DNA of 64,000 bases from Odiellus spinosus. Lineage: Eukaryota > Arthropoda > Arachnida > Opiliones > Phalangiidae. Each line of letters begins with the position of its first letter. Positions within the stretch are counted from its first letter, which is position 1. A model generated the notes under the pieces. The model saw nothing but the letters and a program-made list of their open reading frames with translations. It made no database searches and was not told the origin of the DNA. A program made the position numbers and the translations under genes. Positions 1-64,000 of the stretch are shown here, piece after piece. The stretch covers positions 3,782,001 to 3,846,000 of the forward strand of contig OY987232.1 in the NCBI GenBank assembly GCA_963920705.1, given 5' to 3'.

Positions 1-382
1 ATTCAAAAAAACATCTAATATCAAAAAGCGTATTTTTAAAATCTGAAATTTGACTATTTTGATATTGTATGATTTCTTGAATTGGCCATATTATTCTTGT
101 TTTTCAACGATTTTTGAAAAATCTAATTATTTAGACTGTCCAATAATTGCTCTTTCGAATGACATTGGTTTTGTCTAAATTGCCAAAATGTAACAAATAT
201 CAAATGGGTTAAAATTAAGCAAAAACGCTTAAAAATCTAAGATTATTGGATTCAAATGGACACAAAACATTTGATTTTTAAACGATTTAGACAAAATCAA
301 CACCTATCGAAAGAGCAAGTATTGATCAATCTAAAAAACAAGAGTTTTTCAAAATCCGTTGAAAACATGGAAAATATGGCAA

Positions 383-765
383 ATTCAAAAAAACATCTAA
401 TATCAAAAAGCGTATTTTTAAAAATCTGAAATTTGACTATTTTGATATTGTATGATTTCTTGAATTGGCCATATTATTCTTGTTTTTCAACGGATTTTTG
501 AAAACTCTTATTATTTAGACTGTCCAATAATTGCTCTTTCGAATGACATTGGTTTTGTCTAAATTGCCAAAACGTAACAAATATAAAATGGGTTGAAATT
601 AAACAAAAACGCTTAAAAATCAAAGATTATTGGATTCAAATGGACACAAAACATTTGATTTTTAAGCGATTTAGACAAAATCAACACCTATCGAAAGAGC
701 AATTATTGATCAATCTAAAAAAAGAGTTTTGGAAAATCCGTTGAAAAACATGGAAAATATGGCCA
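383..765. repeat. Representative satellite monomer: inverted dimer
   Basis: Within one monomer the first part, read on the minus strand, matches the second part read on the plus strand. Shared blocks include GATTTTTAAGCG, ATTTAGACAAAA, CGAAAGAGCAA, AAATCCGTTGAAAAACA and a degenerate ATATGGC(C/A)AATTCAA. Near 612-675 CGCTTAAAAATCAAA is followed, after about 30 nt, by its exact reverse complement TTTGATTTTTAAGCG. The other turn lies at the monomer junction, where ATATCAAAA faces TTTTGATAT. The first arm carries about 46 bp (the CCAAAACGTAACAAATA...AAATTAAGC part) that the second lacks. The arms run about 165 bp of shared sequence. By eye roughly four in five bases agree; this was not computed. 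Confidence 0.9.
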
Positions 766-3700
766 ATACAAAAAAACATCTAATATCAAAAAGCGTATTT
801 TTAAAATCTGAAATTTGACTATTTTGATATTGTGTGATTTCTTGAAATGGCCATATTTTTCTTGTTTTTCAACGGATTTTTGAAAACTCTACCTATTTAG
901 ACTGTCAAATAATTGCTCTTTCGAATGACATTGGTTTTGTCTAAATTGCCAAAAGGTAACAAATACAAAATGGGTTGAAATTAAGGAAACACGCTTAAAA
1001 ATCAAAGATTATTGGATTCAAATGGACACAAAACATTTGATTTTTTAGCGATTTAAACAAATTCAACACCTATCGAAAGAGCAAGAATTGATCAATCTAA
1101 ATAACAAGAGTTTTTCAAAATCCGTTGAAAACATGGAAAATATGGCAAATTCAAAAAAACATCTAATATCAAAAAGCGTATTTTTAAAATCTGAAATTTG
1201 ACTATTTTGATATTGTATGATTTCTTGAATTGGCCATATTATTCTTGTTTTTCAACGGATTTTTGAAAACTCTATTTAGACTGTCCAATAATTGCTCTTT
1301 CGAATGACATTGGTTTTGTCTAAATTGCCAAAATGTAACAAATACAAAATGGGTTGAAATTAAGGTAACAAGCTTAAAAATCAAAGATTTTTGGATTCAA
1401 ATGGACACAAAACATTTATTTTTTAAGCGATTTAGACAAATTCAACACCTATCGAAAGAGCAAGTATTGATCAATCTAAATAACAAGAGTTTTAGAAAAT
1501 CCGTTGAAAAAATGGAAAATATGGCAAATTCCAAAAAAACATCTTATCAAAAAGCGTATTTTTAAAATCTGAAATTTGACTATTTTGATATTGTATGATT
1601 TCTTGAATTGTCCATTTTATTCTTGTTTTTCAACGGATTTTTGAAAACTCTTATTATTTAGATTGTCCAATAATTGCTCTTTCGAATGACATTGGTTTTG
1701 TCTAAATTGCCAAAACATAACAAATATCAAATGGGTTAATATTAAGCAAAAACGCTTAAAAATCAAAGATTATTTGATTCAAATGGACACAAAACATTTG
1801 ATTTTTAAACGATTTAGACAAGATCAACACCTATCGAAAGAGCAAGTATTGATCAATCTAAAAAAAAGAGTTTTGGAAAATCCGTTGAAAAACATGGAAA
1901 ATATGGCCAATGCAAAAAACATCTAATATCAAAAAGCGTATTTTTAAAATCTGAAATTTGACTATTTTGATAGTGTGAGATTTCTTGAAATGGCCATATT
2001 TTTCTTGTTTTTCAACGGATTTTTGAAAACTCAACCTATTTAGACTTAGCAATAATTGCTCTTTCGAGTGACATTGGTTTTGTCTAAATTGCCAAAACAT
2101 AACAAATATAAAATGGGTTAAAATAAGCAAAAACGCTTAAAAATCAAAGATTATTGGGTTCAAATGGACACAAAACATTTAATTTTTAAGCGATTTAGAC
2201 AAAATCAACACAAATCGAACGAGCAAATATTGATCAATATAAAAACAAGAGTTTTGGAAAATCCGTTGAAAAACATGGAAATATGGCCAATACAAAAAAA
2301 CATTGAATATCAAAAAGCGTTTTTTTAAAATCTGAAATTTGACTATTTTGATATTGTATGATTTCTTGAATTGGCCATATTATTCTTGTTTTTCAACGGA
2401 TTTTTGAAAACTCTTATTATTTAGACTGTCCAATAATTGCTCTTTCGAATGACATTGGTTTTGTCTAAATTGCCAAAATGTAACAAATACAAAATGGGTT
2501 GAAATTAAGCATACACGCTTAAAAATCAAAGATTATTGGATTCAAATGGACACAAAACCTTTGATTTTTAGGCGATTTAGACAAAATCAACACCTATCGA
2601 AAGAGCAAGTATTGATCAATCTAAAAAACAAGAGATTTGGAAAATCCGTTGAAAACATGGAAAATATGGCAAATTCAAAAAAACATCTAATTTCAAAAAG
2701 CGTATTTTTAAAATCTGAAATTTGACTATTTTGATATTGTATGATTTCTTGAATTGGCCATATTATTCTTGTTTTTCAACGGATTTTTCAAAACTCTTAT
2801 TATTTAGACTGTCCAATAATTGCTCTTTCGAATGACATTGGTTTTGTCTAAATTGCCAAAACGTAACAAATATAAAATGGGTTGAAATTAAGCAAAAACG
2901 CTTAAAAATCAAAGATTATTGGATTCAAAAGGACACAAAACAATTGATTTTTAAGCGATTTAGACAAAATCAACACTTATCGAAAGAGCAAATATTGATC
3001 AATCTAAAAAAAGAGTTTTGGAAAATCCGTTGAAAAACATGGAAAATATGGCCAATACAAAAAACATCTTATATCAAAAAGCGTATTTTTAAAATCTGAA
3101 ATTTGACTATTTTGATATTGTATGATTTCTTGAATTGGCCATATTATTCTTGTTTTTCAACGGATTTTTCAAAACTCTTATTATTTAGACTGTCCAATAA
3201 TTGCTCTTTCGAATGACATTGGTTTTGTCTAAATTGCCAAAACGTAACAAATATAAAATGGGTTGAAATTAAGCAAAAACGCTTAAAAATCAAAGATTAT
3301 TGGATTCAAAATGACACAAAACATTTGATTTTTAAGCGATTTAGACAAAATCAACACTTATCGAAAGAGCAAATATTGATCAATCTAAAAAAAGAGTTTT
3401 GGAAAATCCGTTGAAAAACATGGAAAATATGGCCAATACAAAAAAACATCTAATATCAAAAAGCGTATTTTTAAAATCTGAAATTTGACTATTTTGATAT
3501 TGTATGATTTCTTGAATTGGCCATATTATTCTTGTTTTTTAACGGATTTTTGAAAACTCTATTTAGACTGTCCAATAATTGCTCTTTCGAATGTCATTGG
3601 TTTTGTCTAAATTGCCAAAATGTAACAAATACAAAATGGGTTGAAATTAAGGAAACACGCTTAAAAATCAAAGATTATTGGATTCAAATGGACACAAAAC

Positions 3701-6599
3701 ATTTGATTTTTTAGCGATTTAGACAAATTCAACACCTATCGAAAGAGCAAGTATTGATCAATCTAAATAACAAGAGTTTTAGAAAATCCGTTGAAAAAAT
3801 GGAAAATATGGCAAATTCAAAAAACATCTAATATCAAAAAGCGTATTTTTAAAATCTGAAATTTGACTTTTTTGATATTGTATGATTTCTTGAATTGGCC
3901 ATATTATTCTTGTTTTTCAACGGATTTTTGAGAACTCTTATTATTTAGACTGCCCAATAATTGCTCTTTCGAATGACATTGGTTTTGTCTAAAGTGCCAA
4001 AACGTAACAAATATAAAATGGGTTGAAATTAAGCAAAAACGCTTAAAAATCAAAGATTATTGGATTCAAATTGACACAAAACATTTGATTTTTAAGCGTT
4101 TTAGACAAAATCAACACCTATCGAAAGACAAAATATTGATCAATCTAAAAAAAAGATTTTTTTGTAAAATCCGTTGAAAAACATGGAAAATATGGCAAAT
4201 TCAAAAAAACGTCTAATATCAAAAAGCCTATTTTTAAAATCTGAAAATTGACTTTTTTGATATTGTATGATTTCTTGAATTGGCCATATTATTCTTGTTT
4301 TTCAACGGATTTTTGAAAACTCTTATTATTTAGATTGTCAAATAATTGCTCTTTCGAATGACATTGGTTTTGTCTAAATTGCCAAAACATAAGAAATATC
4401 ACATGGGTTAAAAATAAGCAAAAACGCTTAAAAATCTAAGATTATTGGATTCAAATGGACACAAAACATTTGATTTTTAAGCGATTTAGACAAAATCAAC
4501 ATCTATCGAAAGAGCAAGTATTGATCAATCTAAAAAACAAGAGATTTGGAAAATCCGTTGAAAACATGGAAAATATGGCAAATTCAAAAAACATCTAATA
4601 TCAAAAAGCGTATTTTTAAAATCTGAAATTTGACTATTTTGATATTGTATGATTTCTTGAATTGGCCATATTATTCTTGTTTTTCAACGGATTTTTGAAA
4701 ACTCTTATTATTTAGACTGTCCAATAATTGCTCTTTCGAATGACATTGGTTTTGTCTAAATTGCCAAAACGTAACAAATATAAAATGGGTTGAAATTAAA
4801 CAAAAACACTTAAAAATCAAAGATTATTGGATTCAAATGGACACAAAACATTTGATTTTTAAGCGATTTAGACAAAATTAACACCTATCGAAAGAGCAAT
4901 TATTGATCAATCTAAAAAACAAGAGTTTTGGAAAATCCGTTGAAAAACATGGAAAATATGGCAAATTCAAAAAAACATCTAATATCAAAAAGCGTATTTT
5001 TAAAATTTGAAATTTAACTATTTTGATATTGTATGATTTCTTGAATTGGAAATATTATTCTTGTTTTTCAACGGATTTTTGAAATCTCTTATTATTTAGA
5101 CTGTCAAATAATTGCTCTTTCAAATGACATTGATTTTGTCTAAATTGCCAAAACGTAACAAATATAAAATGGGTTGAAATTAAACAAAAACACTTAAAAA
5201 TCAAAGATTATTGGATTCAAATGGACACAAAACATTTGATTTTTAAGCGATTTAGACAAAATCAACACCTATCGAAAGAGCAATTATTGATCAATCTAAA
5301 AAACAAGAGTTTTGGAAAATCCGTTGAAAAACATGGAAAATATGGCAAATTCAAAAAAACATCTTATCAAAAAGCGTATTTTTAAATCAGAAATTTGACT
5401 ATTTTGATATTGTATGATTTCTTGAATTGTCCATATTATTCTTGTTTTTCAACGGATTTTTGAAAACTCTTATTATTTAGATTGTCCAATAATTGCTCTT
5501 TCGAATGACATTGGTTTTGTCTAAATTGCCAAAACATAGCAAATATCAAATGGGTTAAAATTAAGCAAAAACGCTTAAAAACCAAAGATTATTGGATACA
5601 AATGGACACAAAACATTTGATTTTTAAACGATTTAGACAAAATCAACACCTTTCGAAAGAGCAAGTATTGATAAATCTAAATAACAAGAGTTTTTCAAAA
5701 TCCGTTGAAAACATGGAAAATATGGCAAATTCAAAAAAAACATCTAATATCAAAAAGCGTATTTTTAAAATCTGAAATTTGACTATTTTGATATTGTATG
5801 ATTTCTTGAATTGGCCATATTATTCTTGTTTTCAACGGATTTTTGAAAACTCTTATTATTTAGACTGTCCAATAATTGCTCTTTCGAATGACATTGGTTT
5901 TGTCTAAATTGCCAAAACGTAACAAATACAAAATGGGTTGAAATTAAGCAAACACGCTAAAAAATCAAAGATTATTCGATTCAAATGGACACAAAACATT
6001 TGATTTTTTAGCGATTTAGACAAAATCAACACCTATCGAAAGAGCAAGTATTGATCAATCTAAAAAACAAGAGTTTTGGAAAATGCGTTGAAAACATGGA
6101 AAATATGGCAAATTCAAAAAAACATCTAATATCAAAAAGCGTATTTTTAAAATCTGAAATTTGACTATTTTGATATTGTATGATTTCTTGAATTGGCCAT
6201 ATTATTCTTGTTTTTCAACGGATTTTTGAAAACTCTTATTATTTAGATTGTCCAATAATTGCTTTTTCGAATGACATTGGTTTTGTCTAAATTGCCAAAA
6301 CATAGCAAATATCAAATGGGTTAAAATTAAGCAAAAACGCTTAAAAACCAAAGATTATTGGATACAAATGGACACAAAACATTTGATTTTTAAACGATTT
6401 AGACAAAATCAACACCTATCGAAAGAGCAAGTATTGATAAATCTAAATAACAAGAGTTTTTCAAAATCCGTTGAAAACATGGAAAATATGGCAAATTCAA
6501 AAAAACATCTAATATCAAAAAGCGTATTTTTAAAATCTGAAATTTGACTATTTTGATATTGTGAGATTTCTTGAAATGGCCATATTATTCTTGTTTTTC

Positions 6600-9500
6600 A
6601 ACGGATTTTTGAAAACTCTTATTATTTAGATTGTCCAATAATTGCTCTTTCGAATGACATTGGTTTTGTCTAAATTGCCAAAACATAACAAATATCAAAT
6701 GGGTTAATATTAAGCAAAAACGCTTAAAAATCAAAGATTATTGGATTCAAATGGACACAAAACATTTGATTTTTAAACGATTTAGACATGATCAACACCT
6801 ATCGAAAGAGCAATTATTGATCAATCTAAAAAAAAAGAGTTTTGGAAAATCCGTTGAAAAACATGGAAAATATGGCCAATGCAAAAAACATCTAATATCA
6901 AAAAGCGTATTTTTAAAATCTGAAATATGACTATTTTGATATTGTGAGATTTCTTGAAATGGCCATATTATTCTTGTTTTTCAACGGATTTTTGAAAACT
7001 CTACCTATTTAGACTTAGCAATAATTGCTCTTTCGAGTGACATTGGTTTTGTCTAAATTGCCAAAACATAACAAATATAAAATGGGTTAAAATTAAGCAA
7101 AAACGCTTAAAAATCAAAGATTATTGGGTTCAAATGGACACAAAACATTTAATTTTTAAGCGATTTAGACAAAATCAACACAAATCGAAAGAGCAAATAT
7201 TGATCAATATAAAAACAAGAGTTTTGGAAAATCCGTTGAAAAACATGGAAAATATGGCCAATACAAAAAAACATTTAATATGAAAAAGCGTATTTTTAAA
7301 ATCTGAAATTTGACTATTTTGATATTGTATGATTTCTTGAATTGGCCATATTATTCTTGTTTTTCAACGGATTTTTGAAAACTCTTATTATTTAGACTGT
7401 CAAATAATTGCTCTTTCGAATGACATTGGTTTTGTCTAAATTGCCAAAACATAACAAATATAAAATGGGTTAAAATTAAGCAAAAACGCTTAAAAATCAA
7501 AGATTATTGGGTTCAAATGGACACAAAATATTTAATTTTTAAGCGATTTAGACAAAATAAACACAAATCGAAAGAGCAAATAATGATCAATTTAAAAAAC
7601 AAGAGTTTTGAAAAATCCGTTGAAAACATGGAAAATACGGCAAATTCAAAAAACATCTAATATCAAAAAGCGTATTTTTAAAATCTGAAATTTGACTATT
7701 TTGATATTGTATGATTTCTTGAATTGGCCATATTATTCTTGTTTTTCAACGGATTTTTGAAAACTCTTATTATTTAGATTGTCCAATAATTGCTTTTTCG
7801 AATGACATTGGTTTTGTCTAAATTGCCAAAACATAGCAAATATCAAATGGGTTAAAATTAAGCAAAAACGCTTAAAAACAAAAGATTATCGGATACAAAT
7901 GGACACAAAACATTTGATTTTTAAGCGATTTAGACAAAATCAAAACTTATCGAAAGAGCAAGTATTGATCAATCTAAAAAACAAGAGTTTTGGAAAATCC
8001 GTTGAAAAACATGGAAAATATGGCAAATTCAAAAAAACATCTAATATCAAAAAGCGTATTTTTAAAATCTGAAATTTTACTATTTTGATATTGTATGATT
8101 TCTTGAATTGGCCATATTATTCTTGTTTTTCAACGGATTTTTGAAAACTCTTAATATTTAGACTGTCCAATAATTGCTCTTTCGAATGACATTGGTTTTG
8201 TCTAAATTGCCAAAATGTAACAAATACAAAATGGGTTGAAATTAAGGAAACACGCTTAAAAATCAAAGATTATTGGATTCAAATGGACACAAAACATTTG
8301 ATTTTTTAGCGATTTAGACAAAATCAACACCTATCGAAATAGCAAGTATTGATCAATCTAAATACCAAGAGTTTTAGAAAATTCGTTGAAAAAATGGAAA
8401 ATATGGCAAATTCAAAAAAACATCTAATATCAAAAAGCGTATTTTTAAAATCTGAAATTTGACTTTTTTGATATTGTATGATTTCTTGAATTGGCCATAT
8501 TATTCTTGTTTTTCAACGGATTTTTGAGAACTCTTATTATTTAGACTGCCCAATAATTGCTCTTTCGAATGACATTGGTTTTGTCTAAATTGCCAAAACA
8601 TAACAAATATCACATGGGTTAAAATTAAGCAAAAACGCTTAAAAATCAAAGATTATTGGATTCAAATGGACACAAAACATTTAATTTTTAAGCGTTTTAG
8701 ACAAAATCAACACCTATCGAAAGAGCAAGTATTGATCAATCTAAAAAACAAGAGATTTGGAAAATCCGTTGAAAACATGGAAAATATGGCAAATTCCAAA
8801 AAAACATCTTATCAAAAAGCGTATTTTTAAAATCTGAAATTTGACTATTTTGATATTGTATGATTTCTTGAATTGTCCATATTATTCTTGTTTTTCAACG
8901 GATTTTTGAAAACTCTTATTATTTAGATTGTCCAATAATTGCTCTTTCGAATGACATTGGTTTTGTCTAAATTGCCAAAACATAACAAATATCAAATGGG
9001 TTAATATTAAGCAAAAACGCTTAAAAATCAAAGATTATTGGATTCAAATGGACACAAAACATTTGATTTTTAAACGATTTAGACAAGATCAACACCTATC
9101 GAAAGAGCAATTATTGATCAATCTAAAAAAAAAAGAGTTTTGGAAAATCCGTTGAAAAACATGGAAAATATGGCCAATGCAAAAAACATCTAATATCAAA
9201 AAGCGTATTTTTAAAATCTGAAATATGACTATTTTGATATTGTGAGATTTCTTGAAATGGCCATATTATTCTTGTTTTTCAACGGATTATTGAAAACTCT
9301 ACCTATTTAGACTTAGCAATAATTGCTCTTTCGAGTGACATTGGTTTTGTCTAAATTGCCAAAACATAACAAATATAAAATGGGTTAAAATTAAGCAAAA
9401 ACGCTTAAAAATCAAAGATTATTGGGTTCAAATGGACACAAAACATTTAATTTTTAAGCGATTTAGACAAAATCAACACAAATCGAAAGAGCAAATATTG

Positions 9501-12500
9501 ATCAATATAAAAACAAGAGTTTTGGAAAATCCGTTGAAAAACATGGAAAATATGGCCAATACAAAAAAACATTTAATATGAAAAAGCGTATTTTTAAAAT
9601 CTGAAATTTGACTATTTTGATATTGTATGATTTCTTGAATTGGCCATATTATTCTTGTTTTTCAACGGATTTTTGAAAACTCTTATTATTTAGACTGTCA
9701 AATAATTGCTCTTTCGAATGACATTGGTTTTGTCTAAATTGCCAAAACATAACAAATATAAAATGGGTTAAAATTAAGCAAAAACGCTTAAAAATCAAAG
9801 ATTATTGGGTTCAAATGGACACAAAATATTTAATTTTTAAGCGATTTAGACAAAATAAACACAAATCGAAAGAGCAAATAATGATCAATTTAAAAAACAA
9901 GAGTTTTGAAAAATCCGTTGAAAACATGGAAAATACGGCAAATTCAAAAAACATCTAATATCAAAAAGCGTATTTTTAAAATCTGAAATTTGACTATTTT
10001 GATATTGTATGATTTCTTGAATTGGCCATATTATTCTTGTTTTTCAACGGATTTTTGAAAACTCTTATTATTTAGATTGTCCAATAATTGCTTTTTCGAA
10101 TGACATTGGTTTTGTCTAAATTGCCAAAACATAGCAAATATCAAATGGGTTAAAATTAAGCAAAAACGCTTAAAAACAAAAGATTATCGGATACAAATGG
10201 ACACAAAACATTTGATTTTTAAGCGATTTAGACAAAATCAAAACTTATCGAAAGAGCAAGTATTGATCAATCTAAAAAACAAGAGTTTTGGAAAATCCGT
10301 TGAAAAACATGGAAAATATGGCAAATTCAAAAAAACATCTAATATCAAAAAGCGTATTTTTAAAATCTGAAATTTTACTATTTTGATATTGTATGATTTC
10401 TTGAATTGGCCATATTATTCTTGTTTTTCAACGGATTTTTGAAAACTCTTAATATTTAGACTGTCCAATAATTGCTCTTTCGAATGACATTGGTTTTGTC
10501 TAAATTGCCAAAATGTAACAAATACAAAATGGGTTGAAATTAAGGAAACACGCTTAAAAATCAAAGATTATTGGATTCAAATGGACACAAAACATTTGAT
10601 TTTTTAGCGATTTAGACAAATTCAACACCTATCGAAAGAGCAAGTATTGATCAATCTAAATAACAAGAGTTTTAGAAAATCCGTTGAAAAAATGGAAAAT
10701 ATGGCAAATTCAAAAAAACATCTAATATCAAAAAGCGTATTTTTAAAATCTGAAATTTGACTTTTTTGATATTGTATGATTTCTTGAATTGGCCATATTA
10801 TTCTTGTTTTTCAACGGATTTTTGAGAACTCTTATTATTTAGACTGCCCAATAATTGCTCTTTCGAATGACATTGGTTTTGTCTAAAGTGCCAAAACGTA
10901 ACAAATATAAAATGGGTTGAAATTAAGCAAAAACGCTTAAAAATCAAAGATTATTGGATTCAAATTAACACAAAACATTTGATTTTTAAGCGTTTTAGAC
11001 AAAATCAACACCTATCGAAAGACAAAATATTGATCAATCTAAAAAAAAGATTTTTTTGTAAAATCCGTTGAAAAACATGGAAAATATGGCCAATTCAAAA
11101 AAAACATCTAATATTAAAAAGCGTATTTTTAAAATCTGAAATTTGACTATTTTGATATTGTTTGATTTCTTTAATTGGCCATATTATTCTTGTTTTTCAA
11201 CGGATTTTTGAAAACTCTTATTATTTAGATTGTCCAATAATTGCTCTTTCGAATGACATTGGTTTTGTCTAAATTGCCAAAACATAACAAATATAAATGG
11301 GTTAAAATTAAGCAAAAACGCTTAAAAACCAAAGATTATTGGATTCAAATGGACACAAAACATTTGATTTTTTAGCGGTTTAGACAAATTCAACACCTAT
11401 CGAAAGAGCAAGTATTGATCAATCTAAAAAACAAGAGTTTTGAAAATCCGTTGAAAAAATGGAAAATATGGCAAATTCAAAAAAACGTCTAATATCAAAA
11501 AGCCTATTTTTAAAATCTGAAAATTGACTTTTTTGATATTGTATGATTTCTTGAATTGGCCATATTATTCTTGTTTTTCAACGGATTTTTGAAAACTCTT
11601 ATTATTTAGATTGTCAAATAATTGCTCTTTCGAATGACATTGGTTTTGTCTAAATTGCCAAAACATAAGAAATATCACATGGGTTAAAAATAAGCAAAAA
11701 CGCTTAAAAATCTAAGATTATTGGATTCAAATGGACACAAAACATTTGATTTTTAAGCGATTTAGACAAAATCAACATCTATCGAAAGAGCAAGTATTGA
11801 TCAATCTAAAAAACAAGAGATTTGGAAAATCCGTTGAAAACATGGAAAATATGGCAAATTAAAAAAACATCTAATATCAAAAAGCGTATTTTTAAAATCT
11901 GAAATTTGACTATTTTGATATTGTATGATTTCTTGAATTGGCCATATTATTCTTGTTTTCAACGGATTTTTGAAAACTCTTATTATTTAGACTGTCCAAT
12001 AATTGCTCTTTCGAATGACATTGGTTTTGTCTAAATTGCCAAAACGTAACAAATACAAAATGGGTTGAAATTAAGCAAACACGCTTAAAAATCAAAGATT
12101 ATTCGATTCAAATGGACACAAAACATTTGATTTTTTAGCGATTTAGACAAAATCAACACCTATCGAAAGAGCAAGTATTGATCAATCTAAAAAACAAGAG
12201 TTTTGGAAAATGCGTTGAAAACATGGAAAATATGGCAAATTCAAAAAAACATCTAATATCAAAAAGCGTATTTTTAAAATCTGAAATTTGACTATTTTGA
12301 TATTGTATGATTTCTTGAATTGTCCATATTATTCTTGTTTTTCAACGGATTTTTGAAAACTCTTATTATTTAGATTGTCCAATAATTGCTCTTTCGAATG
12401 ACATTGGTTTTGTCTAAATTGCCAAAACATAACAAATATCAAATGGGTTAATATTAAGCAAAAACGCTTAAAAATCAAAGATTATTGGATTCAAATGGAC

Positions 12501-14530
12501 ACAAAACATTTGATTTTTAAACGATTTAGACAAGATCAACACCTATCGAAAGAGCAATTATTGATCAATCTAAAAAAAAAAGAGTTTTGGAAAATCCGTT
12601 GAAAAACATGGAAAATATGGCCAATGCAAAAAACATCTAATATCAAAAAGCGTATTTTTAAAATCTGAAATATGACTATTTTGATATTGTGAGATTTCTT
12701 GAAATGGCCATATTATTCTTGTTTTTCAACGGATTTTTGAAAACTCTACCTATTTAGACTTAGCAATAATTGCTCTTTCGAGTGACATTGGTTTTGTCTA
12801 AATTGCCAAAACATAACAAATATAAAATGGGTTAAAATTAAGCAAAAACGCTTAAAAATCAAAGATTATTGGGTTCAAATGGACACAAAACATTTAATTT
12901 TTAAGCGATTTAGACAAAATCAACACAAATCGAAAGAGCAAATATTGATCAATATAAAAACAAGAGTTTTGGAAAATCCGTTGAAAAACATGGAAAATAT
13001 GGCCAATACAAAAAAACATTTAATATGAAAAAGCGTATTTTTAAAATCTGAAATTTGACTATTTTGATATTGTATGATTTCTTGAATTGGCCATATTATT
13101 CTTGTTTTTCAACGGATTTTTGAAAACTCTTATTATTTAGACTGTCAAATAATTGCTCTTTCGAATGACATTGGTTTTGTCTAAATTGCCAAAACATAAC
13201 AAATATAAAATGGGTTAAAATTAAGCAAAAACGCTTAAAAATCAAAGATTATTGGGTTCAAATGGACACAAAATATTTAATTTTTAAGCGATTTAGACAA
13301 AATAAACACAAATCGAAAGAGCAAATAATGATCAATTTAAAAAACAAGAGTTTTGAAAAATCCGTTGAAAACATGGAAAATACGGCAAATTCAAAAAACA
13401 TCTAATATCAAAAAGCGTATTTTTAAAATCTGAAATTTGACTATTTTGATATTGTATGATTTCTTGAATTGGCCATATTATTCTTGTTTTTCAACGGATT
13501 TTTGAAAACTCTTATTATTTAGATTGTCCAATAATTGCTTTTTCGAATGACATTGGTTTTGTCTAAATTGCCAAAACATAGCAAATATCAAATGGGTTAA
13601 AATTAAGCAAAAACGCTTAAAAACAAAAGATTATCGGATACAAATGGACACAAAACATTTGATTTTTAAGCGATTTAGACAAAATCAAAACTTATCGAAA
13701 GAGCAAGTATTGATCAATCTAAAAAACAAGAGTTTTGGAAAATCCGTTGAAAAACATGGAAAATATGGCAAATTCAAAAAAACATCTAATATCAAAAAGC
13801 GTATTTTTAAAATCTGAAATTTTACTATTTTGATATTGTATGATTTCTTGAATTGGCCATATTATTCTTGTTTTTCAACGGATTTTTGAAAACTCTTAAT
13901 ATTTAGACTGTCCAATAATTGCTCTTTCGAATGACATTGGTTTTGTCTAAATTGCCAAAATGTAACAAATACAAAATGGGTTGAAATTAAGGAAACACGC
14001 TTAAAAATCAAAGATTATTGGATTCAAATGGACACAAAACATTTGATTTTTTAGCGATTTAGACAAAATCAACACCTATCGAAATAGCAAGTATTGATCA
14101 ATCTAAATACCAAGAGTTTTAGAAAATTCGTTGAAAAAATGGAAAATATGGCAAATTCAAAAAAACATCTAATATCAAAAAGCGTATTTTTAAAATCTGA
14201 AATTTGACTTTTTTGATATTGTATGATTTCTTGAATTGGCCATATTATTCTTGTTTTTCAACGGATTTTTGAGAACTCTTATTATTTAGACTGCCCAATA
14301 ATTGCTCTTTCGAATGACATTGGTTTTGTCTAAATTGCCAAAACATAACAAATATCACATGGGTTAAAATTAAGCAAAAACGCTTAAAAATCAAAGATTA
14401 TTGGATTCAAATGGACACAAAACATTTAATTTTTAAGCGTTTTAGACAAAATCAACACCTATCGAAAGAGCAAGTATTGATCAATCTAAAAAACAAGAGA
14501 TTTGGAAAATCCGTTGAAAACATGGAAAAT
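6600..14530. repeat. Higher-order satellite blocks sharing private variants
   Basis: A block carrying unusual marks (CCAATGCAAAAAACATC at about 6877, ACTTAGCAATAATTG, GAAAATACGG at 7631, ATAGCAAATATC, GATTATCGGATAC) is repeated at offsets 2298 bp (six monomers; marks at 9179 and 9929) and then 3447 bp (nine monomers; marks at 12626 and 13376). The first and third copies stay alike to about 8790 and 14530. The second departs near 10616 and then follows the variant order seen at about 3720-4600. This mosaic fits unequal exchange or segmental amplification inside the array. Confidence 0.8.
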
Positions 14531-14920
14531 ATGGCAAATTCAAAAAAACATCTAATATCAAAAAGCGTATTTTTAAAATCTGAATTTGACTATTTTGATA
14601 TTGTATGATTTCTTGAATTGGCCATATTATTCTTGTTTTTCAACGGATTTTTGAAAACTCTTATTATTTAGACTGTCCAATAATTGCTCTTTCGAATGAC
14701 ATTGGTTTTGTCTAAATTGCCAAAACGTAACAAATATAAAATGGGTTGAAATTAAGCAAAAACGGTTAAAAACCAAAGATTATTGGATACAAATGGACAC
14801 AAAACATTTGATTTTTAAGCGAGTTAGACAAAGTCAACACCCATCGAAAGAGCGAGTATTGATCAATCTAAAAAACAAGAGTTTTGGAAAATCCGTTGAA
14901 AAACATGGAAAATATGGCAA

Positions 14921-17900
14921 ATTCCAAAAAAACATCTTATCAAAAAGCGTATTTTTAAAATCTGAAATTTGACTATTTTGATATTGTATGATTTCTTGAA
15001 TTGTCCATATTATTCTTGTTTTTCAACGGATTTTTGAAAACTCTTATTATTTAGATTGTCCAATAATTGCTCTTTCGAATGACATTGGTTTTGTCTAAAT
15101 TGCCAAAACATAACAAATATCAAATGGGTTAATATTAAGCAAAAACGCTTAAAAATCAAAGATTATTGGATTCAAATGGACACAAAACATTTGATTTTTA
15201 AACGATTTAGACAAGATCAACACCTATCGAAAGAGCAAGTATTGATCAATCTAAAAAAAAGAGTTTTGGAAAATCCGTTGAAAAACATGGAAAATATGGC
15301 CAATGCAAAAAACATCTAATATCAAAAAGCGTATTTTTAAAATCTGAAATTTGACTATTTTGATATTGTGAGATTTCTTGAAATGGCCATATTTTTCTTG
15401 TTTTCAACGGATTTTTGAAAACTCTACCTATTTAGACTTAGCAATAATTGCTCTTTCGAGTGACATTGGTTTTGTCTAAATTGCCAAAACATAACAAATA
15501 TAAAATGGGTTAAAATTAAGCAAAAACGCTTAAAAATCAAAGATTATTGGGTTCAAATGGACACAAAACATTTAATTTTTAAGCGATTTAGACAAAATCA
15601 ACACAAATCGAAAGAGCAAATATTGATCAATATAAAACAAGAGTTTTGGAAAATCCGTTGAAAAACATGGAAAATATGGCCAATACAAAAAAACATCTAA
15701 TATCAAAAAGCGTATTTTTAAAATCTGAAATTTGACTATTTTGATATTGTATGATTTCTTGAATTGGCCATATTATTCTTGTTTTTCAACGGATTTTTGA
15801 AAACTCTTATTATTTAGACTGTCCAATAATTGCTCTTTCGAATGACATTGGTTTTGTCTAAATTGCCAAAATGTAACAAATACAAAATGGATTGAAATTA
15901 AGCATGCACGCTTAAAAAATCAAAGATTATTGGATTCAAATGGACCCAAAACATTTGATTTTTAAGCGATTTAGACAAAATCAACACCTATCGAAAGAGC
16001 AAGTATTGATCAATCAAAAAAACAAGAGATTTGGAAAATCCGTTGAAAACATGGAAAATATGGCAAATTCAAAAAAACATCTAATATCAAAAAGCGTATT
16101 TTTAAAATCTGAAATTTGACTATTTTGATATTGTATGATTTCTTGAATTGGCCATATTATTCTTGTTTTTCAACGGATTTTTGAAAACTCTTATTATTTA
16201 GACTGTCCATTAATTGCTCTTTCGAATGACATTGGTTTTGTCTAAATTGCCAAAACGTAACAAATATAAAATGGGTTGAAATTAAGCAAAAACGCTTAAA
16301 AATCAAAGATTATTGGATTCAAAAGGACACAAAACATTTGATTTTTAAGCGATTTAGACAAAATGAACACCTATCGAAAGAGCAAATATTGATCAATCTA
16401 AAAAAAGAGTTTTGGAAAATCCGTTGAAAAACATGGAAAATATGGTTAATACAAAAAAACATCTAATATCAAAAAGTGTATTTTTAAAATCTGAAATTTG
16501 ACTATTTTGATATTGTAAGATTTCTTGAATTGGCCATATTATTCTTGTTTTTCAACGGATTTTTGAAAACTCTTAATATTTAGACTGTCCAATAATTGCT
16601 CTTTCGAATGACATTGGTTTTGTCTAAATTGCCAAAATGTAACAAATACAAAATGGGTTGAAATTAAGGAAACACGCTTAAAAATCAAAGATTATTGGAT
16701 TCAAATGGACACAAAACATTTGATTTTTTAGCGATTTAGACAAAATCAACACCTATCGAAAGAGCAAGTATTGATCAATCTAAATACCAAGAGTTTTAGA
16801 AAATTCGTTGAAAAAATGGAAAATATGGCAAATTCAAAAAAACATCTAATATCAAAAAGCGTATTTTTAAAATCTGAAATTTGACTTTTTTGATATTGTA
16901 TGATTTCTTGAATTGGCCATATTATTCTTGTTTTTCAACGGATTTTTGAGAACTCTAATTATTTAGACTGCACAATAATTGCTCTTTCGAATGACATTGG
17001 TTTTGTCTAAATTGCCAAAACATAACAAATATCACATGGGTTAAAATTAAGCAAAAACGCTTAAAAATCAAAGATTATTGGATTCAAAAGGACACAAAAC
17101 ATTTGATTTTTAAGCGATTTAGACAAAATCAACACCTATCGAAAGAGCAAATATTGATCAATCTAAAAAAAGAGTTTTGGAAAATACGTTGAAAAACATG
17201 GAAAATATGGCAAATTCCAAAAAAACATCTTATCAAAAAGCGTATTTTTAAAATCTGAAATTTGACTATTTTGATATTGTATGATTTCTTGAATTGTCCA
17301 TATTATTCTTGTTTTTCAACGGATTTTTGAAAACTCTTATTATTTAGATTGTCCAATAATTGCTCTTTCGAATGACATTGGTTTTGTCTAAATTGCCAAA
17401 ACATAACAAATATCAAATGGGTTAATATTAAGCAAAAACGCTTAAAAATCAAAGATTATTGGATTCAAATGGACACAAAACATTTGATTTTTAAACGATT
17501 TAGACAAGATCAACACCTATCGAAAGAGCAAGTATTGATCAATCTAAAAAAAAGAGTTTTGGAAAATCCGTTGAAAAACATGGAAAATATGGCCAATGCA
17601 AAAAACATCTAATATCAAAAAGCGTATTTTTAAAATCTGAAATTTGACTATTTTGATATTGTGAGATTTCTTGAAATGGCCATATTTTTCTTGTTTTCAA
17701 CGGATTTTTGAAAACTCTACCTATTTAGACTTAGCAATAATTGCTCTTTCGAGTGACATTGGTTTTGTCTAAATTGCCAAAACATAACAAATATAAAATG
17801 GGTTAAAATTAAGCAAAAACGCTTAAAAATCAAAGATTATTGGGTTCAAATGGACACAAAACATTTAATTTTTAAGCGATTTAGACAAAATCAACACAAA

Positions 17901-20900
17901 TCGAAAGAGCAAATATTGATCAATATAAAACAAGAGTTTTGGAAAATCCGTTGAAAAACATGGAAAATATGGCCAATACAAAAAAACATCTAATATCAAA
18001 AAGCGTATTTTTAAAATCTGAAATTTGACTATTTTGATATTGTATGATTTCTTGAATTGTCCATATTATTCTTGTTTTTCAACGGATTTTTGAAAACTCT
18101 TATTATTTAGATTGTCAAATAATTGCTCTTTCGAATGACATTGGTTTTGTCTAAATTGCCAAAACATAACAAATATCACATGGGTTAAAAATAAGCAAAA
18201 ACGCTTAAAAATCAAAGGTTATTGGATTCAAATGGACACAAAACATTTGATTTTTAAGCGATTTAGACAAAATCAACACCTATCGAAAGAGCAAGTATTG
18301 ATCAATCTAAATAACAAGAGTTTTTCAAAATCCGTTGAAAACATGGAAAATTTGGCAAATTCAAAAAAACATCTAATATCAAAAAGCGTATTTTTAAAAT
18401 CTGAAATTTGACTATTTTGATATTGTATGATTTCTTGAATTGGCCATATTATTCTTGTTTTTCAACGGATTTTTGAAAACTCTTATTATTTAGACTGTCC
18501 AATAATTGCTCTTTCGAATGACATTGGTTTTGTCTAAATTGCCAAAATGTAACAAATACAAAATGGATTGAAATTAAGCATGCACGCTTAAAAAATCAAA
18601 GATTATTGGATTCAAATGGACCCAAAACATTTGATTTTTAAGCGATTTAGACAAAATCAACACCTATCGAAAGAGCAAGTATTGATCAATCAAAAAAACA
18701 AGAGATTTGGAAAATCCGTTGAAAACATGGAAAATATGGCAAATTCAAAAAAACATCTAATATCAAAAAGCGTATTTTTAAAATCTGAAATTTGACTATT
18801 TTGATATTGTATGATTTCTTGAATTGGCCATATTATTCTTTTTTTTCAACGGATTTTTGAAAACTCTTATTATTTAGACTGTCCATTAATTGCTCTTTCG
18901 AATGACATTGGTTTTGTCTAAATTGCCAAAACGTAACAAATATAAAATGGGTATAAATTAAGCAAAAACGCTTAAAAATCAAAGATTATTGGATTCAAAA
19001 GGACACAAAACATTTGATTTTTAAGCGATTTAGACAAAATGAACACCTATCGAAAGAGCAAATATTGATCAATCTAAAAAAAGAGTTTTGGAAAATCCGT
19101 TGAAAAACATGGAAAATATGGTTAATACAAAAAAACATCTAATATCAAAAAGTGTATTTTTAAAATCTGAAATTTGACTATTTTGATATTGTAAGATTTC
19201 TTGAATTGGCCATATTATTCTTGTTTTTCAACGGATTTTTGAAAACTCTTAATATTTAGACTGTCCAATAATTGCTCTTTCGAATGACATTGGTTTTGTC
19301 TAAATTGCCAAAATGTAACAAATACAAAATGGGTTGAAATTAAGGAAACACGCTTAAAAATCAAAGATTATTGGATTCAAATGGACACAAAACATTTGAT
19401 TTTTTAGCGATTTAGACAAAATCAACACCTATCGAAAGAGCAAGTATTGATCAATCTAAATACCAAGAGTTTTAGAAAATTCGTTGAAAAAATGGAAAAT
19501 ATGGCAAATTCAAAAAAACATCTAATATCAAAAAGCGTATTTTTAAAATCTGAAATTTGACTTTTTTGATATTGTATGATTTCTTGAATTGGCCATATTA
19601 TTCTTGTTTTTCAACGGATTTTTGAGAACTCTAATTATTTAGACTGCACAATAATTGCTCTTTCGAATGACATTGGTTTTGTCTAAATTGCCAAAACATA
19701 ACAAATATCACATGGGTTAAAATTAAGCAAAAACGCTTAAAAATCAAAGATTATTGGATTCAAAAGGACACAAAACATTTGATTTTTAAGCGATTTAGAC
19801 AAAATCAACACCTATCGAAAGAGCAAATATTGATCAATCTAAAAAAAGAGTTTTGGAAAATACGTTGAAAAACATGGAAAATATGGCAAATTCCAAAAAA
19901 ACATCTTATCAAAAAGCGTATTTTTAAAATCTGAAATTTGACTATTTTGATATTGTATGATTTCTTGAATTGTCCATATTATTCTTGTTTTTCAACGGAT
20001 TTTTGAAAACTCTTATTATTTAGATTGTCCAATAATTGCTCTTTCGAATGACATTGGTTTTGTCTAAATTGCCAAAACATAACAAATATCAAATGGGTTA
20101 ATATTAAGCAAAAACGCTTAAAAATCAAAGATTATTGGATTCAAATGGACACAAAACATTTGATTTTTAAACGATTTAGACAAGATCAACACCTATCGAA
20201 AGAGCAAGTATTGATCAATCTAAAAAAAAGAGTTTTGGAAAATCCGTTGAAAAACATGGAAAATATGGCCAATGCAAAAAACATCTAATATCAAAAAGCG
20301 TATTTTTAAAATCTGAAATTTGACTATTTTGATATTGTGAGATTTCTTGAAATGGCCATATTTTTCTTGTTTTCAACGGATTTTTGAAAACTCTACCTAT
20401 TTAGACTTAGCAATAATTGCTCTTTCGAGTGACATTGGTTTTGTCTAAATTGCCAAAACATAACAAATATAAAATGGGTTAAAATTAAGCAAAAACGCTT
20501 AAAAATCAAAGATTATTGGGTTCAAATGGACACAAAACATTTAATTTTTAAGCGATTTAGACAAAATCAACACAAATCGAAAGAGCAAATATTGATCAAT
20601 ATAAAACAAGAGTTTTGGAAAATCCGTTGAAAAACATGGAAAATATGGCCAATACAAAAAAACATCTAATATCAAAAAGCGTATTTTTAAAATCTGAAAT
20701 TTGACTATTTTGATATTGTATGATTTCTTGAATTGTCCATATTATTCTTGTTTTTCAACGGATTTTTGAAAACTCTTATTATTTAGATTGTCAAATAATT
20801 GCTCTTTCGAATGACATTGGTTTTGTCTAAATTGCCAAAACATAACAAATATCACATGGGTTAAAAATAAGCAAAAACGCTTAAAAATCAAAGGTTATTG

Positions 20901-22060
20901 GATTCAAATGGACACAAAACATTTGATTTTTAAGCGATTTAGACAAAATCAACACCTATCGAAAGAGCAAGTATTGATCAATCTAAATAACAAGAGTTTT
21001 TCAAAATCCGTTGAAAACATGGAAAATTTGGCAAATTCAAAAAAACATCTAATATCAAAAAGCGTATTTTTAAAATCTGAAATTTGACTATTTTGATATT
21101 GTATGATTTCTTGAATTGGCCATATTATTCTTGTTTTTCAACGGATTTTTGAAAACTCTTATTATTTAGACTGTCCAATAATTGCTCTTTCGAATGACAT
21201 TGGTTTTGTCTAAATTGCCAAAATGTAACAAATACAAAATGGATTGAAATTAAGCATGCACGCTTAAAAAATCAAAGATTATTGGATTCAAATGGACCCA
21301 AAACATTTGATTTTTAAGCGATTTAGACAAAATCAACACCTATCGAAAGAGCAAGTATTGATCAATCAAAAAAACAAGAGATTTGGAAAATCCGTTGAAA
21401 ACATGGAAAATATGGCAAATTCAAAAAAACATCTAATATCAAAAAGCGTATTTTTAAAATCTGAAATTTGACTATTTTGATATTGTATGATTTCTTGAAT
21501 TGGCCATATTATTCTTTTTTTTCAACGGATTTTTGAAAACTCTTATTATTTAGACTGTCCATTAATTGCTCTTTCGAATGACATTGGTTTTGTCTAAATT
21601 GCCAAAACGTAACAAATATAAAATGGGTATAAATTAAGCAAAAACGCTTAAAAATCAAAGATTATTGGATTCAAAAGGACACAAAACATTTGATTTTTAA
21701 GCGATTTAGACAAAATGAACACCTATCGAAAGAGCAAATATTGATCAATCTAAAAAAAGAGTTTTGGAAAATCCGTTGAAAAACATGGAAAATATGGTTA
21801 ATACAAAAAAACATCTAATATCAAAAAGTGTATTTTTAAAATCTGAAATTTGACTATTTTGATATTGTAAGATTTCTTGAATTGGCCATATTATTCTTGT
21901 TTTTCAACGGATTTTTGAAAACTCTTAATATTTAGACTGTCCAATAATTGCTCTTTCGAATGACATTGGTTTTGTCTAAATTGCCAAAATGTAACAAATA
22001 CAAAATGGGTTGAAATTAAGGAAACACGCTTAAAAATCAAAGATTATTGGATTCAAATGG
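14921..22060. repeat. 2676-bp seven-monomer higher-order repeat
   Basis: Rare marks recur at exactly 2676 bp: TATGGTTAAT at 16441, 19117 and 21793; AAATGGATTGAAATTAAGC near 15888, 18564 and 21240; ATTCCAAAAAAACATCTTAT at 17214 and 19890. The copies starting at 17214 and 19890 even share an eight-T run (ATTCTTTTTTTTCAAC) absent elsewhere. The block before them, 14921-17213, is 2293 bp and lacks one monomer. Identity ends near 22060, where the third copy switches to a different variant. Seven monomers times 382 bp accounts for the unit. This looks like a recent amplification. Confidence 0.88.
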
Positions 22061-25000
22061 ACACAAAACATTTAATTTTTAAGCGTTTTAGACAAAATCA
22101 ACACCTATCGAAAGAGCAAGTATTGATCAATCTAAAAAACAAGAGATTTGGAAAATCCGTTGAAAACATGGAAAATATGGCAAATTCAAAAAAACATCTA
22201 ATATCAAAAAGCGTATTTTTAAAATCTGAAATTTGACTTTTTTGATATTGTATGATTTCTTGAATTGGCCATATTATTCTTGTTTTTCAATGGATTTTTC
22301 AAAACTCTTATTATTTAGATTGTCAAATAATTGCTCTTTCGAATGACATTGGTTTTGTCTAAATTGCCAAAACATAACAAATATCACATGGGTTAAAAAT
22401 AAGCAAAAACGCTTAAAAATCAATGATTATTGGATTCAAATGGACACAAAACATTTGATTTTTAAGCGATTTAGACAAAATCAACACCTATCGAAAGAGC
22501 AAGTATTGATCAATCTAAAAAAAGAGTTTTGGAAAATCCGTTGAAAACATGGAAAATATGGCAAATTAAAAAAAATCTAATATCAGAAAGCGTATTTTTA
22601 AAATCTGAAATTTGACTATTTTGATATTGTATGATTTCTTGAATTGGCCATATTATTCTTGTTTTTCAACGGATTTTTGAAAACTCTTATTATTTAGACT
22701 GTCCAATAATTGCTCTTTCGAATGACATTGGTTTTGTCTAAATTGCCAAAACGTAACAAATACAAAATGGGTTGAAATTAAGCAAACACGCTTAAAAATC
22801 AAAGATTATTGGATACAAATGGACACAACACATTTGATTTTTAAGCGATTTAGACAAAATCAAAACTTATCGAAAGAGCAAGTATTGATCAATCTAAAAA
22901 ACAAGAGTTTTTGAAAATCCGTTGAAAAACATGAAAAATACGGCAAATTCAAAAAAAAACATCTAATATCAAAAAGCGTATTTTTAAAATCTGAAATTTG
23001 ACTATTTTGATATTGTATGATTTCTTGAATTGGCCATATTATTCTTGTTTTTCAACATATTTTTGAAAACTCTTATTATTTAGACTGTCAAATAATTGCT
23101 CTTTCGAATGACATTGGTTTTGTCTAAATTGCCAAAACGTAACAAATATCAAATGGGTTAAAATTAAGCTAAAACGCTTAAAAATCAAAGATTATTGGAT
23201 TCAAATGGACACAAAACATTTGATTTTTAAGCGATTTAGACAAAATCAACACCTATCGAAAGAGCAAGTATTGATCAATCTAAAAAAAGAGTTTTGGAAA
23301 ATCCGTTGAAAACATGGAAAATATGGCAAATTAAAAAAAATCTAATATCAGAAAGCGTATTTTTAAAATCTGAAATTTGACTATTTTGATATTGTATGAT
23401 TTCTTGAATTGGCCATATTATTCTTGTTTTTCAACGGATTTTTGAAAACTCTTATTATTTAGACTGTCCAATAATTGCTCTTTCGAATGACATTGGTTTT
23501 GTCTAAATTGCCAAAACGTAACAAATACAAAATGGGTTGAAATTAAGCAAACACGCTTAAAAATCAAAGATTATTGGATTCAAATGGACACAAAACATTT
23601 GATTTTTAAGCGATTTAGACAAAATCAACACCTATCGAAAGAGCAAGTATTGATCAATCTAAAAAACAAGAGATTTGGAAAATCCGTTGAAAACATGGAA
23701 AATATGGCAAATTCAAAAAAACATCTAATATCAAAAAGCGTATTTTTAAAATCTGAAATTTGACTATTTTGATATTGTATGATTTCTTGAATTGGCCATA
23801 TTATTCTTGTTTTTCAACGGATTTTTGAAAACTCTTATTATTTAGACTGTCCAATAATTGCTCTTTCGAATGACATTGGTTTTGTCTAAATTGCCAAAAC
23901 GTAACAAATACAAAATGGGCTGAAATTAAGCAAACACGCTTAAAAATCAAAGATTATTGGATTCAAATGGACACAAAACATTTGATTTTTAAGCGATTTA
24001 GACAAAATCAACACCTATCGAAAGAGCAAGTATTGATCAATCTAAAAAAAGAGTTTTGGAAAATCCGTTGAAAACATGGAAAATATGGCAAATTCAAAAA
24101 AACATCTAATATCAAAAAGCGTATTTTTAAAATCTGAAATTTGACTATTTTGATATTGTATGATTTCTTGAATTGGCCATATTATTCTTGTTTTTCAACG
24201 GATTTTTGAAAACTCTTATAATTAAGACTGACCAATAATTGCTCTTTCGAATGACATTGGTTTTGTCTAAATTGCCAAAACGTAACAAATACAAAATGGG
24301 TTGAAATTAAGCAAACACGCTTAAAATCAAAGATTATTGGATACAAATGGACACAAAACATTTGATTTTTAAGCGATTTAGACAAAATCAACACCTATCG
24401 AAAGAGCAATTATTGATCAATCTAAAAAAAAAGAGTTTTGGAAAATCCGTTGAAAAACATGAAAAATATGGCCAATACAAAAAAACATCTAATATCAAAA
24501 AGCGTATTTTTAAAATCTGAAATTAGACTATTTTGATATTGTATGATTTCTTGAATTGGCCATATTATTCTTGTTTTTCAACGGATTTTTGAAAACTTTT
24601 ATTATTTAGACTGTCCAATAATTGCTCTTTCGAATGACATTGGTTTTGTCTAAATTGCCAATATGTAACAAATACAAAATGGGTTGAAATTAAGCATACA
24701 CGCTTAAAAATCAAAGATTATTGGATTCAAATGGACACAAAACATTTGATTTTTAAGCGATTTAGACAAAATCAACACCTATCGAAAGAGCAAGTATTGA
24801 TCAATCTAAAAAACAAGAGATTTGGAAAATGCGTTGAAAACATGGAAAATATGCAAATTCAAAAAAACATCTAATATCAATTAGCGTATTTTTAAAATCT
24901 GAAATTTGTCTTTTTTGATATTGTATGATTTCTTGAATTGGCCATATTATTCTTGTTTTTCAACGGATTTTTGAAAACTCTTATTATTTAGATTGTCAAA

Positions 25001-27899
25001 TAATTGCTCTTTCGAATGACATTGGTTTTGTCTAAATTGCCAAAACATAACAAATATCACATGGGTTAAAATTAAGCAAACACGCTTAAAAATCAAAGAT
25101 TATTGGATTCAAATGGACACAAAACATTTGATTTTTAAGCGATTTAGACAAAATCAACACCTATCGAAAGAGCAAGTATTGATCAATCTAAAAAACAATA
25201 GATTTGGAAAATCCGTTGAAAACATGGAAAATATGGCAAATTCAAAAAAACATCTAATATCATAAAGCGTATTTTTAAAATCTGAAATTTGACTATTTTG
25301 ATATTGTATGATTTCTTGAATTGGCCATATTATTCTTGTTTTTCAACGGATTTTTGAAAACTCTTATTATTTAGACTGTCCAATAATTGCTCTTTCGAAT
25401 GACATTGGTTTTGTCTAAATTGCCAATATGTAACAAATACAAAATGGGTTGAAATTAAGCATACACGCTTAAAAATCAAAGATTATTGGATTCAAATGGA
25501 CACAAAACATTTGATTTTTAAGCGATTTAGACAAAATCAACACCTATCGAAAGAGCAAGTATTGATCAATCTAAAAAACAAGAGATTTGGAAAATGCGTT
25601 GAAAACATGGAAAATATGGCAAATTCAAAAAACATCTAATATCAATTAGCGTATTTTTAAAATCTGAAATTAGACTTTTTTGATATTGTATGATTTCTTG
25701 AATTCGCCATATTATTCTTGTTTTTCAACGGATTTTTGAAAACTCTTATTATTTAGATTGTCAAATAATTGCTCTTTCGAATGACATTGGTTTTGTCTAA
25801 ATTGCCAAAACATAACAAATATCACATGGGTTAAAAATAAGCAAAAACGCTTAAAAATCAAAGGTTATTGGATTCAAATGGACACAAAACATTTGATTTT
25901 TAAGCGATTTAGACAAAATCAACACCTATCGAAAGAGCAAGTATTGATCAATCTAAATAACAAGAGTTTTTCAAAATCCGTTGAAAACATGGAAAATTTG
26001 GCAAATTCAAAAAAACATCTAATATCAAAAAGCGTATTTTTAAAATCTGAAATTTGACTATTTTGATATTGTATGATTTCTTGAATTGGCCATATTATTC
26101 TTGTTTTTCAACGGATTTTTGAAAACTCTTATTATTTAGACTGTCCAATAATTGCTCTTTCGAATGACATTGGTTTTGTCTAAATTGCCAAAACGTAACA
26201 AATATAAAATGGGTTGAAATTAAACAAAAACGCTTAAAAATCAAAGATTATTGGATTCAAATGGACACAAAACATTTGATTTTTAAGCGATTTAGACAAA
26301 ATCAACACCTATCGAAAGAGCAAGTATTGATCAATCTAAAAAACATGAGATTTGGAAAATCCGTTGAAAACATGGAAAATATGGCAAATTCAAAAAAACA
26401 TCTAATATCAAAAAGCGTATTTTTAAAATCTGAAATTTGACTATTTTGATATTGTATGATTTCTTGAATTGGCCATATTATTCTTGTTTTTCAACGGATT
26501 TTTGAAAACTCTTATTATTTAGACTGTCCAATAATTGCTCTTTCGAATGACATTGGTTTTGTCTAAATTGCCAAAATGTAACAAATACAAAATGGGTTGA
26601 AATTAAGCATACACGCTTAAAAATCAAAGTTTATTGGATTCAAATGGACACAAAACATTTGATTTTTAAGCGATTTAGACAAAATCAACACCTATCGAAA
26701 GAGCAAGTATTGATCAATCTAAAAAACAAGAGATTTGGAAAATGCGTTGAAAACATGGAAAATATGGCAAATTCAAAAAACATCTAATATCAATTAGCGT
26801 ATTTTTAAAATCTGAAATTAGACTTTTTTGATATTGTATGATTTCTTGAATTGGCCATATTATTCTTGTTTTTCAACGGATTTTTGAAAACTCTTATTAT
26901 TTAGATTGTCAAATAATTGCTCTTTCGAATGACATTGGTTTTGTCTAAATTGCCAAAACATAACAAATATCACATGGGTTAAAAATAAGCAAAAACGCTT
27001 AAAAATCAAAGGTTATTGGATTCAAATGGACACAAAACATTTGATTTTTAAGCGATTTAGACAAAATCAACACCTATCGAAAGAGCAAGTATTGATCAAT
27101 CTAAATAACAAGAGTTTTTCAAAATCCGTTGAAAACATGGAAAATATGGCAAATTCAAAAAAACATCTAATATCAAAAAGCGTATTTTTAAAATCTGAAA
27201 TTTGACTATTTTGATATTGTATGATTTCTTGAATTGGCCATATTATTCTTGTTTTTCAACGGATTTTTGAAAACTCTTATTATTTAGACTGTCCAATAAT
27301 TGCTCTTTCGAATGACATTGGTTTTGTCTAAATTGCCAAAACGTAACAAATATAAAATGGGTTGAAATTAAACAAAAACGCTTAAAAATCAAAGATTATT
27401 GGATTCAAATGGACACAACACATTTGATTTTTAAGCGATTTAGACAAAATCAACACCTATCGAAAGAGCAATTATTGATCAATCTAAAAAAAAAGAGTTT
27501 TGGAAAATCCGTTGAAAAGCATGGAAAATATGGCCAATACAAAAAAACATCTAATATCAAAAAGCGTATTTTTAAAATCTGAAATTTGACTATTTTGATA
27601 TTGTGTGATTTCTTGAAGTGGCCATATTTTTCTTGTTTTTCAACGGATTTTTGAAAACTCTACTTATTTAGACTGTCAAATAATTGCTCTTTCGAATGAC
27701 ATTGGTTTTGTCTAAATTGCCAAAACATAACAAATATCAAATGGGTTAAAATTAAGCAAACACGCTTAAAAATCAAAGATTATTGGATTCAAATGGACAC
27801 AAAACATTTGATTTTTAAGCGATTTAGACAAAATCAACACCTATCGAAAGAGCAAGTATTGATCAATCTAAAAAAAGAGTTTTGGAAAATCCGTTGAAA

Positions 27900-30322
27900 A
27901 CATGGAAAATATGGCAAATTCAAAAAAACATCTAATATCAAAAAGCGTATTTTTAAAATCTGAAATTTGACTATTTTGATATTGTATGATTTCTTGAACT
28001 GGCCATATTATTCTTGTTTTTCAACGGATTTTTGAAAACTCTTATTATTAAGACTGTCCAATAATTGCTCTTTCGAATGACATTGGTTTTGTCTAAATTG
28101 CCAAAACGTAACAAATACAAAATGGGTTGAAATTAAGCAAACACGCTTAAAAATCAAAGATTATTGGATTCAAATGGACACAAAACATTTGATTTTTAAG
28201 CGATTTAGACAAAATCAACACCTATCGAAAGAGCAATTATTGATCAATCTAAAAAAAAGAGTTTTGGAAAATCCGTTGAAAAACATGGAAAATATGGCCA
28301 ATACAAAAAAACATCTAATATCAAAAAGCGTATTTTTAAAATCTGAAATTTGACTATTTTGATATTGTGTGATTTCTTGAAATAGCCATATTTTTCTTGT
28401 TTTTCAACGGATTTTTGAAAACTCTTATTATTTAGACTGTCCAATAATTGCTCTTTCGAATGACATTGGTTTTGTCTAAATTGCCAAAACATAACAAATA
28501 TAAAATGGGTTAAAATTAAGAAAACGCTTAAAAATCAAAGATTATTGGGTTCAAATGGACACAAAACATTTAATTTTTAAGCGATTTAGACAAAATAAAC
28601 ACAAATCGAAAGAGCAAATATTGATCAATCTAAAAAACAATAGTTTTGGAAAATCCGTTGAAAACATGGAAAATATGGCAAATTCAAAAAAACATCTAAT
28701 ATCAAAAAGCGTATTTTTAAAATCTGAAATTTGACTATTTTGATATTGTATGATTTCTTGAATTGGCCATATTATTCTTGTTTTTCAACGGATTTTTGAA
28801 AACTCTTATTATTTAGATTGTCCAATAATTGCTTTTTCGAATGACATTGGTTTTGTCTAAATTGCCAAAACATAGCAAATATCAAATGGGTTAAAATTAA
28901 GCAAAAACGCTTAAAAACCAAAGATTATTGGATACAAATGGACACAAAACATTTGATTTTTAAGCGATTTAGACAAAATCAAAACTTATCGAAAGAGCAA
29001 GTATTGATCAATCTAAAAAACAAGAGTTTTGGAAAATCCGTTGAAAAATATGGAAAATATGGCAAATTCAAAAAAACATCTAATATCAAAAAGCGTATTT
29101 TTAAAATCTGAAATTTTACTATTTTGATATTGTATGATTTCTTGAATTGGCCATATTATTCTTGTTTTTCAACGGATTTTTGAAATCTCTTATTATTTAG
29201 ACTGTCAAATAATTGCTCTTTCGAATGACATTGATTTTGTCTAAATTGCCAAAACGTAACAAATATAAAATGGGTTGAAATTAAGCAAAAACGCTTAAAA
29301 ACCAAAGATTATTGGATACAAATGGACACAAAACATTTGATTTTTAAGCGAGTTAGACAAAATCAACACCTATCGAAAGAGCAAGTATTCATCAATCTAA
29401 AAAAGTAGAGCTTTGGAAAATCCGTTGAAAAACATGGAAAATATGGCAAATTCAAAAAAACATCTAATATCAAAAAGCGTATTTTTAAAATCTGAAATTT
29501 GACTATTTTGATATTGTATGATTTCTTGAACTGGCCATATTATTCTTGTTTTTCAACGGATTTTTGAAAACTCTTATTATTAAGACTGTCCAATAATTGC
29601 TCTTTCGAATGACATTGGTTTTGTCTAAATTGCCAAAACGTAACAAATACAAAATGGGTTGAAATTAAGCAAACACGCTTAAAAATCAAAGATTATTGGA
29701 TTCAAATGGACACAAAACATTTGATTTTTAAGCGATTTAGACAAAATCAACACCTATCGAAAGAGCAATTATTGATCAATCTAAAAAAAAGAGTTTTGGA
29801 AAATCCGTTGAAAAACATGGAAAATATGGCCAATACAAAAAAACATCTAATATCAAAAAGCGTATTTTTAAAATCTGAAATTTGACTATTTTGATATTGT
29901 GTGATTTCTTGAAATAGCCATATTTTTCTTGTTTTTCAACGGATTTTTGAAAACTCTTATTATTTAGACTGTCCAATAATTGCTCTTTCGAATGACATTG
30001 GTTTTGTCTAAATTGCCAAAACATAACAAATATAAAATGGGTTAAAATTAAGAAAACGCTTAAAAATCAAAGATTATTGGGTTCAAATGGACACAAAACA
30101 TTTAATTTTTAAGCGATTTAGACAAAATAAACACAAATCGAAAGAGCAAATATTGATCAATCTAAAAAACAATAGTTTTGGAAAATCCGTTGAAAACATG
30201 GAAAATATGGCAAATTCAAATAAACATCTAATATCAAAAAGCGTATTTTTAAAATCTGAAATTTGACTATTTTGATATTGTATGATTTCTTGAATTGGCC
30301 ATATTATTCTTGTTTTTCAACG
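27900..30322. repeat. Duplicated satellite block, offset 1532 bp
   Basis: About 890 bp at 27900-28790 is repeated almost without change at 29432-30322 (offset 1532 bp, four monomers). Shared private marks are TTCTTGAACTGGCC (27991 and 29523), TTATTATTAAGACTG and GAAATAGCCATATTTTTC. The sequence between the two copies is made of other variants, so the higher-order unit here is four monomers. Confidence 0.8.
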
Positions 30323-33039
30323 GATTTTTGAGAACTCTTATTATTTAGACTGCCCAATAATTGCTCTTTCGAATGACATTGGTTTTGTCTAAAGTGCCAA
30401 AACGTAACAAATATAAAATGTGTTGAAATTAAGCAAAAACGCTTAAAAATCAAAGATTATTGGATTCAAATTGACACAAAACATTTGATTTTTAAGCGAT
30501 TTAGACAAATCAACACCTATCGAAAGACAAAATATTGATCAATCTAAAAAAAAGATTTTTTTGTAAAATCCGCTGAAAAACATGGAAAATATGGCCAATT
30601 CAAAAAAACATCTAATATTAAAAAGCGTACTTTTAAAATCTGAAATTTGACTATTTTGATATTGTATGATTTCTTGAATTGGCCATATTTTTCTTGTTTT
30701 TCAACGGATTTTTGAAAACTCTACCTATTTAGACTTAGCAATAATTGCTCTTTCGAGTGACATTGGTTTTGTCTAAATTGCCAAAACATAACAAATATAA
30801 AATGGGTTAAAATTAAGCAAAAACGCTTAAAAATCAAAGATTATTGGGTTCAAATGGACACAAAACATTTAATTTTTAAGCGATTTAGACAAAATCAACA
30901 CAAATCGAAAGAGCAAATATTGATCAATATAAAAACAAGAGTTTTGGAAAATCCGTTGAAATACATGGAAAATATGGCCAATACAAAAAAACATTTAATA
31001 TCAAAAAGCGTATTTTTAAAATCTGAAATTTGACTATTTTGATATTCTATGATTTCTTGAATTGGCCATATTATTCTTGTTTTTCAACGGATTTTTGAAA
31101 ACTCTTATTATTTAGACTGTCCAATAATTGCTCTTTCGAATGACATTGGTTTTGTCTAAATGGCCAAAATGTAACAAATACAAAATGGGTTGAAATTTAG
31201 CATACACGCTTAAAAATCAAAGATTATTGGATTCAAATGGACACAAAACATTTGATTTTTAGGCGATTTAGACAAAATCAACACCTATCGAAAGAGCAAG
31301 TATTGATCAATCTAAAAAACAAGAGATTTGGAAAATCCGTTGAAAACATGGAAAATATGGCAAATTAAAAAAAAACTTCTAATATCAAAAAGCGTATTTT
31401 TAAAATCTGAAATTTGACTATTTTGATATTGTATGATTTCTTGAATTGGCCATATTATTCTTGTTTTTCAACGGATTTTTGAAAACTCTTATTATTTAGA
31501 TTGTCCAATAATTGCTCTTTCGAATGACATTGGTTTTGTCTAAATTGCCAAAACATAACAAATATCAAATGGGTTAATATTAAGCAAACACGCTTAAAAA
31601 TCAAAGATTATTGGATTCAAATGGACACAAAACATTTGATTTTTTAGCGATTTAGACAAATCCAACACCTATCGAAAGAGCAAGTATTGATCAATCTAAA
31701 TAACAAGAGTTTTAGAAAATCCGTTGAAAAAGTGGAAAATATGGCAAATTCAAAAAAACCTCTTATCAAAAAGCGTATTTTTAAAATCTGAAATTTTACT
31801 ATTTTGATATTGTATGATTTCTTGAATTGGCCATATTATTCTTGTTTTTCAACGGATTTTTGAGAACTCTTATTATTTAGACTGCCCAATAATTGCTCTT
31901 TCGAATGACATTGGTTTTGTCTAAAGTGCCAAAACGTAACAAATATAAAATGGGTTGAAATTAAGCAAAAACGCTTAAAAATCAAAGATTATTGGATTCA
32001 AATTGACACAAAACATTTGATTTTTAAGCGATTTAGACAAATCAACACCTATCGAAAGACAAAATATTGATTAATCTAAAAAAAAGATTTTTTTTGTAAA
32101 ATCCGCTGAAAAACATGGAAAATATGGCCAATTCAAAAAAACATCTAATATTAAAAAGCGTACTTTTAAAATCTGAAATTTGACTATTTTGATATTGTAT
32201 GATTTCTTGAATTGGCCATATTATTCTTGTTTTTCAACGGATTTTTGAAAACTCTATTTAGACTGTCCAATAATTGCTCTTTCGAATGACATTGGTTTTG
32301 TCTAAATTGCCAAAATGTAACAAATACAAAATGGGTTGAAATTAAGGAAACACGCTTAAAAATCAAAGATTATTGGATTCAAATGGACAAAAAACATTTG
32401 ATTTTTTAGCGATTTAGACAAATTCAACAACTATCGAAAGAGCAAGTATTGATCAATCTAAATAACAAGAGTTTCAAAAATCCGTTGAAAAAATGGAAAA
32501 TATGGCAAATTCAAAAAAACCTCTAATATCAAAAAGCGTATTTTTAAAATCTGAAATTTGACTTTTTTGATATTGTATGATTTCTTGAATTGGCCATATT
32601 ATTCTTGTTTTTCAACGGATTTTTGAAAACTCTTATTATTTAGACTGTCCAATAATTTCTCTTTCGAATGACATTGGTTTTGTCTAAATTGCCAAAACGT
32701 AACAAATACAAAATGGGTTGAAATTAAGCAAACACGGTTAAAAATCAAAGATTAGTGGATTCAAATGGACACAAAACATTTGATTTTTAAGCGATTTAGA
32801 CAAAATCAACACCTATCGAAAGAGCAAGTATTGATCAATCTAAAAAAAGAGTTTTGGAAAATCCGTTGAAAACATGGAAATTATGGCAAATTAAAAAAAA
32901 ACATCTAATATCAAAAAGCGTATTTTTAAAATCTGAAATTTGACTATTTTGATATTGTATGATTTCTTGAATTGGCCATATTATTCTTGTTTTTCAACGA
33001 TTTTTGAAAACTCTTATTATTTAGATTGTCCAATAATTG

Positions 33040-34567
33040 CTCTTTCGAATGACATTGGTTTTGTCTAAATTGCCAAAACATAAGAAATATCACATGGGTT
33101 AAAATAAGCAAAAACGCTTAAAAATCTAAGATTATTGGATTCAAATGGACACAAAACATTTGATTTTTAAGCGATTTAGACAAAATCAATACCTATCGAA
33201 AGAGCAAATATTGATCAATCTAAAAAAAGAGTTTTGGAAAATCCGTTGAAAAACATGGAAAATATGGCCAATACAAAAAAACATCTAATATCAAAAAGCG
33301 TATTTTTAAAATCTGAAATTTGACTATTTTGATATTGTGTGATTTCTTGAAATGGCCATATTTTTCTTGTTTTTCAACGGATTTTTGAAAACTCTACTTA
33401 TTTAGACTGTCCAATAATTGCTCTTTCGAATGACATTGGTTTTGTCTAAATTGCCAAAACGTAACAAATATAAAATGGGTTGAAATTAAACAAAAACACT
33501 AAAAAATCAAAGATTATTGGATTCAAATGGACACAAAACATTTGATTTTTAAGCGATTTAAACAAAATCAACACCTATCGAAAGAGCAATTATTGATCAA
33601 TCTAAAAAAAAGAGTTTTGGAAAATCCGTTGAAAAACATGGAAAATATGGCCAATACAAAAAAACATCTAATATCAAAAAGCGTATTTTTAAAATCTGAA
33701 ATTTGACTATTTTGATATTGTGTGATTTCTTGAAATGGCCATATTTTTCTTGTTTTTCAACGGATTTTTGAATACTCTTATTATTTAGACTGTCAAATAA
33801 TTGCTCTTTCGAATGACATTGGTTTTGTCTAAATTGCCAAAACATAAGAAATATCACATGGGTTAAAATAAGCAAAAACGCTTAAAAATCTAAGATTATT
33901 GGATTCAAATGGACACAAAACATTTGATTTTTAAGCGATTTAGACAAAATCAATACCTATCGAAAGAGCAAATATTGATCAATCTAAAAAAAGAGTTTTG
34001 GAAAATCCGTTGAAAAACATGGAAAATATGGCCAATACAAAAAAACATCTAATATCAAAAAGCGTATTTTTAAAATCTGAAATTTGACTATTTTGATATT
34101 GTGTGATTTCTTGAAATGGCCATATTTTTCTTGTTTTTTCAACGGATTTTTGAAAACTCTACTTATTTAGACTGTCCAATAATTGCTCTTTCGAATGACA
34201 TTGGTTTTGTCTAAATTGCCAAAACGTAACAAATATAAAATGGGTTGAAATTAAACAAAAACACTAAAAAATCAAAGATTATTGGATTCAAATGGACACA
34301 AAACATTTGATTTTTAAGCGATTTAAACAAAATCAACACCTATCGAAAGAGCAATTATTGATCAATCTAAAAAAAGAGTTTTGGAAAATCCGTTGAAAAA
34401 CATGGAAAATATGGCCAATACAAAAAAACATCTAATATCAAAAAGCGTATTTTTAAAATCTGAAATTTGACTATTTTGATATTGTGTGATTTCTTGAAAT
34501 GGCCATATTTTTCTTGTTTTTCAACGGATTTTTGAATACTCTTATTATTTAGACTTTCAAATAATTG
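33040..34567. repeat. Tandem two-monomer satellite duplication, 764 bp
   Basis: The two-monomer block 33040-33803 is followed directly by a near copy at 33804-34567. Shared marks include CAAAATCAATACCTATCG at 33181 and 33945, AACATAAGAAATATCAC, and TTGAATACTCTTATTATT. The only obvious differences are an extra T in one T-run, a shorter A-run and a few substitutions. Confidence 0.8.
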
Positions 34568-37500
34568 CTCTTTCGAATGACATTGGTTTTGTCTAAATTG
34601 CCAAAACATAACAAATATAAAATGGGTTAAAATTAAGCAAAAACGCTTAAAAATCAAAGATTATTGGGTTCAAATGGACACAAAACATTTAATCTCTAAG
34701 CGATTTAGACAAAATAAACACAAATCGAAAGAGCAAATATTGATCAATTTAAAAAACAAGAGTTTTGGAAAATCCGTTGAAAACATGGAAAATATGGCAA
34801 ATTCAAAAAAACATCTAATATCAAAAAGCGTATTTTTAAAATCTGATATTTGACTATTTTGATCTTGTATGATTTCTTGAATTGGCCATATTATTCTTGT
34901 TTTTCAACGGATTTTTGAAAACTCTTATTATTTAGATTGTCCAATAATTGCTTTTTCGAATGACATTGGTTTTGTCTAAATTGCCAAAACATAACAAATA
35001 TAAAAAGGGTTAAAATTAAGCAAAAACGCTTAAAAATCAAAGATTATTGGATTCAAATGGACACAAAACATTTGATTTTTAAACGATTTAGACAAAATCA
35101 ACACCTATCGAAAGAGCAAGTATTGATCAATCTAAAAAACAAGAGATTTGGAAAATCCGTTGAAAACATGGAAAATATGGCAAATTCAAAAAAACATCTA
35201 ATATCAAAAAGCGTATTTTTAAAATCTGAAATTTGACTATTTTGATATTGTATGATTTCTTGAATTGGCCATATTATTCTTGTTTTTCAACGGATTTTTG
35301 AAAACTCTTATTATTTAGACTGTCCAATAATTGCTCTTTCGAATGACATTGGTTTTGTCTAAATTGCCAAAACGTAACAAATACAAAATGGGCTGAAATT
35401 AAGCAAACACGCTTAAAAATCAAAGATTATTGGATTCAAATGGACACAAAACATTTGATTTTTAAGCGATTTAGACAAAATCAACAACTATCGAAAGAGC
35501 AATTATTGATCAATCTAAAAAAAGAGTTTTGGAAAATCCGTTGAAAACATGGAAAATATGGCAAATTCAAAAAAACATCTAATATCAAAAAGCGTATTTT
35601 TAAAATCTGAAATTTGACTATTTTGATATTGTATGATTTCTTGAATTGGCCATATTATTCTTGTTTTTCAACGGATTTTTGAAAACTCTTATTATTTAGA
35701 CTGTCCAATAATTGCTCTTTCGAATGACATTGGTTTTGTCTAAATTGCCAAAATGTAACAAATACAAAATGGGTTGAAATTAAGCATACACGCTTAAAAA
35801 TCAAAGATTATTGGATTCAAATGGACACAAAACATTTGATTTTTAAGCGATTTAGACAAGATCAACACCTATCGAAAGAGCAAGTATTGATCAATCTAAG
35901 AAACAAGAGATTTGGAAAATGCGTTGAAAACATGGAAAATATGGCAAATTCAAAAAAACATCTAATATCAATTAGCGTATTTTTAAAATCTGAAATTTGA
36001 CTTTTTTGATATTGTATGATTTCTTGAATTGGCCATATTATTCTTGTTTTTCAACGGATTTTTGAAAACTCTTATTATTAAGATTGTCAAATAATTGCTC
36101 TTTCGAATGACATTGGTTTTGTCTAAATTGCCAATACATAACAAATATCACATGGGTTAAAAATAAGCAAAAACGCTTAAAAATCAAAGATTATTGGATT
36201 CAAATGGACACAAAACATTTGATTTTTAAGCGATTTAGACAAAATCAACACCTATCGAAAGAGCAAGTATTGAACAATCTAAATAACAAGAGTTTTTCAA
36301 AATCCGTTGAAAACATGGAAAATATGGCAAATTCAAAAAAACATCTAATATCAATTAGCGTATTTTTAAAATCTGAAATTTGACTTTTTTGATATTGTAT
36401 GATTTCTTGAATTGGCCATATTATTCTTGTTTTTCAACAGATTTTTGAAAACTCTTATTATTTAGATTGTCAAATAATTGCTCTTTCGAATGACATTGGT
36501 TTTGTCTAAATTGCCAAAACATAACAAATATCACATGGGTTAAAAATAAGCAAAAACGCTTAAAAATCAAAGATTATTGGATTCAAATGGACACAAAACA
36601 TTTGATTTTTAAGCGATTTAGACAAAATCAACACATATCGAAAGAGCAAGTATTGATCAATCTAAATAACAAGAGTTTTTCAAAATCCGTTGAAAACATG
36701 GAAAATATGGCAAATTCAAAAAAACATCTAATATCAAAAAGCGTATTTTTAAAATCTGAAATTTGACTATTTTGATATTGTGTGATTTCTTGAAATGGCC
36801 ATATTTTTCTTGTTTTTCAACAGATTTTTGAAAACTCTACTTATTTAGACTGTCAAATAATTGCTCTTTCGAATGACATTGGTTTTGTCTAAATTGCCAA
36901 AACATAACAAATATCAAATGGGTTAAAATTAAGCAAAAACGCTTAAAAATCAAAGATTATTGGATTCAAATGGAAACAAAACATTTGATTTTTAAACGAT
37001 TTAGACAAAATCAACACCTATCGAAAGAGCAAGTATTGATCAATCTAAATAAAAAGAGTTTTTCAAAATCCGTTGAAAACATGGAAAATATGGCAAATTC
37101 AAAAAAACATCTAATATCAAAAAGCGTATTTTTAAAATCTGAAATTTGACTATTTTGATATTGTATGATTTCTTGAATTGGCCATATTATTCTTGTTTTT
37201 CAACAAATTTTTGAAAACTCTTATTATTTAGACTGTCCAATAATTGCTCTTTCGAATGACATTGGTTTTGTCTAAATTGCCAAAACGTAACAAATATAAA
37301 ATGGGTTGAAATTAAACAAAAACGCTTAAAAATCAAAGATTATTGGATTCAAATGGACACAAAACATTTGATTTTTAAGCGATTTAGACAAAATCAACAC
37401 CTATCGAAAGAGCAATTATTGATCAATCTAAAAAAAAGAGTTTTGGAAAATCCGTTGAAAAACATGGAAAATATGGCCAATACAAAAAAACATCTAATAT

Positions 37501-39311
37501 CAAAAAGCGTATTTTTAAAATCTGAAATTTGACTATTTTGATAATGTGTGATTTCTTGAAATGGCCATATTTTTCTTGTTTTTCAACGGATTTTTGAAAA
37601 CTCTACCTATTTAGACCTAGCAATAATTGCTCTTTCGAGTGACATTGGTTTTGTCTAAATTTCCAAAACATAACAAATATAAAATGGGTTAAAATTAAGC
37701 AAAAACGCTTAAAAATCAAAGATTATTGGGTTCAAATGGACACAAAACATTTAATTTTTAAGCAATTTAGACAAAATCAACAGAAATCGAAAGAGCAAAT
37801 ATTGATCAATATGAAAACAAGAGTTTTTGAAAATCCGTTGAAAAACATGGAAAATATGGCCAATACAAAAAAACATTTAATATCAAATAGCGTATTTTTA
37901 AAATCTGAAATTTGACTATTTTGATATTGTATGATTTCTTGAATTGGCCATATTATTCTTGTTTTTCAACGGATTTTTGAAAACTCTTATTATTTAGACT
38001 GTCCAATAATTGCTCTTTCGAATGACATTGGTTTTGTCTAAATTGCCAAAACGTAACAAATATAAAATGGGTTGAAATTAAGCAAAAACGCTTAAAAATC
38101 AAAGATTATTGGATTCAAAAGGACACAAAACATTTGATTTTTAAGCGATTTAGACAAAATCAACACCTATCGAAAGAGCAAATATTGATCAATCTAAAAA
38201 AAGAGTTTTGGAAAATCCGTTGAAAAGCATGGAAAATATGGCCAATACAAAAAATCATCTAATATCAAAAAGCGTATTTTTAAAATCTGAAATTTGACTA
38301 TTTTGATATTGTATGATTTCTTGAATTGGCCATATTATTCTTGTTTTTCAACGGATTTTTGAAAACTCTTATTATTTAGATAGTCCAATAATTGCTCTTT
38401 CGAATGACATTGGTTTTGTCTAAATTGCCAAAACATAACAAATATAAATGGGTTAAAATTAAGCAAAAACGCTAATAAACCAAAGATTATTGGATTCAAA
38501 TGGACACAAAACATTTGATTTTTTAGCGATTTAGACAAATTCAACACCTATCGAAAGAGCAAGTATTGATCAATCTAAATAACAAGAGTTTTAGAAAATC
38601 CGTTGAAAAAATGGAAAATATGGCAAATTCACAAAAACATCTAATATTAAAAAGCGTATTTTTAAAATCTGAAATTTGACTATTTTGATATTGTTTGATT
38701 TCTTGAATTGGCCATATTATTCTTGTTTTTCAACGGATTTTTGAAAACTCTTATTATTTAGATTGTCCAATAATTGCTCTTTCGAATGACATTGGTTTTG
38801 TCTAAAATGCCAAAACATAGCAAATATCAAATGGGTTAAAATTAAGCAAAAACGCTTAAAAACCAAAGATTATTGGATACAAATGGACACAAAACATTTA
38901 ATTTTTAAGCGATTTAGACAAAATCAACACCTATCGAAAGACAAAATATTGATCAATCTAAAAAAAAGATTTTTTTGTAAAATCCGTTGAAAAACATGGA
39001 AAATATGGCCAATTCAAAAAAAACATCTAATATTAAAAAGCGTATTTTTAATATCTGAAATTTGACTATTTTGATATTGTTTGATTTCTTGAATTGGCCA
39101 TATTATTCTTGTTTTTCAACGGATTTTTGAAAACTCTTATTATTTAGATTGTCCAATAATTGCTCTTTCGAATGACATTGGTTTTGTCTAAATTGCCAAA
39201 ACATAACAAATATAAATGGGTTAAAATTAAGCAAAAACGCTTAAAAACCAAAGATTATTGGATTCAAATGGACACAAAACATTTGATTTTTTAGCGATTT
39301 AGACAAATTCA

Positions 39312-39313
39312 AA

Positions 39314-39351
<38 letters not shown>

Positions 39352-39380
39352 ATTTATATATATATATTTATATATATATA

Positions 39381-39439
<59 letters not shown>

Positions 39440-39504
39440 TTATATATATATTTATATATTTATATATATATATATTTATATATATATATATTTATATATA
39501 TATA

Positions 39505-39549
<45 letters not shown>

Positions 39550-40348
39550 ATTTATATATATATATATTTATATATATATATATTTATATATATATATATT
39601 TATATATTTATATATTTATATATTTATATATTTATATATTTATATATTTATATATTTATATATTTATATATTTATATATTTATATATTTATATATTTATA
39701 TATTTATATATTTATATATTTATATATTTATATATTTATATATTTATATATTTATATATTTATATATTTATATATTTATATATTTATATATTTATATATT
39801 TATATATTTATATATTTATATATTTATATATTTATATATTTATATATTTATATATTTATATATTTATATATTTATATATTTATATATTTATATATTTATA
39901 TATTTATATATTTATATATTTATATATTTATATATTTATATATTTATATATTTATATATTTATATATTTATATATTTATATATTTATATATTTATATATT
40001 TATATATTTATATATTTATATATTTATATTTATATATTTATATTTATATATTTATATATTAATATTTATATATTTATATTTATATATTTATATTTATATA
40101 TTTATATTTATATATTTATATTTATATTTATATATTTATATATTTATATATTTATATATTTATATATTTATATATTTATATATTTATATATTTATATTTA
40201 TATATTTATATTTATATATTTATATTTATATATATATATTTATATATTTATATATTTATATATTTATATATTTATATATTTATATATTTATATATTTATA
40301 TATTTATATATTTATTTATATATATTTATTTATTTATTTATTTATATA
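39312..40348. repeat. A+T-only low-complexity tract with TATATTTA octamer array
   Basis: The satellite breaks off inside a monomer (after ...TTAGACAAATTC) and continues as pure A/T. The first about 290 bp is (TA)n broken at intervals by TTTA. From about 39600 to 40024 the octamer TATATTTA repeats about 50 times with almost no interruption. After that, mixed 6- and 8-bp spacings (TATATT, TATATTTA) and finally TTTA repeats continue to about 40348. No G or C occurs across roughly a kilobase. It carries no gene. Assemblies often err in such tracts, so its true length is uncertain. Confidence 0.95.
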
Positions 40349-40353
40349 CACAG

Positions 40354-40400
40354 TATGCGACGATGCTGGTGATTTGGACGATTTACCTAACATTGTTTGA
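40354..40400 (+). other. Possible terminal exon or gene relic after a splice-acceptor-like site
   Basis: Immediately after the A/T tract, a T-rich stretch ends in TATACACAG (AG at 40352-40353), a good 3' splice-site shape. It is followed by a 14-codon acidic open stretch ([14 protein letters not shown]) ending in TGA at 40398-40400. This is only a suggestion: the stretch is short, no upstream exon is in the window, and the family is not recognised. Confidence 0.15.
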
Positions 40401-40594
40401 AATATAATGCCACTAAAATTGTTATTTTTCGTTGAATTACTCATAAAGTGTTTCTTAATAATAACCACTACAGTATACTTTTTCGGTGTTATTTCTTTGT
40501 TTTTTCAGAACACAAAGACAATACGAGTTAGCTGTATAGTCCGTGCCTCGTTCCTTGAATTTGCTTTGCTGCAAAACTTTGTTGTTGGGCAGGT
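40401..40594. other. Non-coding stretch, nothing recognised
   Basis: A plus-strand frame of 83 codons at 40407-40658 spans this stretch. It reads through the (TAA)n tail of the neighbouring LINE as an asparagine run and is hydrophobic low-complexity sequence, so it is not called as a gene. Confidence 0.6.
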
Positions 40595-40618
40595 TAATAA
40601 TAATAATAATAATAATAA
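40595..40618. repeat. (TAA)n microsatellite tail of the LINE
   Basis: Eight TAA units on the plus strand directly follow the LINE 3' end on the minus strand, as (TTA)n. Short microsatellite tails rather than poly(A) are usual in L2/CR1-related LINEs. The insertion's far-side target duplication cannot be tested because the 5' end is missing. Confidence 0.85.
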
Positions 40619-40657
40619 CATTTTATTAAGAATTAAGTTTTTTTTACACTTGTGGTA

Positions 40658-40688
40658 AAGGCCAAGTCGCTTGCGACTTTTAGGCCTT
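40658..40688 (-). promoter_or_regulatory. 3' UTR hairpin of the first LINE
   Basis: In the element's RNA an outer stem AAGGCC/GGCCUU is followed by a 3-nt 5'-side bulge (UAA), then an inner stem AAGUCGC/GCGACUU with a 2-nt loop. It lies about 40 nt upstream of the (TTA)n tail. In stringent-type LINEs such as eel UnaL2, a 3' stem-loop is what the RT recognises to start target-primed reverse transcription. That role here is inference. The same architecture recurs at 57099-57134. Confidence 0.75.
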
Positions 40689-40791
40689 ATATTTACAGTA
40701 AGTATTAGTTTAATTTAAATTTTCCCCCTTTTTTTGTTTTAACATTGGGTTAAAACATTGGCGAAAAAATAATAATAAAGAGAGGGGGTTT

Positions 40792-42702
40792 TTAAGAATG
40801 ACATATATTTTTAACAAATGCACAGGCAATTATTTTGAATTTTTTTAGACTTAAACTTGATGGGGGATTAAGATCATTGAAGAGTTTTGGTGCTCTACAT
40901 ATAATTGAATTAAGTTTTAAGTTAGTACGTGCCTGGGGGACATCAAGGATATAGTTTTTTCTGCTAAAATATTTAGAAATTTTACTAGAATTAAATTGAA
41001 TTTAGATATAAGAAGTCATAGATTTATATTCGAATAATAAAGAACAGAAATCGTACAGTTCAATCACTGTTAGAATGTCAAGTTTTTTTAAGATGGTCGG
41101 TATGACTTAAAGGGGGTTTATTTTCTATTATTCTAACGATTTTTTTTGGAGCATTAATAGTCTATTTAAAGTGGACTTGGAGCTTTTACCCCAGATGGGG
41201 ATACAATATGTTAAATATGGGTATACCAGGTTAAAATATAGTTGCTGACAGGTTTTAGCGCCAAAAATTAACCTATTTTGACGTATTAAGTAGATACTAT
41301 ACGCAATTTTTAGATATATAATCAATGTGATGAGCCCAATTTAGATGAAGATCGAACCTTATCCCTAGATACTTATAACGGGTGACTTCCCTCAGAATAC
41401 TATCTCCAATCTTAATAGGATTATGATTGTTGATACCTTTGTTGATATTCGAAAATATTAAGTATACTGTTTTGTCTCTGTTTACTTCGAGAAGATTATC
41501 TTTTAACCACTCAAATATCTTACTTAAATTATGGTTGGTTTTCTCTACTAATTGGTTTAAGTCAGGGTCCCCATCAAGATGGATAGTATCATCCGCGTAT
41601 ACTGTTATGGTATTAGTTTTATCAATTTCTACGATATCATTTACGTACATATTAAGTAATAGGGGGGATAGAATGGACCCCTGTGGTACCGCTCGGTAGA
41701 CAAAGCGTTCGGACGATAGGCCGTCATTTAGTCTTGTTTGACTCGTACGGTGATAGAGATAAGATTCTATCCATTGATAACTAGGTCCTCTAATACCCAT
41801 TTTATAAAGTTTTTTTAAAAGGCGTTTGTGGTTGACCGTGTCAAACGCTTTGCGGAGATCCAAAAATACCCCCAATGCGTAGTTTCTATTATCAAGGTGA
41901 TTTATAATCTGTGTATATACCTTAGAGGTTGCTAACTCCACATTGCTATTTTTTCAAAATCCAAATTGATTTTGGGACACTAACTTAAATTTATCAGAGA
42001 AGCTCGTAATACGCTTGAGAAAACATATATCGAATATTTTCGCGATGATAGATAGAATTGAGATTGGTCTATAGTTGTTTGGTTCGGTTTTATCTCCATT
42101 CTTTTGTATAGGAACTATGACCGATTTTTTGAGACGATTTGGGTATTTTCCCAGTTTAAAGGATAAGTTAATTAGAGATGTTAATGGTTCGACCAGATAT
42201 ATAGCCACCTGCTTGATAATATTTGGCGAAATATCATCAAACCCAGGTGCGGAATCAATTTTTAGGTTATTTAAGGCATGGAGTACCTCGACTTCGCTTA
42301 CTTCTGAGAGGAACATAGAGTTTGGTAAAGATTGTACCCCCGAAATATCTTGATCCCTTATTTGTTCCTCTATTTGCGTAGTATCGTCTGGGTTAAAAAA
42401 AATATTAAAGGTGTCTGCGGTGGTTGACCCCACATCAATAGTAGCTTTCTATTTTGTTTTACCTAACAGCGCATTGACAAGTTTCCAAGTCTGTTTCGAG
42501 TCTCCCCTAGAGAGTTCTAAAGAACGTTTATAGAAACTTATTCTAGCATCGCGTGTTAGGTTATTACACCGATTACGAGCTTCTCTATATTTCGATAAAT
42601 TATAGCTATTTGGGTTACGTTTCGCGATTTTTTTTAGTTTATTTTTTTGTCGTATTTTGAGTATGATATCCTCATTTATCGATTTATGGGAGTCTCCCTG
42701 TG
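40792..42702 (-). pseudogene. LINE reverse transcriptase pseudogene
   Basis: The product would be the RT of a CR1/L2-like LINE. Reading from 42702 downward: a basic linker with a WKLVNALLG motif; an in-frame TAG (42449-42451); RT motifs including NNYRPISILS and QFGF; an in-frame TGA (41954-41956) where the family normally has Arg after QFGF, consistent with CGA to TGA; then FLDLRKAFDTVNH, VPQGSILSPLL and the catalytic YADD. A frameshift near 41300 moves the frame to YLTYCIPIWG and LQKK. Another near 41130-41150 moves it to the C-terminal part, with one more TAA inside, ending at TAA 40792-40794. The linker and both RT halves down to the first frameshift are in one frame, so the two stops are point mutations. 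Non-functional. Confidence 0.88.
42698..42702. repeat. Target-site duplication CTGTG (left)
   Basis: CTGTG immediately before the LTR matches CTGTG at 48657-48661 immediately after the other LTR. Five bases is the usual BEL/Pao duplication length. It shows the element landed in the LINE-ISL2EU junction region as a single intact insertion. Confidence 0.92.
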
Positions 42703-43119
42703 TGTTCGTGGTCAAGTGAAAGAAATTATCAAACGCATCAGATACTAAAACGAACTTGACTTTAATGTTATAATTGAAAAGTTGTCATTAACATAATAAA
42801 TTCCGTTATAATGATTTTGACCGCGAGTAAAAGTTCGTCTATGTTTCTTCTAGCAACTCTTTTTGCCAACTGACCTTTTTTACTTCAACTTATTTTTCTT
42901 GTCTAGACGCGAAACCCTTAGCCGTGGGAAAATACAGAGGTGGAAGGTCACTGTCCGGGGAGAATGCACCAAAAACAGTTGTTATATATACGCTCTTGTA
43001 CATTATATATTTTTAGTCTCTCTCTGTTCCCACGCTTTATAGTATTTATACTCATGCATTTTAAGGCCTATATTTCCTACGGTTTAAATTTATTTCAAAA
43101 ATGTTTATTCTTCCGAACA
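42703..43119 (-). repeat. 3' LTR of BEL element
   Basis: 417 bp, equal in length to the other LTR, with TGTTCG/CGAACA inverted tips. On the element's strand it contains AATAAA signals near its start and a TATAAATA box about 90 bp in. Differences from the 5' LTR are nine substitutions and no indel. It abuts LINE sequence on its left through the CTGTG duplication. Confidence 0.95.
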
Positions 43120-43133
43120 TTCCGGCCACCTTG
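43120..43133 (-). promoter_or_regulatory. Polypurine-like tract before BEL 3' LTR
   Basis: On the element's strand the 14 nt before the 3' LTR read AAGGTGGCCGGAA-like purine-rich sequence, the place where plus-strand DNA synthesis is primed. It is interrupted by pyrimidines, as is common in BEL/Pao elements. Confidence 0.55.
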
Positions 43134-43181
43134 AAATGCACATTTCAATTAACTAGAATTTACACAATAATTACGAAAGAT

Positions 43182-45164
43182 TTAGTTTAATGGAAGAGGG
43201 CATAACTTGACAATTGGCCTTTGCAGATACTTGTCTGTCGTTTTTACTGTAGCCACTCGTACGTGCCCGTCGGCACCTGGATGCAGATCACTAATTCTAG
43301 CTATTTTCCATTTCGTTGGAGGGGATTGTTCATCTTTTAGTAAGACTAAGTCTCCTATTTGAAGGTTCTTCCGCGTTTGTGCCCATTTTGGCCTTTGTTG
43401 AAGACGAGTTAAATATTCATTTTTCCAACGCTTCCAAAAATGCTGAAATATGTTCTGGCCTAATTGCCATCGCGTTAGTCTGTTTATTTTCTCCGATGTC
43501 AAGTCTTTCTCAGGAGTTGCTGTCAATGCGTCTCCAATCAAGAAATGGCCTGGAGTAAGCCTCCGAAGTGAGCCTCCGAAGTGAGGTGCTCCTGGTGGAT
43601 TGAAATGCCACGTTATACTTTGGTCTGCTAACCATCGTGCGATATGTTCATTACTAGTTGTGGTCTTTATGTGTTTGATGAAATCTTTCAGCTCTCTGTT
43701 AGCTCCTACGAAGTTTGTTCCGCAATCACTAAACATATCTGAAGGCTTTCCTCTCCTTGATACGAACCGTTTTAGTGCTGCAATGAACGCGTTGGTTGAC
43801 ATATCGCTAACCAGCTCAAAACGTAAGGCTCGTGTTGTGAAACAAATAAAAACTGCGATATATGACTTGAACATTTTATTTCCACGACCTTTGACAACCT
43901 TGAGTAGGAATGGACCTGCGTAGTCCACCCCACACTTGAGGAAAGCGCGAGCAGGATTAACTCGAGCTGAGGGTAAGTCACCCATGAGTTGTTGCATTAT
44001 GTTTGCCTGGTGACGAACGCATGTTGTACATCGCCGAATGTGATATCGGATGGTATCACGAGCGCCCAAGATCCAATATTGCTTTTGTAAATTGGTGAGA
44101 ATTAATTGTGGCCCACCATGAAAGTACTTTAGATGCTCATGATTGATAATAAGTTCGGTGAGTTTGCTTTGTTTTGGTAAGATAGCTGGGTGGATTTGAT
44201 CTATCGGTATGTTGGCGTGACGAAGACGACCGCCCACCCTGAGTATATCCTTGTTGTCAAGATATGGATGAAGACACGAGAGTTTGCTCTTCGAAGAAAG
44301 TGGCTTATCTTGACGAATATTTTGTATTTCATTGGAAAAACATTCATGTTGAATGGCTTTGATCCAATGACGTAAAGCGAGCTCGTTTTCTTGTTTCGTT
44401 AGTGGTCCTTGACGTCTTGATGTCTTATTTCGTGTGTTGTAAACAAAGCGAAGAATATACGCTGTTACATGTATCAAACTTGTTAATGATGAATATTTTG
44501 AGAGTAACGTTGTGTCAATTTGACTGAACGCTGTAAGTGTTTGTACTTGCTTTTCTTCCACGAAACATTGTTCAGGTTCATCACTGTGGTCATCCTTGTT
44601 TGATAAGTACTGATCGAGACAATGTGGTCCATGCCACCATAATGAGAGATCACGTAATTGTTTTACATGTATACCCCTCGAGGCACAGTCAGCTGGGTTG
44701 TTAGTGCCTGGTATATGGTGCCATTGTGCTGAATGTAGAGTTTCTTGAATGGTTGCGACTCTATTTGCAACGAACGTTTTCCACCTAGATGGAGGTGCTG
44801 CTAGCCAGGCCAAAACTGTTGTTGAGTCTGACCAACAATGGATGTCTGGTATTGTGACCTTTAATGCCTCTAGAACTAACTGGATCAAATTAGCAAGTAG
44901 AACGGCTCCACACAGTTCTAGTCTTGCTATTGTAAGTGGTTTTAATGGGGCCACTCTTGTTTTGCTGATGATCAATTGAGTTTTGGTTTCACCATTACCA
45001 TTGGTGGTTCTCATATAAACGACTGCAGCGTATGCCCTTTCTGAGGCATCGCAGAAACCTTGAATACTGGTGCTCATCTGATCTGCTTGTGAGATATGGC
45101 GTTGAACGGAAATTAAGTCCAAGTCTGTTATTAATGTCTGATAGAATAGTTCGTTTGCTGACAT
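43182..45164 (-). pseudogene. BEL RNase H and integrase
   Basis: 660 codons, the largest open frame of the window. RNase H: GFCDASERAYAAVVY (Asp), IARLELCGAVLLANL (Glu) and WSDSTTVLAWL (Asp), residues about 35-125. Integrase: an HHCC zinc site (HEHLKYFHGG...CTTCVRHQ) at about 335-385, core Asp in CGVDYAGPF (about 410) and in SDCGTNFVG (about 480). After PHFGG the sequence jumps directly to LTPGHFLIG: the segment carrying the third catalytic residue (Glu of the DDE triad) and about 60-70 further residues is missing in frame. The BEL-type C-terminal domain (GDLVLLKDEQSPPTKWK) is intact to the stop near 43182. Integrase cannot be active. The Met at 45164 is only the frame start, not a true start codon. 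Confidence 0.92.
43560..43585. repeat. 13-bp tandem duplication at the integrase deletion junction
   Basis: CCTCCGAAGTGAG occurs twice head to tail exactly where integrase coding sequence is missing (between PHFGG and LTPGH). A short duplication at a deletion junction points to a template-switch during reverse transcription or to slippage. Confidence 0.85.
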
Positions 45165-45671
45165 GGGGCCTGGATTTAATTGAATTTACTGTGAAAGTGA
45201 ATTTATCTGATGCAGGATGCCAATAAAGACCCAATGTTTTGATTGATTCGTCTTTGTCAATGTTTAAAGAAACTTCTACTTCTCTTAATTCAGGTGGTAC
45301 TGATTTTAAAAGAGACGGTTCGTTTGAGGCCCATTTTCGAAGTTGGAAACCTCCTTTACTTGTTGCTTGGATCAATTGTGATTGTTTTTCCAAGGCTTGA
45401 CTGACTGAATTCGCTCCTGACATAAGATCATCAACATAGAAGTCTTGCGTGAGTGCTTCATACGCCAACGGGAATTCAGTTTTTTCCTCTTGCGCGAGTT
45501 GTTGAATAGCCTTGACAGCCAGGTAAGGAGCTGCAGCAGTACCATATGTCACTGTCAACAACCTGTAATCTTGAATTGGCTAGTTAATGTTGTTTCGCCA
45601 AACAATACGTTGTAAATTCGTGTCCTCCCGATGTACGAGAATTTGTCGATACATTTTTTCTAGATCTGCCG
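44995..45671 (-). pseudogene. BEL reverse transcriptase core
   Basis: This frame continues the RT. It opens with TADLEKMYRQILVH (first catalytic Asp), then IVWRNN, an in-frame TAG at 45580-45582, then LLTVTYGTAAAP and FYVDDLMSG with the YVDD catalytic pair. It goes on through KWASN and the start of the connection, SKRTILSDI. At that point the family normally continues with a long thumb/connection segment (FDPLGW-type). Here that segment is absent and the frame decays to its end at 44995, so a deletion with frame change near 45160-45190 is likely. Confidence 0.88.
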
Positions 45672-47318
45672 TTATTGCAATAAGGTTGAAAAAAAGCGAA
45701 TGAGCAAATTGATTAGATCGTCTTGCAATTTAGGCCCGACTATCATTATGTCATTCAATGACAGGCCAGTAGAGGATTTGGCTGAGCCGTCAAATACCAC
45801 TCTCAACTTAGTTGTCGTACTCGTATCCTTGATTACACCATGGTGTGGTAAATAATACTTGGAAGTTAATTGCTCATTGCTTAATTCGTTAGACGTGATG
45901 CGTTCCATGTGGCCTAACGACTCATATTCCCTCATGAATGTTTGATACTGGTCAAAGATATCAGGATTGGTTTGTAGACGTCGTTCATTTGCTAAGAAGC
46001 GACGAATAGCTTGATCCCTTGAATGACCGAGTACTTCCGGTTCTTGACTGAGTGGGAACTTGACCACGTATCTTCCATTCGAATCTCGTGTATGGGTTTT
46101 GACGAAGTGCTCTTCGCATTTAGTTTGAGCTGACGTTAATTTCCTTTCTTGAGGTGGTTCTTCGATTTCCCAAAACTTCTCTAATTGCCTGTCAAGAGTG
46201 CAATGATGCACTTGTTCTTTCGATTGTCCAGTCAATGATTCTTGAGGTCCAGCAATTGACCAACCAAAAATTGTGTTGAATGCACCTGGGGTACCTGTTG
46301 GTCCCTTGCATTGACCATTACGAACTATGTCTACATAAACGTCTGCTCCTAAGAGAATGTCTATTTCTCCGGATTTGTAATATTGTGGATCTGCCAATTG
46401 AAGTCCTTGAAGGTGTGACCATGTGGTTGGGTCGCACGTTACGCTTGGTAAATCTCCAGTAATTCTTTTCAAGATCAATGCTTCTACCTTGAGGCTTATA
46501 CTTGTGTCTACGCTAGATCGAATCTCTAGCGTTACTCCACTACGAGAAGTTCCTATGCCAGAAGCTCCTATGCCACCGATTGTTACATTGACGTAATTGC
46601 GCCTTAGGTGTAGTTTTTGAGCGCAACGCTCCGTGATAAAGCTTGCTTGAGAAGCACTGTCAAGAAGTGCTCTAGCAGATTGAATCTGTCCGCTTGAATC
46701 GACAACCAAAACACGAGCGGTTGCCAATAAGACGTGACCTTTTTTGAATGATTGTCTTGAAATGTTTGTGACAATTGCAGTACTCTCTTCCTCTTTTGGA
46801 ACTACCTTGCTTTCCTGTTTATCTTGATGAAGCAACGTGTTGTGTTTGTTTTTACATTTTTTGCAGTGACCTGCCTTGCATTCATTACCTTGATGACCAT
46901 TTCGAAGGCAATTAAAACACAATGCTTTCTTCTTAATGAGATCCCAACGCTCGGATATAGGACTCTTAAGTAGTGTAGAACATCTGTACACTGAATGTGT
47001 TTTTTTGCATAATGGACACTGATCATGAGTGGTTCCATAATGAGTTACTGTTGTGTGCTTCGGTTTAACAACAACAGACTTTGATATGGTAGAGGTCGTT
47101 GACGGCTGAGCTGCTGCCAATGCTCTAGATCGTTGATCCAAAAACGTGATTAGATCATCATATGTGGGCTTAACGTTGCCCGGCAACGAGAGTTCCCATT
47201 CTCGACGAGATGCGTGATCAAGCTTTTCTTTGACGATGTGCAGCAATATTGAGTCCCAATATTGAACTGGCTCCGAAAGTACTTTCAGGGCTCGAATGGA
47301 CTCCGCTGTTGTATCCAT
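45672..47318 (-). pseudogene. BEL Gag C-terminus, protease and RT N-terminus
   Basis: 548 codons continuing the polyprotein after the Gag frameshift. In order: the Gag C-terminal helix region; a CPLCKK...C cluster near residue 100 and a CCHC knuckle CFNCLRNGHQGNEC near 133; an aspartic protease with LLDSASQASFI near 220 (Asp of the D-S/T-G/A motif); a linker; and the RT start with KLRVVFDGSA, SLNDIM and VGPKLQDDL near 495-530. The frame ends in FFSTLLQ just after a run of seven A on the plus strand (45689-45695). An indel in or near that run is the simplest cause, since the usual continuation (TADLEKMYRQILVH) is present in the next frame. Confidence 0.9.
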
Positions 47319-48009
47319 TAGACGACTCTTGTGTAACGCTTGGTTGTGAAAAGAGTCTCTTGATGTGCGCGTCTATGATCTCATTAGGATTGTTGTATCG
47401 ATTTGTTAGAAGATCCCACGCTTCAGGATAGTTACCATCAGTAACTGGTATAGCTTTGATTAGAAGAGCTGCTTCGTCCTTCAATGACGTCTTGAGATAT
47501 TGGAATTTCTGAGCGCCGCTTAACTTGCTATTGTTGTGGACCATGGCCGTGAAAAGGTCATAAAAGGTAAACCAGTCTACATAATTCCCACCGAATGTGG
47601 GTAATTCTACCTTAGGCAATCGAATGTCCGGACTAGGGATTGAACTTGCGCCTTGAGTAGTTGATTGTTGTGTTAATTGCACGGTTGCAATGGGCGTGGC
47701 TGAAGCGTGTTGAATTTGGGAAACGATACCCGCAAAATGTATGTGTAAATCTTCCAATCTGTCAATTGCCAAGTTATGCTCTGTTTCATGCAAATCATAT
47801 TCATTAGGATTATTAGGATTACATAATAGTGCTATATTTTCTAACAGTGTATTGTATTCAGTAGTCAGTTCGTCAATCTTACGTAAAAACATATTTGCAG
47901 CAATTAACGTTACAGTTTGATTCGCTAGATTTGCTTTAACAGTTTCTAAACGTGTAACTCGCCCTTTATAGGTTGCCCTCTTAGCCTTTAGTGCGTCCAT
48001 GTTGAACAA
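47218..48009 (-). pseudogene. BEL Gag, N-terminal part (frameshifted)
   Basis: 263 codons starting at the ATG at 48009, about 210 bp after the primer site. A second Met follows three residues later. The first about 100 residues are a coiled-coil-like charged region. From about residue 130 the motif LPKVELPTFGG...WFTFYDLF starts the DUF1759-type Gag domain typical of BEL/Pao, ending with YPEAWDLLTNRY and HIKRLFSQPSVTQESS. After ESS the frame is lost. The matching downstream Gag sequence (MDTTAESIRALKVL) begins in another frame at 47318, and a few residues usual in the family between the two are missing. A small deletion near 47318-47335 is therefore the likely lesion. Gag would form the particle and bind the element RNA. 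Confidence 0.9.
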
Positions 48010-48217
48010 TGAATCTTGTTAGATGATCACTTTAGTGTTGAAAAGTACCTTTGAATCCGAACAAAACGTGAAACAGATGTCGAAAATCCCGTAACTGACG
48101 CAGTTGACGTTGATTAGTCCGAACCGTTGATGATGAAGTCCCTCTCTGATTATCACGATAATTATGAATAGCCGATTCCTTAGTTTAGTCGTAAATTAAA
48201 CCGTAGCAAATGTTGAT

Positions 48218-48235
48218 ATCCGGCTCGACGGACCA
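48218..48235 (-). promoter_or_regulatory. Primer binding site of BEL, tRNA-Tyr-like
   Basis: Four bases inside the 5' LTR the element reads TGGTCCGTCGAGCCGGAT, complementary to a tRNA 3' end finishing in CCA. From memory, the 3' end of insect tRNA-Tyr (TCCGGCTCGAAGGACCA) differs at only one position, so tRNA-Tyr is the likely primer. The tRNA assignment is established knowledge applied by eye. Confidence 0.65.
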
Positions 48236-48239
48236 AAAA

Positions 48240-48656
48240 TGTTCGTGGTCAAGTGAAAGAAATTATCAAACGCATCAGATACTAAAACGAACTTGACTTT
48301 AATGTTATAATTGAAAAGTTGTCATTAACATAATAAATTCCGTTACAATGATTTTGAGCGCGAGTAAAAGTTCGTCGATGTTTCTTCTAGCAACTCTTTT
48401 CGCTAACTGACCTTTTTTACTTTAACTTATTTTTCTTGTCTAGACGCGAAACCCTTACCCGTGGGAAAATACAGAGGTGGAAGGTCACTGTCCGGGGAGA
48501 ATGCACCAAAAACAGTTGTTATATATACGCTCTTGTATATTATATATTTTTAGTCTCTCTCTGTTCCCACGCTTTATAGTATTTATACTCATGCATTTCA
48601 AGGCCTATATTTCCTACGGTTTAAATTTATTTCAAAAATGTTTATTCTTCCGAACA
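48240..48656 (-). repeat. 5' LTR of BEL element
   Basis: 417-bp partner of 42703-43119, upstream in the element's direction. It should hold the promoter and transcript start. The TATAAATA motif is conserved in both LTRs. The right-hand CTGTG target duplication follows at 48657-48661. Confidence 0.95.
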
Positions 48657-48661
48657 CTGTG
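48657..48661. repeat. Target-site duplication CTGTG (right)
   Basis: Right-hand copy of the 5-bp duplication made when BEL inserted; partner at 42698-42702. Confidence 0.92.
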
Positions 48662-49090
48662 TAACTTCATAATATGGGAAACAGTTATAGTTGAACACTT
48701 TTGCAGGCGTTTCGGTCTTCCGCACCTCAAATTATGTCAAAATTCTGGGTAATATAAATCGTTGCTGAGAACAATCCCATGGCAGTTACAAAACGATATT
48801 TTCCCAGAATCTTTATCTATCGGGTATCTACTAATATTCAAAATTTCAACTGATTTCAGGTGGGCGAAGACAGTCTACTCCATTGTCGAATCCAACGATG
48901 TGGCCTATCTTTAACATTATCGAGCTAAATTTCAATTGATTTGTATTCGCAGACTATAATGGTTAAATGATTATTTTTATGGTAGAAAGGTGAGGACACA
49001 ACCCTAGTTTAGTATCACAATAAAATTTTACTAGTGGCGAAACAAAAAATTTTAGCATTACGTTACCCAAATTCTTATGGGCCGTTTGGG
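48662..49090 (+). mobile_element. Relic of an ISL2EU element right end
   Basis: Blocks here match, in order and orientation, the right arm of the element at 58415-61330. GAACACTTTTGCAGGCGTTT corresponds to GAACACTTCTACAGGCGTTT (about 60943); CATGGCAGTTACAAAA to CGTGGCAGTTACAAAA (about 61028); AATTTTAGCATTACGTTACC and TTCTTATGGG...GTTGTTCTTTG to about 61280-61332. It is more diverged than the two arms are from each other, so it is an older member of the same family. The start is cut at the LINE/BEL junction. A 78-codon minus-strand frame across it is a shadow. Confidence 0.7.
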
Positions 49091-49129
49091 TTGTTCTTTG
49101 AACTAAATAAACATAAGGCAATTCATTTG

Positions 49130-49560
49130 CCCGATAAGCCCGTTTAAATGTGATCAATGTTTTTACGCTTGTAAGTTCAAACATAGACTTGATCAACACA
49201 AATTAATCCATTCGTCCAATAAACCCTTCAAATGCTCTTACGCGTCTGTTAGGAAAATAGATCTAACTAAAAGGAAGTTAATCAATACACGAAAAAAGGA
49301 ATTAAAAAGGAGATAAAGCGTTTAAACATGATCAGTGTTCTTATTACTGTAGTAGGAAATATGATCTTAATAAATACGTCATGTTAATCCATTCTTAAAA
49401 TAAGAGATATAAACGCGATTAGAGTTCTGACCAGGGTTGGGTGGTACGTCATAAGCCTGATAAGGCTTTTAAACGCGATCAGTGTTGTTCTTGATGTAAT
49501 TGAATAGATACGCAAGTTGATTCGTTCACTAGATAAGTCGTTTGAAGTCATCAGTTCACT
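49130..49560. repeat. Degenerate tandem repeats
   Basis: A weak motif recurs: GATAAGCCCGTTTAAATGTG (49132), GATAAAGCGTTTAAACATGATCAGTG (49311), TATAAACGCGATTAGAGTTC (about 49406) and GATAAGGCTTTTAAACGCG with ATCAGTGTT (about 49459), each followed by TTAATCCATTC- or TTGATTCGTTC-like text. Spacing varies from about 60 to 180 bp. An old, decayed tandem family with no coding content. Confidence 0.6.
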
Positions 49561-49714
49561 TGTGTTCGATAATTTCGATCTAAACTGTTTTACGTTAGAG
49601 AAACCGAAAATTATAAATAAACATTGATAATTTTAGTCATAAATGACTTGGACCTATACTTAATGCCCAAAAGAGATCTCAAAATAATGGTAGATTTCGT
49701 CAATTTGAAAAGCA

Positions 49715-50225
49715 AGTCGGGGAAATTACGATATTCAGACCCCCTCTAAGCAACAGCGGATGGGGACTAATTTGGACCTGGGAAGCTCAGAAAAAATACT
49801 TTTAAAAATCTACAAGCAGCAAAAGTGCGGGTAAAACGTATCTGAAACTTCCAAATTTCTATGTTAAAATTCCATACGGTGGGATGGGTTAGGTTAGGTA
49901 AACTTAGTTAAGGTAATATCCTCTTCAGACGAGGCATAATTAGCCGATTTAATCAGATTTAACCGAGGTTTACATAGCCTTAATTCTCAATTCAATAAAA
50001 CTCAGTTAAATATTATTTAACCGGCTAATTATGCCTCGTCTGAAGGGGGTATTAGGTAAACTTAAGTAAATTACTCTGAGATTTTATTATGAGAATTGAA
50101 AATTTCAAATTTATTTTTCCTACATTTCTGCTGGTCGTAGATTTTTGAACTCCCCAGGTCCTAATTAGTCCATAGCCATCTTTATTTAGTGGGTGGTCTG
50201 AATATCGTAATCTAACCGAAGCGAA
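49715..50225. mobile_element. Fold-back element with nested MITE
   Basis: Left arm about 49715-49845 and right arm about 50105-50225 are inverted copies. ATTACGATATTCAGACC (49727) faces its reverse complement GGTCTGAATATCGTAAT (about 50196-50212). GGACTAATTTGGACCTGGGA faces TCCCCAGGTCCTAATTAGTCC, and AAATCTAC(A/G)A(G/C)CAGCA likewise. Arms are roughly 110-130 bp and diverged. The interior, including the MITE at 49916-50052, is unlike any coding sequence. The outer ends and target duplication could not be fixed. Probably a non-autonomous DNA transposon. Confidence 0.65.
49916..50052. mobile_element. 137-bp MITE with TA duplication
   Basis: Terminal inverted repeats of about 31-37 bp begin ATATCCTCTTCAGACGAGG on the left; the right end, reversed, reads ATACCCCCTTCAGACGAGG. 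Both continue into CATAATTAGCC. TA flanks both sides (49914-49915 and 50053-50054). The short length, long inverted ends and TA duplication fit a Tc1/mariner-type MITE. It carries no frame. Confidence 0.82.
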
Positions 50226-50759
50226 AACTATAATATTCTAGCTATTAAACATAAAACTGTTCACTTTCACATTCGGAAAAGATCTTTCTGGTTGATTTTA
50301 CTATAAGCCTAATTTGAGACTAATACATTCTCAAAGTAAAAAGGTTCAAGTGCCGGCAAGCGGTTTTGAGGTAAACGTTACCATAGCTGCACTTGGATGG
50401 AGGGGGTGCCTGGACTATTGGAGTGCCTTCGAAATCCAACAGGTGCCCACGCTAGAACTTTCGGCGCTCGCCTACTTTAAAATTAATATTTTTTACACGA
50501 TCTAGTTTATTAGTAAACTCAATTTTTGTTGAATAAAACTAATCATTCTTAACTCTTAGCAATGTAACTTATTATTGGAAGACAATAAATATAATTCAGA
50601 CTACTCATCGAACATCTATTAACAACTGACGTTTAACAATTCTTCAATCCAATAATTAGTAGCAGACGATAATTAAGATTCGATAAGATAATAAGCCGAA
50701 CATATTTATTTATTAGTAGACATATTGAGCGTAATATTGAAGTACCATTTAAATTAGTG
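50226..50759. other. Non-coding stretch, nothing recognised
   Basis: No repeat, RNA or gene signature was seen. A 63-codon plus-strand frame at 50314-50505 has locally higher G+C (GGATGGAGGGGGTGCCTGG) but no recognisable motif, and is not called. Confidence 0.5.
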
Positions 50760-51180
50760 AACAAAAACCATGCATCTTAGGAGCTAATATGTATCCCGTA
50801 AAGGCTTATTTTACATCGTGCTGCTTAGATCTAAGCCGGGCCCATACTCGCACTTTCTGCACGTTATAACCATACTATAGATATACGGCTCTTGCATTTT
50901 AGGCGCATATATATATCCTGCAAAGGCTTAGTTTTAGATTAAGATATCGTGCAGCTGAGATCTAACGGGCTGGCTTACTTTACAATCACTTCTTGGGCGC
51001 ATCCGTGTCAAGGTCTTATAGATCCAGCTAAGGCTTAGTCGTCAATTACGACATCGTGCCGCTGAGATCAAACCCGTGCTCGCTTTCTTTAATCACCCTA
51101 AAATTTATATGGCCCATGCATTTTAAGTCTTTATATATGCCGCAAAGGCTTAGTGATCGTTCTTACGCACTCAGTTTTTA
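50760..51180. repeat. Degenerate tandem repeat, about 100-125 bp unit
   Basis: Four decayed units share the order GCAT(T/C)TTA(G)G...TATAT(A/C)C..G(C/T)AAAGGCTTA...ATCGTGC(T/A/C)GCT(G/T)AGATC...CTCGCTTTC/ACTTTC. They start near 50770, 50893, 50991 and 51118. A fifth, isolated echo (CAGCGGCTGAGATCTAACCC) lies at about 56283. No coding content. Confidence 0.65.
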
Positions 51181-51384
51181 TACATTGAACCAAGCGAAAC
51201 CATGAAGGTATTTGAGTTTAAAAAATACTTTACATAATTTATTAATATAGCGCTTATTAAGTGGACCGCATTTTTATTCTAAAGTAGACCAAAATAATGG
51301 CAGTTGCAACAGATTTAAGACAACCCAAAGATCACTTATTTCACCACCCCTGTCTGGCTTAAGTGATTGGACTCTTCCATGATA

Positions 51385-51393
51385 TTTTGAGTG
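51385..51393. repeat. Target-site duplication TTTTGAGTG (left)
   Basis: Nine bases directly before the element, repeated exactly at 52305-52313 directly after it. Confidence 0.8.
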
Positions 51394-51399
51394 AATTAT

Positions 51400-51480
51400 G
51401 CCCATTAGCGCAGTTCCTTTTAGCGCAGTTCCCAATTAGCGCAATTTCCCATGAGCGCCGTTTCCCATTTGCGCAGTTAC
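51400..51480 (+). repeat. Left minisatellite arm of the Foldback-like element
   Basis: About five degenerate units of CCCATTAGCGCAGTT type, with variants AATTAGCGCAATTT, ATGAGCGCCGTTT and ATTTGCGCAGTT. It is shorter than the right arm. Confidence 0.88.
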
Positions 51481-51983
51481 CCAATAACCGCTATGGCCTA
51501 GACGTGCAATCCACTCTTTCCTAAAAAAAATTAACCTACCTTCAGAAGAGTTTTCTGTTTCAGCATTTAATGTCTCAGAAGAACTAGCTAACCTAACCTA
51601 AACCACTGAATCGCGTTCAAAAGCGAAGTTTTCTAAAAGAGAATTAACAAATAAGCATTACCTCAATGGAAAATTTGAAATTTAGCAGTACCACTTTGTC
51701 CTTTATTTTAGCTTAAAAAATAACTTGACCCTTTTTAATATTAAATCTGTAAATTAAACCCGAAGTAAAATTTACAAAACTGAACCACAACACGGAAAAC
51801 AGCAAAGTCATGCAAAACTGAACAGAAACACGTACGCTAAAAAGGCCCCACAATCTATTTAGTCTTTTTTTCCAATTTTTTCAACATTTTTCCTATACAT
51901 TATCTGAAAGTTCTATCAAAAATTAAAACTGAAATGAACAACAATTATTATTAAAATTTGTATGAACCAAATAAACTACCATT

Positions 51984-52055
51984 TTCCGAAAGTAGGCTCG
52001 AACTTACTATCTTCTGGCTAGAAGCCGTCTATGCAAACCACTCCGCTACCGAATA
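51984..52055 (-). tRNA. tRNA-like pseudogene or SINE head with Pol III A and B boxes
   Basis: On the minus strand TAGCGGAGTGG (52048-52038) fits the Pol III A-box consensus, and AGTTCGAGCCT (52004-51994) fits the core of the B box. Their starts are 44 nt apart, the distance between tRNA positions 8 and 52. A short D stem (GCG/TGC) can pair. However, the 7-nt ends expected for the acceptor stem (TATTCGG and TTCGGAA) do not pair, and no clean anticodon stem with a 7-nt loop is evident. It is therefore not a functional tRNA but a decayed tRNA or a tRNA-derived SINE head carried inside the Foldback-like element. No amino-acid identity is given. Confidence 0.5.
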
Positions 52056-52090
52056 ACGGCAACTCAAGTAAAAAACGTTATCTCCATATC

Positions 52091-52294
52091 GGAAACGGCG
52101 CAAATGGAAAACGGAGCTAATGGGAAACTACGCTAATTGAAAACGGCGCTAATGGAAAACGGCGCTAATGGGAAACGGCGCTAATGGGAAACGGCGCTAA
52201 TGGGAAACGGCGCTAATGGGAAATTGCGCAAATGGGGACGGCGCTAATGGGAACCGTGCTAATGGGAACGGCGCAAATGGGAATGGCGCTAATA
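52091..52294 (-). repeat. Right minisatellite arm of the Foldback-like element
   Basis: About 12-13 units of the same minisatellite in reverse orientation, most of them AAACGGCGCTAATGGG; several central units are identical. The array makes a spurious plus-strand frame starting at 52232 (MGTALMGT-type repeats), which is not a gene. Confidence 0.9.
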
Positions 52295-52304
52295 GACACA
52301 TACC

Positions 52305-52313
52305 TTTTGAGTG
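52305..52313. repeat. Target-site duplication TTTTGAGTG (right)
   Basis: Right-hand copy of the 9-bp duplication; partner at 51385-51393. Confidence 0.8.
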
Positions 52314-54095
52314 GGGAGAGAGGGACGGAACTTAAGCTGGCCACGCTTGTCTATATTGTCTTCCATCCCAAATTCGGATTTCTCTTTCGCTACGTTCAGA
52401 ATTGCCACTTTGAAACCGTTTTCAAACCGATTCGAATGTTCAAATCGACTTTCCAAGATGTTAATTTAGTTTCTTGATCAAAGATCTACATTCGTGGCCA
52501 AAAAATTTTATAATTTGACCGTTTCAAAGTATCTAGGGTAAACGTGGCTTTTTTACATCGACTGCGAACTGCTGTGACCGCTCAAGTGTTTCGAATCAGT
52601 CGGCTCTCTTACGTCGATTTTTAACTTTCCCTGTAGCTTAAAAAGTCTTTACGCCGCATAATAAAAAAAACCATGCAAGCATAAAACAATTCTATAAACG
52701 CTGTTCTCGAAATTTGTATTACTCTGTTAAGAGTTCAAAATATATTTACGGTCGTCAGTCCATTTGTACAATCTACTCAAATTACCAGTACGTACCTGCT
52801 TGCCTGCTGAATAGGAGTGTGATAAGACTAGTAGAAGCACCAGCTTTTATTTGCTTTGAATCTGGGCTTCTTGAACATTCAGCTTTTGAAAATAATGTAA
52901 GCAATGCGTGATAATGCACCGGATAATATGCGAGAGTTTTATTCTTACATTATACGTTATACCACACGCGAGATTGCCTTATAAGTAAACCAACCATACA
53001 GCATAAGACTGAAATGGGCGGGTTGATGTAACCAGACCAATGATGACGAAATAACTAATTTGGTTTTTAGACCTTGATATATATTGAAATAGAAAGAATG
53101 AAACAGATAGTGACAGCAGATACGCAATCCTTTTTAACGTAAATTGGTAAAACTTTTGCAATGTCATTATTCAAAATTTTATTTTTTAGCATGAAGCTAC
53201 TGCTTGTTGATAAGATATGATAGACACTCGGTATGTGGCGAAAAACGTAGGCGGGTCATCATGAGCTCGCATCGCCGCCCCCCCACCCCCCATGAGCAGT
53301 CGCTTTATTTACGGTCCTAAGCCGCGTTCACACACTAAAACGTTAAATGTAACCCTTCCCGTCCAAATCCCCTTAAATGTTTTCGTTTTAATCACTTTTA
53401 AACTTAATTCCTCTCAATTAAAGGCAAATAGGCCAAAATAGGCCAATAATTTAAAGGTTTTTCACTTTTTTCTGCCCCTTAACCTTTAAAAACTGTGGGA
53501 AAATATAATAGAAACTTTTCACACCTCAGTGTTAAACGACATCCCAAGTCGACCGATCTTATAGAACTTTAACTAAGAAAAACCTTATCCCTCAGCGACA
53601 TTATTTAAGAGTCGTACCGACATCAACTTGAAAAATCTGAGAAATGTTTTTTTTTGGGTCACCAAGGACCTATTTCCACTTAAATTAGCTAAGATACATT
53701 TCCCCTCGACAATAGCTAAGAGCCAATAATCAGGTAGAAAAATGACGTCGCTCTGGGAGTTGACCAATTAGAATAAACGACCCCTCCGTCGACAAATACG
53801 AACATGGTCAGTTAACCGAGGTTCGAAGTTGAGAAAAACAAATGACGCACGGGAACCTGAGCGAATTCTGGATGGAAAGTTGTAGAAGCTTCGGCCCGGG
53901 CGACAAAGAAATGAGAAGGGTATATATATATAGAAAACAAGATGGTCAAGCCCATAGGAATAGCTAGACCCATGACATTGTAAAAGAGGCTGAAAAGAAT
54001 TATGCTATAGCAGGGGCTTGTTATGCATGCATAAACTCTCTTTGAACAATTTGAATGGCGTTTCTAGATCCCTTTAAACACGAAGTTGTGTTAAG
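52314..54095. other. Non-coding stretch
   Basis: No gene or mobile element was recognised. There is a short C-rich run (CCGCCCCCCCACCCCCC) near 53274-53291 and a T/C-rich segment at 53340-53500 with repeated AGGCCAAAATAGGCCAA-like text. Several 60-65-codon frames (52714-52911 plus; 52979-53167 and 53585-53767 minus) show no domain or motif and are left out. Confidence 0.5.
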
Positions 54096-54360
54096 TTTTT
54101 CCAATCATGTTTTTCCAATCATGTTTTTCCAATCATGTTTTTACAATCATGTTTTTCCAATCATGTTTTCCATATCATGTTTTCCAAATTATGTTTTTCA
54201 AATCATGCTTTTCAAATCATGCTTTTCAAATCATGCTTTTCAAATCATGCTTTTCAAATCATGCTTTTCAAATCATGCTTTTCAAATCATGCTTTTCGAA
54301 TCATGCTTTTCAAATCATGCTTTTCAAATCATGTTTTTCAAATCATGTTTTTCAAATCAA
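54096..54360 (+). repeat. 14-bp minisatellite, about 19 units
   Basis: Units of TTTTTCCAATCATG change along the array to CTTTTCAAATCATG, the latter repeated many times without change. Because 14 is not a multiple of 3 and no unit contains a stop, all three plus frames stay open and encode the same 14-residue repeat (FSNHAFQIMLFKSC). The three overlapping long frames here are an arithmetic by-product. Confidence 0.93.
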
Positions 54361-55275
54361 ATATTTTATTTCTGACATACTCAAACCCAACACGCATAAG
54401 CTCCCTTATTATCTCGTTCGCGACGACTTGTTTGTTGTTTTTGAGTTTTCATTACTGACAGACTAGAACCGAAACCTTCATAAGCTACCTTTTATCTCGT
54501 TCGCGACGACCCTTTATTAACAACGACTTGTTTTCTGTATTGTATATCTATGAAGATATAAGGAGTTTTTCGCTAAAGTTTAACCAAATACACGTGGTAA
54601 CGAGGATGAGCGTCTAACACTCGATCGTAAAGTTATGAAGCTTCGAGCGCGACGCGGTTTTTTCGGAAATTCGGGAGACCACTTGGTGGAAAAATCGATA
54701 TCTTAAAAATAAATATATATTTTAAATTTGTCTGGGACATCACGCCGTGACGTCTGGTGGATAAGAAACGAATGTTTTTTCGATACGATGACGTTTTTCG
54801 TCATTTCTGGGACACCGACTTCAGACTACCAGCACGACTCAAAACACTAGCTAGAACCTATACAAGTATAGGGTCTAGCTAAAAAGAGGGAGAAAAAAAA
54901 ACAGTTGGGTTCGAAAATTTATAAACGAAGATCGTCAGATAAAAGAGCGGAAGCCAAGTCCGACGCGACGGCGGCTAAAGCCGAAGAGAAAAGATCCCCC
55001 GCTGGGACAATAGAATATCGCAAGGTCGGAACCCTTTAACGGACGAAATATTATAACATTAAACTTTTAAAAAATATATAAAAGTGCGGAAAAACATTGC
55101 TTTCAAAAGGAATCCAATGCCAGAGACTTCGAAAACCCCGCCTAAAGGACAGAACGAGATTATCCCTCTGGGATCCGAAACCGATCGAAACGTAATCCAC
55201 CAGGAAGCTGACGAAAAACACACGATGAGCCCCCAGATGACCCTTATCGAGAATCAAATGAGAAGAACGTAATTA
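54361..55275. other. Non-coding stretch with a local duplication and a hairpin
   Basis: CATAAGCTCCCTTATTATC with TCGTTCGCGACGA (from 54397) is echoed at about 54479 (CATAAGCTACCTTTTATC, TCGTTCGCGACGA). At 54848-54881 TAGCTAGAACCTATAC faces GTATAGGGTCTAGCTA with a 2-nt loop and one mismatch. A basic open stretch follows (about 54870-55039, SKIYKRRSSDKRAEAK region) without a start codon, and a 62-codon frame lies at 55084-55272. Neither resembles a family known to me; a decayed LTR-element leader is possible but unproven. Confidence 0.5.
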
Positions 55276-55424
55276 ATCCAAGAGGAAATCCGAGAAACCG
55301 ACTGAGAAGCGTAGTCCGTTGTCAACGAAATCTGAGGAAAAGAAGCCCCCTTTTCTAATTCATCCAAGAGGAAATCTGAGAAGCCGACTGAGAAGTGTAG
55401 TCCGTTGTCAACGAAATCTGAGGA
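55276..55424. repeat. Tandem duplication, 86-bp period
   Basis: ATCCAAGAGGAAATC, GACTGAGAAG and TAGTCCGTTGTCAACGAAA occur in the same order at 55276 and again at 55362, with three or four substitutions. The matched part is about 62 bp and the spacer about 24 bp. Confidence 0.88.
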
Positions 55425-56374
55425 TAAGACTGTATTATAATCGCCGTTTGAACCTGTTGTGATGAGTACATTTTGATTTTGCCCCCCTCCCCTCGTGTTT
55501 AAGCCAGATTGAATGTCGGGTTATAGTTGAGAAAAGTATAAAATCCGAGAGTAAGAAAATAACGTACCCTTAACCCTTTGGAAAAGGTCTAGATAGTTAA
55601 AAGTGTTGAAATTCACAGAGAAAGTGAAGGTATTTCATGAACCCCCCTTTTCATTGTCGAGAATAGTATTGAAAAGTCCCCTCTATATAAAAGTGATCCA
55701 ATGTGTTTAATATAATATTGTCAAAGGATTAAAATTAAAGTTAACTGAGAAAAACCATTATTTTCCACGCCATTCTTATTGAAAAGAACTTGTCGCGTCT
55801 TCCACGCATTTACAGAATCCCCACGATTAAAATTAGAATTAACGTTTGAACTAATTAACGAAGAAATAAAGAGAAAAACCATAGTTAGAAAAAGAGATCG
55901 AAAAACGTCTTCCCCCTCATAAAGGGATAGTATCGTACTCTCGGTACGAATAGCCTTAGTTGTGTTTAAACATTTATTTCCCAGAGTGTATATTATTATT
56001 ATTTGTGCATTAGTAGTTGATTTAATAAACAAGTGTTGAGTTACCAAATGATACGAGTTTCCATTACTGAATGCTGATCAAGTCCAATTTTCCTCTTCTC
56101 CCCGTTAATTAAAAACTATCTATCAAATTTACCCGCCCCCAACAAACTTTTTTCTATAACCCTCTTCGGGGGGATTGTTTCTCTCGATCGCTCGAAATTT
56201 CGCAACGACAAAATTAAGAGACGAAAAACCCCATTCGAGAGAGATACCACCACCGAATAAAAAGAGATCGGTTATATAACGTACAGCGGCTGAGATCTAA
56301 CCCACGCCCACCACTTGCATAAAGTAAGGGAGTGGGGAGCGCTGAAAGTGCAAGAAGGATCAGACAGGTATGTT
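55425..56374. other. Non-coding stretch, nothing recognised
   Basis: A+T-rich with several AATAAA-like motifs near 56025, and GTACTCTCGGTAC, a short palindrome at about 55934. A 108-codon minus frame at 55721-56047 has a hydrophobic middle but no homology I recognise. The segment CAGCGGCTGAGATCTAACCC at about 56283 echoes the degenerate repeat at 50760-51180. Confidence 0.45.
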
Positions 56375-56570
56375 CCCATTTGTCCCAATCATTGTGATTT
56401 TTCCCAAGATTATCAGTTATCCCAAAAACCTATAGTCCCATTTCACCCAATCCCATTTCTCCCAATGGGGGCCCCATTTTACCAAAAAAATATGGATTCC
56501 CATTTCTCCCAATTCCATTTCTCCCTACGGTATAATTTCTTCGAAGGTTATTTATTCTCATTTGACTCAA
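56375..56570 (+). repeat. Degenerate TCCCATTTCTCCCAAT repeats
   Basis: Units such as TTCCCATTTGTCCCAATC, GTCCCATTTCACCCAATC, CCCATTTCTCCCAATGGG and TTCCCATTTCTCCCAATT recur with spacers of 16-60 bp. The core CCCATT resembles the Foldback minisatellite (CCCATTAGCGCAGTT) but lacks GCGC. The plus-strand 87-codon frame over it is a by-product. Confidence 0.6.
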
Positions 56571-56647
56571 TATTATAATTCTCAACCACATTATTTTGCC
56601 TTATGTGTTTAACGAAATGTCAAATTTCGAATATTTCATAATACCAT

Positions 56648-56816
56648 GATTCTTTTTCCAAAAATATCTAGATTGAAAACGCGTCTTTAAATATCCGCTT
56701 CTCGGTCACTTAAAGCCTGTTAACTTGAGTTTAAACAAAAGATTCCCCTTTTTTTAACGCGAAAGCTCGATTCTTGGCCAAAAAAATCTCGACTGAAAAG
56801 GTGGCTTTAAATCAGC
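56648..56816. repeat. Degenerate 121-bp duplication
   Basis: GATTCTTTTTCCAAAAATATC, then GATTGAAAACGCG and CTTTAAATA (from 56648), match GATTCTTGGCCAAAAAAATC, then GACTGAAAAGGTGG and CTTTAAATC (from 56769). No coding content. Confidence 0.6.
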
Positions 56817-57098
56817 GACGAAAAAAAAAACAACAGCGAAATATTTTATAGCAAACTACTTTAGTTGTCAAACAACTAAAGACTTTCAACAGAGGAAGGG
56901 GTCCAAAATTACCAAATGGCTTGGGTTTGCTCACAAATTTTATTGTTTTACGGCATATTATTATTATTACCAATTTTTAACTCTATACTTTTTTATATTC
57001 TTATCGTATATGATTATTACAGTGTTATTTATTTTTTTATTTTTTTTTTATTTTTATTTATTTAATTTATTCAAAGTTAGTGGTATACATATTCAATG

Positions 57099-57134
57099 CG
57101 AGGGCTAGGTCAACTAGCGACCTGTAAGCCCTCG
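57099..57134 (-). promoter_or_regulatory. 3' UTR hairpin of the second LINE
   Basis: In the element's RNA the outer stem is CGAGGGCU/AGCCCUCG, followed by a 3-nt 5'-side bulge (UAC) and an inner stem AGGUC/GACCU. This is the same layout as the hairpin at 40658-40688, with paired substitutions in both stems. Probably the structure recognised by the LINE's own RT; that is inference from known LINEs. Confidence 0.75.
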
Positions 57135-57425
57135 TGTTAGCAATCATCTACAACATGACTTTGCCCTTTTTTCCTTCTTGAGATGAAGTCGAGAGGTGAT
57201 ATAATTCAAAGCATTAAGTAAAAATATAACATCCAAAAAATATTAAACAAAAACATATAAAAATCAGACCAGCTATGGATCATTATTTAAAATTCCCATA
57301 GAAACTAATCATTTATACAAAAGAAAAACAAAAAATATATATATCAAAAAAAATAAATAAAATAAAAACCTATCGGCATATTATTGAGTAAAAGTAGAGT
57401 TAAAATAATAGGAACTTTGTAAAAT

Positions 57426-58135
57426 TTATATGTATTTAATTTTACCTAAGAGGATTTCCGATTTAATTCGAGATTTAAAAATTGCAATAGACCCAGAGTT
57501 TTGCGTAGAAATGCTTAACAAATTGTAATTTTTAACTCCCCGATAAAAAATAGACGTGAGTTTTTTGGTTGTTTTACATAGGGGTTCATATAGGAGTTTT
57601 TTAATTCTAGTGTGAGCTTTGTGAACCCTTAAACTAAAAAGAGGGGCTATAGCTCCTTAAAGATAGTCAAAAGACTGCCGAAGAGAATCATTTGAGGGAC
57701 ATCTAGTATCTTATTTTTTTCATACAAGTATTTTGTATGTGTGGGGAAAGGGACATTATGTATGGAGCGAATAATAAGTTTTTGAAGTATAGTTAGCCGA
57801 TTAATATTATTGTTCGAGGTATTACCCCAAATACCGATACAATAAGATAAGGTGGAGTGGAAGAGTGAGTAGTAGAGTTCCAAAAGGACCTTATGTGGAA
57901 GCATTTTTTTAGAAATGTGGAATAAGCCACAGATGCGAGATAGTTTTTTAGCGATATAATCCGTCTGATAATTCCACGAGAGGTTTTCATCATACCAGAC
58001 TCCCAGATATTTGTAACTATTTACTCTTTTTAATGGGATTGATGCTATTTGTATTGGGGTATTAATGGGATTTATAATTTTACCTCGATTATGAAAGATG
58101 ATATATTCGCATTTTTCGAAATTGAGTCTTCCGTT
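57426..58135 (-). pseudogene. C-terminal part of LINE reverse transcriptase
   Basis: Begins past the catalytic YADD, so no active site is present. Visible motifs are EKCEYIIFH, YKYLGVWYDENLSW (the RT region where the primer-grip YLG sits), LSYCIGIWG and LQKLIIRSIHN, all typical of the thumb and C-terminal region of CR1/L2/jockey-group RTs. The first frame ends at a TAG (57647-57649). A frame change just there leads into LFSLRVHKAHTRIKKLLYEP and onward to a TAA at 57426-57428, which is probably the true protein end. The apparent Met at 58168 lies outside the LINE homology. Non-functional. Confidence 0.85.
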
Positions 58136-58414
58136 ATCACAGCGATTGAGCGACAAGCTTTCTGTCAACTCGAAGTAAACAAAAATGGGACTAAATGTTA
58201 CTCTAGTGTACCAATCATTGTAACTGCCAATGATATGATATCAGTACCACAAGTAAGAAATAATATTCTTTAAAACATTACTGCTATTAATCAATATGCC
58301 TAGCAAAGCTAAGTGATGGTTTCTTTTAAAACTTACTTTCAGAATAATACTAGGATTGAAATTGCACCACCATCTAGTACAGAATCGCTTCAGAATGTAT
58401 TAAATTCAACCAAT
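58136..58414 (+). pseudogene. Possible 5' remnant of the interrupted P-like element
   Basis: Between the LINE break and the ISL2EU end. Open plus-strand pieces read ...CQLEVNKNGTKCYSSVPIIV and, after several stops, PPSSTESLQNVLNSTNE. A short SVPIIV-like block could be the end of a THAP DNA-binding domain (usually AVPTIF), and the position immediately upstream of the ISL2EU insertion fits the missing N-terminal part of the P-like transposase at 61331-62622. This is weak evidence and it may simply be unrelated DNA. Confidence 0.25.
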
Positions 58415-59322
58415 GAACAACAGCAACTCCCCATAAGAGTCTGGGTCAACGTAATGTTAAAAATTTTCGTCTCTTTTATGATAAATTCGTATTATATTAT
58501 TAAAATAGGGTAGTTGGGGGATAATTTAAAGCTAAAATTCGAGCTCACAACTGTAAATTTTGGGAATTACAACGAATGGAAGGTTTCTTCCATAATGTAA
58601 AGAATAGGAAGAATCTATGACTTCCGTGCCGGATATGAAAGCCTTCCCCCACACGAAAATCTTGAACGGTTATTATTTTAGATTCATAATTATGTTAGGA
58701 AAATATTAGGAAAGAATTATTTTGTAACTGCCACGGGTATAGTGCTGGCGGCAAAATGAAATTCGTATATTTTTGGTCTACTATGCCTCGAAATCCTCGA
58801 AAACGCCTGTAGAAGTGTTCCACTTGTCAAGCTTTTGCTAGCTTTACAGGGGCCGTGCAAAGACTATATAGCTTACTTGAATAGTCTTTGGTGTATAAGA
58901 AACTCGAAAAATAAATAGAGAAATAATACCAATTAGAAGATACTGGAGTAGTATCTTTAATTTTTATTTCATATTAAACAAAACACACTTCTATAAAACG
59001 GACAAATTATTCATATAACGCTAAGGTTTTCTACGTTTAACGTATGTCTGGTAGTTCAAGCTCAGTGGCATCTTCACACACTACACGCAATTTTGACTGG
59101 TACCAACTGCCTCGATCTTCATGGCGACGATAACCAAGATACCAGATTACGCTGCTAACGTGAACACAAGTACCTATCGTCAAACTACCACCTTTGCAAT
59201 TGCAATACCAGCCTTTAATGGCATTTGCACCTGTCCCGTTCGGTACATAACGAATTAGAGCTTGGTGAACAGCTGAGGTGGAAAATTGACCAGGCACGCG
59301 TATACGAATTAAGTCATGTTCA
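58415..59322. repeat. Left inverted arm of ISL2EU element
   Basis: Reverse complement of 60427-61330. It has about 17 bp (TTTTGGGAATTACAACG region near 58559) that the right arm lacks, and lacks about 15 bp near 60920-60935 that the right arm has. The homology stops abruptly at 59322 inside coding sequence. Confidence 0.9.
59037..59322 (-). pseudogene. Antisense duplicate of the transposase C-terminus
   Basis: An open minus-strand frame of 86 codons with the same CxC-x9-CxH site and WYLGYRRHE as the main transposase, ending at a matching stop near 59037. It is the coding part of the left arm. It differs from the main copy at a few residues (for example CVHVSS against CVHFSS, and Tyr against Cys in the ALIR(Y/C)VPNG segment), so the two arms have since drifted. 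No independent function is implied. Confidence 0.88.
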
Positions 59323-60712
59323 TTCGACTATTGAGGACATTATTCGTACCATCAGATGCTGTTCGTCGAAGACAGCTCTAGCAGTATTATTGGTGAAATT
59401 ACGATTGGGTATCTCCAATAAGGTGTTATCAACTTTATTTCATTTAACTGAAAGATCGGTATCAAACACGGTAAAAGCGGTTATTATGGCTTTATCGGAG
59501 CATTTCGTGCCACATCATTTTGGCCTGCAACACTTATCACGTGACAATCTGATAACAAACCATCAATCTGGAGCAGCAGTAAAACTCTTTGCTAACAACA
59601 AGCCTAATTGTCTTATTACCATTGTAGATGGCACCTATATCAAGGTTGGAAGATCCAAGGACTATACCGTTCTTCACAAATCCTTCTGTGTGCACAAAGG
59701 CCAGCATATCCTCAAGCCAATGTTAATGGTAACAACTACGGGTTACATAATAGATATAATCGGACCCTAATTTGCTAATGGCCGCAATAACGACGCGCGC
59801 ATTTTAAACCATTCTATCAAAAAGAGAGAAGAACTCCAGTCTTTCTTTCAAGTTGGTGACGTTGTACTGGCAGACCGCGGTTTTCGAGACTCCAACAGCG
59901 TACTGACTGAACTGGGTGTGGATTTACAAATGCCTTCGTTCTTGTCTAAAGGCGAGAAGCAAGTAAACACGCAAGAAGTTAATCGTTCCCGACAAGTAAC
60001 GTACCTCAGGTGGCCGGTTGAAGTTAGGAATGGGCATTTGCAGACGGTGTATCGTTTTTTTCAAAACCGTATACTTGTGCATATGTTACCATTAGTTCCG
60101 CAACTTCTTCAAATTGCTGCTGCGCTGTTGAACGCCTACCACCCGGAGTTACATCTTAAAGGTTCCTGGGAAGACTCCGTCGAAAAGATGCTGGCAGTCT
60201 CTACGAAAGAAAATCCTCTTAAGGAAGTAGTTGAGCGCGATAATCTGCTTCGCAAACCGTCTAAATGGCAACGAATTGAGGATAGTGAATTTCAAGACTT
60301 CCCTGTACTTCGTGAAAGTGATGTACGTGAGGTGGTAATGAGCGACTTTAAAACGAAACGCGCTGAATCTTATGTGGCGTTGACTATAGAGAAATCCGGC
60401 TCTTTCAGCGTCGAAGTGTCCAAAGTTGAACATGACTTAATTCGTATACGCGTGCCTGGTCAATTTTCCACCTCCGCTGTTCACCAAGCTCTAATTCGTT
60501 GTGTACCGAACGGGACAGGTGCAAATGCCATTAAAGGCTGGTATTGCAATTGCAAAGGTGGTAGTTTGACGATAGGTACTTGTGTTCACTTTAGCAGCGT
60601 AATCTGGTATCTTGGTTATCGTCGCCATGAAGATCGAGGCAGTTGGTACCAGTCAAAATTGCGTGTAGTGTGTGAAGATGCCACTGAGCTTGAACTACCA
60701 GACATACGTTAA
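59323..60712 (+). pseudogene. ISL2EU DDE transposase, N-terminus lost, one stop
   Basis: Catalyses cut-and-paste transposition. From the arm junction the frame reads an HTH-like region (KLRLGISNKVLSTLFHLTERS), FVPHHFG, the first catalytic Asp in TIVDGTYIKV (codon 59627-59629), HKGQHILKPM, a TAA at 59768-59770 where the family has an aromatic residue in its GPY-type motif, then NGRNNDARIL, the second Asp in ADRGFRD (59873-59875) and the Glu in VEVRNGH (60020-60022). The C-terminus carries a CxC-x9-CxH zinc site (YCNCKGGSLTIGTCVH) followed by WYLGYRRHE, the SWIM-like module typical of ISL2EU transposases. Both sides of the TAA are in one frame. Everything upstream of about 59323 is replaced by the inverted arm, so the protein N-terminus is absent. 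Confidence 0.85.
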
Positions 60713-61330
60713 ACGTAGAAAACCTTAGCGTTAAATGAAAAATTTGTCCGTTTTATACAAGTGTGTTTTGTTTAATATGAAATAAAAATTAAAGATACTA
60801 CTCCAGTATCTTCTAATTGGTATGATTTCTCTATTTATTTTTCGAGTTTCTTATACACCAAAGACTATTCAAGTAAGCTATATAGTCTTTGCACGGCCCC
60901 TGTAAAGCTAGCAAAAGCCTACTGCATGAATGCTTGACAAGTGGAACACTTCTACAGGCGTTTTCGAGGATTTCGAGGCATAGTAGACCAAAAATATACG
61001 AATTTCATTTTGCCGCCAGCACTATACCCGTGGCAGTTACAAAATAATTCTTTCCTAATATTTTCCTAACATAATTATGAATCTAAAATAATAACCGTTC
61101 AAGATTTTCGTGTGGGGGAAGGCTTTCATATCCGGCACGGAAGTCATAGATTCTTCCTATTCTTTACATTATGGAAGAAACCTTCCATTTACAGTTGTGA
61201 GCTCGAATTTTAGCTTTAAATTATCCCCCAACTACCCTATTTTAATAATATAATACGAATTTATCATAAAAGAGACGAAAATTTTTAACATTACGTGGAC
61301 CCAGACTCTTATGGGGAGTTGCTGTTGTTC
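60427..61330. repeat. Right inverted arm of ISL2EU element
   Basis: Contains the transposase C-terminal coding end (60427-60712), then about 620 bp of non-coding end sequence. The related relic at 48662-49090 covers roughly its last 390 bp. Confidence 0.9.
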
Positions 61331-62622
61331 TTTACTACAATCCCAGAAGAACTTCAATTAATGGATAAATTGGAAATTCCGGACCAAAGTGAAAATATAA
61401 CCAGTTCCATGGATCAAGTATCTCAAGGTTCTGAACTGAAGTTGGATTTGAAAACCCTTAAAGCTAGAGTATTGGAATATCAAGAGAGTCATCTATTTTC
61501 CTGGGCAGTTTCATGCGAAGCTAATAAATTAACTCTGTGCAAGAAAAATCAAAGTATCCTAACAGTTAGATTAAAAGTTATGTGACTTCAGATTTTGTTG
61601 TTTGACAAACAAATAGATACAAATTTTAAAATATTTGATACCTTTGGATCTCAAATTTCTACTTTTGAAAGATTTATCAAATTACTTGATCAGTTTGATA
61701 GTGATTGGACTCCATGCTGGGGACTTAATGCAGACATTTTTGTACCGTATTTTCACACCAATATTCATAGCGCTCATTATTCTCCAGAATCCAATAGTCT
61801 TCGATCAGACAACTGCGAATATTTAACCTCCAAAAAAATGTGGCTTGGTGCGAAGAATTTTGCTAAAACGTGTCAAACGCAAGAAATCTAGCGTTATTTC
61901 TCCAAAACAAACCAATATTAGAATCCTGAATGCTCAAGAAATTCGAATTAGACACGCAGCTTTAAAAGTGAAAAACAAAGCACTTCGTAGGAAAAATAAT
62001 TCATAGCGCCATTGAGGAGGATGGTGTGGAATAGACCCCTGAAGAAAGCAAAGAAATGCAAGAGGCTATTGAAACAAACCCTTTTGAAAAAAAAAATTTG
62101 AAAGATTCTTTTTGCGACAACTGCGTTTGGCCAATTCCAAGAGAAAGAGACCAAAAAATGGCACCCCTCTATCGTGCATTGGTGCTTGTATATCAAGAGC
62201 AAATCTGCTAGCACCTAGGAAACCTTAAGACAGGCATTTACGCTTCCAACTCGAAGGACCTTGTACAATTATTCCAAAGATCTTAAAGCAGATAGCGGGT
62301 TTAAGAAGAAATGAGGGACGCTATCAAATATGACCAGCTTAGTAAGCATCAAACATACATCTCTATGATGATAGATGAAATAAATATTAAGCAAGACTTA
62401 ATTTACAGAGTGAGTACTGGAGAGGCTGCTGGCTTCACAAATTCTATTGAAAGTCAGAACAAGATTAAAAAACTGAAGGAAGCGGTGGAACCTGACCCCA
62501 ATAAACCTCCACAATTAGCAACACATGTCATGCAAATAATGATTAGAAGTTTAACGGGAAATTTTAAATATCCTTACGCGTATTTTCCTTGCGATAACAT
62601 GAAAGCGGATGAGCTTCATACT
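61331..62622 (+). pseudogene. P-element/THAP9-like transposase, decayed
   Basis: Homology to P-type transposases is spread over several frames. First 61331-61585 (IPEELQLMDKLEIPDQ...HLFSWAV), then 61595-61891 (LLFDKQIDTNFKIFDTFG), both plausible middle parts. Then from about 62156 KWHPSIVHWCLYIKSKSAST, a TAG, and FTLPTRRTLYNYSKDLKADSGF, the well-conserved segment before the catalytic domain. Then 62311-62622 with MMIDEINIKQDLIYRVSTG, GFTN and YPYAYFPC, the first part of the RNase H-like domain with its DE(I/M) motif. Several stops and shifts separate these. The rest of the catalytic domain is cut at 62623 by the Foldback-like copy. The N-terminal THAP domain is missing or in the flank at 58136-58414. 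Confidence 0.72.
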
Positions 62623-63307
62623 AATTATGCCCATTAGCGCAGTTCCTATTTGCGCAGTTCCCACTAGCGCAGTTCCCATTTGCGCAGTTTCCCATTAGCG
62701 CCATTCCCATTAGCGCAGTTCCTATTTGCGCAGTTTCCCATTTGCGCAGTTTCCCATTTGCGCCGTTCCCATTAGCGCCGTTCCCATTAGCGCCGTTCCC
62801 ATTAGCGCAGTTTCCTATTAGCGCAACTTCCCATTAGCGCAGTTCCTACTAGCGCAGTTCCCACTAGCGCCATTTCCCATTTCCGCCGTTTTCCAGTAGC
62901 GCCGTTTCCCAGTAGCGCCGTTTCCCAGTAGCGCCGTTTCCCAGTAGCGCCGCTTCCCAGTAGCGCCGTTTCCAAACAACTGCTATGTCCTAGATGCTAA
63001 ATCCAAAAACCAAAACAATACCCTCTTTCCTAATTTTTTTTAACCAAACCTTCACAAGGGCTTCCTGTTTCAGCACATATTGTCTCAAAAGAACTAACCT
63101 AACCTAAACCACAGAATCGCGTTCAAAAACGATGTTTTCTAAAAGAGAGTTAACAAATGAGCATTACCTAAATGGCAAATTTGTAATTTAGTAGTACCAC
63201 TTTGTCCTTTATTTTACCATAAAAAATAACTTGACCCCCTTTATAATTAAATATGTAATTAAATCCGACGTAAAATTTACAAAACTGACCCACAACACGG
63301 AATACAG
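62623..63307. mobile_element. Second Foldback-like copy, right half lost
   Basis: Starts at the same point as the first copy (AATTATGCCCATTAGCGC) and carries a long left arm (about 62628-62974), then the same internal sequence as 51480-51800. AACTAACCTAACCTAAACC, ATCGCGTTCAAAA, GTAGTACCACTTTGTCC and CACAACACGGAA(T/A)ACAGC occur in matching order. It stops at 63307, within the shared internal sequence, where other DNA begins. The tRNA-like part and right arm are therefore missing, and no 9-bp duplication can be tested. Confidence 0.82.
62628..62974 (+). repeat. Minisatellite arm of the second Foldback-like copy
   Basis: About 21 units of CCCATTAGCGCAGTTT type. Variants shift along the array: ATTTGCGCAGTT and ACTAGCGCAGTT early, ATTAGCGCCGTT in the middle, and a run of CAGTAGCGCCGTTTCC at the end. 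It is four times longer than the left arm of the first copy, showing free length change. Confidence 0.93.
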
Positions 63308-63842
63308 CTCTGGCGGAACTCCAGGAATACCCTTATCAACTTAAATATCTAATGCGAATCTCTTCCTATAATAGGCGTCAAAATTTTATGTGAAGTCCAC
63401 CAGCCAACGTTGGACTGCCGTATCGTGGGAAGTATTTCACTCGTTTGGACAACTTTCGCTACGTCAGAGCGCCTGATTAGTTCGCCGTGTTAGAATCTTT
63501 ATCTGGTCAACCACGCTACTAGTGTATATTCGCCTCGACTTAAAAGTCGCTGACGAAAATATTAATAAAAAATAACGCGTCGAAGTCGCCAAAATTGGAT
63601 TATAAAAAAAGGAGAAAAACTGTCGGACCAAAGTTCATCCCCAACCAAGTTTTCTTCTATCGATACGAGGCAACCTGCGTTTAGTTCTCTGGCGGAACTC
63701 CAGGAATACCCTTATCAACTTAAATATCTAATGCGAATCTCTTCCTATAATAGGTGGGTACCGAAATTTTATAACTTATTTAGTTTAAATATATGCTGGG
63801 AGTTCCGCCGCTAGACAATTAGCTGTTAGACAATTACAACCG
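63308..63842 (+). mobile_element. 5' region of another retroelement, with direct repeats
   Basis: An identical 68-bp segment starting CTCTGGCGGAACTCCAGG occurs at 63308-63375 and 63687-63754 (offset 379 bp). Between them lies non-coding sequence (AGTCCACCAGCCAACGTTGG, CGCTACTAGTGTATATTCGCC). After the second copy about 90 bp leads to the start codon at 63843. Repeated promoter units ahead of ORF1 are known in some LINE families, and short LTR ends would look similar. Which applies cannot be decided here. Confidence 0.5.
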
Positions 63843-64000
63843 ATGGGAAAAACAACCCGCTCGAATTCTAAGTCCAACTTGGAAGCTGATGAGTCTCAGC
63901 AACATCAAGAAATGTGCGATTCAACAGATATATTGAAAGAGCTACGTGCCATTTCGGGAAAAATAGATAGCCTAAACTCCAAACTTAATGACACTAATGC
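63843..64000 (+). CDS. Start of a reading frame running off the window, retroelement ORF1-like
   Basis: ATG at 63843 opens a frame that stays open for 52 codons to the window end. The start is polar (MGKTTRSNSKSN) and turns into an alternating hydrophobic pattern, DILKELRAISGKIDSLNSKL, which fits the beginning of a coiled coil. A basic N-terminus followed by a coiled coil is the usual beginning of LINE ORF1 proteins, and its position after a repeated 5' region supports that. The protein is partial at its 3' end, and no RNA-binding or zinc-knuckle motif is yet visible. It is the only undisturbed element frame start in the window. Confidence 0.5.
   Translation, partial: MGKTTRSNSKSNLEADESQQHQEMCDSTDILKELRAISGKIDSLNSKLNDTN

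What the first reader, a model, noticed from the sequence alone, without database searches (positions are those of the whole stretch)
1..39312. Satellite monomer is an inverted dimer: about 103 consecutive potential long hairpins
Each 382-bp monomer holds two inverted arms of about 165 bp with two turn points: CGCTTAAAAATCAAA facing TTTGATTTTTAAGCG, and ATATCAAAA facing TTTTGATAT. Satellites with inverted subunits are known in some beetles (Tribolium brevicornis), but most satellites are simple direct repeats. Such an array could extrude cruciforms, and either strand's transcript would be self-complementary and a natural Dicer substrate.
Basis: partly seen in the sequence, partly recalled or inferred. 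Interest (0 to 1): 0.7.

Follow-up and report, generated by a model that had tools for sequence, protein, structure and literature searches.

The report
Satellite DNA with self-flipping inverted arms
The window is the edge of a large satellite DNA block, probably of an insect, whose repeat unit is two inverted halves; elsewhere in the same genome thousands of units carry a junction that looks made by exchange between the halves, which suggests how such arrays come to change direction, while the hairpin itself shows no sign of being preserved here.

Summary
Confirmed: bases 1-39312 are about 103 head-to-tail copies of a 383-bp, 73% A+T unit made of two inverted arms of about 125-140 bp (112 of 141 aligned pairs complementary), far beyond shuffles. 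One of the two quoted turn points (CGCTTAAAAATCAAA) is a nested hairpin, not a main dyad axis. In this array the arms do not co-vary and no unit is flipped, so a maintained hairpin is not supported. The whole genome (443 Mb) changes the picture. The satellite is at least 21 Mb; the window belongs to a minority subfamily. In the dominant subfamily, 8 of 20 segments typed on contig C6 carry an inversion around one dyad axis, with breakpoints in the longest (18-bp) arm-arm identity, and arrays reverse direction at or beside it. One recombinant junction occurs 9,353 times against 46,126 parental. I infer that the arms are inverted-repeat recombination substrates that flip cores and seed kilobase palindromes. 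A young foldback transposon (9-bp target duplications) carries units into other places. Satellites with inverted subunits and transposon-satellite links are known; I found no description of flips at the arms in ten searches of open-licence papers.

The parts
1..39312 (+). Tandem array of the 383-bp inverted-dimer satellite (102.8 units, one orientation, type 1 subfamily); begins before the window
   Evidence: TRF; anchors and unit lengths; no reversed unit (for the first 8 kb; loop cores 102 forward, 0 reverse); contig context
407..439 (+). Example unit 2: loop 1, the segment at dyad axis 1 (consensus 0-33), found inverted in some units of the sampled C6 array
   Evidence: phase; modules; inversion
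440..566 (+). Example unit 2: arm A (consensus 33-160)
   Evidence: pair map; modules
481..498 (+). Example unit 2: 18-bp stretch TGTTTTTCAACGGATTTT in arm A, mirror of the stretch in arm B; site of most flips in type 2 arrays
   Evidence: sequence; tract and breakpoints
567..664 (+). Example unit 2: loop 2 at dyad axis 2 (consensus 160-258), containing most of the nested hairpin CGCTTAAAAATCAAA...TTTGATTTTTAAGCG
665..789 (+). Example unit 2: arm B (consensus 258-383), inverted relative to arm A
   Evidence: pair map; modules
733..750 (+). Example unit 2: 18-bp stretch AAAATCCGTTGAAAAACA in arm B, the longest in-register perfect match to arm A in the C6 consensus
   Evidence: sequence
39315..40348 (.). 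(TATATATT)n microsatellite directly abutting the last, truncated satellite unit
   Evidence: and sequence printed

Best explanation
This is the edge of a large, heterochromatin-like (perhaps pericentromeric) satellite of an arthropod. Shown: the repeat unit is an inverted dimer whose arms differ by about 21% while units differ by about 6%, amplified as a 383-bp unit; in the window all units face one way. Shown: in the larger type 2 subfamily, 8 of 20 axis-1 segments typed on contig C6 carry an inversion of the core with breakpoints inside the longest arm-arm identity (18 bp), spaced as two- and three-unit higher-order repeats, and arrays reverse direction in register, mostly at the same tract. 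Inferred: arm A recombines with the inverted arm B (in cis through a hairpin, or in trans), flipping the core; a flipped core then lets normal homologous exchange invert whole blocks, which builds macro-dyad arrays and kilobase palindromes. Shown: a foldback element with nearly identical copies and mostly 9-bp target duplications carries type 2 units; that it captured them once and then spread them is inferred. So the inverted arms work as a recombination substrate; any use of the hairpin itself (cruciform, dsRNA, centromere mark) is unproven.
For: Anatomy. No within-unit covariation: 11,044 of 14,382 pairs complementary against 11,042 (sd 3.4) when arms are swapped between units, 337 of 1000 swaps as high. 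Columns that still hold the pairing allele and columns that do not vary equally (0.0278 in 247 vs 0.0278 in 35). C6: of 20 axis-1 segments 9 are normal, 8 carry the core inversion, 3 are direction switches. In the 8 inversions both breakpoints fall inside the 18-bp tract or its mirror. Of 5 resolved direction switches on C6 and C130, 4 lie at the tract and 1 in the adjoining 9-bp match AAGAGTTTT. Exact genome counts: recombinant B-to-A junction 9,353, parental 46,126; window 0 of 121. In five C6 loci plus one C130 locus, 24 of 51 junctions at the 18-bp tract are recombinant, and 0 of 36 at a 12-bp control tract. Type 2 29-mer 13,219, type 1 638. Foldback element: 10 of 15 copies with exact 9-bp target duplications; unit-free coding copy; identical ends.
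Against: The identical inversions could descend from one event amplified with its higher-order repeat; only the AAGAGTTTT switch suggests a second event, so the 9,353 copies are not that many events. The window has the same 18-bp tract (44 exact B and 77 exact A junctions) but no flip. At mismatched columns the alleles lean towards pairing (23 of 51 alleles against 14.4 expected; 167 of 327 variant cells); I read this as retained ancestral alleles, but selection or arm-arm conversion would look alike. Arrays were read at sample points only (C6, C8, C5, C130). Assembly error cannot be excluded without reads. The reciprocal junction and the genome-wide 12-bp control count were asked for repeatedly and never answered. 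The pericentromeric position is inferred from size and sampled contig positions, not from CENH3 or FISH.
Confidence: 0.66

Rival explanations
1. The hairpin is under selection: each unit extrudes a cruciform or otherwise offers a dyad that helps centromeric chromatin (the non-B-DNA centromere idea).
For: Strong folds of the consensus on both strands. Arms are less variable than spacers (rank 9 of 383 circular shifts on 32 thinned units). Matched columns vary less than mismatched ones (0.020 vs 0.055; unpaired 0.044), and alleles at mismatched columns lean towards pairing (23 of 51 against 14.4 expected). Long intra-unit and array-level dyads are proposed to matter in Tribolium (PMC13081366, abstract and passages).
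Against: No covariation between arms. The matched/mismatched contrast vanishes when columns are sorted by whether the pairing allele still exists. Partner columns do not share variability (rho 0.01). Extrusion cost 0.63 kcal/mol per bp or more, over 50 kcal/mol for the smallest tested hairpin. The lowest-variability 25-bp stretch is modest in all units (61 of 2000 permutations) and not significant after thinning to 32 (369 of 2000).
Confidence: 0.15
2. The satellite is a source of self-complementary RNA cut into siRNAs or piRNAs that maintain heterochromatin.
For: Either strand folds; on C6 near-perfect palindromes of kilobase size exist.
Against: In the window perfect runs are only 12-21 bp. 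No Rfam family at gathering score in the window; two matches far below the gathering score, to microRNA precursor families, are to the hairpin. No expression data.
Confidence: 0.25
3. The satellite came out of the foldback transposon (as TIR-220 came from Tetris), so its inverted dimer is a relic of transposon arms.
For: Dispersed elements hold the units in inverted order around their centre; foldback elements are known satellite sources (PMC4079207, passages).
Against: The 10.7-kb coding copy shares the 1.02-kb ends and 149-bp repeats but has no unit. Units join the element at the same unit position (consensus 379) in 9 of 10 ends read in L011-L015 and in 15 of 18 further ends, as expected from one capture. 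Element units share a type 2 allele present in 13,219 genomic places and lie beside C6 units in the tree. The tree is unrooted, so this is not final.
Confidence: 0.12
4. The flips on C6 are assembly artefacts of collapsed or mis-joined repeats.
For: Long satellites are error-prone; 5 of 20 sampled contig starts read N.
Against: The same junction allele recurs 9,353 times; flips or switches were seen at five of five C6 places read between 0.06 and 2.0 Mb and on C130, in two- and three-unit repeats, and none in the window, C5, five transposon loci or five C8 points.
Confidence: 0.08

Closest known systems
Tribolium brevicornis 1061-bp satellite (Mravinac et al. 2005; not read, known here through PMC13081366 passages)
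   Same: A satellite unit built of two long inverted subunits
   Different: 470-bp arms and 1061-bp unit there; here about 125-140-bp arms in 383 bp, plus core inversions and direction switches seen at sequence level
Tribolium madens TmSat1/TmSat2 (PMC13081366, abstract and passages)
   Same: Dyad within the unit (about 300-bp arms in TmSat2) and at array level (macro-dyads); conserved inversion sites
   Different: There the switch sites are described as conserved segments with proposed structural meaning; here most resolved switch points coincide with the longest arm-arm identity of the unit itself, which suggests how they arise
Trichogramma brassicae 385-bp satellite (Landais et al. 2000; not read, cited in PMC13081366)
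   Same: Nearly the same unit length, inverted repeats inside the unit
   Different: 80-bp inverted repeats reported there; sequence not available to me, so identity or relatedness is untested
Tetris / TIR-220 of Drosophila virilis (PMC4079207, passages)
   Same: Non-coding foldback element with internal tandem repeats, 8-10-bp target duplications, linked to an A+T-rich satellite
   Different: There the satellite repeats arose within the terminal repeats; here the terminal repeats have their own 149-bp repeats and the satellite units sit inside, apparently captured
Tm1 Mutator/Foldback family of root-knot nematodes (PMC3169594, abstract and passages)
   Same: Foldback ends, mostly 9-bp target duplications, coding and non-coding copies
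   Different: No satellite cargo mentioned in the passages seen
Cg_HINE Helentrons of the Pacific oyster (PMC7492417, passages)
   Same: Mobile elements carrying satellite-like repeats through the genome
   Different: Helentron, no target duplication

Membership tests
Satellite DNA | Long head-to-tail arrays of a homogenised non-coding unit | tested here: met
   39.3 kb in the window at 94% identity; 55,479 exact arm junctions genome-wide
Satellites with long inverted subunits (T. brevicornis kind) | Unit consists of two long inverted subunits beyond chance | tested here: met
Satellites with long inverted subunits (T. brevicornis kind) | Sequence relationship to the known beetle or wasp satellites | not tested
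   No eukaryotic sequence collection at hand; six 16-mers of the unit occur in no paper of the library
Macro-dyad satellite arrays (Tribolium) | Array changes orientation, giving kilobase inverted blocks | tested here: met
   Met on C6 (L053, 1,474-nt arms at 98%); not seen in the window (102 loop cores forward, 0 reverse)
Centromeric satellite | Binds CENH3 / lies at the primary constriction | not testable with these tools
   Only sampled position along contigs C6 and C8
Foldback/MULE transposon (carrier element) | Long inverted ends with internal tandem repeats | tested here: met
   In five elements read whole, inverted ends of 1.0-1.75 kb (inner parts include satellite units), 98.4-99.7% identical; 149-bp repeats
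Foldback/MULE transposon (carrier element) | 8-10-bp target duplications, typically 9 | tested here: met
   Of 15 copies 10 exact 9 bp, one with 1 and one with 2 mismatches, one exact 7 bp, two without a clear one
Foldback/MULE transposon (carrier element) | MULE-domain transposase in a coding copy | tested here: inconclusive
   597-aa open frame in a 10.7-kb copy with perfect target duplication; no Pfam match even at E 10; MULE-like by eye only

The most novel reading that the evidence does not exclude
Inverted-dimer satellites reverse themselves: the two arms of the unit recombine at their longest identical stretch, producing core-flipped units. These form new higher-order repeats and, by exchange between flipped and unflipped cores, turn one-way arrays into macro-dyad arrays. 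Unit-level dyads would thus be the cause of the array-level dyads that have been proposed to matter for centromeres, without selection for a hairpin.
Probability: 0.45. Interest if true: 0.75.

Novelty: new variant of a known kind. Interest (0 to 1): 0.6.

Why it matters
Long dyads in satellites are being proposed as functionally important at centromeres. This genome offers a neutral, testable route from a dyad in the unit to a dyad in the array. It holds arrays with and without flips, a defined recombination tract, and junctions that can be counted in reads. It also shows a satellite carried to other places by a foldback element, a route that may seed new arrays.

Tried and rejected
Rejected: a chance explanation. 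Selection on pairing inferred from lower variability of matched columns: it disappears with a fairer sorting of columns. Conserved 25-bp segment: 61 of 2000 permutations with all units, 369 of 2000 after thinning 102 units to 32. CENP-B box: best match 7 of 9 essential bases, reached by 50 of 300 shuffles. 10-bp A/T periodicity: none seen. Rfam families, ribozymes included: none at gathering score. tRNA genes: none. Relatives by exact 19-mer: none in viral contigs; two hits in bacterial genomes, taken as chance and not followed. Unit in print: six 16-mers, no paper. Patterns for loop orientation (plan) were dropped after local tests showed them too strict. A first reading that only the 33-bp loop is flipped was corrected: inner arms flip too. 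A first reading that the flipped units strictly alternate was corrected on checking: TRF shows periods of 766 and 1149 bp. The resemblance of a Tetris primer to the carrier element (score 14, equalled by 1 of 300 shuffles; three other primers no better than shuffles) is only a lead.

Rows dropped before counts: one search kept unit matches of 88% or more and 220 bp or longer (39 kept); one search kept full units (query span 355 or more) and removed overlaps, which leaves the stray units on C1 out of the tree; one search read states in at most the first 40 of the window's 101 between-loop segments and, elsewhere, in segments of 250-520 bp, which leaves out one switch at L053 1946-2559 that carries a deletion. 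Counts are exact matches only, so lower bounds. One search scored 40 of 55 candidates, so 15 element copies is a lower bound too.
Full report
The observation. The first 39,312 bases are a tandem array of a 383-bp unit, 102.8 copies by TRF, 103 anchored copies spaced 378-386 bp, with mean pairwise identity 0.939 and exact or near-exact units that recur most often seven, six, fifteen or nine units apart. The unit is an inverted dimer. Its consensus against its own reverse complement scores 212-251 depending on rotation, where 500 dinucleotide shuffles reach at most 63, and each of 102 units scores at least 130. Folds of the consensus on both strands are 12-17 standard deviations below shuffles. 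The arms pair over 141 positions, 112 complementary. The two main dyad axes are near consensus 17 and 209.

Is the hairpin maintained in the window? I found no good evidence for it. If pairing were selected, arms of one unit should match each other better than arms drawn from different units. They do not: 11,044 of 14,382 pairs within units, 11,042 (sd 3.4) after swapping. Matched columns vary less than mismatched ones (0.020 vs 0.055; unpaired 0.044), and alleles at mismatched columns lean towards pairing (23 of 51 alleles, 14.4 expected; 167 of 327 variant cells). But a consensus mismatch is by itself a sign that the column has mutated, and the pairing allele is then often the old one. When columns are sorted by whether the pairing allele still occurs, variability is equal (0.0278 in 247 and 0.0278 in 35). 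Arms are somewhat less variable than spacers (rank 9 of 383 shifts, 32 thinned units), which I leave open. A cruciform of the consensus would cost at least 0.63 kcal/mol per bp; a perfect palindrome of the same arm 0.04-0.20, 20 shuffles about 1.01, flanking DNA about 1.09 (lowest 0.82), and even the smallest tested hairpin over 50 kcal/mol in all. For scale, from memory, supercoiling at sigma -0.06 gives back at most about 0.7 kcal/mol per bp in naked DNA. The estimate mixes two nearest-neighbour tables, so only the comparison with the controls should be trusted.

Where the array lies. The window is C8:3782001-3846000 of an unnamed 443-Mb assembly in 286 contigs. Of 12 sample points on C8 to the left of the window, those at 0, 0.5, 1.5, 2.5 and 3.0 Mb are a different satellite with a 23-bp period; 3.3, 3.6, 3.70, 3.76 and 3.775 Mb are the 383-bp satellite; 3.5 and 3.74 Mb are neither. 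On C6 four of four points from 0.4 to 2.0 Mb, and matches from base 232 on, are this satellite; points at 3.5, 5.0 and 7.1 Mb are not. Of 20 sampled contig starts two (C10, C14) begin with AACCT repeats, that is TTAGG telomeres, which points to an arthropod, probably an insect (the taxonomic inference is from general knowledge), and five read N. Exact counts of one arm junction, parental plus recombinant, are 55,479, so at least 21 Mb or 4.8% of the assembly.

Two subfamilies. A diagnostic base splits the units: a 29-mer with the type 2 base occurs 13,219 times, with the type 1 base 638 times (85 of the latter are in the window). A quick maximum-likelihood tree of 81 units separates the window, C5 and four of five C8-point units from the C6, transposon-borne and one C8 unit, with SH-aLRT 99 (unrooted, 48 of 68 inner forks weak). 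The window is therefore a minority subfamily.

Flips. In the 7 kb read at C6:62000-69000 and four more points, 20 axis-1 segments could be typed at arm-diagnostic sites: 9 normal, 8 with the core (loop 1 and inner arms) inverted between unflipped outer arms, 3 where the array changes direction. The flipped units alternate in the first 2.2 kb (period 766 bp) and come at two- or three-unit steps after that (766 and 1149 bp). In the 8 inverted cores both breakpoints fall in AAAATCCGTTGAAAAACA or its mirror, and this 18-bp stretch is the longest in-register arm-arm identity of the C6 consensus; the next are 12 bp. Five direction switches could be resolved on C6 and C130: four lie at the same tract, one in the neighbouring 9-bp identity AAGAGTTTT (the smoothed one search had placed that one in the tract). 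One further switch (L053 1946-2559) carries a deletion and was not placed. The recombinant B-to-A junction occurs 9,353 times in the genome, the parental one 46,126 times, 17% of the total; the first listed recombinant is on C6, although the parental list begins on C1. In the window 0 of 121 junctions are recombinant, in five transposon loci 0 of 38, in C5 0 of 10, at five C8 points 0 of 9, in five C6 loci plus one C130 locus 24 of 51; at a 12-bp control tract 0 of 36 in the same C6 and C130 loci. Two matches in the window and one at a C8 point to one recombinant form of the control tract are explained as well by a single base change. Direction switches produce inverted repeats such as 1,474-nt arms, 98% complementary, 61 nt apart. 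Type 2 arms on C6 are also more alike (113 of 141 pairs) than those of the window (108), C5 (105) or the transposon (107).

Reading of the flips. The simplest account is exchange between an arm and its inverted partner at their longest identity. It explains the in-register breakpoints, the intact outer arms and the presence of two core orientations in one higher-order repeat. Once flipped cores exist, ordinary homologous exchange between a flipped core and an unflipped one elsewhere inverts the block between them and leaves exactly the junction alleles seen in four of five switches. Whether the first step happens in cis through a hairpin or in trans between sisters cannot be told from sequence. 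Copies of one event spread by amplification, so the 9,353 copies are not 9,353 events; the AAGAGTTTT switch suggests at least a second event.

The carrier transposon. The short clusters of units read on C1-C4 (L011-L015) lie inside 4.3-5.8-kb elements with inverted ends of 1.0-1.75 kb (98.4-99.7% identical; the inner part is satellite), ending in GGCTCCGTCAACTTGG and holding 149-bp tandem repeats; stray units on C1 and C4 (L016, L017, L019) showed no such element in the comparison made. Fifteen copies were found in a capped search; the first 200 bp match at 100% at 25 ends, so they look young. Of the 15, ten have exact 9-bp target duplications, one has 1 and one 2 mismatches, one an exact 7 bp, two none clear. 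The units lie in inverted order around the centre. One of the 15, a 10.7-kb copy on C7, has the same ends (97.7 and 98.0% over 1.02 kb), a perfect 9-bp duplication, open frames of 597, at least 381 and 223 aa, and no unit. The 597-aa frame has no Pfam match, so the Mutator/foldback assignment rests on ends and target duplications, as in Tm1 (PMC3169594, abstract and passages). The shared junction (unit position 379, in 24 of 28 ends read) argues for one capture of type 2 units, then spread.

Known and new. Inverted subunits in satellites, macro-dyad arrays and satellite-carrying mobile elements are all described (PMC13081366, abstract and passages; PMC8122249, passages; PMC4079207, passages; PMC7492417, passages). 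I did not find a description of core flips at arm-arm identity or of a foldback element with captured satellite units; the searches were made, over open-licence papers only, and the 2005 and 2000 papers on the two closest unit structures could not be read.

Noticed in passing
window 39315-40348: A 1-kb (TATATATT)n array directly abuts the truncated last satellite unit, a satellite/microsatellite junction.
   Followed up: no
window 42703-48539, - strand: BEL/Pao-type LTR element with 300-nt flanking direct repeats 97% identical, next to a LINE fragment at 41297-42448.
   Followed up: partly
window 58575-61189: Transposon with long inverted ends (261 nt at 100% and 492 nt at 99%) around frames with HTH_Tnp_4 (just below its cut-off) and DDE_Tnp_4 matches; no clear target duplication.
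   Followed up: partly
window 51401-51485, 52091-52293, 62630-62974: Dispersed 16-bp minisatellite around TAGCGCAGTT (8 exact in the window, all in the first and third array); the same 10-mer occurs twice in the carrier foldback end, and a published Tetris primer holds its reverse complement AACTGCGCTA.
   Followed up: partly
window 51588-51803 and 63094-63308: Direct repeats 11.5 kb apart (89-92%), on either side of a region that holds a frame with a TNP-like RNase H match at 62305-62637.
   Followed up: no
window 54097-54359: 14-bp tandem array TTTTCAAATCATGC, 18.8 copies.
   Followed up: no
C8 (L054-L058), C12 (L077), C16 (L080), C90 (L085): A 23-bp satellite, GTGAATCTATACTTGGGAAATTT-like, at contig starts and at five of five points across the first 3 Mb of C8; possibly a main centromeric or subtelomeric satellite.
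   Followed up: partly
L020 1-7150 (C5): A different 23-bp minisatellite, TTTTGGAAAGAAATGCAAGTCCA, 316 copies, runs straight into a 383-bp array.
   Followed up: no
L051 1-1143, - strand: The coding carrier copy also has a frame with a weak ubiquitin hydrolase match (UCH, E 7.6e-5, just below its cut-off).
   Followed up: no
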